From Siphonodentalium dalli (lineage: Eukaryota; Mollusca; Scaphopoda; Gadilida; Siphonodentaliidae), in contig CP136067.1 of NCBI GenBank assembly GCA_032622095.1, positions 48,709,899 through 48,773,898 on the forward strand: DNA of 64,000 nucleotides, written 5' to 3'. The translations under genes and the position numbers were made by a program. Shown here in pieces: positions 1 to 64,000 of this stretch. Within the stretch, counting starts at the first letter, position 1. Every line of letters begins with the position of its first letter. Under the pieces are notes generated by a model. It searched no databases and was not told where the DNA came from. It saw nothing but the letters and a program-made list of their open reading frames with translations.

Positions 1-176
1 ACTTGTTCGGGTGCTGAAACACCGTTGCATCGACAGTGGACTACATTTGTTGCAATTACTATACACATGCGTGTATTAAACGTGAGCTTATTGGTACGAT
101 GTCTTGTCATCATAGTTCGTTAGGTACACGTACAGCGTTGAAACGAATTTCGAAAATGTAGTGAAACAAAACGCAC

Positions 177-3151
177 CTGTTTGGATTCGAAGAATTCCTT
201 ATACCCGCCATGAAGGATATAGATTTCAGGGTAAAACAGGTTCGGGTAATTCTCTGCGTTCATCTCTCTGTCCTTCTGTCGCAGGTGTCTGAGCCTAGAA
301 AAAATACATTCAGATATAAACCTTGGCTCACGACATAATCATAGCAATAACATATACATGTAGTGAACTGTATTGCTACGTGTATGCTTACATCCGATTA
401 CAAAGAACTTAATAAAATAATTAAATAATGCTCCAATTTCTCCTTTTTAAATTTCATGTTAAACTTAAAGGGGTATACTAAATCCGGCCATATATGGGAC
501 CATCTGCTTTTATATAGAATATAAGCATATAATTAATGAATTTGAGCCATGAATTAGTATGAAATAGTATAATGATAATGAATTTATGACTCCAGGCATG
601 AATTCATTATCATTACAATTACCCTGTCAAGGAGATAGTCCCATAAATTGACGGATTTAGTGTACAGTACCCCTTTAAGGTTTGTTAATTAATACTTTAA
701 TAAACTATGGTTGACATAGAATTGATACTTACATTTTTGGACCGCGTTCAGATGAGAACTCGCAGTGAAAGATGACGATGGTCCGGTGTTTGAGGGGAGC
801 GTCGCCCAGAAACCTCTTCTCGATCATCGCCTGTGTGTGGAGATTCTCAGCATCCTGCAAATAAGAGGTGACTTAGATACAGATCCTAAGACAATACAAA
901 CACTACACAATTCAACCGCAAAATCGGCCGATAGGAAAACTGATTATTATTTTAACAAAAATATATTTTTTTCGGGTATTGTCGATTGTTGGGTGGCTGA
1001 ATTTAGATTATTGACACAAACCACCATTAAGGGTGATACCATACATCTGAATTGATATTCTGAGCGTGTTACAAATTTTATTATTGGACTCATCAACAAA
1101 CAAAAAATCCATTAAGAAATAAAACTATACGGATATACATGTACAATATGTAATTTCAACATATATATTGATATTTGTTACGTAATAAAATAATGTTGTC
1201 AATCAACATAATGCCAATAAGATCATTTAACTTGGCATGATCCTCATTATTTTACAAAAGAAAGAAATCGATTGTTGTGTGAAATTGGCAAATATTAGAA
1301 CAGAGGTCACGTCGGTGACGCACACGTACCTGGATATGACCACCTTCGTACTCATATGGGTATCGACAGTCTACGACCACAAACTCGTCGACGCTGTTGC
1401 TGAATCGGCCTGACATCAAATCTTCCAACTGTAAAAAAAATGAATGACAAATTTCACTACCTATATGTTATAACTGGAACAAATCTACGATGAAGGTATA
1501 CGGTATTTGGATATGTTCCACGTTATTGGTGGACTCGTCCTATAAGAACACGGGACGTCTGGTGAAGAATTTCGAGACATGATTGTATACATCATTTATC
1601 ACACATCTTTCCTAACCTAACTACTTCATTATCTTCACCCATCAATCACACCCCACTCTTTCTCATCCCAACTCGCTTAACTATCCAAACATTTATGAGA
1701 AAACATAGAACTATATTAAAATTGTCGTCTTCTTTACCAAGTAGTTGTCTGTATTGACACGTCACACTTGGGGTAACATTTCAAGAGGAAATAATTTGTA
1801 TCCCATCATAATTTGAACAGTTTGCTTTTCTATCAGTTTGAATTTCAGATATAGAAGGAAGTCCAGATAGTTGGGCACAAAAGCAACATGGGAACATTCA
1901 TATTACATTTATACGACAATCAAATACATGTATTGGAAGTCTCGATTATTGTATACATTAATCATTTGAAAGCACTCACTGTTTGTGGGGAGATGTACTT
2001 AAGATCCTTGTGCCGACCGGAGATGACATGGAGAGTGTGGGTCAGGGTCCCGTCACCAATCAGATCGTCGTTGGAGGTAATCGAGTTCAGAGCTTCTTTA
2101 ATTCTCACGTCGTCTTTGGCTGATTTCTCTACCAGGTGGCGTTTGGCTGCTGGTTCGATGATGTCACACTTATCAGCGATCTGGCGCTTCAGACAGTTGT
2201 CGGAGGATTTTGAACGCCCGAAAAGACATCGAACTGGTCTACGACAGATGGAAAACTGGAAGGGATATATATAGAACAGATATTTACTTGTTTAGATGTT
2301 TGTTTTCCAGTGGCTTAAATACAAAAATTCAACAAATAAAATGTGTGCGTATGATACTGGCAATTGCGTTTGAAGCATTGCAACGCATATATTCATGCTG
2401 AACTGTTTTGGTTTGGGTGGTGCCTGCAGTTGATACATGTATGACCGTTTGTATTATGTTCTTTATATATATATATTGTGTTCATATATACAATCTTCAG
2501 TAATGGAGGATAATTAAAGATATATATCATTGTGGCGTTCTTGGTTTACGTAATTTATAAATAACAATTACACGTACCTCAGACTTAGTTGGTGTTTCTG
2601 ATGGGAGAATCGAACAGAAACTACCCTCATGTTCGCTGATGTGTGCAGCAGTTGGTGTCTGGAAAACAAATTATATTGATTAATGTGGATATAATTAGCC
2701 ATATCAGTTAACATTTAAGTCAAGCAACTCAATTACTATTTCCTGTGAGCAGCATAATATGCCTCTTATACTATATATACAGCATAGACTAATGAAAGAA
2801 AATAGTCGAAAATATGCGAATAAAAAACATAACATAATTTGACCATGTATGTGCCATAATAGAAACGTATACAGGTTCATTACTGTGGTTGCTTTAAAAT
2901 TTTCACATAAACCGAACTGACGAAATAATTTGTGATCGATTCCTTAATACTGCTCTTAAATAAGCACAATGTTTAAACTGAACAATTTTCTCTAAATTAC
3001 GGATAATAGGTCCTTATAAATCACGTTTGTACGAGTTGGCAATTTCTCCTGCTCTAATCCTGCTTACCTCTACGTCTATACCGCTATCTCTGGACGACTC
3101 ATCGACTTGAAGCTTGAAGTCACAAGGGCTCAACAGCTGGATGATATCCAT
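177..3151 (-). CDS. cdc25: CDC25-type phosphatase, copy A (C-terminal exon outside window)
   Basis: This is a dual-specificity phosphatase of the CDC25 family, which removes inhibitory phosphates from CDK1/2 to drive S and M phase. Minus-strand exons with GT-AG borders are 3068-3184 (exon 2, ATG at 3151), 2578-2658, 1980-2255, 1330-1428, 733-854 and 177-294. Exon 8 would lie left of base 1. All splice phases are 0 except exon 6/7, which is phase 2. Family motifs appear in order: LIGDGT and KYISP (exon 4), [12 protein letters not shown] (exon 5), active site HCEFSSER (HCX5R, exon 6), and [15 protein letters not shown] (exon 7). The visible part is unbroken and matches copies B and C. Family identity is very secure. 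The start is inferred: the ATG is the first one downstream of the putative TATA/start site and sits in ACCATGG. Confidence 0.88.
465..678. mobile_element. TTAA-flanked piggyBac-like MITE in intron 6 of copy A
   Basis: A 206-bp element (469-674) sits between TTAA duplications at 465-468 and 675-678. Its ends are inverted repeats: AGGGGTA..TACTAAATCC on the left and the complement of AGGGGTACTGTACACTAAAT on the right; the left arm lacks five bases. The inner arms also pair, including a 15-bp perfect match between 570-584 and 601-615. It has no coding capacity. TTAA target duplication is typical of piggyBac; assignment to that superfamily is inference. Confidence 0.7.
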
Positions 3152-3706
3152 GGTATCGTCTATGTCGAAAGTGATGTTAGGAATCTGAAAGAAAAATGGT
3201 TTCAATTAATTAATTGAAGCAAAAGAGGAATCATTGACGTCTAGCTAGGATATCAACCTACTGTCAGCTACACTATCTATAGATATAGGCAATATATCAC
3301 CAACACTAATATTGCGGGAATTTGATCTATTCTGGTGATATTCTCCGATACGTTCAATTATTTGAAATATTTAATAAAACGCGGAAATATTCAGGCAACT
3401 AAAAATGTATTGGGCAATAAATTGTTGCCGCTAAATTCCATCACCTCGCTAAAGAATGTCAGATAATGAGCACACGCTACATGCCACTGATAAGATATAT
3501 TTGATCCAGTTTATGCGGTCGCCATGGGAATGATAAATGTAAGGGAATACACTATAACTTAAAATAGGTGTATCGACATAGGTGTATTCCCGGTTCGAAA
3601 TGTTAAATAATAGCATTAAGGCTCTGCAAGTACCAGTTTTGAAACATGTGAAATGAATTGAGGTAAACGGTAAAACTGAGAACCACGCGATGACGAGGAT
3701 ACTCAC

Positions 3707-3763
3707 AATGGGTTCAAGGCGAGAAGAGCGAATGAATAAAAAGTCCAAACTTTACTGCTTATA
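3707..3763 (-). promoter_or_regulatory. Promoter and leader exon 1 of copy A
   Basis: On the minus strand a TATAAG box (3758-3763) lies about 30 bp before a TTCATTC initiator-like site near 3733. The transcript would then read about 27 nt to a strong donor ATT|gtgagt at 3707. Exon 1 has no ATG. Its only open frame compatible with exon 2 meets a TAA just upstream, so it is most simply 5' UTR. The TATA box, the spacing and the donor recur in every copy that keeps its 5' end. The start site itself is inferred. Confidence 0.5.
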
Positions 3764-4500
3764 AAGTATATAAGGGACAGAATGTTGTTTATTTTGAGAA
3801 TACGTGAGAAACTATTCGCGATGTTGTATGATAACAAATTGTAACACATCGGGATCGCGTGGCAGAACGTTGCTCACGGATACGGCTGCCTATCACAACT
3901 CGGGGCGTTAAAATTACACAGATAGTGGGAAGAGCAGCGTCGATGCGCATGACAACGTGTTAGATTTCCTGTTCAGAAGTGTTTAGTCGAATATTTGGAA
4001 GTGAGCTAACAGTTTGTGAGTGAAATTCAGCCCAGGAACTGTCAACTATATTGTTTACAACTTATCAACTATGTTAGCAATTTGGTCAGTCGGTGATTTG
4101 CTGAAGATGAATAACGACCAATGTGGGGATCACGAACCTCACGAAGGCCCACAAAATATATTAACACCGACACGGTGCTATTGTTTTTGTTATCTGCTGA
4201 AGAAACACCGGGACCTAAGTTTTCTCAATTATATGAATTGAACAAATCTGTATCGGGCACATATATTCCGGACAATGTCTGTTACCACCAATGTGATGAG
4301 AATTCAACAATCTTATGCGACCTACTAACTTCAATATAATACTCTTTAGTCCGACCTCTACGATGAAGAGCAGTGAGGTTATTGAATTGTATCATTTTTC
4401 TATTCACAAATTCGTGGAGAGTATATATAAACAGTAAAAAACCCAAATGTAAAAGTCAAAACCAAATGTAATAATCAATTAGCACATATCAGCGGCGAAA
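3764..4500. repeat. Promoter-proximal upstream block P, copy A
   Basis: No gene is supported here. The block is repeated upstream of every copy that keeps its 5' end, and again as detached copies at 6074-7072, 35881-36467 and 43269-43855. It holds the invariant stretch 'acatcgggatcgcgtggcag' and a segment starting 'gatgaataacga'. Short open frames on both strands are not stable between copies. Confidence 0.6.
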
Positions 4501-4522
4501 GGGTGGTGTAACTTCAAAAAAA

Positions 4523-4905
4523 ATAGGTACACATTATTAGAATATCCTGTTTTGTGTAAACATAATTTTAAACATACCATATTGCAGATAGTTGAAAGTA
4601 TTGAGTGTATATAGTTGAATATGCGTTTTCTACTGCAACAAAATGAAATTGAACTGAGAAGTTATCACGGAGCACCATTTTATTAACTACGTGCACACAT
4701 CACGTGACATCAGTTGAGCTTGGCTTACCATATTGTGTAAGTGATTGAATTTCAACCATCAAAGAGTAACTTCGTAATATGTCCCTAGCCTAAGCGCGAC
4801 TGGCGGCGTTTTCTCGCCTGATAGTGTGAAAGTCTGAGCCCTTTATTAATCACCGGAACTAACTTATCTGTTTCGTCGTTAACATTATCACTACAATACG
4901 TGCAA
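4523..4905. repeat. Upstream block Q, diverged first copy
   Basis: This begins 'aggtacacattatta' and ends near 'taacattatcac'. It is the diverged partner of the blocks at 5151-5760 and 7077-7690. On the minus strand it contains CAATATG followed by donor-like gtatgt and gtaagt sites, so noncoding leader exons are possible but unproven. Confidence 0.55.
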
Positions 4906-5079
4906 TAAGACATTATATGGTCGTGTAATAGAGGACGAGACGGTTAGCTTTTATTAAGTCTCCCCATCCAATTACTTTGACTCCCGTACATGTAAGTGAT
5001 TTCAGTGAACACATGTGGTAAATGAGAAGATCACACCACCTATTCGACCATACCGGGCGCTTCACACCAAACTACTCTC

Positions 5080-5134
<55 letters not shown>
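5080..5134. repeat. (CT)n microsatellite
   Basis: This is an almost pure CT dinucleotide run bounded by 'actactctcc' and 'ccctctatctctagag'. The equivalent array in the B-C spacer is about two bases longer, and the one upstream of copy C is clearly shorter, as expected of slippage after duplication. Confidence 0.9.
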
Positions 5135-5135
<1 letters not shown>

Positions 5136-5150
5136 TATCTCTAGAGGACT

Positions 5151-5760
5151 TAATAGGTACACATTATTAACAGATCCGGTTTTGTGTAGACATAATTTTA
5201 AACATACCATATTGTAGATAGTTGAAAGTATTGAGTGTTTATGAATATGCGTTTTCTACTGCAACAAAATGAAATTGAACTGACAAGTTAAGACGGGGCA
5301 CCATTTTATTAACTACGTGCACATATCACGTGACTTCAGTTGAGCTTGGCTTACCATATTGTGCAAGTGATTGAATTTCAACCGACAAAGAGTCACTTCG
5401 TAATATGTCCCTAGCCCATAAGCGCGACTGGTTGCGTTTTCTCGCCTGATAGTGTGAAAGTCTGACCCCTTTATTACTCACCGGAACTAACTTATATGTT
5501 TCGTCGTTAACATTATCACTCCGCGAGGAGCTTATCACTCAGAGGGGAGCTTTACGAATGTGACAAGTTTGAAGAATTCGTTTCGCTTTTTTTTTCAACT
5601 CAGGTTTTGCCCCCAAATTATCCGTAGTAATGGTCAATTCTATACCATTCCAGTGATGTTCGGAAGATCAATATACACGTAGGTCGATAAATACAACAAT
5701 GCGGACTTTATATGCCAACGGAAGACGTGGACCCTATGTCAAGGAGTTCTATAAATATAT
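5151..5760. repeat. Upstream block Q, second copy
   Basis: A direct repeat nearly identical to 7077-7690. It ends with 'ctataaatatatatagg', which looks like a plus-strand TATA box but has no consistent gene after it. A short minus-strand frame here has two donor-like sites (CCG|gtgagt and ATG|gtaagc). I see no gene that can be supported. Confidence 0.65.
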
Positions 5761-6073
5761 ATAGGGGCACCCTTTTGCATTATTGTTCAGCAACCGCTGG
5801 GCAGATTTAGCTGATATTTGGTATGGTGATAGAACAGCATGGGGGAACAGCTGCATGCATAGCGTGGATTTCGCCCACTTATTTTCACCAGAGTTATGGC
5901 CCTTTTATTTACTTAGAAAATTAAATTTTTCTCTTGTTTTTGGGGTTTCCAGATGATAGCGTGAGCTTTGGTGGTACGATTGCAAACTTAAATCCCGTAG
6001 TTTTGTGGACCAGTTATATGAAAATACATGTCAAGTGCGAATTTGGGTATGATCTGATTTTGCCAGAGTTATG
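5761..6073. repeat. Dispersed 'gttatggccctttt' repeat (mollusc-like)
   Basis: This contains 'cagcaaccgctggg', 'ttggtatggtgatagaacag' and 'gttatggcccttttattta' in the order also seen at 7691-7955 and, as about 350-bp tandem monomers, at 16181-16860. Similar text is common in mollusc genomes as I remember them; no search was run. Confidence 0.55.
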
Positions 6074-7072
6074 GCGGTCGCCATGCGAATGATAAATGTA
6101 AGGGAATACATTATAACTTAAAATATGTGTATCGACATAGAGATGTATTCCCGGTTCGAAATGTTAAATAATAGCATTAAGGCTCTGCAAGTACCAGTTT
6201 TGAAACATGTGAAATGAATTGAGGTACTCGGTAAAACTGAGAACCACGCGATGACGAGGATACTCACAATGGGTTCAAGGCGAGAAGGGCGAATGAATAA
6301 AACGTCCAAACTTTACTGCTTATAAAGTAAGGGACAGAATGTTGTTTATTTTGAGAATACGTGAGAAACGATTCGCGATGTTGTATGATAACAAATTGTA
6401 ACACATCGGGATCGCGTGGCAGAATGTTGCTCACGGATACGGCTGCCTATCACAACTCGGGGCGTTAAAATTACACAGATAGTGGGAAGAGCAGCGTCGA
6501 TGCGCATGACAACGTGTTAGATTTCCTGTTCAGAAGTGTTTAGTCGCATGTTTGGAAGTGAGATAACAGTTTGTGAGTGAAATTCAGCCCAGGAACTGTC
6601 AAATATATTGTTTACAACTTATCAACTATGTCAGCAATTTGGTCAGTCGGTGGTTTGCTGAAGATGAATAACGATCAATGGGGGATCACGAACCTCCCGA
6701 AGGCCCACAAACTATACTAACACTGACAAGGCGCTTCTTTTTTTTATCTTCTGAAGAAACATCGGGACCTAACTTTTCTAAATTCTATGAATTGAACAGA
6801 TCTGTCTCGGGCACATATAGTCCGGACAATGTACGTAACGTATGTTACCACCAATGTGATGAGAATTCAACAATCTTATGCGACCTACTAACTTCAATAT
6901 GATACTCTTTATTCCGGCCTCCACGGTGAAGAGCAGTGAGGTTTTTTAATTGTATCTTGTTTCTATTAACAAATTCGTGGAAAGTATATATAAACAGCAA
7001 AAACCCAAATGTAAAAGACAAACCCAAATGTAAAAGTCAATTAGCACATATCAGCGCGGAACGGGTGTTGTA
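6074..7072 (-). repeat. Detached duplicate of promoter, exon 1 and block P
   Basis: This stretch repeats 3516-4500 but is not followed by exons 2-8. It includes a TATAAG box at 6319-6324, leader exon 1 at about 6268-6294 and the gtgagt donor. It could be an alternative upstream promoter and first exon for copy A, or a duplication remnant. The B-C and C-D spacers lack it. Confidence 0.7.
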
Positions 7073-7076
7073 ACTT

Positions 7077-7690
7077 AATAGGTACACATTATTAACAGAT
7101 CCGGTTTTGTGTAGACATAATTTTAAACATACCATATTGTAGATAGTTGAAAGTATTGAGTGTTTATGAATATGCGTTTTCTACTGCAACAAAATGAAAT
7201 TGAACTGACAAGTTAAGACGGGGCACCATTTTATTAACTACGTGCACATATCACGTGACTTCAGTTGAGCTTGGCTTACCATATTGTGCAAGTGATTGAA
7301 TTTCAACCGACAAAGAGTCAATTCGTAATATGTCCCTAGCCCATAAGCGCGACTGGTTGCGTTTTCTCGCCTGATAGTGTGAAAGTCTGACCCCTTTATT
7401 ACTCACCGGAACTAACTTATATGTTTCGTCGTTAACATTATCACTCCGCGAGGAGCTTATCACTTTACGAATGTGACAAGTTTGAAGAATTCGTTTCGCT
7501 TTTTTGTTCAACTCAGGTTTTGCCCCCAAATTATCCGTAGTAATGGTCACTTCTATACCATTCCAGTGATGTTCGGAAGATCAATATACACGTAGGTCGA
7601 TAAATACAACAATGCGGACTTTATATGCCAACGGAAGACGTGGATCCTATGTCAAGGAGTTCTATAAATATATATAGGGGCACCCTTTTG
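7077..7690. repeat. Upstream block Q, third copy
   Basis: A direct repeat of 5151-5760. It lacks the 'cagaggggagc' stretch at its middle, so the short frame on the minus strand is extended here, which shows that frame is not constrained. No gene is supported. Confidence 0.65.
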
Positions 7691-8760
7691 CATTATTGTT
7701 CAGCAACCGCTGGGCAAATTTAGCTGATATTTGGTATGGTGATAGAACAGCATGGGGGAACAGCTACATGCATAACGTGGATTTCGTCCACCCATTTTCA
7801 CCAGAGTTTTTGCCCTTTATTTACTTAGAAAATTAAATTTTTCTCTTGTTTTTGGGGTTTCCAAATGATAGCGTGAGCTTTGGTGGTACGATTGCAAACT
7901 TAAATCCCATAGTTTTGTGGACCAGTTATATGAAAATACATGTCAAGTGCGAAAATGCCACGCGACAGCGTACCTCTTGTTACATACAGCCGACTAAGGG
8001 TATGTTCTAAGAGCTGGAAAACTTCGCAATTGGTCTTATATTTATGTGGCGCGTGTTGGAAAGGGATGAATCACTATGAATTTAGTTTTTAGTAGGACCC
8101 TCTTTTGTGAATTCGGTATGCACCACGTGACCAGAAAGAGCTTGTATTATCAGATTGAGTAACGGATTGAATTTCATCAGCCAGCAAAGAGCCATTTCCC
8201 ATATGGCACCAGCCAATGCAGATGTGACAGTCGGCCTTTTCCGATTGGAGGGTGCAATAAGCCGGTCCTTTAAAGGACAGATAATTTTGGCCAGATGCTA
8301 AGTGAACAGTCAATATAGTTTAGTTATATGTGTTATTATATTACCACACACATTTGGAATTTATTAGTGTCGAGATCCTTTTTTCGCCACGAAGATTAGA
8401 AGGCCCCTACCTGGTCACTATACCACGGGTTCCTGTCAGATTAGTCATAAAACAAAAAGTACCTATATATTAGACTTATATATAGGTAAGTTTCGCAGAA
8501 GTGAAGCAAACGCTCTTTATTTTTTGCCTTATCATCCATAAACTGGCAAGCAATACTGCTCTTTATTATTCCACCGACATTTTTTATTTTCGGAACTGGA
8601 CGGTGTGTGCGGAAAAGCTAGAACAATTCCACGGTGATTGAAATGGCAACCCAAAATGAACAGTGACAGATTACAATTTAATATACATCCGTTATAATTC
8701 AAACTATGGACAAACGCCCGTTTTATGAGCATATATAAATACACGATTTGATATCCAATA
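7691..8760. repeat. Spacer: mollusc-like repeat remnant and block S
   Basis: Bases 7691-7955 repeat 5761-6040. The remainder (block S) recurs at 16989-17795 and in part at 35690-35880 and 43080-43268. It contains a perfect 10-bp inverted repeat, acctatatat/atatataggt, at 8461-8487, also present near 17500, 50588 and 54476. No coding exon was recognised. Confidence 0.5.
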
Positions 8761-8768
8761 GTACTTAC

Positions 8769-8807
8769 TATATTGACTGTTCTGATTGCATATTTTTTGG
8801 AGTTTTA
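8769..8807 (-). other. Candidate 39-nt mini-exon Y
   Basis: On the minus strand a 39-nt stretch lies between a pyrimidine-rich acceptor (ttaactctcag) and a consensus donor (gtaagtac). The same arrangement is at 17801-17839, 27389-27427, 27965-28003, 50887-50925 and 54771-54809, with 31-nt versions at 24907-24937 and 26186-26216. No partner gene could be assigned; a noncoding leader exon of the next CDC25 copy is one possibility. Confidence 0.3.
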
Positions 8808-8910
8808 CTGAGAGTTACAATAAAAACAATCTAAAACGATTATCTCGATCCTGACCATGAAGCGAGGAAACCATACATGCATCAATTTAATGGATCTGGT
8901 TGAATTCTCC

Positions 8911-9112
8911 ATATAGTTGACGTGAAGGCCACATAAGAACATGAGAATGAGTAATCGTAACTTACCTTGCGCGCCTGTGTATGAACCGGGAATATAGAAC
9001 TCTAGGCTACCATATAGTTGACGCGAAGGCCACATAAGAACATGCGAATGAGTAATCGTAACTTACCTTGCGCGCCTGTGTATGAGCCGGGAATATAGAA
9101 CTCTAGGCTACC
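8911..9112. repeat. 101-bp tandem duplication with a donor-like site
   Basis: Two near-identical 101-bp units (8911-9011, 9012-9112) each contain, on the minus strand, GCGCAAG|gtaagtta, a consensus splice donor. Copy B's spacer has only one unit (donor at 17998). A related duplication with a different junction is at 27600-27760. Confidence 0.75.
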
Positions 9113-9448
9113 GAGTACCACTCGTATTAGCTTACGTTTTGCTGTATATACAGGGTTTCGATTCCTCATAAGGATTTCCCAAAATGAAGCCGCTTAATGA
9201 GATAATGTTGTTTCGGCAATAACAAGGTTTCCTATTTCTGGATCTTTAATAATCCTCTTATGGGAATTAAAATCCTCGGGTCCTTCGTCAACAAATTCCA
9301 CAAGCATCACACTTTGACAGTTTGACCAAAACAATATAATTTAGTATTGCTCACTCTTAATGAAATTTCAAAACGAGACATTGTCTTGTGTTTGATGTAC
9401 TTAAAACGGAAGGAACATGTACATATTATGTTATTAGATGCAAGTGGC

Positions 9449-9523
9449 AACAGGACTTCCGGTCGTGGAGAAAATCACACTCTGGGCTAGACGAGGTCAT
9501 GGGTTCGAACTTCGAACAAATAC
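9449..9523 (+). repeat. tRNA-derived SINE-like fragment
   Basis: The stretch 'gaggtcatgggttcgaac' resembles a tRNA T-arm with the pol III B box (GGTTCGA). It is preceded by 'tgggctagacgagg' but no full cloverleaf can be folded, so it is not called a tRNA gene. Related copies lie near 18383-18450, 28549-28607, 51456-51530 and 55337-55405. Confidence 0.35.
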
Positions 9524-9532
9524 TATAAAACT

Positions 9533-9654
9533 AAAATTATTGTAATGTGGTTGTTACTTTGGAATTACACATTTTATTATAAAATTATAGCATACAAATT
9601 TGTATTACGTAATTAGTAAATTCCCAAGTAACACTCACGTTACAATAAAATTTT
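9533..9654. mobile_element. Hairpin MITE in the 3' flank of copy B
   Basis: Arms of roughly 30 bp (ATTGTAATGTGGTTGTTAC on the left; the complement of ATTGTAACGTGAGTGTTAC on the right) enclose an AT-rich centre with an atacaaatttgtat-like palindrome. No target duplication is clear. Full-length relatives are at 18458-18576 and 55423-55543; D and G keep mainly the left arm. Confidence 0.6.
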
Positions 9655-9866
9655 TTTTATTATGGTGATCAACTGTATTTCTACCAATGTATGTCTCTCA
9701 CTGTTGATTTAGTTTCAAGATACATGACGAAAACTTCATTAACAACATGCCTCCACGAGAAATGATATTCAACAGATCTTCTGGGACAGTATTGGGCCAT
9801 GGGTTGAGGGAACTCGCAATGTGCCATTCTCGTCGATAGAGTAGTAACATAAGTTTGACAACAATA

Positions 9867-9872
9867 TTTATT
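9867..9872 (-). promoter_or_regulatory. Poly(A) signal AATAAA for copy B
   Basis: AATAAA on the minus strand lies about 330 nt after the stop codon of copy B. It is conserved at the same place in the 3' flanks of C, D, G and I, which suggests a 3' UTR of about 350 nt. Confidence 0.5.
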
Positions 9873-10202
9873 TACAATGTAGCACGTTATGTGAAACAAT
9901 ATATATTAACAATAATTTAGCGAGCTCTTTACAGCATATACATTTTATAAATAACAATAACAGTATCACAGCTAAGCTTGAAAACAAAACAAATATCTCA
10001 CACACCAAGCAGTTCATATATTGCTACCCAAATGACGTTTTTTTGGGGTTGGGGTGTATTAATAAATAGACATGTGACTACCCGTCAAGTACGCTGATCA
10101 AATCTTAAACACTTGGTGCACTGGTGTCTGAGAAATAACATGACAACAAATAACAAATAACAACAAACAACAGAGTAACAACAACTTGATGACGACGAAC
10201 AG

Positions 10203-13200
10203 CTAGAATCTCAGCGACCTCTTCCTCTGACCGTTGGACCAGGACTTGGATTTGGCTCGGAAGTGACGTAGCTGAGATGAGTAATCCTGGTGCAGCATAG
10301 GTCGATATGACTGTGGGGTGCAGAGAGTCTGGGAAGAGTAATATATAGCAAATAAGAACACAATAATATTCACAATTTCACGAATTATATGCAGAAGAAG
10401 TACTTGTTCGGGTGCTGAAACACCGTTGCATCGACAGTGGACTACATTTGTTGCAATTACTATACACATGCGTGTATTAAACGTGAGCTTATTGGTACGA
10501 TGTCTTGTCATCATAGTTCGTTAGGTACACGTACAGCGTTGAAACGAATTTCGAAAATGTAGTGAAACAAAACGCACCTGTTTGGATTCGAAGAATTCCT
10601 TATACCCGCCATGAAGGATATAGATTTCAGGGTAAAACAGGTTCGGGTAATTCTCTGCGTTCATCTCTCTGTCCTTCTGTCGCAGGTGTCTGAGCCTAGA
10701 AAAAATACATTCAGATATAAACCTTGGCTCACGACATAATCATAGCAATAACATATACATGTAGTGAACTGTATTGCTACGTGTATGCTTACATCCGATT
10801 ACAAAGAACTTAATAAAATAATTAAATAATGCTCCAATTTCTCCTTTTTAAATTTCATGTTAAACTTAAAGGGGTATACTAAATCCGGCCATATATGGGA
10901 CCATCTGCTTTTATATAGAATATAAGCATATAATTAATGAATTTGAGCCATGAATTAGTATGAAATAGTATAATGATAATGAATTTATGACTCCAGGCAT
11001 GAATTCATTATCATTACAATTACCCTGTCAAGGAGATAGTCCCATAAATTGACGGATTTAGTGTACAGTACCCCTTTAAGGTTTGTTAATTAATACTTTA
11101 ATAAACTATGGTTGACATAGAATTGATACTTACATTTTTGGACCGCGTTCAGATGAGAACTCGCAGTGAAAGATGACGATGGTCCGGTGTTTGAGGGGAG
11201 CGTCGCCCAGAAACCTCTTCTCGATCATCGCCTGTGTGTGGAGATTCTCAGCATCCTGCAAATAAGAGGTGACTTAGATACAGATCCTAAGACAATACAA
11301 ACACTACACAATTCAACCGCAAAATCGGCCGATAGGAAAACTGATTATTATTTTAACAAAAATATATTTTTTTCGGGTATTGTCGATTGTTGGGTGGCTG
11401 AATTTAGATTATTGACACAAACCACCATTAAGGGTGATACCATACATCTGAATTGATATTCTGAGCGTGTTACAAATTTTATTATTGGACTCATCAACAA
11501 ACAAAAAATCCATTAAGAAATAAAACTATACGGATATACATGTACAATATGTAATTTCAACATATATATTGATATTTGTTACGTAATAAAATAATGTTGT
11601 CAATCAACATAATGCCAATAAGATCATTTAACTTGGCATGATCCTCATTATTTTACAAAAGAAAGAAATCGATTGTTGTGTGAAATTGGCAAATATTAGA
11701 ACAGAGGTCACGTCGGTGACGCACACGTACCTGGATATGACCACCTTCGTACTCATATGGGTATCGACAGTCTACGACCACAAACTCGTCGACGCTGTTG
11801 CTGAATCGGCCTGACATCAAATCTTCCAACTGTAAAAAAAATGAATGACAAATTTCACTACCTATATGTTATAACTGGAACAAATCTACGATGAAGGTAT
11901 ACGGTATTTGGATATGTTCCACGTTATTGGTGGACTCGTCCTATAAGAACACGGGACGTCTGGTGAAGAATTTCGAGACATGATTGTATACATCATTTAT
12001 CACACATCTTTCCTAACCTAACTACTTCATTATCTTCACCCATCAATCACACCCCACTCTTTCTCATCCCAACTCGCTTAACTATCCAAACATTTATGAG
12101 AAAACATAGAACTATATTAAAATTGTCGTCTTCTTTACCAAGTAGTTGTCTGTATTGACACGTCACACTTGGGGTAACATTTCAAGAGGAAATAATTTGT
12201 ATCCCATCATAATTTGAACAGTTTGCTTTTCTATCAGTTTGAATTTCAGATATAGAAGGAAGTCCAGATAGTTGGGCACAAAAGCAACATGGGAACATTC
12301 ATATTACATTTATACGACAATCAAATACATGTATTGGAAGTCTCGATTATTGTATACATTAATCATTTGAAAGCACTCACTGTTTGTGGGGAGATGTACT
12401 TAAGATCCTTGTGCCGACCGGAGATGACATGGAGAGTGTGGGTCAGGGTCCCGTCACCAATCAGATCGTCGTTGGAGGTAATCGAGTTCAGAGCTTCTTT
12501 AATTCTCACGTCGTCTTTGGCTGATTTCTCTACCAGGTGGCGTTTGGCTGCTGGTTCGATGATGTCACACTTATCAGCGATCTGGCGCTTCAGACAGTTG
12601 TCGGAGGATTTTGAACGCCCGAAAAGACATCGAACTGGTCTACGACAGATGGAAAACTGGAAGGGATATATATAGAACAGATATTTACTTGTTTAGATGT
12701 TTGTTTTCCAGTGGCTTAAATACAAAAATTCAACAAATAAAATGTGTGCGTATGATACTGGCAATTGCGTTTGAAGCATTGCAACGCATATATTCATGCT
12801 GAACTGTTTTGGTTTGGGTGGTGCCTGCAGTTGATACATGTATGACCGTTTGTATTATGTTCTTTATATATATATATTGTGTTCATATATACAATCTTCA
12901 GTAATGGAGGATAATTAAAGATATATATCATTGTGGCGTTCTTGGTTTACGTAATTTATAAATAACAATTACACGTACCTCAGACTTAGTTGGTGTTTCT
13001 GATGGGAGAATCGAACAGAAACTACCCTCATGTTCGCTGATGTGTGCAGCAGTTGGTGTCTGGAAAACAAATTATATTGATTAATGTGGATATAATTAGC
13101 CATATCAGTTAACATTTAAGTCAAGCAACTCAATTACTATTTCCTGTGAGCAGCATAATATGCCTCTTATACTATATATACAGCATAGACTAATGAAAGA

Positions 13201-13552
13201 AAATAGTCGAAAATATGCGAATAAAAAACATAACATAATTTGACCATGTATGTGCCATAATAGAAACGTATACAGGTTCATTACTGTGGTTGCTTTAAAA
13301 TTTTCACATAAACCGAACTGACGAAATAATTTGTGATCGATTCCTTAATACTGCTCTTAAATAAGCACAATGTTTAAACTGAACAATTTTCTCTAAATTA
13401 CGGATAATAGGTCCTTATAAATCACGTTTGTACGAGTTGGCAATTTCTCCTGCTCTAATCCTGCTTACCTCTACGTCTATACCGCTATCTCTGGACGACT
13501 CATCGACTTGAAGCTTGAAGTCACAAGGGCTCAACAGCTGGATGATATCCAT
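10203..13552 (-). CDS. cdc25: CDC25-type phosphatase, copy B (complete)
   Basis: Exons are 13469-13585 (ATG at 13552), 12979-13059, 12381-12656, 11731-11829, 11134-11255, 10578-10695 and 10203-10328 (TAG). The predicted protein has 301 residues. Visible sites are S8-P, T29-P and T50-P (CDK-type), DSG at 22-24 (beta-TrCP-like), RSKS at 69-72 (14-3-3/Chk-like), LIGD at 120-123, [12 protein letters not shown] at 167-178 with the second conserved Cys168, and HCEFSSER at 210-217 with catalytic Cys211 and Arg217. GGYKEFF and YRPMLHQD follow, then a basic tail with S289 where human CDC25A has its C-terminal Chk1 site. Against human CDC25A-C (over 470 residues) the catalytic part is full length and the N-terminal part is strongly reduced. 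Regulatory-site roles are inference from motif match. Confidence 0.92.
10866..11079. mobile_element. TTAA-flanked MITE in intron 6 of copy B
   Basis: Same element, same site and same TTAA flanks as in copy A (469-674), so the insertion predates the duplication that made A and B. Confidence 0.7.
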
Positions 13553-14107
13553 GGTATCGTCTATGTCGAAAGTGATGTTAGGAATCTGAAAGAAAAATGG
13601 TTTCAATTAATTAATTGAAGCAAAAGAGGAATCATTGACGTCTAGCTAGGATATCAACCTACTGTCAGCTACACTATCTATAGATATAGGCAATATATCA
13701 CCAACACTAATATTGCGGGAATTTGATCTATTCTGGTGATATTCTCCGATACGTTCAATTATTTGAAATATTTAATAAAACGCGGAAATATTCAGGCAAC
13801 TAAAAATGTATTGGGCAATAAATTGTTGCCGCTAAATTCCATCACCTCGCTAAAGAATGTCAGATAATGAGCACACGCTACATGCCACTGATAAGATATA
13901 TTTGATCCAGTTTATGCGGTCGCCATGGGAATGATAAATGTAAGGGAATACACTATAACTTAAAATAGGTGTATCGACATAGGTGTATTCCCGGTTCGAA
14001 ATGTTAAATAATAGCATTAAGGCTCTGCAAGTACCAGTTTTGAAACATGTGAAATGAATTGAGGTAAACGGTAAAACTGAGAACCACGCGATGACGAGGA
14101 TACTCAC

Positions 14108-14164
14108 AATGGGTTCAAGGCGAGAAGAGCGAATGAATAAAAAGTCCAAACTTTACTGCTTATA
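14108..14164 (-). promoter_or_regulatory. Promoter and leader exon 1 of copy B
   Basis: TATAAG at 14159-14164, inferred start near 14134, donor at 14108. The sequence is the same as copy A over this stretch. Confidence 0.5.
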
Positions 14165-15480
14165 AAGTATATAAGGGACAGAATGTTGTTTATTTTGAGA
14201 ATACGTGAGAAACTATTCGCGATGTTGTATGATAACAAATTGTAACACATCGGGATCGCGTGGCAGAACGTTGCTCACGGATACGGCTGCCTATCACAAC
14301 TCGGGGCGTTAAAATTACACAGATAGTGGGAAGAGCAGCGTCGATGCGCATGACAACGTGTTAGATTTCCTGTTCAGAAGTGTTTAGTCGAATATTTGGA
14401 AGTGAGCTAACAGTTTGTGAGTGAAATTCAGCCCAGGAACTGTCAACTATATTGTTTACAACTTATCAACTATGTTAGCAATTTGGTCAGTCGGTGATTT
14501 GCTGAAGATGAATAACGACCAATGTGGGGATCACGAACCTCACGAAGGCCCACAAAATATATTAACACCGACACGGTGCTATTGTTTTTGTTATCTGCTG
14601 AAGAAACACCGGGACCTAAGTTTTCTCAATTATATGAATTGAACAAATCTGTATCGGGCACATATATTCCGGACAATGTCTGTTACCACCAATGTGATGA
14701 GAATTCAACAATCTTATGCGACCTACTAACTTCAATATAATACTCTTTAGTCCGACCTCTACGATGAAGAGCAGTGAGGTTATTGAATTGTATCATTTTT
14801 CTATTCACAAATTCGTGGAGAGTATATATAAACAGTAAAAAACCCAAATGTAAAAGTCAAAACCAAATGTAATAATCAATTAGCACATATCAGCGGCGAA
14901 AGGGTGGTGTAACTTCAAAAAAAATAGGTACACATTATTAGAATATCCTGTTTTGTGTAAACATAATTTTAAACATACCATATTGCAGATAGTTGAAAGT
15001 ATTGAGTGTATATAGTTGAATATGCGTTTTCTACTGCAACAAAATGAAATTGAACTGAGAAGTTATCACGGAGCACCATTTTATTAACTACGTGCACACA
15101 TCACGTGACATCAGTTGAGCTTGGCTTACCATATTGTGTAAGTGATTGAATTTCAACCATCAAAGAGTAACTTCGTAATATGTCCCTAGCCTAAGCGCGA
15201 CTGGCGGCGTTTTCTCGCCTGATAGTGTGAAAGTCTGAGCCCTTTATTAATCACCGGAACTAACTTATCTGTTTCGTCGTTAACATTATCACTACAATAC
15301 GTGCAATAAGACATTATATGGTCGTGTAATAGAGGACGAGACGGTTAGCTTTTATTAAGTCTCCCCATCCAATTACTTTGACTCCCGTACATGTAAGTGA
15401 TTTCAGTGAACACATGTGGTAAATGAGAAGATCACACCACCTATTCGACCATACCGGGCGCTTCACACCAAACTACTCTC

Positions 15481-15538
<58 letters not shown>

Positions 15539-16180
15539 TATCTCTAGAGGACTTAATAGGTACACATTATTAACAGATCCGGTTTTGTGTAGACATAATT
15601 TTAAACATACCATATTGTAGATAGTTGAAAGTATTGAGTGTTTATGAATATGCGTTTTCTACTGCAACAAAATGAAATTGAACTGACAAGTTAAGACGGG
15701 GCACCATTTTATTAACTACGTGCACATATCACGTGACTTCAGTTGAGCTTGGCTTACCATATTGTGCAAGTGATTGAATTTCAACCGACAAAGAGTCACT
15801 TCGTAATATGTCCCTAGCCCATAAGCGCGACTGGTTGCGTTTTCTCGCCTGATAGTGTGAAAGTCTGACCCCTTTATTACTCACCGGAACTAACTTATAT
15901 GTTTCGTCGTTAACATTATCACTCCGCGAGGAGCTTATCACTCAGAGGGGAGCTTTACGAATGTGACAAGTTTGAAGAATTCGTTTCGCTTTTTTTTTCA
16001 ACTCAGGTTTTGCCCCCAAATTATCCGTAGTAATGGTCAATTCTATACCATTCCAGTGATGTTCGGAAGATCAATATACACGTAGGTCGATAAATACAAC
16101 AATGCGGACTTTATATGCCAACGGAAGACGTGGACCCTATGTCAAGGAGTTCTATAAATATATATAGGGGCACCCTTTTG
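14165..16180. repeat. Spacer upstream of B: blocks P and Q
   Basis: This repeats 3764-5780 almost base for base, with a (CT)n run at about 15481-15536. The detached promoter copy seen in the A-B spacer is absent. No gene recognised. Confidence 0.7.
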
Positions 16181-16860
16181 CATTATTGTTCAGCAACCGC
16201 TGGGCAGATTTAGCTGATATTTGGTATGGTGATAGAACAGCATGGGGGAACAGCTGCATGCATAGCGTGGATTTCGCCCACTTATTTTCACCAGAGTTAT
16301 GGCCCTTTTATTTACTTAGAAAATTAAATTTTTCTCTTGTTTTTGGGGTTTCCAGATGATAGCGTGAGCTTTGGTGGTACGATTGCAAACTTAAATCCCG
16401 TAGTTTTGTGGACCAGTTATATGAAAATACATGTCAAGTGCGAATTTGGGTATGATCTGATTTTGCCAGAGTTATGGCCCTTTTTTCAACTTAGAAAATT
16501 TCAATTTTGTCCGTCCGTACAAACATTTTGCATTATCGTTCAGCAACCGCTGGGAAGATTTAGCTGATATTTGGTATGGTCATAGAGCGGCATGGGGGAA
16601 CAGCTACATGCATAGCGCGAGTTTCGTCCACCCATTTTCACCTGAGTTATGGCCGTTTTTTTACTAAGAAAATTCAATATTTTTTTTGGTTTTCCAGATG
16701 ATAGCTTGAGCTTTGGTGGTACGATTGCAAATCCCGTATTTTTGTGGATCAGTTATATGAAAATACATGTCAAGTGCGAATTTGGGTATGATCTGATGAT
16801 TTTTGCCAGAGTTATGGCCTTTTTTTCAACTTAGAACATTTGAATTTTCGCTTGTTTTTG
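16181..16860. repeat. Tandem monomers of the 'gttatggccctttt' repeat
   Basis: The phrase 'cagcaaccgctggg' recurs at 16191 and 16541, giving a monomer of about 350 bp. Two monomers are nearly complete and a third begins near 16812. Short plus-strand frames here follow the repeat and are not considered genes. Confidence 0.65.
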
Positions 16861-18380
16861 GGTTTCCTGGTCGCTTGTTTGTGGGTTTCTGGAATTTCTA
16901 GAACGAACTTCTTTTGGAATGGTCATAAATACCACCTCGGATATCCGCAGTTTGGTCCATGCTTAATCCGAATTGTATGGACGGGGGAAAATGCCACGCG
17001 ACAGCGTACCTCTTGTTACATACAGCCGACTAAGGGTATGTTCTAAGAGCTGGAAAACTTCGCAATTGGTCTTATATTTATGTGGCGCGTGTTGGAAAGG
17101 GATGAAGCACTATGAATTTAGTTCTTAGTAGGACCCTCTTTTGTGAATTCGGTATGTACCACGTGACCAGAAAGAGCTTGTATTATCAGATTGAGTAACG
17201 GATTGAATTTCATCAGCCAGCAAAGAGCCATTTCCCATATGGCACCAGCCAATGCAGATGTGACAGTCGGCCTTTTCCGATTGGAGGGTGCAATAAGCCG
17301 GTCCTTAAAGGACAGATAATTTTGGCCAGATGCTATAAGTGAACAGTCAATATAGTTTAGTTATATGTGTTATTATATTACCACACACATTTGGAATTTA
17401 TTAGTGTCGAGATCCTTTTTTCGCCACGAAGATTAGAAGGCCCCTACCTGGTCACTATACCACGGGTTCCTGTCAGATTAGTCATAGCACAAAAAGTACC
17501 TATATATTAGACTTATATATAGGTAAGTTACGCAGAAGTGAAGCAAACGCTCTTTATTCGTTGCCTTATCACCCATAAACTGGCAAGCAATACTGCTCTT
17601 TATTATTCCACCGACATTTTTTATTTTCGGAAATGGACAGGGGTGTTAGGAAAAGCGAGAACAATTCCACGGTGATTTAAATGGCAACCCAAAATGAACA
17701 GTGGCAGATTACAATATAATATACATCCGTTATAATTATGGACAAACCCCCGTTTTATGAGCATATATAAATACACGATTTGATATCCAATAGTACTTAC
17801 TATATTGACTGTTCTGATTGCATATTTTTTGGAGTTTTACTGAGAGTTAAAATAAAAACAATCTAAAACGATTATCTCGATCCTGACCATGAAGCGAGGA
17901 AACCATACATGCATCAATTTAATGGATCTGGTTGAATTCTCCATATAGTTGACGTGAAGGCCACATAAGAACATGCGAATGAGTAATCGTAACTTACCTT
18001 GCGCGCCTGTGTATGAGCCGGGAATATAGAACTCTAGGCTACTGAGTACCACTCGTATTAGCTTACGTTTTGCTGTATATACAGGGTTTCGATTCCTCAT
18101 AAGGATTTCCCAAAATGAAGCCGCTTAATGAGATAATGTTGTTTCGGCAATAACAAGGTTTCCTATTTCTGGATCTTTAATAATCCTCTTATGGGAATTA
18201 AAATCCTCGTGTCCTTCGTCAACAAATTCCACAAGCATCCCACTTTGACAGTTTGACCAAAACAATATAATTTAGTATTGCTCACTCTTAATGAAATTTC
18301 AACACGAGACATTGTCTGGTGTTTGATGTACTTAAAACGGAAGGAACATGTACATATTATGTTATTAGATGCAAGTGGCA
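16861..18380. repeat. Spacer block S and mini-exon block, B-C
   Basis: This matches 7956-9440. It contains mini-exon Y at 17801-17839 and a single GCGCAAG|gtaagtta donor site at 17998. A minus-strand open frame at 17837-18100 spans these sites but changes length in every other copy, so it is not called a gene. Confidence 0.45.
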
Positions 18381-18457
18381 ACAGGACTTCCGGTCGTGGA
18401 GAAAATCACACTCTGGGCTAGACGAGGTCATGGGTTCGAACTTCGAACAAATACTAT

Positions 18458-18576
18458 AAAATTATTGTAATGTGGTTGTTACTTTGGAATTACACATTTT
18501 ATTATAAAATTATAGCATACAAATTTGTATTACGTAATTAGTAAATTCCAAAGTAACATTCACGTTACAATAATTT
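18458..18576. mobile_element. Hairpin MITE in the 3' flank of copy C
   Basis: This is the best-preserved copy: the arms read AATTATTGTAATGTGGTTGT on the left and the complement of AATTATTGTAACGTGAATGT on the right, about 35 bp each. Confidence 0.65.
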
Positions 18577-18791
18577 TGTTTTTATTATGGTAATCAACTG
18601 TATTTCTACCAATGTATGTCTCTCATTGTTGATTTAGTTTCAACATACATGACGAAAACTTCATTAACAACATGCCTCCACGAGAAATGATATTCAACAG
18701 ATCTTCTGGGACAGTATTGGGCCATGGGTTGAGGGAACTCGCAATGTGCCATTCTCGTCGATAGAGTAGTAACATAAGTTTGACAACAATA

Positions 18792-18797
18792 TTTATT
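18792..18797 (-). promoter_or_regulatory. Poly(A) signal AATAAA for copy C
   Basis: At the same distance after the stop codon as in copy B. Confidence 0.5.
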
Positions 18798-19127
18798 TAC
18801 AATGTAGCACGTTATGTGAAACAATATATATTAACAATAATTTAGCGAGCTCTTTACAGCATATACATTTTATAAATAACAATAACAGTATCACAGCTAA
18901 GCTTGAAAACAAAACAAATATCTCACACACCAAGCAGTTCATATATTGCTACCCAAATGACGTTTTTTTGGGGTTGGGGTGTATTAATAAATAGACATGT
19001 GACTACCCGTCAAGTACGCTGATCAAATCTTAAACACTTGGTGCACTGGTGTCTGAGAAATAACATGACAACAAATAACAAATAACAACAAACAACAGAG
19101 TAACAACAACTTGATGACGACGAACAG

Positions 19128-22100
19128 CTAGAATCTCAGCGACCTCTTCCTCTGACCGTTGGACCAGGACTTGGATTTGGCTCGGAAGTGACGTAGCTGA
19201 GATGAGTAATCCTGGTGCAGCATAGGTCGATATGACTGTGGGGTGCAGAGAGTCTGGGAAGAGTAATATATAGCAAATAAGAACACAATAATATTCACAA
19301 TTTCACGAATTATATGCAGAAGAAGTACTTGTTCGGGTGCTGAAACACCGTTGCATCGACAGTGGACTACATTTGTTGCAATTACTATACACATGCGTGT
19401 ATTAAACGTGAGCTTATTGGTACGATGTCTTGTCATCATAGTTCGTTAGGTACACGTACAGCGTTGAAACGAATTTCGAAAATGTAGTGAAACAAAACGC
19501 ACCTGTTTGGATTCGAAGAATTCCTTATACCCGCCATGAAGGATATAGATTTCAGGGTAAAACAGGTTCGGGTAATTCTCTGCGTTCATCTCTCTGTCCT
19601 TCTGTCGCAGGTGTCTGAGCCTAGAAAAAATACATTCAGATATAAACCTTGGCTCACGACATAATCATAGCAATAACATATACATGTAGTGAACTGTATT
19701 GCTACGTGTATGCTTACATCCGATTACAAAGAACTTAATAAAATAATTAAATAATGCTCCAATTTCTCCTTTTTAAATTTCATGTTAAACTTAAAGGGGT
19801 ATACTAAATCCGGCCATATATGGGACCATCTGCTTTTATATAGAATATAAGCATATAATTAATGAATTTGAGCCATGAATTAGTATGAAATAGTATAATG
19901 ATAATGAATTTATGACTCCAGGCATGAATTCATTATCATTACAATTACCCTGTCAAGGAGATAGTCCCATAAATTGACGGATTTAGTGTACAGTACCCCT
20001 TTAAGGTTTGTTAATTAATACTTTAATAAACTATGGTTGACATAGAATTGATACTTACATTTTTGGACCGCGTTCAGATGAGAACTCGCAGTGAAAGATG
20101 ACGATGGTCCGGTGTTTGAGGGGAGCGTCGCCCAGAAACCTCTTCTCGATCATCGCCTGTGTGTGGAGATTCTCAGCATCCTGCAAATAAGAGGTGACTT
20201 AGATACAGATCCTAAGACAATACAAACACTACACAATTCAACCGCAAAATCGGCCGATAGGAAAACTGATTATTATTTTAACAAAAATATAATTTTTTCG
20301 GGTATTGTCGATTGTTGGGTGGCTGAATTTAGATTATTGACACAAACCACCATTAAGGGTGATACCATACATCTGAATTGATATTCTGAGCGTGTTACAA
20401 ATTTTATTATTGGACTCATCAACAAACAAAAAATCCATTAAGAAATAAAACTATACGGATATACATGTACAATATGTAATTTCAACATATATATTGATAT
20501 TTGTTACGTAATAAAATAATGTTGTCAATCAACATAATGCCAATAAGATCATTTAACTTGGCATGATCCTCATTATTTTACAAAAGAAAGAAATCGATTG
20601 TTGTGTGAAATTGGCAAATATTAGAACAGAGGTCACGTCGGTGACGCACACGTACCTGGATATGACCACCTTCGTACTCATATGGGTATCGACAGTCTAC
20701 GACCACAAACTCGTCGACGCTGTTGCTGAATCGGCCTGACATCAAATCTTCCAACTGTAAAAAAAATGAATGACAAATTTCACTACCTATATGTTATAAC
20801 TGGAACAAATCTACGATGAAGGTATACGGTATTTGGATATGTTCCACGTTATTGGTGGACTCGTCCTATAAGAACACGGGACGTCTGGTGAAGAATTTCG
20901 AGACATGATTGTATACATCATTTATCACACATCTTTCCTAACCTAACTACTTCATTATCTTCACCCATCAATCACACCCCACTCTTTCTCATCCCAACTC
21001 GCTTAACTATCCAAACATTTATGAGAAAACATAGAACTATATTAAAATTGTCGTCTTCTTTACCAAGTAGTTGTCTGTATTGACACGTCACACTTGGGGT
21101 AACATTTCAAGAGGAAATAATTTGTATCCCATCATAATTTGAACAGTTTGCTTTTCTATCAGTTTGAATTTCAGATATAGAAGGAAGTCCAGATAGTTGG
21201 GCACAAAAGCAACATGGGAACATTCATATTACATTTATACGACAATCAAATACATGTATTGGAAGTCTCGATTATTGTATACATTAATCATTTGAAAGCA
21301 CTCACTGTTTGTGGGGAGATGTACTTAAGATCCTTGTGCCGACCGGAGATGACATGGAGAGTGTGGGTCAGGGTCCCGTCACCAATCAGATCGTCGTTGG
21401 AGGTAATCGAGTTCAGAGCTTCTTTAATTCTCACGTCGTCTTTGGCTGATTTCTCTACCAGGTGGCGTTTGGCTGCTGGTTCGATGATGTCACACTTATC
21501 AGCGATCTGGCGCTTCAGACAGTTGTCGGAGGATTTTGAACGCCCGAAAAGACATCGAACTGGTCTACGACAGATGGAAAACTGGAAGGGATATATATTA
21601 GAACAGATATTTACTTGTTTAGATGTTTGTTTTCCAGTGGCTTAAATACAAAAATTCAACAAATAAAATGTGTGCGTATGATACTGGCAATTGCGTTTGA
21701 AGCATTGCAACGCATATATTCATGCTGAACTGTTTTGGTTTGGGTGGTGCCTGCAGTTGATACATGTATGACCGTTTGTATTATGTTCTTTATATATATA
21801 TATTGTGTTCATATATACAATCTTCAGTAATGGAGGATAATTAAAGATATATATCATTGTGGCGTTCTTGGTTTACGTAATTTATAAATAACAATTACAC
21901 GTACCTCAGACTTAGTTGGTGTTTCTGATGGGAGAATCGAACAGAAACTACCCTCATGTTCGCTGATGTGTGCAGCAGTTGGTGTCTGGAAAACAAATTA
22001 TATTGATTAATGTGGATATAATTAGCCATATCAGTTAACATTTAAGTCAAGCAACTCAATTACTATTTCCTGTGAGCAGCATTATATGCCTCTTATACTA

Positions 22101-22478
22101 TATATACAGCATAGACTAATGAAAGAAAATAGTCGAAAATATGCGAATAAAAAACATAACATAATTTGACCATGTATGTGCCATAATAGAAACGTATACA
22201 GGTTCATTACTGTGGTTGCTTTAAAATTTTCACATAAACCGAACTGACGAAATAATTTGTGATCGATTCCTTAATACTGCTCTTAAATAAGCACAATGTT
22301 TAAACTGAACAATTTTCTCTAAATTACGGATAATAGGTCCTTATAAATCACGTTTGTACGAGTTGGCAATTTCTCCTGCTCTAATCCTGCTTACCTCTAC
22401 GTCTATACCGCTATCTCTGGACGACTCATCGACTTGAAGCTTGAAGTCACAAGGGCTCAACAGCTGGATGATATCCAT
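19128..22478 (-). CDS. cdc25: CDC25-type phosphatase, copy C (complete)
   Basis: Exons are 22395-22511 (ATG at 22478), 21905-21985, 21306-21581, 20656-20754, 20059-20180, 19503-19620 and 19128-19253 (TAG). The exons read the same as copy B, so the 301-residue product appears identical, with HCEFSSER and [12 protein letters not shown] intact. Differences lie in introns: one extra base after exon 4 and a 42-bp deletion in intron 1 that ends 15 bp from the exon 2 acceptor. The pyrimidine run before that acceptor is kept, but a branch point further out could have been lost. Otherwise the gene should work as B does. Confidence 0.91.
19791..20004. mobile_element. TTAA-flanked MITE in intron 6 of copy C
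   Basis: Third copy at the orthologous intron site, with both TTAA flanks kept. Confidence 0.7.
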
Positions 22479-22991
22479 GGTATCGTCTATGTCGAAAGTG
22501 ATGTTAGGAATCTGAAAGAAAAATGGTAGCTAGGATATCAACCTACTGTCAGCTACACTATCTATAGATATAGGCAATATATCACCAACACTAATATTGC
22601 GGGAATTTGATCTATTCTGGTGATATTCTCCGATACGTTCAATTATTTGAAATATTTAATAAAACGCGGAAATATTCAGGCAACTAAAAATGTATTGGGC
22701 AATAAATTGTTGCCGCTAAATTCCATCACCTCGCTAAAGAATGTCAGATAATGAGCACACGCTACATGCCACTGATAAGATATATTTGATCCAGTTTATG
22801 CGGTCGCCATGGGAATGATAAATGTAAGGGAATACACTATAACTTAAAATAGGTGTATCGACATAGGTGTATTCCCGGTTCGAAATGTTAAATAATAGCA
22901 TTAAGGCTCTGCAAGTACCAGTTTTGAAACATGTGAAATGAATTGAGGTAAACGGTAAAACTGAGAACCACGCGATGACGAGGATACTCAC

Positions 22992-23048
22992 AATGGGTTC
23001 AAGGCGAGAAGAGCGAATGAATAAAAAGTCCAAACTTTACTGCTTATA
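22992..23048 (-). promoter_or_regulatory. Promoter and leader exon 1 of copy C
   Basis: TATAAG at 23043-23048, inferred start near 23018, donor at 22992. Confidence 0.5.
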
Positions 23049-24364
23049 AAGTATATAAGGGACAGAATGTTGTTTATTTTGAGAATACGTGAGAAACTAT
23101 TCGCGATGTTGTATGATAACAAATTGTAACACATCGGGATCGCGTGGCAGAACGTTGCTCACGGATACGGCTGCCTATCACAACTCGGGGCGTTAAAATT
23201 ACACAGATAGTGGGAAGAGCAGCGTCGATGCGCATGACAACGTGTTAGATTTCCTGTTCAGAAGTGTTTAGTCGAATATTTGGAAGTGAGCTAACAGTTT
23301 GTGAGTGAAATTCAGCCCAGGAACTGTCAACTATATTGTTTACAACTTATCAACTATGTTAGCAATTTGGTCAGTCGGTGATTTGCTGAAGATGAATAAC
23401 GACCAATGTGGGGATCACGAACCTCACGAAGGCCCACAAAATATATTAACACCGACACGGTGCTATTGTTTTTGTTATCTGCTGAAGAAACACCGGGACC
23501 TAAGTTTTCTCAATTATATGAATTGAACAAATCTGTATCGGGCACATATATTCCGGACAATGTCTGTTACCACCAATGTGATGAGAATTCAACAATCTTA
23601 TGCGACCTACTAACTTCAATATAATACTCTTTAGTCCGACCTCTACGATGAAGAGCAGTGAGGTTATTGAATTGTATCATTTTTCTATTCACAAATTCGT
23701 GGAGAGTATATATAAACAGTAAAAAACCCAAACGTAAAAGTCAAAACCAAATGTAATAATCAATTAGCACATATCAGCGGCGAAAGGGTGGTGTAACTTC
23801 AAAAAAAATAGGTACACATTATTAGAATATCCTGTTTTGTGTAAACATAATTTTAAACATACCATATTGCAGATAGTTGAAAGTATTGAGTGTATATAGT
23901 TGAATATGCGTTTTCTACTGCAACAAAATGAAATTGAACTGAGAAGTTATCACGGAGCACCATTTTATTAACTACGTGCACACATCACGTGACATCAGTT
24001 GAGCTTGGCTTACCATATTGTGTAAGTGATTGAATTTCAACCATCAAAGAGTAACTTCGTAATATGTCCCTAGCCTAAGCGCGACTGGCGGCGTTTTCTC
24101 GCCTGATAGTGTGAAAGTCTGAGCCCTTTATTAATCACCGGAACTAACTTATCTGTTTCGTCGTTAACATTATCACTACAATACGTGCAATAAGACATTA
24201 TATGGTCGTGTAATAGAGGACGAGACGGTTAGCTTTTATTAAGTCTCCCCATCCAATTACTTTGACTCCCGTACATGTAAGTGATTTCAGTGAACACATG
24301 TGGTAAATGAGAAGATCACACCACCTATTCGACCATACCGGGCGCTTCACACCAAACTACTCTC

Positions 24365-24406
<42 letters not shown>

Positions 24407-24416
24407 TATCTCTAGA
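23049..24416. repeat. Spacer upstream of C: blocks P and Q to (CT)n
   Basis: This follows the A and B flanks until the (CT)n run (about 24364-24404, shorter here). Identity stops just after 'ctctagagga', marking the right-hand edge of the A-B-C duplicated unit. Confidence 0.7.
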
Positions 24417-25594
24417 GGACAAAGTCCTTACATTGTATGTTACTACATTTATTTGTTGCTATTTTATCTCTTCTCTCAAATGAAACGGAGATGACGCTTT
24501 CGAATCTCCATTTTGTCTGTGTCATCTGTAATGAGGGATGATGTAGGTCGATAAATCTATTGATACCGGGTAAATGCTCTGTATAATATGAAAGAACTGG
24601 CAATTGTCAAACCTGTTTTCCAGTTTTCACACAGAAGTAAACCAAACGCTATTTATTTTGTCTTATCATCAATAGACTAACTAGTAATAACGTTCTTTAT
24701 TATTCCACAGACATTTTTTTAATTTCCGGAACCAGCGCACGGGTGTACGGAAAGCTAGAATAATGCCACGGTGCTTTAAGTGCACGTTGGCCCAAAATGA
24801 ATAGTGAGAGTTCACAATTTATTATACATTTGAAATGCTATGTCAACATATGGAGAAACCACGGAGTTAGGGGTGTTTATATGTTTATATCCAACGTATT
24901 TATTACTATATTGGCTGTTATCTTTCTTGGAGTTGTACTGAGAGTTACATTCTCTGTACCATAAGCTTACAATGCTAACCGGCTGCGTGCGACATTTCGA
25001 CAATATTTAATTTTTCGCACGTACTACTAATCCGGATGCGTGCGACATATCAAACATTCACCTAGGACATTTTCTTGAGACATAGCATTTTTGTATACAC
25101 TCACATTGACATTACCCTGAAATGATGTTTTATAAGAGTGTCCCCAATATTTAATTTCACACACGCACGGTTACGCGTACAATGGTAACCGGCTGCGTGC
25201 GACATATCGACATATGATCAAACCACTACAGTAATTATGTGTTCGTTGCAACAATCGTATAATAATTGTAACATGTATTTATAGCTATTTATCTATACCA
25301 TAAATGCTGTGTTTATAACCGTGCATCTGATTTCCGCGATAAACCTCTATATACACATGTACATTATAATTGACATTGCTTGCAGAATTTATGCCTAATT
25401 GCTCGCAATCGGCAACACAACTATTTTCACCATCGAAACGTAATTCCATTCACCTGGGCCATTTGAGTGTGACATAGCAGTTTTCATACACGCACAATCA
25501 CCTTACCCTGACTGAAGTTTTTTATCTAACAATAGCTAAATTAACTAATCTTCTTTGTTTTATCCATATCACCCATACCTGACTATCTCTTGCC
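24417..25594. repeat. Unique spacer with 'ccgg(c/a)tgcgtgcga' repeats
   Basis: The phrase recurs near 24978, 25031 and 25188, and again near 25647 and 25829, often next to a variant of 'cgcacgtactacta'. It looks like a decayed tandem or dispersed repeat. A 31-nt version of mini-exon Y is at 24907-24937. No coding exon was recognised. Confidence 0.45.
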
Positions 25595-25943
25595 TACTAC
25601 CTCGTCCACAATATTTTATTTTCCGCACGTACTACTACGGTACATGCTATCCGGATGCGTGCGAATTATCATCAAACCACTACAGTAATGTATAGTTATG
25701 TACATTGATCAGAGATTAAAGCATATCAATCAATTATCGTACTACAGTTATTACATTCATTTATTTATACTACCTCGTCCACAATATTTTATTTTCCGCA
25801 CGTACTACTACTACGGTACATGCTATCCGGATGCGTGCGAATTATCATCAAACCACTACAGTAATGTATAGTTATGTACATTGATCAGAGATTAAAGCAT
25901 ATCAATCAATTATCGTACTACAGTTATTACATTCATTTATTTA
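25595..25943. repeat. 173-bp tandem duplication
   Basis: Two head-to-tail units start at 'tactacctcgtccac' (25595 and 25768) and are nearly identical except for an extra 'cta' in the second. No gene. Confidence 0.85.
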
Positions 25944-26281
25944 TATATACTTATATGTACAATAATCTTGTGTTGATAATTATATATCTTGCCTGTAAAT
26001 ACTTGAAATAATGTACATGTACTCTCATGTGAAGCAGGTCAATAAACAATTCTATTAAGAGGTGGCCCAAAATGAATAGTGACAATAAACAATTTTATAC
26101 ATTCGAAATTCTATGTCAAACTATGGAGAAACCACGGATTTAGAGGTGTTTGTATGTACACGGCTTGATATCCAATATTACTTACTATATTGACAGTTTT
26201 CTTTCTTGGAGTTGTACTGAGAGTTACATTCTCACAGTAAACAAAATTCAAGTTAATTGCCTATTGGTGTAAAAAGATTAT
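25944..26281. repeat. Spacer with diverged mini-exon block
   Basis: Bases 26050-26240 are a diverged copy of the mini-exon Y block (31-nt version at 26186-26216). The rest is AT-rich with nothing recognised. Confidence 0.4.
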
Positions 26282-26660
26282 CTCGATTGATTGATTGTGG
26301 TTTTAATGTCGCTTTCAGCAACTAAGACCATATCACGACATTGCCAGTGTTAATGGTGCAGGACATCTAACAGTGCATGATTTCAATGGCTGACAAACTC
26401 GTCGACCAATTTTCACGGTATAAAAATAGGTAGATAATGCCCAAACTACCTTTCTAGGACCAATATATGTCCCAAAAAGACGCATTCAAGTCATGAAAAT
26501 TACAACAAAGTCGTGGTGTTTGGGGCCCAAACAATCAGCCTGCCAATTTGGATGAAGAAACCACCGATAACAGCCGAGGATCTCCGGGTGTCTTCGCAAA
26601 TAAGCTTCCCCCGTGTCTATCATTTTCGGTACGCGACAAGGCGTTTGGGTTTGATGTTAT
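26282..26660. repeat. Probable dispersed mollusc repeat
   Basis: The start 'gattgattgattgtgg' followed by 'ttttaatgtcgctttcagca' and 'accatatcacgac' resembles a dispersed repeat I recall from mollusc genomes. It occurs once in this window. The assignment is from memory only. Confidence 0.35.
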
Positions 26661-27290
26661 GTGTTCCTGCGTGAACAATGGTCTCTGTTGACAAGAACGT
26701 AATGATAAAACGGTTCACCTACATTTATCAGGGAATGGTGCGATGTGGTTAGAGAAAGGAACACAATATTACTAATATAATAATTAATTATGTTGAGATG
26801 CCTTTGTATTTAAATTGCAACGCAACATAAGTATGGTAGTAAATAGCATGATTTGCAGTATATGCTGAATATTTTCTCTTTCTTATAGCATATAGGAAAG
26901 GGTAGCCAAGTATTAGATCACATCATTAATTTATACTCTGGCTACCGTGGAGATCATATTCAACCCGTTCAAGATATGGGAACTTTTTAATATTCTGACG
27001 GAGAACTTTATAGCATTTGAATAAAACAACGCAGTGACTATATATTCGTTTGTTAATACTTGTTCCTCAATAATATATTTCACAATAAGGTTGGTCACAA
27101 CTCCATATTGCATGATTTGATTCTGTCTTTTGTGAGTCGACATCGAAATAAACATTGAATTGCTTACCGTGAAAACTTCAATGATTGTATAAAGTGACAT
27201 CTTTCATGTAACATCGAGCTGGAAATTTCACCTACACTGTGGAATATAGTATTTACTGAGGAACGATATTAACTAATGAACAGTGACATT
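26661..27290. other. Spacer with nothing recognised
   Basis: AT-rich unique sequence. A minus-strand open frame at 26931-27200 is not repeated elsewhere, has no family motif and is not called. Confidence 0.4.
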
Positions 27291-28620
27291 TTACAATTTA
27301 ATATACATCCGTTATAATTCAAACTACGGACAAACCCCCGTTTTATGAGCATATATAAATACATGATTTGATATCCAATAGTACTTACTATGTTGACTGT
27401 TCTGATTGCATATTTTTTGGAGTTTTACTGAGAGTTACAATAAAACAATCAAGGAGGGTGTCGAAAACGATTATCTCGATCCTGACCATGAAGCGAGGAA
27501 ACCATACATGCATCAATTTAATGGATCTGGTTGAATTCTTCCATATAGTTGACGAAAAGGCCACATAAGAACATGAGAATGAGTAATCGTAACTTACCTT
27601 GCGCGCCTGTGTATCAACCGGGAATATAGAACTCTAGGCTACCGAGTACCACTCGTATTATGTGGGAATGTGATTTGGGGGGCTAAATCTTGCGCGCCTG
27701 TGTATGAACCGGGAATATAGAACTCTAGGCTACCGAGTACCACTCGTATTAGCTTACGTTTTGCTGTATATATAGGGTTTCGATTCCTCATAAGGATTTC
27801 CCAAAATGAAGCCGCTTAATGAGATAATGTTGTTTCGGCAATAACAAGGTTTCCTATTTCTGGATCTTTAATAATCCTCTTATGGGAATTAAAATCACTC
27901 ACGTTACACTAATTTGTTTTATGAGCATATATAAATACACGATTTGATATCCAATAGTACTTACTATATTGACTGTTCTTATTGCATATTTTTTGGAGTT
28001 GTACTGAGAGTTACAATAAAAACAATCAAGTAGAGTGTCTAAAACGATTATCTCGATCCTGACCACGAAGCGAGGAAACCATACATGCATCAATTTAATG
28101 GATCTGTTTGAATTATGCCATATAGTTGACGTGAAGGCCACATAAGAACATGAGAATGAGTAATCGTAACTTACCTTGCGCGCCTGTGTATGAACCGGGA
28201 ATATAGAACTCTAGGATACCGAGTACCACTCGTATTAGCTTACGTTTTGCTGTATATATAGGGTTTCGATTCCTCATAAAGATTTCCCAAAATGAAGCCG
28301 CTTAATGAGATAATGTTGTTTCGGCAATAACAAGGTTTCCTATTTCTGGATCTTTAATAATCCTCTTATGGGAATTTAAATCGTCGGGTCCTTCGTCAAC
28401 AGATACCACAAGCATCCCACTTTGACAGTTTGACCAAAAAAAATAATTAAGTATTGCTCACTCTTAATGAAAATTCAACACGAGACATAGTCTGGGGCTT
28501 GTACTGAAAACGGAACGAACAAGTACATATTATGTTATTACATTGTAGATGCAAGTGGAGAAAATCACTCTGGGCTAGACGAGGTCATGGGTTCGAACTT
28601 CGAACATATACTATTAAACT
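27291..28620. repeat. Two copies of the mini-exon block upstream of D's 3' flank
   Basis: Mini-exon Y is present at 27389-27427 and 27965-28003, and the GCGCAAG donor stretch occurs three times between 27590 and 28190. A junction at 27660-27690 carries 'gtgatttggggggctaa', the same phrase that begins the foreign segments in E and F. SINE-like text is at 28549-28607. Confidence 0.5.
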
Positions 28621-29118
28621 AAAATTATTGTAATGTGGTTGTTACTTTGGAATTACACATTTTATTACAAAATTATAGCATTATAACACGCACGATACAA
28701 TAACTTCAATCACTTTGTTTTTATAGTATTCAACTGGATTTCTACCAGTGTTTGTCTCTCATTGTTGATATTTATTCAACATACATGTATGACGATAACT
28801 TCATTAACAACATGCATTCACGAGAAATGATATTCAAGAGATCTTCTGGAAAACTCTTTGCTTATTGTGAAGAATGGGAACGTGAATGTTCCATCTTTTG
28901 AGGTCGATGGTATATTTATACACACTCGATTTGCCTAGTCTATTTTATTTACAAGTTGTTGCCTACGCTATTAAAATTTCGGAGTTCATAGTACTCGCCA
29001 TCTTCTTCGCGGTTCAAATCACCATGTTTGTAATTTTATAGTATTGGGCCCTGGGATGAGGGAAATCACAATGTGCCATTGTCTTCGATTGAGTAGTAAC
29101 ATAAGTTTGAGAACAATA

Positions 29119-29124
29119 TTTATT
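29119..29124 (-). promoter_or_regulatory. Poly(A) signal AATAAA for copy D
   Basis: Conserved in position relative to copies B and C, about 400 nt after the stop codon. Confidence 0.45.
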
Positions 29125-29525
29125 CACAATGTAGCACGTTATGTGAAACAATATATATTAACAATAATTTAACCAGCTCTTTATATCATATACATTTTTA
29201 TAAATAACAAAAACATTATCACAGCTAAGCTTGAAATCAAAACAAAAATCTCAAACACCAAGCAGTTCATATATTGCTATACCCAAATTACTTTGGGGGG
29301 GATGTATTAATAAATATTTAGTCAAGAAAGACGTGTGACTACCGTCAAGTGCGGCTGAACTACGCCACAACGCCGTTAAACATGGTTGAACCCCATTTGA
29401 ACATCGAAAATGTGCGCTGATCAAGTTTTAATCACTTGGTGCACTGGTGTCTGAGAAATAACATAACAACAAATAACAAATAACAACAAACAACAGAGTA
29501 ACAACAACTTGATGACGACGAACAG

Positions 29526-32500
29526 CTAGAATCTCAGCGATCTCTTTCTCTGACCGTTGGACCAGGACTTGGACTTGGTTCGGAAGTGACGTAGCTGAGA
29601 TGAGTAATCCTGGTGCAGCATAGGTCGATATGACTGCGGGGTGCAGAGCGCCTGGAAAGAGTAATATATAGCAAATAAGTACAAAATAATACTATCACAG
29701 TTTCACGAATTATATGTAGAAAACGTACTTGTTGAGGTGCTGAAACACCGTTACATCGACAGTGAACTACATTTGTTGCAATAACTCTACACATGTGTGT
29801 ATCAAACGTGAGCTTATTGGCACAATGTCTTGTCACCATATTTTGAAACGAATTTCGAAAATGTAGTGAAACAAAACGCACCTGTTTGGATTCGAAGAAT
29901 TCCTTATATCCGCCATGAAGTATATAGATTTCAGGGTAAAACAGGTTCGGGTAATTCTCTGCGTTCACCTCTCTGTCCTTCTGGCGCAGGTGCCTGAGCC
30001 TAGAAATGAATACATTCACATATAAACCTTCGCTCACGACATAATCATAGCAATCACATATACATGTAGTTAACTGTATTGCTACGTGTATGCTTACATC
30101 CGATTACAAAGAACTTAATTAAATAATTAAATAATGCTACAATTTATCCTTTTCATTTTCATGTTAAACTTAAAGGGGTACTGTATACTAAATCCGGCCA
30201 TATATGGGACCATCTGCGTTTATACCGAATATCAGCATAACATTAATGAATTAGAGACATGGATTAGTGTAAAATACACGTGTACTCTATGCACGATGCA
30301 AACAACATGGTAATTATAATGAAAATGAATTTAGTGTTTTAAGGTTTGTCAATTAGCATATTCCATTCATATGTTAATACATTAATAAACTATGGTTGAC
30401 ATAGAATTGATACTTACATTTTTGGACCGCGTTCAGATGAGAACTCGCAGTGAAAGATGACGATGGTCCTGTGTTTGAGGGGAGCGTCGCCCAAAAACCT
30501 CTTCTCGATCATCGCCTGCGTGTGGAGATTCTCAGCATCCTGCAAATAAGAGGTGACTTAGATACAGATCCTTAGACAATACAAACACTACACAATTCAA
30601 CCGCAAAATCGCCCGACAGGAAAACTGATCATTATTATAACAAAAATATAATTTTGTTCGGGTATTGACGATTGTTAACAATGGGTGGCTGCATTTAGAT
30701 TCTTGACACACACCACCATTAAGAGTGATACAATAAATCTGAATTGATATTCTTATTATTATTATTAATATATATATTGATATTTGTTACGTAATAAAAT
30801 AATGTTGTCAATCAAAATAATGCCAATAAGATAATTTAACTTGACATGATCCTCATTATTTTACAAAAGAAATAAATTGATTGCTGTGTTATATTGGCAA
30901 ATATTAGAGCAGAGGTCATGTCGGTGACGCACACGTACCTGGATATGTCCACCTTCGTACTCATATGGGTATCGACAGTCTACGACCACAAACTCGTCGA
31001 TGCTGTTGCTGAATCGGCCTGACATCAAATCTTCCAACTGTAAACAAAAATTATCAATTTCACTATCTATATTTTAAAACTGGAACAAGTCTACGATGAA
31101 ACTACGGCACTTGGATATTTTAGCATATTTGTTTTACTCATCCTATAAGAACACTGGACGTCTAGTGAAGAATTTCGAGACATGACTGTATACACCATTT
31201 ATCACACATCTTTCCTAACTACTTTATTATCTTATCCCTTCTATCACACCTCACTCTTACTCATCCCTGCACTCCAACATTTATGAGAGAACAGAGAACT
31301 ATATTTGAATTTCCGCCTTTACATTGTAGCTGCCTGTATTGAAACTTGAGGTAACATTTACATAGCAATTATTTTTATAAAAGCCATAGGCTTGTTATCC
31401 CGTCATAATTTGAACAGTTTACTTTTCTATCAGTTTGAATTTCAGATATAGAAGGAAGTCCAGATAGTTGGGCACAAAAGCAACATGGAAACATTCATAT
31501 TACACGTATACGACAATCAAATACCAGGCGGGGGTGGCTAACTCTGAGCTATTTAAGTAAAACATTATATTGTACCTTCTTGCGCAGATTATTCCGACCG
31601 ATATACAACTAAGTCCCTTAGCGATTTGAAGCTTTCAGGACCCCATGCCAAACAAGCATCATGGTCGAACATATTCTATATGAAGCCTGTATATGCCAGA
31701 CGTGTCGCTTCTGGTGTTCGTGCATTAATAAAATGTCACACAGAGTTGACTAATTTCCGCATCCGTAAGAGAAGACGTGTTTTGGACTGGCCTTAAATGT
31801 CCTGATAGCAGACAGTTTGACTTCGCTTATCACTACTCACTTGTCTGGCATGTTAACAATGAACGCTCGCAGATATTTAATGTTGTCAATTATTGGTGTG
31901 TCCATGTAAAATACATGTATTTTACACACAGAAATTACATGCATACTGTGTGTATCCACCCTTAGGCTGCTGAAATGCTTTCCTAAATTGCTGGATAAAC
32001 TGTATTCGTGTATAGGTTTCTTGGTGTTAATTGTCCGGCCATAATTTTAGCCGGTCCTATATGGTTTTTGTCAAATCTTATTAACCTATTAATGTGGCGT
32101 TCATTGTTTTCTTAATTTTAGAAATAATAATATAACGTACCTCAGACTTAGTAGGTGTTTCTGATGGGAGAAAAGAACTGAAGCTACCCTCATGTTCGCT
32201 GATGTGTGCAGTAGTTGGTGTCTGGAAAACAAATTATATTCATTAATGTGGATATAATTAGACATATCAATTAAAATTTATGTCAAGGAACTCAATTACT
32301 ATTTCCTGTGTGGAACATTCTGTGCCTCTTATATTATACATTATAGCATAGACTATTGAAAGAAAATAATCGAAAATATGCGAATAAAATACATAACATA
32401 ATGTGAGCATGTAGGTGTCATAATACATACGTTCGTGTCCATTACTGTGGTTGCGTTCGAATCTTCGCATAAAACGAACTGACGAACTAACTATTGATCT

Positions 32501-32713
32501 ATTACTTAATACTGTTCTTAAATAAGCACAATGTTTAAACTGAAATTGTTTCTCTAAATTACGGATAATAGGTCCTTATAAATCACGTTTGTACGAGTTG
32601 GCAATTTCTCCTGCTCTAATCCTGCTTACCTCTACGTCTATACCGCTATCTCTGGACGACTCGTCGACGTGAAGCTTGAAGTCACAAGGGCTCAACAGCT
32701 GGATGATATCCAT
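29526..32713 (-). CDS. cdc25: CDC25-type phosphatase, copy D, lacking exon 4
   Basis: Exons are 32630-32746 (ATG at 32713), 32141-32221, 30939-31037, 30418-30539, 29882-29999 and 29526-29651 (TAG). Exon 4 is absent: intron 4 sequence runs directly into the middle of the intron 3 Harbinger-like element at 31524/31525. Exon 4 is 276 nt with phase 0 at both ends, so joining exon 3 to exon 5 keeps the frame and predicts 209 residues. [20 protein letters not shown] and the C-terminus are intact. The product would lack the basic RSKS region, LIGD and the KYISP strand that opens the rhodanese-like fold. It may be a truncated enzyme or a pseudogene; only expression data can tell. Confidence 0.75.
30170..30342. 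mobile_element. Decayed TTAA MITE in intron 6 of copy D
   Basis: The left end AGGGGTACTGTATACTAAAT is complete here. The right end is cut back to 'tttagtgt' before TTAA, and the inner hairpin is lost. Confidence 0.55.
31525..31961. mobile_element. Truncated Harbinger-like MITE in copy D
   Basis: Only the right part of the intron 3 element is present, ending GTATCCACCC|TTA. Its left part, with exon 4, is missing at the tandem-duplication junction. A 22-bp perfect palindrome lies at 31905-31926. Confidence 0.6.
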
Positions 32714-33274
32714 GGTATCGTCTATGTCGAAAGTGATGTTAGGAATCTGAAAGAAAAATGGTTTCAATTAATTAATATGGCAAAAGAGGACGTATTGACG
32801 TCAACTCGGATATCAACCTACAATCAACTACACTCTCGATAAATATAGGCCATATATTAATAATATAATAAATTTATACTGTGAGAATTTTATCTATTCT
32901 GGTAATATTCTCCGATACGTTCATTTATTTGAAGTATTTAATAACACGCGGAAATATTCAGGCAACTAAAAATATATTGGGCAATAAATTGTTGCCGCTA
33001 AATTCCACCACCTCGCCAAAGAATGTCAGACAATGAGCACATGCTACATGCCACTGATAAGATATATTTGATCCAGTTTACGCGGTGGCGATGTGAATGA
33101 TAAATATAAGGGAATACATTATAACTTAAAATATGTGTATCGACATAGAGGTGTATTCCAGTTCGAAATTTTAAATAATAGCATTAGGGCTCTACAAGTA
33201 CCAGTTTTGAAACATTTGAAATGGATTGAGGTACACGGTAAAACTAATAACCACGCGATGACGACGATACTCAC

Positions 33275-33331
33275 AATGGATTCAAGGCGAGAAGAGCGAA
33301 TGAATAAAAAGTTCAAACTTTACTGCTTATA
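33275..33331 (-). promoter_or_regulatory. Promoter and leader exon 1 of copy D
   Basis: TATAAG at 33326-33331, inferred start near 33301, donor at 33275. Unlike A, B, C and I, the stretch between TATA and start reads TTTGAA, a match to the CHR element of cell-cycle promoters. Confidence 0.45.
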
Positions 33332-36300
33332 AAGTAAGGGACATAATGTTGTTTATTTTGAAAATACGTGAGAAACGATTCGCGATGTTGTATGATAACA
33401 AATTGTAACACATCGGGATCGCGTGGCAGAATGTTGCTCACGAATACGGTTGCCTATCACAACTCGGGGCGTTAAAATTACACAGATAGTGGGAAGAGCA
33501 GCGTCGATGCGCATGACAACGTGTTAGATTTCTTGTTCAGAAGTGTTTAGTCGCATGTTTGGAAGTGAGATAACAGTTTGTGAGTGAAATTCAGCCCAGG
33601 AACTGTCAACTATATTGTTTACAACTCATCAACTATGTTAGCAATTTAGTCAGTCGGTGATTTGCTGAAGATGAATAACGATCAATGGGGGATCACGAAC
33701 CTCACGAAGGCCCACAAAATATACTAACAGTGACACTGCGCTTTTTTTTGTTATCTGCTGAATAACATCGGGACCTAACTTTTCTAAATTCTATGAATTG
33801 AACAAATCTGTATCGGGCACATGTAGTCCGGACAATGCATGCACCAATGTTACCACCAATGTGATGAGAATTCAACAATTTTATGCGACCTACTAGCTTC
33901 AATATAATACTCTTTATTCCGGCCTCCACGTATTCCGGCTTCCACGATGAAGAGCAGTGAGGTTATTGAATTGTATGTTTTTCTATTCACAAATTCGTGG
34001 AGAGTGTATATAAACAGCAAAACAACAATTGTAAAAGACAAATCCAAATGTAAAAGTCAGTTAGCACATATCAGCGCGGAACGGGTGTTGTAACATAAAA
34101 AAAAATAGGTACACATTATTAAGAGATCCGGTTTTGTGTATATGTAAACATAATTTTAAACATACCATATTGTAGATAGTTGAAAGTATTGAGTGTTTTT
34201 ATATATGAATATGCGTTTTCTACTGCAACAAAATGAAATTGAACTGACAAGTTAAGACGGGACACCATTTTATTAACTACGCGCACATATCACGTGAGCT
34301 TGGGCTTGGCTTACCATATTGTGCAAGTGATTGAATTTCAACCGACAAAGAGTCACTTCGTAATATGTCCCTAGCCCATAAGCGCGACTGGCGGCGTTTT
34401 CTCGCCTGATAGTGTGAAAGTCTGACCCCTTTATTAATCACCGGAACCAACTTATATGTTTCGTCGTTAACATTATGACTCCATGAAGAGCTTATCACTC
34501 CGAGGGGAGCTTTGCGAATATGACAAGATAGAAGAATTCGTTTCGTTTTTTTTTCAACTCAGGTTTTGCCCCCAAATTATCCTTAGTAATGCTCACTTCC
34601 ATAACATTCCAGTGATGTTCGGAAGATCAATATACACTTATGTCGATAAATGCAACAATGCGGACTTCATATGCCAACGGATGACGTATACAGGCCATAT
34701 GTAAGTCATTGAGTTCTATAAATATATATAGGGGCACCATGAAACAATAAAGAGTGTTCATTGACAGTATATTCATGACATGTTTCTAAAGAGCATATTT
34801 CTACCTCTTGTGTGGAAACAGTTTCTAATGCTCATGTGAATTTATTTTTGGAGAAATATTTATGCAGTCTGTAAGACGACATTTCATCTGATTATATTGA
34901 TCATACATATATATATACTACCACATTGCGTAACTATGTATAGGCGTAACCATATAAAGAGCGTTTTAGGTTCAATGTTTAACTGAGTTCAACCCTCCGC
35001 ACAGCAGTGAGGCAAACGCGCTATATTTTTAACCACACCGGGAACATACATAACTGAACGCTCTTTATATTGTTACATACAGCCGACTAAGGGTATGTTA
35101 CAAGAGCTAGAAAACTTCGCAATTGGTCTTATATTTATGTGGCGCGCGTTGGAGCTTATCACTCCGAGTGGAACTTTGCGAATATGACAAGTTTGAAGAA
35201 TTCGTTTCGTTTTTTATTCAACTCAGATTTTCCCCCAAAATTATCCTTAGTAATGGTAACTTCTATAACATTCCATTGATGTTCGGAAGATCAATATACA
35301 CGTAGATAAATACAACAATGCGGCCTTCATATGTAAACAGATGACGTATACAGGCCCTATGTAAGTCAATGAGTTCTATAAATATATATAGAGGCACAAT
35401 GAAACAATAAAGAGCGTTCATTGACAGTATATTCATGACATGTTTCTAAAGAGCATATTTCTAACTCTTGTGTGGAAACAGTTTCCAATTCTCATGTGAA
35501 TTTGTTTTTGGAGATACATTTATACAGTCTGTATGACGACATTTCATCTGATTATATTGATCATACATATATACTACCACATTGCGTAACTATGTATATG
35601 CGTAACAATATAAAGAGCGTTTTAGTTTCACTATTTAACTGAGTTAAACCCTCCGCACAGCAGTGAGGCAAACGCTCTATATTTTTACCACATCAGCCAA
35701 CAAAGATCCCTTTCCCATATGGCACCAGCCAATGCAGATGTGACAGTCGGCCTTTTCCGATTGGAGGGTGTAATAAGCCGGTCCTTTAAAGGACAGATAA
35801 TTTTGGACAGATGCTAAGTGAACAGTCAATATAGTTTAGTTATATGTGTTATTATATTACCACACACATTTGGAATTTATGAAGATGAATAACGATCACT
35901 GTGGGGATCACGAACCTCACGAAGGCCCACACAATATACTAACAGTGACACTGCGCTTTTTTTTGTTATCTGCTGAATAACATCGGGACCTAACTTTTCT
36001 AAATTCTATGAATTGAACAAATCTGTATCGGGCACATGTAGTCCGGACAATGCATGCACCAATGTTACCACCAATGTGATGAGAATTCAACAATTTTATG
36101 CGACCTACTAGCTTCAATATAATACTCTTTATTCCGGCCTCCACGTATTCCGGCTTCCACGATTAAGAGCAGTGAGGTTATTGAATTGTATGTATTTCTA
36201 TTCACAAATTCGTGGAGAGTGTATATAAACAGCAAAAAAACAATTGTAAAAGACAAATCCAAATGTAAAAGTCAGTTAGCACATATCAGCGCGGAACGGG

Positions 36301-36467
36301 TGTTGTAACATAAAAAAAAATAGGTACACATTATTAAGAGATCCGGTTTTGTGTATATGTAAACATAATTTTAAACATACCATATTGTAGATAGTTGAAA
36401 GTATTGAGTGTTTTTATATATGAATATGCGTTTTCTACTGCAACAAAATTAAATTGAACTGACAAGT
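33332..36467. repeat. D-E spacer: blocks P, Q and reshuffled copies
   Basis: Block P is at 33340-34090 and Q at 34108-34480. Two copies of a 'ggagcttatcactccgag' segment, each ending in 'tataaatatatata', start at 34487 and 35150. A block S piece is at 35690-35880, and a second partial block P without promoter at 35881-36467. Short plus-strand frames at 34483-34704 and 35123-35305 are shared with other copies but frameshifted in the A-B spacer. No gene is supported. Confidence 0.55.
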
Positions 36468-36961
36468 GCTGAGATAGTGATTTGGGGGGCTAACCCCGGG
36501 ATGGTCGAATAGACCGAGTGGTCTACTCCTTCACCCCTCATTTTTAGAGCTTTATTTGTAATGATCATAAAAAAAGGAAAAAAAAGATAGCAATTTTAAC
36601 CCTTTTTTTTGGTCTTCAATTTCTTTTTCTTCCTGGGTATGGTGGTTTTTTAGAGAGGTTGATGTTGATATCTTTATTGCTCTTTGATGTTCGAACGATG
36701 AGTTCTCCAGGCGATGGGTGATGCTGGTCAGGCCCTTGATAGATCTGGCGATCCCTCAGCAGGAAGAATTCATAGTTAGTGAGCTGGTATTTCTTTCCTG
36801 CTGAGTGGTGTAAATTGATCGCTGTCCTGATTCTCATATGTTCGTCATATAGTAGTTGCTGCTCTGCTCTGCTATGCGACGCCGGAACCTCTTCGTAATT
36901 CGGCGTCGCAGGGGCGGAGGTGGTACTTTCCGCCCCTGGTGGAGTCTGGCTTGTTGGAGTA
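36468..36961 (-). other. Foreign segment replacing the active-site half of exon 6, copy E
   Basis: This sequence is unrelated to other CDC25 copies. It joins block P text at 'aactgacaagt' and exon 6 at 'gcccaaaa'. The left end has GC-rich inverted repeats (AGACC-GAGT-GGTCT) and the phrase 'gtgatttggggggctaa'. On the minus strand a frame open for about 114 codons runs from the exon 6 border to a stop at 36616. It has a Pro/Thr/Ser-rich start and a basic end (KKPPYPGRKRN). I do not recognise the protein; a transposon fragment is likely. Confidence 0.5.
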
Positions 36962-39900
36962 GCCCAAAAACCTCTTCTCGATCATCGCCTGTGTGTGGAG
37001 ATTCTCAGCATCCTGTAAATAAGAAGTTACTTGTGACTTAGATACAGACCCTAAGACAATACAAACACTACTCAATTCAACTGCAAAATCGGCCGATAGG
37101 AAAACTGATCATTATTATAACAAAAATATAATTTTGTTCTGGTATTGACGATTGTTAACAATGGGTGGCTGCATTTAGATTCTTGACACACACCACCATT
37201 AAGAGTGATACAATAAATCTGAATTGATGGTCTGAGCGTGTTACCAATTTAATTATTGGACTCATTATCAGGAAAAAAACAAACAAAAGAAATAAAACTA
37301 TACGGATATACATGTACAAATGTGTAATACATGGATATGTAATTTCAACATATATATTGATATTTGTTACGTAATAAAATAATGTTGTCAATCAAAATAA
37401 TGCCAATAAAATAATTTAACTTGACATGATCCTCATTATTTTACAAAAGAAATAAATCGATTGCTGTGTTATATTGGCAAATATTAGAGCAGAGGTCATG
37501 TCGGTGACGCACACGTACCTGGCTATGTCCACCTTCGTACTCATATGGGTATCGACAGTCTACGACCACAAACTCGTCGATGCTGTTGCTGAATCGGCCT
37601 GACATCAAATCTTCCAACTGTAAACAAAAATTATGAATTTCACTATCTATATTTTAAAACTGGAACAAGTCTACGATGAAACTACGGCACTTGGATATTT
37701 TAGTATATTTGGTTTACTCATCCTATAAGAACACTGGACGTCTAGTGAAGAATTTCGAGACATGACTGTATACACCATTTATCACACATCTTTCCTAACT
37801 ACTTTATTATCTTATCCCTTCTATCACACCTCACTCTTACTCATCCCTGCACTCGCTTAACTATTCCAACATTTACGAGAGAACAGAGAACTATATTTGA
37901 ATTTCCGCCTTTACATTGTAGCTGGCTGTATTGAAACTTGAGGTAACATTTACATAGCATTTTTTTTTTATAAAAGCCATAGGCTTGTTATCCCGTCATA
38001 CTTTGAACAGTTTACTTTTCTATCAGTTTGAATTTCAGATATAGAAGGAAGTCCAGATAGTTGGGCACAAAAGCAACATGGAAACATTCTTATTACATGT
38101 ATGTCACAATCCAATACATGCATGTCTCGATTATCGAATAGATACATTAGTACGTTGAAATCACTCACTGTTTGTGGGGAGATGTACTTGAGGTCCTTGT
38201 GTCGACCTGAGATGACGCGGAGGGTGTAGCTCGAGGTCCCGTCACCGATCAGATCAACGTTGGAGGTCATGGAGTTGAGAGCTTCTTTAATTCTCATGTC
38301 GTCTTTGTCTGATTTCTCTAACAGTTGGCGTTTGGCTGGTGGTTCGATGGCATCACATTTCTCGGTGATCTGGCGTTTCAGACAGTTGTCGGAGGATTTT
38401 GAACGTCCGAAAAGACATCGAACTGGTCTACGACGGATGGACAACTGGAAGCGAAATATTTAGAACAGTGATACATGTATCAAAATATCATATAATTATT
38501 TGCTTAGCTGTTTGTATTTAAATACTTAAATTATAAGCGTAAACTTTGATGCCACACATATACTATAGAAATATGGCTTCTTGTCTTAGGGTGGATACAC
38601 ACATGCATGTAACCTCTGTAATTATCGTGTGTTTGGCGTTTTACACGGATAATACAGACAATGTAACATGTGTCCACTGACAACCCAATCATTGCGGACG
38701 TGTTGACCGCACTGAGTTCTAGTTCCAATTAAGGAATGTAGAGAAGCCGCTATCTTGGACCGAGTCGCCAGGCCACTTAAAATACTTGTTCGTGGTATAA
38801 CCCAGATGGTGGACGTTCTATTTAAATAATTATTAGTCCTCTCTTGATATTTATAGCAGTGGTGGATCCGGATTTCCCCGACGCAGGGGCTATATATATA
38901 TGATCCCGAAAGCTACCAGGCGGGGGTGGCTAACTCTGAGCTATTTAAGTAAAACATTATATTGTACCTTCTTGCGCAGATTATTCCGACCGATATACAA
39001 CTAAGTCCCTTAGCGATTTGAAGCTTTCAGGACCCCATGCCAAACAAGCATCATGGTCGAACATATTCTATATGAAGCCTGTATATGCCAGACGTGTCGC
39101 TTCTGGTGTTCGTGCATTAATAAAATGTCACACAGAGTTGACTAATTTCCGCATCCGTAAGAGAAGACGTGTTTTGGACTGGCCTTAAATGTCCTGATAG
39201 CAGACAGTTTGACTTCGCTTATCACTACTCACTTGTCTGGCATGTTAACAATGAACGCTCGCAGATATTTAATGTTGTCAATTATTGGTGTGGCCATGTA
39301 AAATACATGTATTTTACACACAGACATTATATGCATACTGTGTGTATCCACCCTTAGGCTGCTGAAATGCTTTCCTAAATTGCTGGATAAACTGTATTCG
39401 TGTATAGGTTTCTTGGTGTTAATTGTCCGGCCATAATTTTAGCCGGTCCTATATGGTTTTTGTCAAATCTTATTAACCTATTAATGTGGCGTTCATTGTT
39501 TTCTTAATTTTAGAAATAATAATATAACGTACCTCAGACTTAGTAGGTGTTTCTGATGGGAGAAACGAACTGAAGCTACCCTCATGTTCGCTGATGTGTG
39601 CAGTAGTTGGTGTCTGGAAAACAAATTATATTCATTAATTTGGATATAATTAGACATATCAATTAAAATTTATGTCAAGGAACTCAATTACTATTTCCTG
39701 TGTGGAACATTCTGTGCCTCTTATATTATACATTATAGCATAGACTATTGAAAGAAAATAATCGAAAATATGCGAATAAAATACATAACATAATGTGAGC
39801 ATGTAGGTGTCATAATACATACGTTCGTGTTCATTACTGTGGTTGCGTTCGAATCTTCGCATAAAACGAACTGACGAACTAACTAGTGATCTATTACTTA

Positions 39901-40105
39901 ATACTGTTCTTAAATAAGCACAATGTTTAAACTGAAATTGTTTCTCTAAATTACGGATAATAGGTCCTTATAAATCACGTTTGTGCGAGTTGGCAATTTC
40001 TCCTGCTCTAATCCTGCTTACCTCTACGTCTATACCGCTATCTCTGGACGACTCGTCGACGTGAAGCTTGAAGTCACAAGGGCTCAACAGCTGGATGATA
40101 TCCAT
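36962..40105 (-). pseudogene. cdc25: CDC25 copy E, active site lost
   Basis: Exons are 40022-40138 (ATG at 40105), 39533-39613, 38169-38444, 37519-37617 and a 51-nt remnant of exon 6 at 36962-37012. Exons 2-5 are open and well spliced, but exon 6 stops after KRFLG and runs into foreign [11 protein letters not shown] and exons 7-8 are gone. Read through, the frame ends at 36872 after 29 unrelated residues, about 226 in all. Exon 5 ends GGHSQ instead of GGHIQ. It cannot be a phosphatase. A transcript could still encode the N-terminal region, so regulatory or decoy roles cannot be excluded, but decay is the simplest view. Confidence 0.82.
38586..39356. mobile_element. Harbinger-like MITE in intron 3 of copy E
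   Basis: A 765-bp noncoding element (38589-39353) lies between TTA duplications. Its ends are inverted repeats beginning GGGTGGATACACAC, with further pairing through atgcatgtaa. A 22-bp palindrome centred on acatgt is at 39297-39318. A 3-bp TTA duplication and GGG ends fit PIF/Harbinger; the superfamily call is inference. It is absent from intron 3 of A, B and C. Confidence 0.68.
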
Positions 40106-40666
40106 GGTATCGTCTATGTCGAAAGTGATGTTAGCAATCTGAAAGAAAAATGGTTTCAATTAATTATTATGGCAAAAGAGGACGTATTGACGTCAACTCG
40201 GATATCAACCTACAATCAACTACACTCTCGATAAATATAGGCCATATATTAATAATATAATAAATTTATACTGTGGGAATTTGATCTATTCTGGTAATAT
40301 TCTCCGATACGTTAATTTATTTGAAATATTTAATAACACGCGGAAATATTCAGGCAACTAAAAATATATTGGGCAATAAATTGTTGCCGCTAAATTCCAC
40401 CACCTCGCTAAAGAATGTCAGACAATGAGCACATGCTACATGCCACTGATAAGATATATTTGATCCAGTTTACGCGGTGGCGATGTGAATGATAAATATA
40501 AGGGAATACATTATAACTTAAAATATGTGTATCGACATAGAGGTGTATTCCAGTTCGAAATTTTAAATAATAGCATTAGGGCTCTACAAGTACCAGTTTT
40601 GAAACATTTGAAATGGATTGAGGTACACGGTAAAACTAATAACCACGCGATGACGACGATACTCAC

Positions 40667-40723
40667 AATGGATTCAAGGCGAGAAGAGCGAATGAATAAA
40701 AAGTTCAAACTTTACTGCTTATA
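40667..40723 (-). promoter_or_regulatory. Promoter and leader exon 1 of copy E
   Basis: TATAAG at 40718-40723, inferred start near 40693, donor at 40667; carries the TTTGAA variant. Confidence 0.45.
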
Positions 40724-43700
40724 AAGTAAGGGACATAATGTTGTTTATTTTGAAAATACGTGAGAAACGATTCGCGATGTTGTATGATAACAAATTGTAA
40801 CACATCGGGATCGCGTGGCAGAATGTTGCTCACGAATACGGTTGCCTATCACAACTCGGGGCGTTAAAATTACACAGATAGTGGGAAGAGCAGCGTCGAT
40901 GCGCATGACAACGTGTTAGATTTCTTGTTCAGAAGTGTTTAGTCGCATGTTTGGAAGTGAGATAACAGTTTGTGAGTGAAATTCAGCCCAGGAACTGTCA
41001 ACTATATTGTTTACAACTCATCAACTATGTTAGCAATTTAGTCAGTCGGTGATTTGCTGAAGATGAATAACGATCAATGGGGGATCACGAACCTCACGAA
41101 GGCCCACAAAATATACTAACAGTGACACTGCGCTTTTTTTTGTTATCTGCTGAATAACATCGGGACCTAACTTTTCTAAATTCTATGAATTGAACAAATC
41201 TGTATCGGGCACATGTAGTCCGGACAATGCATGCACCAATGTTACCACCAATGTGATGAGAATTCAACAATTTTATGCGACCTACTAGCTTCAATATAAT
41301 ACTCTTTATTCCGGCCTCCACGTATTCCGGCTTCCACGATGAAGAGCAGTGAGGTTATTGAATTGTATGTTTTTCTATTCACAAATTCGTGGAGAGTGTA
41401 TATAAACAGCAAAACAACAATTGTAAAAGACAAATCCAAATGTAAAAGTCAGTTAGCACATATCAGCGCGGAACGGGTGTTGTAACATAAAAAAAAATAG
41501 GTACACATTATTAAGAGATCCGGTTTTGTGTATATGTAAACATAATTTTAAACATACCATATTGTAGATAGTTGAAAGTATTGAGTGTTTTTATATATGA
41601 ATATGCGTTTTCTACTGCAACAAAATGAAATTGAACTGACAAGTTAAGACGGGACACCATTTTATTAACTACGCGCACATATCACGTGAGCTTGGGCTTG
41701 GCTTACCATATTGTGCAAGTGATTGAATTTCAACCGACAAAGAGTCACTTCGTAATATGTCCCTAGCCCATAAGCGCGACTGGCGGTGTTTTCTCGCCTG
41801 ATAGTGTGAAAGTCTGACCCCTTTATTAATCACCGGAACCAACTTATATGTTTCGTCGTTAACATTATGACTCCATGAAGAGCTTATCACTCCGAGGGGA
41901 GCTTTGCGAATATGACAAGATAGAAGAATTCGTTTCGTTTTTTTTTCAACTCAGGTTTTGCCCCCAAATTATCCTTAGTAATGCTCACTTCCATAACATT
42001 CCAGTGATGTTCGGAAGATCAATATACACTTATGTCGATAAATGCAACAATGCGGACTTCATATGCCAACGGATGACGTATACAGGCCATATGTAAGTCA
42101 TTGAGTTCTATAAATATATATAGGGGCACCATGAAACAATAAAGAGTGTTCATTGACAGTATATTCATGACATGTTTCTAAAGAGCATATTTCTACCTCT
42201 TGTGTGGAAACAGTTTCTAATGCTCATGTGAATTTATTTTTGGAGAAATATTTATGCAGTCTGTAAGACGACATTTCATCTGATTATATTGATCATACAT
42301 ATATACTACCACATTGCGTAACTATGTATAGGCGTAACCATATAAAGAGCGTTTTAGGTTCAATGTTTAACTGAGTTCAACCCTCCGCACAGCAGTGAGG
42401 CAAACGCGCTATATTTTTAACCACACCGGGAACATACATAACTGAACGCTCTTTATATTGTTACATACAGCCGACTAAGGGTATGTTACAAGAGCTAGAA
42501 AACTTCGCAATTGGTCTTATATTTATGTGGCGCGCGTTGGAGCTTATCACTCCGAGTGGAACTTTGCGAATATGACAAGTTTGAAGAATTCGTTTCGTTT
42601 TTTATTCAACTCAGATTTTCCCCCAAAATTATCCTTAGTAATGGTAACTTCTATAACATTCCATTGATGTTCGGAAGATCAATATACACGTAGATAAATA
42701 CAACAATGCGGCCTTCATATGTAAACAGATGACGTATACAGGCCCTATGTAAGTCAATGAGTTCTATAAATATATATAGAGGCACAATGAAACAATAAAG
42801 AGCGTTCATTGACAGTATATTCATGACATGTTTCTAAAGAGCATATTTCTAACTCTTGTGTGGAAACAGTTTCCAATTCTCATGTGAATTTGTTTTTGGA
42901 GATACATTTATACAGTCTGTATGACGACATTTCATCTGATTATATTGATCATACATATATACTACCACATTGCGTAACTATGTATATGCGTAACAATATA
43001 AAGAGCGTTTTAGTTTCACTATTTAACTGAGTTAAACCCTCCGCACAGCAGTGAGGCAAACGCTCTATATTTTTACCACATCAGCCAACAAAGATCCCTT
43101 TCCCATATGGCACCAGCCAATGCAGATGTGACAGTCGGCCTTTTCCGATTGGAGGGTGTAATAAGCCGGTCCTTTAAAGGACAGATAATTTTGGACAGAT
43201 GCTAAGTGAACAGTCAATATAGTTTAGTTATATGTGTTATTATATTACCACACACATTTGGAATTTATGAAGATGAATAACGATCACTGTGGGGATCACG
43301 AACCTCACGAAGGCCCACACAATATACTAACAGTGACACTGCGCTTTTTTTTGTTATCTGCTGAATAACATCGGGACCTAACTTTTCTAAATTCTATGAA
43401 TTGAACAAATCTGTATCGGGCACATGTAGTCCGGACAATGCATGCACCAATGGTACCACCAATGTGATGAGAATTCAACAATTTTATGCGACCTACTAGC
43501 TTCAATATAATACTCTTTATTCCGGCCTCCACGTATTCCGGCTTCCACGATTAAGAGCAGTGAGGTTATTGAATTGTATGTATTTCTATTCACAAATTCG
43601 TGGAGAGTGTATATAAACAGCAAAAAAACAATTGTAAAAGACAAATCCAAATGTAAAAGTCAGTTAGCACATATCAGCGCGGAACGGGTGTTGTAACATA

Positions 43701-43855
43701 AAAAAAAATAGGTACACATTATTAAGAGATCCGGTTTTGTGTATATGTAAACATAATTTTAAACATACCATATTGTAGATAGTTGAAAGTATTGAGTGTT
43801 TTTATATATGAATATGCGTTTTCTACTGCAACAAAATTAAATTGAACTGACAAGT
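40724..43855. repeat. E-F spacer
   Basis: This is the same as the D-E spacer at an offset of 7388-7392 with only scattered differences. No gene recognised. Confidence 0.6.
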
Positions 43856-44349
43856 GCTGAGATAGTGATTTGGGGGGCTAACCCCGGGATGGTCGAATAG
43901 ACCGAGTGGTCTACTCCTTCACCCCTCATTTTTAGAGCTTTATTTGTAATGATCATAAAAAAAGAAAAAAAAAGATAGCAATTTTAACCCTTTTTTTTGG
44001 TCTTCAATTTCTTTTTCTTCCTGGGTATGGTGGTTTTTTAGAGAGGTTGATGTTGATATCTTTATTGCTCTTTGTTGTTCGAACGATGAGTTCTCCAGGC
44101 GATGGGTGATGCTGGTCAGGCCCTTGATAGATCTGGCGATCCCTCAGCAGGAAGAATTCATAGTTAGTGAGCTGGTATTTCTTTCCTGCTGAGTGGTGTA
44201 AATTGATCGCTGTCCTGATTCTCATATGTTCGTCATATAGTAGTTGCTGCTCTGCTCTGCTATGCGACGCCGGAACCTCTTCGTAATTCGGCGTCGCAGG
44301 GGCGGAGGTGGTACTTTCCGCCCCTGGTGGAGTCTGGCTTGTTGGAGTA
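43856..44349 (-). other. Foreign segment replacing the active-site half of exon 6, copy F
   Basis: Same segment and same joints as in copy E, so it was copied with the 7.39-kb unit rather than inserted twice. Confidence 0.5.
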
Positions 44350-47300
44350 GCCCAAAAACCTCTTCTCGATCATCGCCTGTGTGTGGAGATTCTCAGCATC
44401 CTGTAAATAAGAAGTTACTTGTGACTTAGATACAGACCCTAAGACAATACAAACACTACTCAATTCAACTGCAAAATCGGCCGATAGGAAAACTGATCAT
44501 TATTATAACAAAAATATAATTTTGTTCTGGTATTGACGATTGTTAACAATGGGTGGCTGCATTTAGATTATTGACACACACCACCATTAAGAGTGATACA
44601 ATAAATCTGAATTGATGGTCTGAGCGTGTTACCAATTTAATTATTGGACTCATTATCAGGAAAAAAACAAACAAAAGAAATAAAACTATACGGATATACA
44701 TGTACAAATGTGTAATACATGGATATGTAATTTCAACATATATATTGATATTTGTTACGTAATAAAATAATGTTGTCAATCAAAATAATGCCAATAAAAT
44801 AATTTAACTTGACATGATCCTCATTATTTTACAAAAGAAATAAATCGATTGCTGTGTTATATTGGCAAATATTAGAGCAGAGGTCATGTCGGTGACGCAC
44901 ACGTACCTGGCTATGTCCACCTTCGTACTCATATGGGTATCGACAGTCTACGACCACAAACTCGTCGATGCTGTTGCTGAATCGGCCTGACATCAAATCT
45001 TCCAACTGTAAACAAAAATTATGAATTTCACTATCTATATTTTAAAACTGGAACAAGTCTACGATGAAACTACGGCACTTGGATATTTTAGTATATTTGG
45101 TTTACTCATCCTATAAGAACACTGGACGTCTAGTGAAGAATTTCGAGACATGACTGTATACACCATTTATCACACATCTTTCCTAACTACTTTATTATCT
45201 TATCCCTTCTATCACACCTCACTCTTACTCATCCCTGCACTCGCTTAACTATTCCAACATTTACGAGAGAACAGAGAACTATATTTGAATTTCCGCCTTT
45301 ACATTGTAGCTGGCTGTATTGAAACTTGAGGTAACATTTACATAGCATTTTTTTTTTATAAAAGCCATAGGCTTGTTATCCCGTCATACTTTGAACAGTT
45401 TACTTTTCTATCAGTTTGAATTTCAGATATAGAAGGAAGTCCAGATAGTTGGGCACAAAAGCAACATGGAAACATTCATATTACATGTATGTCACAATCC
45501 AATACATGCATGTCTCGATTATCGAATAGATACATTAGTACGTTGAAATCACTCACTGTTTGTGGGGAGATGTACTTGAGGTCCTTGTGTCGACCTGAGA
45601 TGACGCGGAGGGTGTAGCTCGAGGTCCCGTCACCGATCAGATCAACGTTGGAGGTCATGGAGTTGAGAGCTTCTTTAATTCTCATGTCGTCTTTGTCTGA
45701 TTTCTCTAACAGTTGGCGTTTGGCTGGTGGTTTGATGGCATCACATTTCTCGGTGATCTGGCGTTTCAGACAGTTGTCGGAGGATTTTGAACGTCCGAAA
45801 AGACATCGAACTGGTCTACGACGGATGGACAACTGGAAGCGAAATATTTAGAACAGTGATACATGTATCAAAATATCATATAATTATTTGCTTAGCTGTT
45901 TGTATTTAAATATTTAAATTATAAGCGTAAACTTTGATGCCACACATATACTATAGAAATATGGCTTCTTGTCTTAGGGTGGATACACACATGCATGTAA
46001 CCTCTGTAATTATCGTGTGTTTGGCGTTTTACACGGATAATACAGACAATGTAACATGTGTCCACTGACAACCCAATCATTGCGGACGTGTTGACCGCAC
46101 TGAGTTCTAGTTCCAATTAAGGAATGTAGAGAAGCCGCTATCTTGGACCGAGTCGCCAGGCCACTTAAAATACTTGTTCGTGGTATAACCCAGATGGTGG
46201 ACGTTCTATTTAAATAATTATTAGTCCTCTCTTGATATTTATAGCAGTGGTGGATCCGGATTTCCCCGACGCAGGGGCTATATATATATGATCCCGAAAG
46301 CTACCAGGCGGGGGTGGCTAACTCTGAGCTATTTAAGTAAAACATTATATTGTACCTTCTTGCGCAGATTATTCCGACCGATATACAACTAAGTCCCTTA
46401 GCGATTTGAAGCTTTCAGGACCCCATGCCAAACAAGCATCATGGTCGAACATATTCTATATGAAGCCTGTATATGCCAGACGTGTCGCTTCTGGTGTTCG
46501 TGCATTAATAAAATGTCACACAGAGTTGACTAATTTCCGCATCCGTAAGAGAAGACGTGTTTTGGACTGGCCTTAAATGTCCTGATAGCAGACAGTTTGA
46601 CTTCGCTTATCACTACTCACTTGTCTGGCATGTTAACAATGAACGCTCGCAGATGTTTAATGTTGTCAATTATTGGTGTGGCCATGTAAAATACATGTAT
46701 TTTACACACAGAAATTACATGCATACTGTGTGTATCCACCCTTAGGCTGCTGAAATGCTTTCCTAAATTGCTGGATAAACTGTATTCGTGTATAGGTTTC
46801 TTGGTGTTAATTGTCCGGCCATAATTTTAGCCGGTCCTATATGGTTTTTGTCAAATCTTATTAACCTATTAATGTGGCGTTCATTGTTTTCTTAATTTAA
46901 GAAATAATAATATAACGTACCTCAGACTTAGTAGGTGTTTCTGATGGGAGAAACGAACTGAAGCTGCCCTCATGTTCGCTGATGTGTGCAGTAGTTGGTG
47001 TCTGGAAAACAAATTATATTCATTGATGTGGATATAATTAGACATATCAATTAAAATTTATGTCAAGGAACTCAATTACTATTTCCTGTGTGGAACATTA
47101 TGTGCCTCTTATATTATACATTATAGCATAGACTATTGAAAGAAAATAATCGAAAATATGCGAATAAAATACATAACATAATGTGAGCATGTAGGTGTCA
47201 TAATACATACGTTCGTGTTCATTACTGTGGTTGCGTTCGAATCTTCGCATAAAACGAACTGACGAACTAACTAGTGATCTATTACTTAATACTGTTCTTA

Positions 47301-47470
47301 AATTGTTTCTCTAAATTACGGATAATAGGTCCTTATAAATCACGTTTGTACGAGTTGGCAATTTCTCCTGCTCTAATCCTGCTTACCTCTACGTCTATAC
47401 CGCTATCTCTGGACGACTCGTCGACGTGAAGCTTGAAGTCACAAGGGCTCAACAGCTGGATGATATCCAT
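44350..47470 (-). pseudogene. cdc25: CDC25 copy F, active site lost
   Basis: Exons are 47387-47503 (ATG at 47470), 46921-47001, 45557-45832, 44907-45005 and the exon 6 remnant 44350-44400. It is built like E, with the same GGHS change and the same break after KRFLG; the read-through frame ends at 44260. It differs from E by E-to-K in exon 4 (IKPPAKR) and a 23-bp deletion in intron 2 near 47301. Confidence 0.82.
45974..46744. mobile_element. Harbinger-like MITE in intron 3 of copy F
   Basis: Full-length copy (45977-46741) between TTA duplications, with the 22-bp palindrome at 46685-46706. Confidence 0.68.
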
Positions 47471-48031
47471 GGTATCGTCTATGTCGAAAGTGATGTTAGG
47501 AATCTGAAAGAAAAGTGGTTTCAATTAATTAATATGGCAAAAGAGGACGTATTGACGTCAACTCGGATATCAACCTACAATCAACTACACTCTCGATAAA
47601 TATAGGCCATATATTAATAATATAATAAATTTATACTGTGAGAATTTGATCTATTCTGGTAATATTCTCCGATACGTTCATTTATTTGAAATATTTAATA
47701 ACACGCGGAAATATTCAGGCAACTAAAAATATATTGGGCAATAAATTGTTGCCGCTAAATTCCACCACCTCGCTAAAGAATGTCAGACAATGAGCATATG
47801 CTACATGCCACTGATAAGATATATTTGATCCTGTTTACGCGGTGGCGATGTGAATGATAAATATAAGGGAATACATTATAACTTAAAATATGTGTATCGA
47901 CATAGAGGTGTATTCCAGTTCGAAATTTTAAATAATAGCATTAGGGCTCTACAAGTACCAGTTTTGAAACATTTGAAATGGATTGAGGTACACGGTAAAA
48001 CTAATAACCACGCGATGACGACGATACTCAC

Positions 48032-48088
48032 AATGGATTCAAGGCGAGAAGAGCGAATGAATAAAAAGTTCAAACTTTACTGCTTATA
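48032..48088 (-). promoter_or_regulatory. Promoter and leader exon 1 of copy F
   Basis: TATAAG at 48083-48088, inferred start near 48058, donor at 48032; TTTGAA variant present. Confidence 0.45.
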
Positions 48089-51000
48089 AAGTAAGGGACA
48101 TAATGTTGTTTATTTTGAAAATACGTGAGAAACGATTCGCGATGTAGTATGATAACAAATTGTAACACATCGGGATCGCGTGGCAGAATGTTGCTCACGA
48201 ATACGGTTGCCTATCACAACTCGGGGCGTTAAAATTACACAGATAGTGGGAAGAGCAGCGTCGATGCGCATGACAACGTGTTAGATTTCTTGTTCAGAAG
48301 TGTTTAGTCGCATGTTTGGAAGTGAGATAACAGTTTGTGAGTGAAATTCAGCCCAGGAACTGTCAACTATATTGTTTACAACTTATCAACTATGTTAGCA
48401 ATTTAGTCAGTCGGTGATTTGCTGAAGATGAATAACGATCAATGGGGGATCACGAACCTCACGAAGGCCCACAAAATATACTAACAGTGACACTGCGCTT
48501 TTTTTTTATCTGCTGAATAACATCGGGACCTAACTTTTCTAAATTCTATGAAATGAACAAATCTGTATCGGGCACAATTAGTCCGGACAATGCATGCACC
48601 AATGTTACCACCAATGTGATGAGAATTCAACAATTTTATGCGACCTACTAGCTTCAATATAATACTCTTTATTCCGGCCTCCACGTATTCCGGCTTCCAC
48701 GATGAAGAGCAGTGAGGTTATTGAATTGTATGTTTTTCTATTCACAAATTCGTGGAGAGTGTATATAAACAACAAAAAAACAATTGTAAAAGACAAATCC
48801 AAATGTAAAAGTCAGTTAGCACATATCAGCGCGGAACGGGTGTTGTAACTTAAAAAAAAATAGGTACACATTATTAAGAGATCCGGTTTTGTGTATATGT
48901 AAACATAATTTTAAACATACCATATTGTAGATAGTTGAAAGTATTGAGTGTTTATATATGAATATGCGTTTTCTACTGCAACAAAATGAACTGACAAGTT
49001 AAGACGGGACACCATTTTATTAACTACGCGCACATATCACGTGACTTCAGTTGAGCTTGGCTTACCATATTGTGCAAGTGATTGAATTTCAACCGACAAA
49101 GAGTCACTTCGTACTATGTCCCTAGCCCATAAGCGCGACTGGCGGCATTTTCTCGCCTGATAGTGTGAAAGTCTGACCCCTTTATTAATCACCGGAACCA
49201 ACTTATATGTTTCGTCGTTAACATTATCACTCCATGAGGAGCTTATCACTCCGAGGGGAGCTTTGCGAATATGACAAGATAGAAGAATTCGTTTCGTTTT
49301 TTTTTCAACTCAGGTTTTGCCCCCAAATTATCCTTAGTAATGCTCACTTCCATAACATTCCAGTGATGTTCGGAAGATCAATATACACGTATGTCGATAA
49401 ATGCAACAATGCGGACTTCATATGCCAACGGATGACGTATACAGGCCCTACGTAAGTCACTGAGTTCTATAAATATATATAGGGACACCATTAAACAATA
49501 AAGAGCGTTCATTGACAGTATATTCATGACATGTTTCTAAAGAGCATATTTCTAACTCTTGTGTGGAAACAGTTTCTAATGCTCATGTGAATTTATTTTT
49601 GGAGATATATTTATGCAGTCTGTATGACGACATTTCATCTGATTATATTGATCATACATATATACTACCACATTGCGTAACTATGTATAGGCGTAACCAT
49701 ATAAAGAGCGTTTTAGGTTCAATGTTTAACTGAGTTCAACCCTCCGCACAACAGTGAGGCAAACGCGCTATATTTTCACCACACCGGGAACATAACTCTT
49801 GTGAATTTATTTTTGGAGATATATTTATGCAGTCTGTATGACGACATTTCATCTGATTATATTGATCATACATATATAATACCACATTGCGTAACTATGT
49901 ATAGGCGGAACCATATAAAGAGCGTTTTAGGTTCAATGTTTAACTGAGTTCAACCCTCCGCACAGTAGTGAGGCAAACGCGCTATATTTTTACCACACAG
50001 GGAACATACATAACTGAACGCTCTTTATAGTGTTACATACAGCCGACTAAGAGTATGTTCCAAGAGCTGGAAAACTTCGCAATTGGTCTTATATTTATGT
50101 GGCGCGCGTTGGAGCTTATCACTCCAAGAGGAACTTTGCGAATATGACAAGTTTGAAGAATTCGTTTTGTTTTTCAATTCAGGTTTTGCCCCCGAATTAT
50201 CCTTATTAATGGTAACTTCTATAACATTCCAGTGATGTTCGGAAGATCAATATACACGTAGGTCGATAAATACAACAATCCGGACGACGTAGGCCTTATG
50301 CCAAGGAGTTCTATAAATATATATAGAGGCACCATGAAACAATAAAGAGCGTTCATTGACAGTATATTCATGACATGTTTCTAAAGAGCATATTTCTAAC
50401 TCTTGTGTGGAAACATATTTTTACCACATCGGGAACATACATAACTGAACGCTCTTTATATTGTTACATACAGCCGACTAAGGGTATGTTCTAAGAGCTG
50501 GAAAACTTCGCAATTGGTCTTATATTTATGTGGCGCGTGTTGGAAAGGGACGAAGCACTAGGAATTTAGTTTTTACACAAAAAGTACCTATATATTAGAT
50601 TTATATATAGGTAAGTTACACATTAGTGAAGCAAACGCTCTTTATTTTTTTGCCGTATCATCAATAAACTGGCAAGCAATACAGCTCTTTGTCGACTTTT
50701 TTATTTTCGGAACTGGACAGGGGTGTGCGGAAAAGCGAGAACAATTCCACGGTGATTTAAGTGGCAACCCAAAATGAACAGTGACAGTTTACAATTTAAT
50801 ATGCATCCGTTATAATTCAAACTATGGACAAACCCCCGTTTTATGAGCATATATAAATACACGATTTGATATCCAATAGTACTTACTATATTGACTGTTC
50901 TGATTGCATATTTCTTGGAGTTTTACTATAAAAACAATCAAGTAGAGTGTCTAAAACGATTATCTCGATCCTGACCACGAAGCGAGGAAACCATACATGC

Positions 51001-52044
51001 ATCAATTTAATGGATCTGGTTGAATTATGCCATATAGTTGACGTGAAGGCCACATAAGAACATGAGAATGAGTAATCGTAACTTACCTTGCGCGCCTGTG
51101 TATGAACCGGGAATATAGAACTCTAGGCTACCGAGTACCACTCGTATTAGCTTTCGTTTTGCTGTATATATAGGGTTTCGATTCCTCATAAGGATTTCCC
51201 AAAATGAAGCCGCTTAATGAGATAATGTTGTTTCGGCAATAACAAGGTTTCCTATTTCTGGATCTTTAATAATCCTCTTATGGGAATTTAAATCGTCGGG
51301 TCCTTCGTCAACAGATACCACAAGCATCCCACTTTGACAGTTTGACCAAAAAAAATAATTAAGTATTGCTCACTCTTAATGAAAATTCAACACGAGACAT
51401 AGTCTGGGGCTTGTACTGAAAACGGAACGAACAAGTACATATTATGTTATTAGATGCAAGTGGCAACAGGACTTCCGGTCGTGGAGAAAATCACTCTGGG
51501 CGTGACGAGGTCATGGGTTCGAACTTCGAACATATACTATTAAACTAAAATTATTGTAATGTGGTTGTTACTTTGGAATTACACATTTTGTTACAAAATT
51601 ATAGCATTATAACACGCACGATACAATAACTTCAATCACTTTGTTTTTATAGTATTCAACTGGATTTCTACCAGTGTTTGTCTCTCATTGTTGATATTTA
51701 TTCAACATACATGTATGACGATAACTTCATTAACAACATGCATTCACGAGAAATGATATTCAAGAGATCTTCTGGAAAACTCTTTGCTTATTGTGAAGAA
51801 TGGGAGCGTGAATGTTCCATCTTTTGAGGTCGATGGTATATTTATACCCACTCGATTTGCCTAGTCTATTTTATTTACAATTTGTTGCCTACGCTATTAA
51901 AATTTCGGAGTTCATAGTACTCGCCATCTTCTTCGCGGTTCAAATCACCATGTTTGTAATTTTATAGTATTGGGCCCTGGGATGAGGGAAATCACAATGT
52001 GCCATTGTCTTCGATTGAGTAGTAACATAAGTTTGAGAACAATA
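48089..52044. repeat. F-G spacer
   Basis: Blocks P and Q (48100-49240) are followed by two partial repeats of an 'aaagagcgtt' palindrome region (49490-50330), block S pieces, mini-exon Y at 50887-50925, the GCGCAAG donor stretch near 51090, and SINE-like and hairpin-arm remnants at 51456-51620. Bases 49181 to about 51600 are repeated at 53065-55480. No gene recognised. Confidence 0.5.
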
Positions 52045-52050
52045 TTTATT
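52045..52050 (-). promoter_or_regulatory. Poly(A) signal AATAAA for fragment G
   Basis: Same position after the stop codon as in D. Confidence 0.4.
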
Positions 52051-52442
52051 CACAATGTAGCACGTTATGTGAAACAATATATATTAACAATAATTTAACC
52101 AGCTCTTTATATCATATACATTTTTATAAATAACAAAAACATTATCACAGCTAAGCTTGAAATCAAAACAAAAATCTCAGACACCAAGCAGTTCATATAT
52201 TGCTATACCCAAATTACTTTGGGGGGGGGGGGATGTATTAATAAATATTTAGTCAAGAAAGACGTGTGACCACCGTCAAGTGCGGCTGAACTACGCCACA
52301 ACGCCGTTAAACATGGTTGAACCCCATTTGAACATCGAAAATGTGCGCTGATCAAGTTTTAATCACTTGGTGCACTGGTGTCTGAGAAATAACATAATAA
52401 CAAATAACAACAGAGTAACAACAACTTGATGACGACGAACAG

Positions 52443-52916
52443 CTAGAATCTCAGCGATCTCTTTCTCTGACCGTTGGACCAGGACTTTGACTTGGCTCGG
52501 AAGTGACGTAGCTGAGATGAGTAATCCTGGTGCAGCATAGGTCGATATGACTGCGGGGTGCAGAGCGCCTGGAAAGAGTAATATATAGCAAATAAGTACA
52601 AAATAATACTTTCACAGTTTCACGAATTATATGTAGAAAACGTACTTGTTGAGGTGCTGAAACACCGTTGCATCGACAGTGAACTACATTTGTTGCAATT
52701 ACTCTACACATGTGTGTATCAAACGTGAGCTTATTGGCACAATGTCTTGTCACCATATTTTGAAACGAATTTCGAAAATGTAGTGAAACAAAACGCACCT
52801 GTTTGGATTCGAAGAATTCCTTATATCCGCCATGAAGTATATAGATTTCAGGGTAAAACAGGTTCGGGTAATTCTCTGCGTTCATCTCTCTGTCCTTCTG
52901 TCGCAGGTGCCTGAGC
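52443..52916 (-). pseudogene. cdc25: CDC25 copy G, exons 7-8 only
   Basis: Exon 7 (52799-52916) and exon 8 (52443-52568, TAG) are intact and in frame with the shared splice phases: [15 protein letters not shown], then [10 protein letters not shown] and the basic tail. About 150 bp into intron 6, near 53065, the sequence jumps to a copy of the F-G spacer ('tttattaatcaccgg'). Exons 1-6 are absent. It has no promoter of its own. It is a duplication fragment. Confidence 0.85.
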
Positions 52917-53064
52917 CTAGAAATGAATACATTAAGATATAAACCTTCGCTCACGACATAATCATAGCAATCACATATACATGTAGTTAACTGTATTGCT
53001 ACGTGTATGCTTACATCCGATTACAAAGAACTTAATTAAATAATGCTACAATTTATCCTTTTCA

Positions 53065-55480
53065 TTTATTAATCACCGGAACCAACTTATATGTTTCGTC
53101 GTTAACATTATCACTCCATGAGGAGCTTATCACTCCGAGGGGAGCTTTGCGAATATGACAAGATAGAAGAATTCGTTTCGTTTTTTTTTCAACTCAGGTT
53201 TTGCCCCCAAATTATCCTTAGTAATGCTCACTTCCATAACATTCCAGTGATGTTCGGAAGATCAATATACACGTATGTCGATAAATGCAACAATGCGGAC
53301 TTCATATGCCAACGGATGACGTATACAGGCCCTACGTAAGTCACTGAGTTCTATAAATATATATAGGGACACCATTAAACAATAAAGAGCGTTCATTGAC
53401 AGTATATTCATGACATGTTTCTAAAGAGCATATTTCTAACTCTTGTGTGGAAACAGTTTCTAATGCTCATGTGAATTTATTTTTGGAGATATATTTATGC
53501 AGTCTGTATGACGACATTTCATCTGATTATATTGATCATACATATATACTACCACATTGCGTAACTATGTATAGGCGTAACCATATAAAGAGAGTTTTAG
53601 GTTCAATGTTTAACTGAGTTCAACCCTCCGCACAACAGTGAGGCAAACGCGCTATATTTTCACCACACCGGGAACATAACTCTTGTGAATTTATTTTTGG
53701 AGATATATTTATGCAGTCTGTATGACGACATTTCATCTGATTATATTGATCATACATATATAATACCACATTGCGTAACTATGTATAGGCGGAACCATAT
53801 AAAGAGCGTTTTAGGTTCAATGTTTAACTGAGTTCAACCCTCCGCACAGTAGTGAGGCAAACGCGCTATATTTTTACCACACAGGGAACCTACATAACTG
53901 AACGCTCTTTATAGTGTTACATACAGCCGACTAAGAGTATGTTCCAAGAGCTGGAAAACTTCGCAATTGGTCTTATATTTATGTGGCGCGCGTTGGAGCT
54001 TATCACTCCAAGAGGAACTTTGCGAATATGACAAGTTTGAAGAATTCGTTTTGTTTTTCAATTCAGGTTTTGCCCCCGAATTATCCTTATTAATGGTAAC
54101 TTCTATAACATTCCAGTGATGTTCGGAAGATCAATATACACGTAGGTCGATAAATACAACAATCCAGACGACGTAGGCCTTATGCCAAGGAGTTCTATAA
54201 ATATATATAGAGGCACCATGAAACAATAAAGAGCGTTCATTGACAGTATATTCATGACATGTTTCTAAAGAGCATATTTCTAACTCTTGTGTGGAAACAT
54301 ATTTTTACCACATCGGGAACATACATAACTGAACGCTCTTTATATTGTTACATACAGCCGACTAAGGGTATGTTCTAAGAGCTGGAAAACTTCGCAATTG
54401 GTCTTATATTTATGTGGTGCGTGTTGGAAAGGGACGAAGCACTAGGAATTTAGTTTTTACACAAAAAGTACCTATATATTAGATTTATATATAGGTAAGT
54501 TACACATTAGTGAAGCAAACGCTCTTTATTTTTTTGCCGTATCATCAATAAACTGGCAAGCAATACAGCTCTTTGTCGACTTTTTTATTTTCGGAACTGG
54601 ACAGGGGTGTGCGGAAAAGCGAGAACAATTCCACGGTGATTTAAGTGGCAACCCAAAATGAACAGTGACAGTTTACAATTTAATATGCATCCGTTATAAT
54701 TCAAACTATGGACAAACCCCCGTTTTATGAGCATATATAAATACACGATTTGATATCCAATAGTACTTACTATATTGACTGTTCTGATTGCATATTTCTT
54801 GGAGTTTTACTATAAAAACAATCAAGTAGAGTGTCTAAAACGATTATCTCGATCCTGACCACGAAGCGAGGAAACCATACATGCATCAATTTAATGGATC
54901 TGGTTGAATTATGCCATATAGTTGACGTGAAGGCCACATAAGAACATGAGAATGAGTAATCGTAACTTACCTTGCGCGCCTGTGTATGAACCGGGAATAT
55001 AGAACTCTAGGCTACCGAGTACCACTCGTATTAGCTTTCGTTTTGCTGTATATATAGGGTTTCGATTCCTCATAAGGATTTCCCAAAATGAAGCCGCTTA
55101 ATGAGATAATGTTGTTTCGGCAATAACAAGGTTTCCTATTTCTGGATCTTTAATAATCCTCTTATGGGAATTTAAATCGTCGGGTCCTTCGTCAACAGAT
55201 ACCACAAGCATCCCACTTTGACCAAAAAAAATAATTAAGTATTGCTCACTCTTAATGAAAATTCAACACGAGACATAGTCTGGGGCTTGTACTGAAAACG
55301 GAACGAACAAGTACATATTATGTTATTAGATGCAAGTGGCAACAGGACTTCCGGTCGTGGAGAAAATCACTCTGGGCTAGACGAGGTCATGGGTTCGAAC
55401 TTCGAACATATACTATTAAACTAAAATTATTGTAATGTGGTTGTTACTTTGGAATTACACATTTTATTACAAAATTATAG
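53065..55480. repeat. Direct duplicate of 49181-51600
   Basis: The offset is a constant 3884 bases apart from small changes such as a 12-bp deletion near 55220. Mini-exon Y is at 54771-54809. The left edge fuses to intron 6 of fragment G through a short shared 'ttt'. Confidence 0.85.
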
Positions 55481-55543
55481 CATACACATTTTGTATTACA
55501 AAATTAGTAAATTCCAAAGTAACACTCACGTTACACTAATTTT
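55423..55543. mobile_element. Hairpin MITE in the 3' flank upstream of H
   Basis: Both arms are present (ATTGTAATGTGGTTGTTAC and its imperfect complement). The right arm reads 'cactcacgttacactaat'. Confidence 0.55.
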
Positions 55544-56161
55544 TTTTTATTATGGTAATCAACTGGATTTCTACCAATGAATGTCTCTCACTGTTGATTT
55601 AGATTCAACATACATGACGATAACTTCATTAATAACATGCCTCCACGAGAAATGATATTCAACAGATCTTCTGCATGGGACAGTATTGGGCCCTGGATTG
55701 AGGGAACTCGCAATGTGCCATTCTCGTCGATAGAGTAGTAACAAAAGTTTGACAATAATATTTATTTACAATGTAGCACGTTTTGTGAAACAATATATAT
55801 TAACAATAATTTAGCGATCTCTTTACAGCATATACATTTTATAAATAACAATAACAGTATCACAGCTAAGCTTGAAAACAAAACAAATATCTCACACACC
55901 AAGCAGTTCATATATTGCTACCCAAATGACGTTTTGGGGGGGGGGTGTATTAATAAATAGTTAGTCAAGAAAGACATGTGACTACCCGTCAAGTACGCTG
56001 AACTACGTGACAGTGTCGTTAAACAGGGCTGAACATCATCTGAACGTCGAAAATGTACGCTGATCAAATCTTAAACACTTGGTGCACTGGTGTCTGAGAA
56101 ATAACATGACAACAAATAACAACAAACAACAGAGTAACAACAACTTGATGACGACGAACAG

Positions 56162-56257
56162 CTAGAATCTGAGCGACCTCTTCCTCTGACCGTTGGACCA
56201 GGACTTGGATTTGGCTCGGAAGTGACGTAGCTGAGATGAGTAATCCTGGTGCAGCAT
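56162..56257 (-). pseudogene. cdc25: CDC25 copy H, exon 8 fragment
   Basis: The last 31 codons of exon 8 and its TAG are present ([18 protein letters not shown]). The exon is cut after 'gcagcat', where the tandem-duplicated 3' flank begins again. Confidence 0.85.
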
Positions 56258-56466
56258 TATGGTAATCAACTGGATTTCTACCAATGTATGTCTCTCACTG
56301 TTGATTTAGATTCAACATACATGACGATAACTTCATTAACAACATGCCTCCACGAGAAATTATATTCAACAGATCTTCTGCATGGGACAGTATTGGGGCT
56401 TTGTCGAGGGAACTCGCAATGTGGCATTCTCGTCGATAGAGTAGTAACATAAGTTTGACAACAATA

Positions 56467-56472
56467 TTTATT
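56467..56472 (-). promoter_or_regulatory. Poly(A) signal AATAAA for copy I
   Basis: Conserved signal about 400 nt after the TAG of copy I. Confidence 0.45.
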
Positions 56473-57520
56473 TACAAAGTAGCACGTTTTGTGAAACAAT
56501 ATATATTAACAATAATTTAGCGATCTCTTTACAACATATACATTTTATAAATAACAATAACAGTATCACAGCTAAGCTTGAAAACAAAACAAATATCTCA
56601 CACACTAAGCAGTTCATATATTGCTACCCAAATGACGTTTTTTTTGGGGGGGTTGTATTAATAAATAGTCAAGAAAGACATGTGACTACCCGTCAAGTAC
56701 GCTGAACTACGTCACAATGTCGTTAAACAGGGCTGAACATCATCTGAACGTCGAAAATGTACGCTGATCAAATCTTAAACACTTGGTGCACTGGTGTCTG
56801 AGAAATAACATGACAACAAATAACAAATAACAACAAACAACAGAGTAACAACAACTTGATGATGACGAACAGCTAGAATCTCAGCGACCTCTTCCTCTGA
56901 CCGTTGGACCAGGACTTGGACTTGGCTCGGAAGTGACGTAGCTGAGATGAATAATCCTGGTGCAGCATAGGTCGATATGACTGCGGGGTGCAGAGCGCCT
57001 GGAAAGAGTAATATATAGCAAATAAGTAAAAAATAATATTCACAGTTTCACGAACTATATGTAGAAAAAGTACTTGTTGAGGTGCTGAAACACCGTTGTA
57101 TCGACAGTGGACTACATTTGTTGCAATTACTCTACACATGCGTGTATCAAACGTGAGCTTATTGGCACAATGTCTTGTCACCATATTTTATTAGGTATAT
57201 GTACAGCGTTGAAACGAATTTCGAAAATGTAGCGAAACAAAACGCACCTGTTTGGATTCGAAGAATTCCTTATATCCGCCACGAAGGATATAGATTTCAG
57301 GGTAAAACAGGTTCGGATAATTCTCGGCGTTCATCTCTCTGTCCTTCTGTCGCAGGTGTCTGAGCCTAGAAAAAATACATTCAGATATAAACCTTCGCTC
57401 ACGACATAGCAATCACATATACATGTAGTGAACTGTATTGCTAGTTGTATGCTTACATCCGATTACAAAGAACTCAATTAAATAATGCTCCAATTTCTCC
57501 TTTTAATTTTCATGTTAAAC

Positions 57521-57692
57521 TTAAAGGGGTACTGTATACTAAATCCGGCCATATATGGGACCATCTGCTTTTATATCGAATACACGCATAAAATTAATGA
57601 ATTTGAGCCATGGATTAGTGTAAAATACACGTGTACTCTATGCACGATGCAAACAACATGGTAATTATAATGAAAATGAATTTAGTGTTTTA
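57521..57692. mobile_element. Decayed TTAA MITE in intron 6 of copy I
   Basis: Same decay as in D: left end AGGGGTACTGTATACTAAAT kept, right end cut back. This groups I with D rather than with A-C. Confidence 0.55.
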
Positions 57693-59437
57693 AGGTTTGT
57701 CAATTAGCCTATTCCATTCATATGTTAATACATTAATCAAATACGGTTGACATAAAATTGATACTTACATTTTTGGACCGCGTTCAGATGAGAACTCGCA
57801 GTGAAATATGATAATGGTCCGGTGTTTGAGGGGAGCGTCGCCCAAAAAACCTCTTCTCGATCATCGCCTGCGTGTGGAGATTCTCAGCGTCCTATAAATA
57901 AGAGGTGACTTAGATACAGATCCTAAGACAATACAAACACTACACAATTCAACCGCAAAATCGGCCGATAGGAAAACTGAGCATTATTATAACAAAAATA
58001 TAATTTTGTTCGGGTATTGACGATTGTTAACAATGGGTGGCTGCATTTAGATTCTTGACACACACCACCATTAAGAGTGATACAATAAATCAGAATTGAT
58101 AGTCTGAGCGTGTTACCAATTTAATTATTGGACTCATTATCAGCAAAAACAAAAGATACGGATATACATGTACAAATTTGTAATACATGTATATGTAATT
58201 TCAACATATATATTGATATTTGTTACGTAATAAAATAATGTTGTCAATCAAAATAATGCCAATAAGATAATTTAACTTGACATGATCCTCATTATTTTAC
58301 AAAAGAAATAAATCGATTGCTGTGTCATATTGCCAAATATTAGAGCAGAGGTCATGTCGGTGACACACACGTACCTGGATATGTCCACCTTCGTACTCAT
58401 ATGGGTATCGACAGTCTACGACCACAAACTCGTCGATGCTGTTGCTGAATCGGCCTGACATCAAATCTTCCAACTGTAAACAAAAATTATGAATTTCACT
58501 ATCTATATTTTAAAACTGAAACAACTATACGATGAAACTACGGCAACTGGATATTTTAGCATATTTGGTTTACTCATCCTATAAGAACACTGGACGTCTA
58601 GTGAAGAATTTCGAGACATGACTGTATACACCATTTATCACACATCTTTCCTAACTACTTTATTATCTTCTCCCTTCTATCACACCTCACTCTTACTCAT
58701 CCCTGCACTCGCTTAACTATTCCAACATTTATGAGAGAACAGAGAACTATATTTGAATTTCCGCCTTCTTTACATTGTAGCTGCCTGTATTGAAACTTGG
58801 GGTAACATTTACATAGCAATTATTTTTATAAAAGCCATAGGCTTGTTATCCCGTCATAATTTGAACAGTTTACTTTTCTATCAGTTTGAATTTCAGATAT
58901 AGATGGAAGTCCAGATAGCTGGGCACAAAAGCAACATGGAAACATTCATATGACATGTATGTCACAATCAAATACATGCATGTCTCGATTATCGAATAAA
59001 TACATTAATACGTTGAAATCACTCACTGTTTGTGGGGAGATGTACATGAGGTCCTTGTGTCGATCTGAGATGACACGGAGGGTGTAGCTCGAGGTCCCGT
59101 CACCGATCAGATCAACGTTGGAGGTCATGGAGTTCAGAGCTTCTTTAATTCTCATGTCGTCTTTGTCTGATTTCTCTAACAGATGGCGTTTGGCTGGTGG
59201 TTCGATGACATCACATTTATCGGTGATCTGGCGTTTCAGACAGTTGTCGGAGGATTTTGAACGTCCGAAAAGACATCGAACTGGTCTACGACGGATGGAC
59301 AACTGGAAGCGAAATATTTAGAACAGTGATACATGTATCAAAATATCATATAATTATTTGCTTAGCTGTTTGTATTTAAATACATAAATTATAAGCTTAA
59401 ATGCCACACCTACACTATGGAAATATGGCTTCTTGTC

Positions 59438-60204
59438 TTAGGGTGGATACACACATGCATGTAATCTCTGTAATTATCGTGTATTTGGCGTTTTACACCG
59501 ATAATACAGACAATGTAACATGTGTCCACTGACAACCCAATCATTGCGGACGTGTTGACCGCACTGAGTTCTAGTTCCAATTAAGGAATGTAGAGAAGCC
59601 GCTCTCTTGGACCGAGTCGCCAGGCCACTTAAAATACTTGTTCGTGGGATAACCCAGATGGTGGACGTTCTATTTAAATAATTATTAGTCCTCTCTTGAT
59701 ATTTATAGCAGTGGTGGATCCGGATTTCCCCGACGCAGGGGCTATATATATATGATCCCGAAAGCTACCAGGCGGGATGGCTAACTCTGAGCTATTTAAG
59801 TAAAACATTATATTGTACCTTCTTGCGCAGATTATTCCGACCGATATACAACTAAGTCCCTTAGCGATTTGAAGCTTTCAATACCCCATGCCAAACAAGC
59901 ATCATGGTCGAACATATTCTATATGAAGCCTGTATATGCCAGACGTGTCGCTTCTGGTGTTCGTGCATTAATAAAATGTCACACAGAGTTGACTAATTTC
60001 CGCATCCGTAAGAGAAGACGTGTTTTGGACTGGCCTTAAATGTCCTGATAGCAGACAGTTTGACTTCGCTTATCACTACTCACTTGTCTGGCATGTTAAC
60101 AATGAACGCTCGCAGATATTTAATGTTGTCAATTATTGGTGTGGCCATGTAAAATACATGTATTTTACACACAGAAATTACATGCATGTGTGTATCCACC
60201 CTTA
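59438..60204. mobile_element. Harbinger-like MITE in intron 3 of copy I
   Basis: Element 59441-60201 between TTA duplications; four bases shorter than in E and F, with the 22-bp palindrome at 60148-60169. Confidence 0.66.
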
Positions 60205-61463
60205 GGATGCTGAAATGCTTTCCTAAATTAATGATAAACTGTATTCGTGTATAGGTTTCTTGGTGTTAATTGTCCGGCCATAATTTTAGCCGGTCCTATA
60301 TGGTTTTTGTCAAATCTTATTAACCTATTAATGTGGCGTTCATTGTTTTCTTAATTTTAGAAATAATAATATAACGTACCTCAGACTTAGTAGGTGTTTC
60401 TGATGGGAGAAACGAACTGAAGCTACCCTCATGTTCGCTGATGTGTGCAGTAGTTGGTGTCTGGAAAAAAAATTATATTCATTAATGTGGATATAATTAG
60501 CCATATCAATTAACATTTATGTCAAGGAACTCAATTACTATTTCCTGTGTGGAACATTCTGTGCCTCTTATATTATACATTATAGCATAGAATATTGAAA
60601 GAAAATAATCGAAAATATGCGAATAAAATACATAACATAATGTGAGCATGTAGGTGTCATAATACATACGTTCGTGTTCATTACTGAGGTTGCGTTCGAA
60701 TCTTCGCATAAAACGAACTGACGAACTAACTTGTGATCTATTACTTAATACTGTTCTTAAATAGGTCCTAATAAATCACGTTTGTACGAGTTGGCAATTT
60801 CTCCTGCTCTAATCCTGCTTACCTCTACGTCTATACCGCTATCTTTAGACGACTCGTCGACGTGAAGCTTGAAGTCACAAGGGCTCAACAGCTGGATGAT
60901 ATCCATGGTATCGTCTATGTCGAAAGTGATGTTAGGAATCTGAAAGAAAAATGGTTTCAATTAATTAATATGGCAAAAGAGGACGTATTGACGTCAACTC
61001 GGATATCAACCTACAATCAACTACACTCTCGATAAATATAGGCTATATATTAATAATATAATTAATTTATACTGTGAGAATTTGATCTATTCTGGTAATA
61101 TTCTCCGTTACGTTCATTTATTTGAAATATTTAATAACACGCGGAAATATTCAGGCAACTAAAAATATATTGGGCAATAAATTGTTGCCGCTAAATTCCA
61201 CCACCTCGCTAAAGAATGTCAGACAATGAGCACACGCTACATGCCACTGATAAGATATATTTGATCCAGTTTACGCGGTGGCGATGTGAATGATAAATAT
61301 AAGGGAATACATTATAACTTAAAATATGTGTATCGACAGGTGTATTCCAGTTCGAAATTTTAAATAATAGCATTAGGGCTCTACAAGTACCAGTTTTGAA
61401 ACATTTGAAATGGATTGAGGTACACGGTAAAACTAATAACCACGCGATGACGACGATACTCAC

Positions 61464-61520
61464 AGTGGGGTCAAGACGAGAAGAGCGAATGAATAAAAAG
61501 TCCAAACTTTACTGCTTATA
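61464..61520 (-). promoter_or_regulatory. Promoter and leader exon 1 of copy I
   Basis: TATAAG at 61515-61520, inferred start near 61490, donor at 61464. Exon 1 ends ACT|gtgagt here, one base different from the other copies. Confidence 0.45.
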
Positions 61521-62430
61521 AAGTATGGGACATAATGTTGTTTATTTTGAAAATACGTGAGAAACGATTCGCGATGTTGTATGATAACAAATTGTAACAC
61601 ATCGGGATCGCGTGGCAGAATGTTGCTCACGAATACGGTTGCCTATCACAACTCGGGGCGTTAAAATTACACAGATAGTGGGAAGAGCAGCGTCGATGCG
61701 CATGACAACGTGTTAGATTTCTTGTTCAGAAGTGTTTAGTCGCATGTTTGGGAGTGAGATAACAGTTTGTGAGTGAAATTCAGCCCAGGAACTGTCAACT
61801 ATATTGTTTACAACTTATCAACTATGTTAGCAATTTAGTCAGTCGGTGGTTTGCTGAAGATGAATAACGATCAATGTGGGGATCACGAACCTCACGAAGG
61901 CCCACAAAATATACTAACACTGACACTGCGCTTTTTTTTGTTATCTGCTGAAGAACATCGGGACCTATCTTTTCTAAATTCTATGAATTGAACAAATCTG
62001 TATCGGGCACATGTAGTCCGGACAATGCATGCACCAATGTTACCACCAATGTGATGAGAATTCAACAATCTTATGCGACCTACTAACTTCAATATAATAC
62101 TCTTTATTCCGGCCTCCACGTATTCCGGCCTCCACGATGAAGAGCAGTGAGGTTATTGAATTGTATGTTTTTCTATTCACAAATTCGTGGAGAGTGTATA
62201 TAAACAGCAAAAAAACAATTGTAAAAGACAAATCCAAATGTAAAAGTCAGTTAGCACATATCAGCGCGGAACGGGTGTTGTAACTTAAAAGAAAATAGGT
62301 ACACATTATTAAGAGATCCGGTTTTTGTGCATATCTAAACATAATTTTAAACATACCATATTGTAGATAGTTGAAAGTATTGAGTGTTTATATATGAATA
62401 TGCGTTTTCTACTGCAACAAAATGAAATTG
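61521..62430. repeat. Spacer upstream of I: blocks P and Q (first part)
   Basis: Same layout as upstream of D and F. No gene recognised. Confidence 0.6.
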
Positions 62431-62559
62431 AACTGACAAGTTGGTTGTTGTTGTGTAGTTTCCGGCCGCAGGCCGGTTAGGATGGTCGGAATGCATTGTG
62501 CAGTTCCCTTCACCCTTTCTTTAATTCTTCGATGAAAATCGGTTGGAAACTGACAAGTT
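62431..62559. mobile_element. 105-bp insertion with a 12-bp target duplication
   Basis: Bases 62443-62547 are absent from the other block Q copies and lie between direct repeats of aactgacaagtt (62431-62442 and 62548-62559). Inside is a perfect CCGGCC-gca-GGCCGG hairpin, followed by 'ggatggtcgg' and 'cttcaccctttc'. It has no terminal inverted repeat; a SINE-like element is possible. Confidence 0.7.
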
Positions 62560-64000
62560 AAGACGGGGCACCATTTTATTAACTACGCGCACATATCACG
62601 TGACTTCAGTTGAGCTTGGCTTACCATATTGTGCAAGTGATTGAATTTCAACCGACAAAGAGTCACTTCGTACTATGTCCCTAGCCCATAAGCGCGACTG
62701 GCGGCGTTTTCTCGCCTGATAGTGTGAAAGTCTGACCCCTTTATTAATCACCGGAACCAACTTATATGTTTCGTCGTTAACATTATCACTCCATGAGGAG
62801 CTTATCACTCCGAGGGGAGCTTTGCGAATATGACAAGATAGAAGAATTCGTTTCGTTTTTTTTTCAACTCAGGTTTTGCCCCCAAATTATCCTTAGTAAT
62901 GCTCACTTCCATAACATTCCAGTGATGTTCGGAAGATCAATATACACGTATGACGATAAATGCAACAATGCGTACTTGATATGCCAACGGATGACGTATA
63001 CAGGCCCTACGTAAGTCACTGAGTTCTATAAATATATATAGGGACACCATTAAACAATAAAGAGCGTTCATTGACAGTATATTCATGACATGTTTCTAAA
63101 GAGCATATTTCTAACTCTTGTGTGGAAACAGTTTCTAATGCTCATGTGAATTTATTTTTGGAGATATATTTATGCAGTCTGTATGACGACATTTCATCTG
63201 ATTATATTGATCATACATATATACTACCACATTGCGTAACTATGTATAGGCGTAACCATATAAAGAGCGTTTTATGTTCAATGTTTAACTGAGTTCAACC
63301 CTCCGCACAGCAGTGAGGCAAACGCGCTATATTTTCACCACACCGGGAACATAACTCTTGTGAATTTATTTTTGGAGATATATTTATGCAGTCTGTATGA
63401 CGACATTTCATCTGATTATATTGATCATACATATATAATACCACATTGCGTAACTATGTATAGGCGTAACAATATAAAGAGCGTTTTAGGTTCAATGTTT
63501 AACTGAGTTCAACCCTCCGCACAGTAGTGAGGCAAACGCGCTATATTTTTACCACACAGGGAACATACATAACTGAACGCTCTTTATAGTGTTACATACA
63601 GCCGACTAAGAGTATGTTCCAAGAGCTGGAAAACTTCGCAATTGGTCTTATATTTATGTGGCGCGCGTTGGAGCTTATCACTCCAAGAGGAACTTTGCGA
63701 ATATGACAAGTTTGAAGAATTCGTTTTGTGTTTCAATTCAGGTTTTGCCCCCGAATTATCCTTATTAATGGTAACTTCTATAACATTCCAGTGATGTTCG
63801 GAAGATCAATATACACGTAGGTCGATAAATACAACAATCCGGACGACGTAGGCCTTATGCCAAGGAGTTCTATAAATATATATAGAGGCACCATGAAACA
63901 ATAAAGAGCGTTCATTGACAGTATATTCATGACATGTTTCTAAAGAGCATATTTCTAACTCTTGTGTGGAAACAGTTTCTAATGCTCATGTGAATTTGTT
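62560..64000. repeat. Spacer at the right edge of the window
   Basis: This repeats the F-G spacer (49000-50400) with high identity, including both 'aaagagcgtt' palindrome regions. It implies that the array continues beyond base 64000. No gene recognised. Confidence 0.6.

Follow-up and report, generated by a model that had tools for sequence, protein, structure and literature searches.

A very large CDC25 multigene family, in which an eight-exon gene is repeated head to tail, is very probably present in the genome of Siphonodentalium dalli. We consider it probable that this is a birth-and-death family, many members of which are or recently were functional; that dosage is the purpose of the copy number is put forward more tentatively. 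Animals usually have one to three CDC25 genes; CDC25 sets the rate at which cells enter mitosis and is normally present at very few copies. The window, i.e., the whole stretch of DNA analyzed, comprises 64,000 nt of chromosome C7 (CP136067.1, positions 48,709,899-48,773,898, assembly GCA_032622095.1), and the genome used contains 2,226,750,531 bases in nine contigs.

A head-to-tail array of CDC25 copies

Exon searches of the window, with an approximate human CDC25B domain sequence and two window exons as queries, revealed eight copies or partial copies of CDC25, together with an isolated last exon and an orphan promoter plus exon 1, all on the minus strand (Table 1). Single exons matched this CDC25B domain at E values down to 2.4e-13 and the spliced 301-aa protein matched solved human CDC25B at 1.8e-62 over residues 116-298; together these values exclude chance similarity. 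An earlier note on this DNA had described a head-to-tail array of at least nine CDC25 pieces on a single strand, and this description holds: nine coding pieces were counted and the outer coordinates agree to within about 25 bases.

Self-comparison (E of 1e-8 or better, at least 60 bases) showed that 96.6% of the window bases recur within the window. The large repeats are all direct, giving the head-to-tail arrangement of a tandem family: 31522-42436 matches 38914-49794 at 99.0% identity, 1-6075 matches 10402-16478 at 99.97%, 9010-15529 matches 17941-24413 at 99.0%, and older direct pairs share 85-90% identity. No large inverted repeats or palindromes were found in the window, where only eight inverted matches of at most 143 bp each occurred; scans of the window for tRNAs and for Rfam families at gathering score were also negative.

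Among the eight copies, two have a fully open frame, a third is open wherever it is in view, a fourth is open but lacks e4, and the other four are broken or partial. Copies B and C are 100% identical in every exon. Copy A contains no stop or frameshift in its viewed exons, which follow the GT-AG rule, and its e8 is expected left of the window edge. Across the e2-e7 region, A and B show zero differences, while A/C and B/C each show two intron substitutions per 2195 sites. The two intact members of the earlier note are B and C, and with copy A the window may hold three. The exon-skipped member corresponds to copy D, from which in-frame exon 4 was removed by a genomic deletion (junction at approximately 31522, 3-bp microhomology GTA). 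Its frame stays open because e4 has 276 nt, leaving 209 aa with the active site kept; the resulting protein is expected to be inactive given that it lacks the beginning of the catalytic domain. Dead members were also correctly recognized: E and F are cut inside the active-site exon, with approximately 490 bp of other sequence starting where e6 breaks off (54 nt in), G retains two exons, and H is frameshifted.

Table 1. Positions of CDC25 copies, their exons and the CDC25 clusters (window coordinates unless given in Mb)
Feature	Position	Strand	Remarks
Copy A, e1-e7 in view	177..3758	-	100% identical to copy C in viewed exons
Copy A exons	e1 3758-3707, e2 3184-3068, e3 2658-2578, e4 2255-1980, e5 1428-1330, e6 854-733, e7 294-177	-	
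Orphan exon 1 with conserved promoter	6268..6319	-	96% to e1; no coding exon attached
Copy B, complete, open, 301 aa	10203..14159	-	Exon searches; CDC25B match E 1.8e-62
Copy B exons	e1 14159-14108, e2 13585-13469, e3 13059-12979, e4 12656-12381, e5 11829-11731, e6 11255-11134, e7 10695-10578, e8 10328-10203	-	
Copy C, complete, open	19128..23043	-	Protein identical to B
Copy C exons	e1 23043-22992, e2 22511-22395, e3 21985-21905, e4 21581-21306, e5 20754-20656, e6 20180-20059, e7 19620-19503, e8 19253-19128	-	
Copy C promoter, the 300 bp preceding e1	23044..23343	-	TATA-like TTTATAA
Copy D, e1-e3 (33326-32141) and e5-e8 (31037-29526)	29526..33326	-	e4 deleted in frame
Copy E, e1-e5 and first 54 nt of e6	36959..40718	-	No active-site loop, no e7-e8
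Copy F, structure as E	44347..48083	-	Duplicate of E; self-comparison and exon searches
Copy G, e7 and e8 only	52443..52916	-	Exon searches
Lone 3' part of e8 (31-126 of 126)	56162..56257	-	Exon search
Copy H, eight exons	56873..61515	-	1-nt insertion in e6 shifts frame before active site
C7 cluster, at least 14 e4 matches	46.86-46.99 Mb	+	Genome protein search
C7 cluster, at least 38 e4 matches	48.60-49.43 Mb	-	Includes gaps of 302 and 97 kb
C7 cluster, at least 7 e4 matches	127.86-127.90 Mb	-	Genome protein search
C6 cluster, at least 13 e4 matches	72.49-72.73 Mb	-	Genome protein search
C6 cluster, at least 22 e4 matches	74.03-74.43 Mb	-	Genome protein search

Gene structure and predicted protein

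The exon model was taken from copy C and consists of eight exons with GT-AG introns, i.e., a compact gene with a product of 301 aa. Judging from conservation, e1 is probably a short 5' untranslated exon behind the TATA-like TTTATAA; e2 holds the start codon (accATGGat), e4 encodes the linker and the start of the catalytic domain, and e6 is the active-site exon, carrying the 10-residue active-site stretch. The CDC25-type catalytic domain is complete, and the next matches outside CDC25 reach only an E value of 5e-4. Pfam listed Rhodanese alone for the 301-aa protein (E 1.7e-10, above cut-off), a match that points to the rhodanese-like fold of CDC25. The protein carries the active-site loop HCEFSSERG, and its HCX5R signature (HCEFSSER) is present in copies A, B, C, and D, missing from E, F, and G, and out of frame in H. 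The M-inducer N-terminal domain (PF06617) was not listed at an E value of 0.001, and the N-terminus spans only about 115 aa; this domain is vertebrate-type and is not known to be required of an invertebrate CDC25. A DSG motif near the N-terminus resembles what we take to be the CDC25A degron.

CDC25 clusters elsewhere in the genome

A protein search of the genome, for which 150 of 742 candidates were scored and the rows covering e4 were sorted by hand, extended the array well beyond the window. At least 94 e4 matches fall into five clusters (separated at gaps above 400 kb), at least 59 on C7 and at least 35 on C6, and only six of them lie in the window. The array of the earlier note is real, and its extent was understated. 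Among the matches listed, 90 of 94 contain no stop, and one of the four stops sits in a match that overruns the exon. All 150 scored rows, among the matches listed, lie on C6 and C7, and CDC25 may still occur elsewhere. Five Rhodanese matches in a Pfam search of the genome (on C9, C1, and C6) were without CDC25 exons in DNA or protein comparison; this search is no guide to the number of CDC25 genes, since the short CDC25 exons escape the model.

We retrieved the 30 best-scoring loci of approximately 3.3 kb each (L006-L035, of which L006-L008 are window copies A-C) and checked them for frameshifts, stops, in-frame losses, and splice sites. In their viewed exons, 24 of the 30 are lesion-free; frameshifts occur in L014, L017, L018, and L019, and e4 of both L015 and L016 lacks 18 nt with the frame preserved. 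Three additional copies were compared: L038 (C7:49.31 Mb) is open across e2-e8, L037 (C7:48.78 Mb) has lost 1 nt in e4, and L036, sampled from C6, has stops in e2 and in active-site exon e6. Flags in e3 and e8 of L036 may be alignment faults resulting from divergence. Because the loci were chosen by protein score, the sample favors open copies and low dN/dS. The window itself is an unpicked sample, and only B, C, and probably A of its eight copies are fully open.

Subfamilies and selection

The C7 copies form two subfamilies, alpha and beta, approximately 17% apart at synonymous sites, and the C6 family is saturated at such sites. Copies A, B, and C belong to alpha. With the C6 copy L036 as root, a tree of e4 sequences joined E, F, and H as subfamily beta; D and G, which have no e4, were placed with beta by their other exons.

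Nei-Gojobori counts for 13 pairs gave dN/dS values of 0.05-0.40 in 12 of them. Between B and L037, the ratio was 0.19 (dS 0.175, dN 0.033); of the 22.5 nonsynonymous changes, 17.5 fell in e4 and a single one in e5-e8. The ratio was 0.21 for B and H, 0.05 and 0.07 for the comparisons across chromosomes (B and L037 with L036, dS about 2), and 0.22-0.40 for the remaining pairs except B/L012, an alpha pair with a value of 0.71 on two synonymous and five nonsynonymous changes. Variants pooled within the subfamilies, with broken copies kept in, yielded 0.38 for alpha (16 nonsynonymous, 12 synonymous; p = 0.011) and 0.24 for beta (25 nonsynonymous, 28 synonymous; p = 6e-7). In a sample that favors open copies, these ratios show purifying selection on the CDC25 coding sequence.

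The promoter stretch is also more conserved than the introns between subfamilies. The 300 bp before e1 differ at 12 of 296 sites between B and H and at 10 of 296 between B and D, whereas the divergence of B from H is 9-16% in introns 2, 4, 5, 6, and 7; intron 3 was excluded from the alpha/beta comparison, given a length difference of approximately 750 bp and poor alignment (40%). Within alpha (B/L038), this contrast is nearly gone, with differences at 6 of 296 promoter sites compared to 71 of 2429 intron sites. Gene conversion could contribute to the conservation of both coding and promoter sequence.

Turnover of the arrays

Array units are 97-100% identical. L026-L029 are identical across 3294 bp, and within L030-L035 neighboring units show 0-2 base differences. 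Spacing is likewise exact: five copies lie 3609 bp apart (four successive intervals) and four copies lie 8705 bp apart (three intervals). Partial genes seem to make up the rungs of the 3609-bp ladder, since L026-L029 contain e4-e6 with no e3 in view. Identical units and exact periods fit unequal exchange, and the continuing exchange proposed in the earlier note gains indirect support from them, as well as from the truncated units. A mis-assembled repeat could mimic identical units, though not diverged ones, and the count of near-identical units could be over- or underestimated. Open and broken copies are mixed and close relatives are adjacent, the pattern of birth-and-death evolution.

Explanations for the expansion

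The unit of the family is a compact, promoter-bearing gene of eight exons, whose product joins a short regulatory N-terminus to a complete catalytic domain of the rhodanese type. Head-to-tail copies of this gene occupy at least five clusters, spread over two chromosomes. We propose that the arrays lengthen and shorten through unequal exchange, which would leave behind identical neighbors, exon-deleted D, truncated E and F, and the orphans. If several open copies are expressed together, copy number would provide much CDC25 in a short time and hence Cdk1 activation, CDC25 being the phosphatase that strips Cdk1 of its inhibitory phosphates; the most plausible settings would be the oocyte, the testis, or rapid embryonic cycles. 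The compact gene, shared promoter, and conserved catalytic exons would suit a demand for much CDC25 quickly, and a dosage role in the early embryo or germline appears the likeliest reason for the size of the family.

A mostly neutral segmental amplification, with one or a few working copies and the rest slowly decaying by-products of an unstable locus, seems unlikely to us. It would account for the five of eight window copies that are damaged or incomplete (D, E, F, G, and H), the frameshifts in L014, L017, L018, L019, and L037, and the stops in L036, and many units are too young for decay to have set in. However, it sits poorly with the near absence of stops among the listed e4 matches, with dN/dS below 1 both within and between subfamilies, and with the expansion of two separate families on two chromosomes. 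Those two families could also be read as independently expanded, with array length tuning the speed of Cdk1 switch-on in the germline or early embryo, or with a copy-number conflict between them; this elaboration is possible but doubtful. A related and still less probable idea is that germline conflict amplified CDC25 as a selfish or sex-linked amplicon, by a logic like that of Slx/Sly in mice. Rapid amplification of a regulator of meiosis and mitosis in several clusters, and potentially opposing families on two chromosomes, would match such a history. Nevertheless, nothing points to C6 or C7 as a sex chromosome, the window lacks large inverted repeats of the palindrome kind, and the protein is conserved rather than fast-evolving, exon 4 excepted.

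It is very improbable that the arrays are a smaller locus multiplied in the assembly through haplotypes or looped repeats. A mis-resolved repeat could give the exact periods and the units identical over 3294 bp, but copies differ by 3-16% in introns and stand in overlapping tandem periods, subfamilies and breakpoints differ, and the five clusters lie on two chromosomes, one of them oppositely oriented. The outcome that the earlier note named as fatal to its interpretation, a single gene multiplied by haplotype artefact, therefore fits poorly with two C7 subfamilies, a saturated C6 family, and five clusters. The reading that we prefer remains a birth-and-death family in which many copies work or did so until recently.

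Relation to known systems and significance

The array protein shares its catalytic domain, HCEFSSERG loop, and C-terminal tail pattern with animal CDC25 proteins (CDC25A/B/C; string, twine). It differs from them in being short, and the genes are present in dozens of tandem copies compared to the usual one to three of animals. Among open-licence PMC papers, we found no CDC25 arrays or expansions of this kind. Among insects sequenced by 2010, Cdc25 was duplicated only in the pea aphid and Drosophilids (PMC2826372). The pea aphid, in which mitotic regulators are duplicated, Cdc25 among them, resembles S. dalli in having a lineage-specific duplication; the passages considered describe no array of this size (PMC2826372).

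Another parallel is offered by the echinoid hbox12/pmar1/micro1 genes, reported as many near-identical copies with conserved coding sequence, early embryonic expression, and copy number that varies between individuals (PMC5370098). Both are regulatory genes in many near-identical copies; however, the echinoid genes are homeobox genes and the array genes encode a phosphatase, and the CDC25 arrays are known here from the sequence of one genome. Ampliconic germline genes (Slx/Sly, primate Y families) are similar in their high copy number and recent near-identical copies, but unlike them the CDC25 window is without large palindromes.

Dozens of open CDC25 copies break the expectation of dosage-sensitive, unamplified switch genes. 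The arrays offer a natural system for studying how gene dosage is tolerated or exploited in cell-cycle timing, and one in which dosage and genetic conflict can be tested against each other as drivers of gene amplification. In S. dalli, they may hint at a particular demand for CDC25 dosage or at a conflict over it.

Repeats and partial copies

Intergenic tandem duplications in the window have units of 101, 176, and 214 bp that match at 96–98%, with the 214-bp duplication present in three units. The longest stretch lacking a second copy inside the window lies between the alpha-subfamily copies and copy D.

Copies E and F, whose active-site exon (e6) is truncated, each join non-CDC25 sequence that, in another frame, resembles the end of a coding region followed by AATAAA; this is perhaps a piece of a transposon. 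Elsewhere on C7, five exons 4 (e4; loci L026–L030) form a ladder that seems to repeat a partial gene, since exon 3 is absent from view in L026–L029.

Features in the window and at other CDC25 loci
Feature	Position	Size or spacing
Short intergenic tandem duplication	8909-9112	
Same	25595-25945	
Same	49582-50008	
Same	53466-53889	
Same	63141-63567	
Longest stretch with no second copy in the window	26234-27274	1041 bp
Sequence joined to e6, copy E	36468-36958	~490 bp
Sequence joined to e6, copy F	43856-44346	~490 bp
Five e4 exons, L026-L030	C7:48857102-48871538	exactly 3609 bp
Diverged copy L036	C6:74265500-74271500	

Divergence between families

An entire second CDC25 family lies on C6; its diverged copy L036 retains the exon order and carries stops in exon 2 and the active-site exon. 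Between the alpha and beta subfamilies of C7, approximately 11–12% of bases differ in exon 4, compared to 2–7% in other coding exons. In all copies, exon 4 is evolving much more quickly than the remaining coding exons between alpha and beta.
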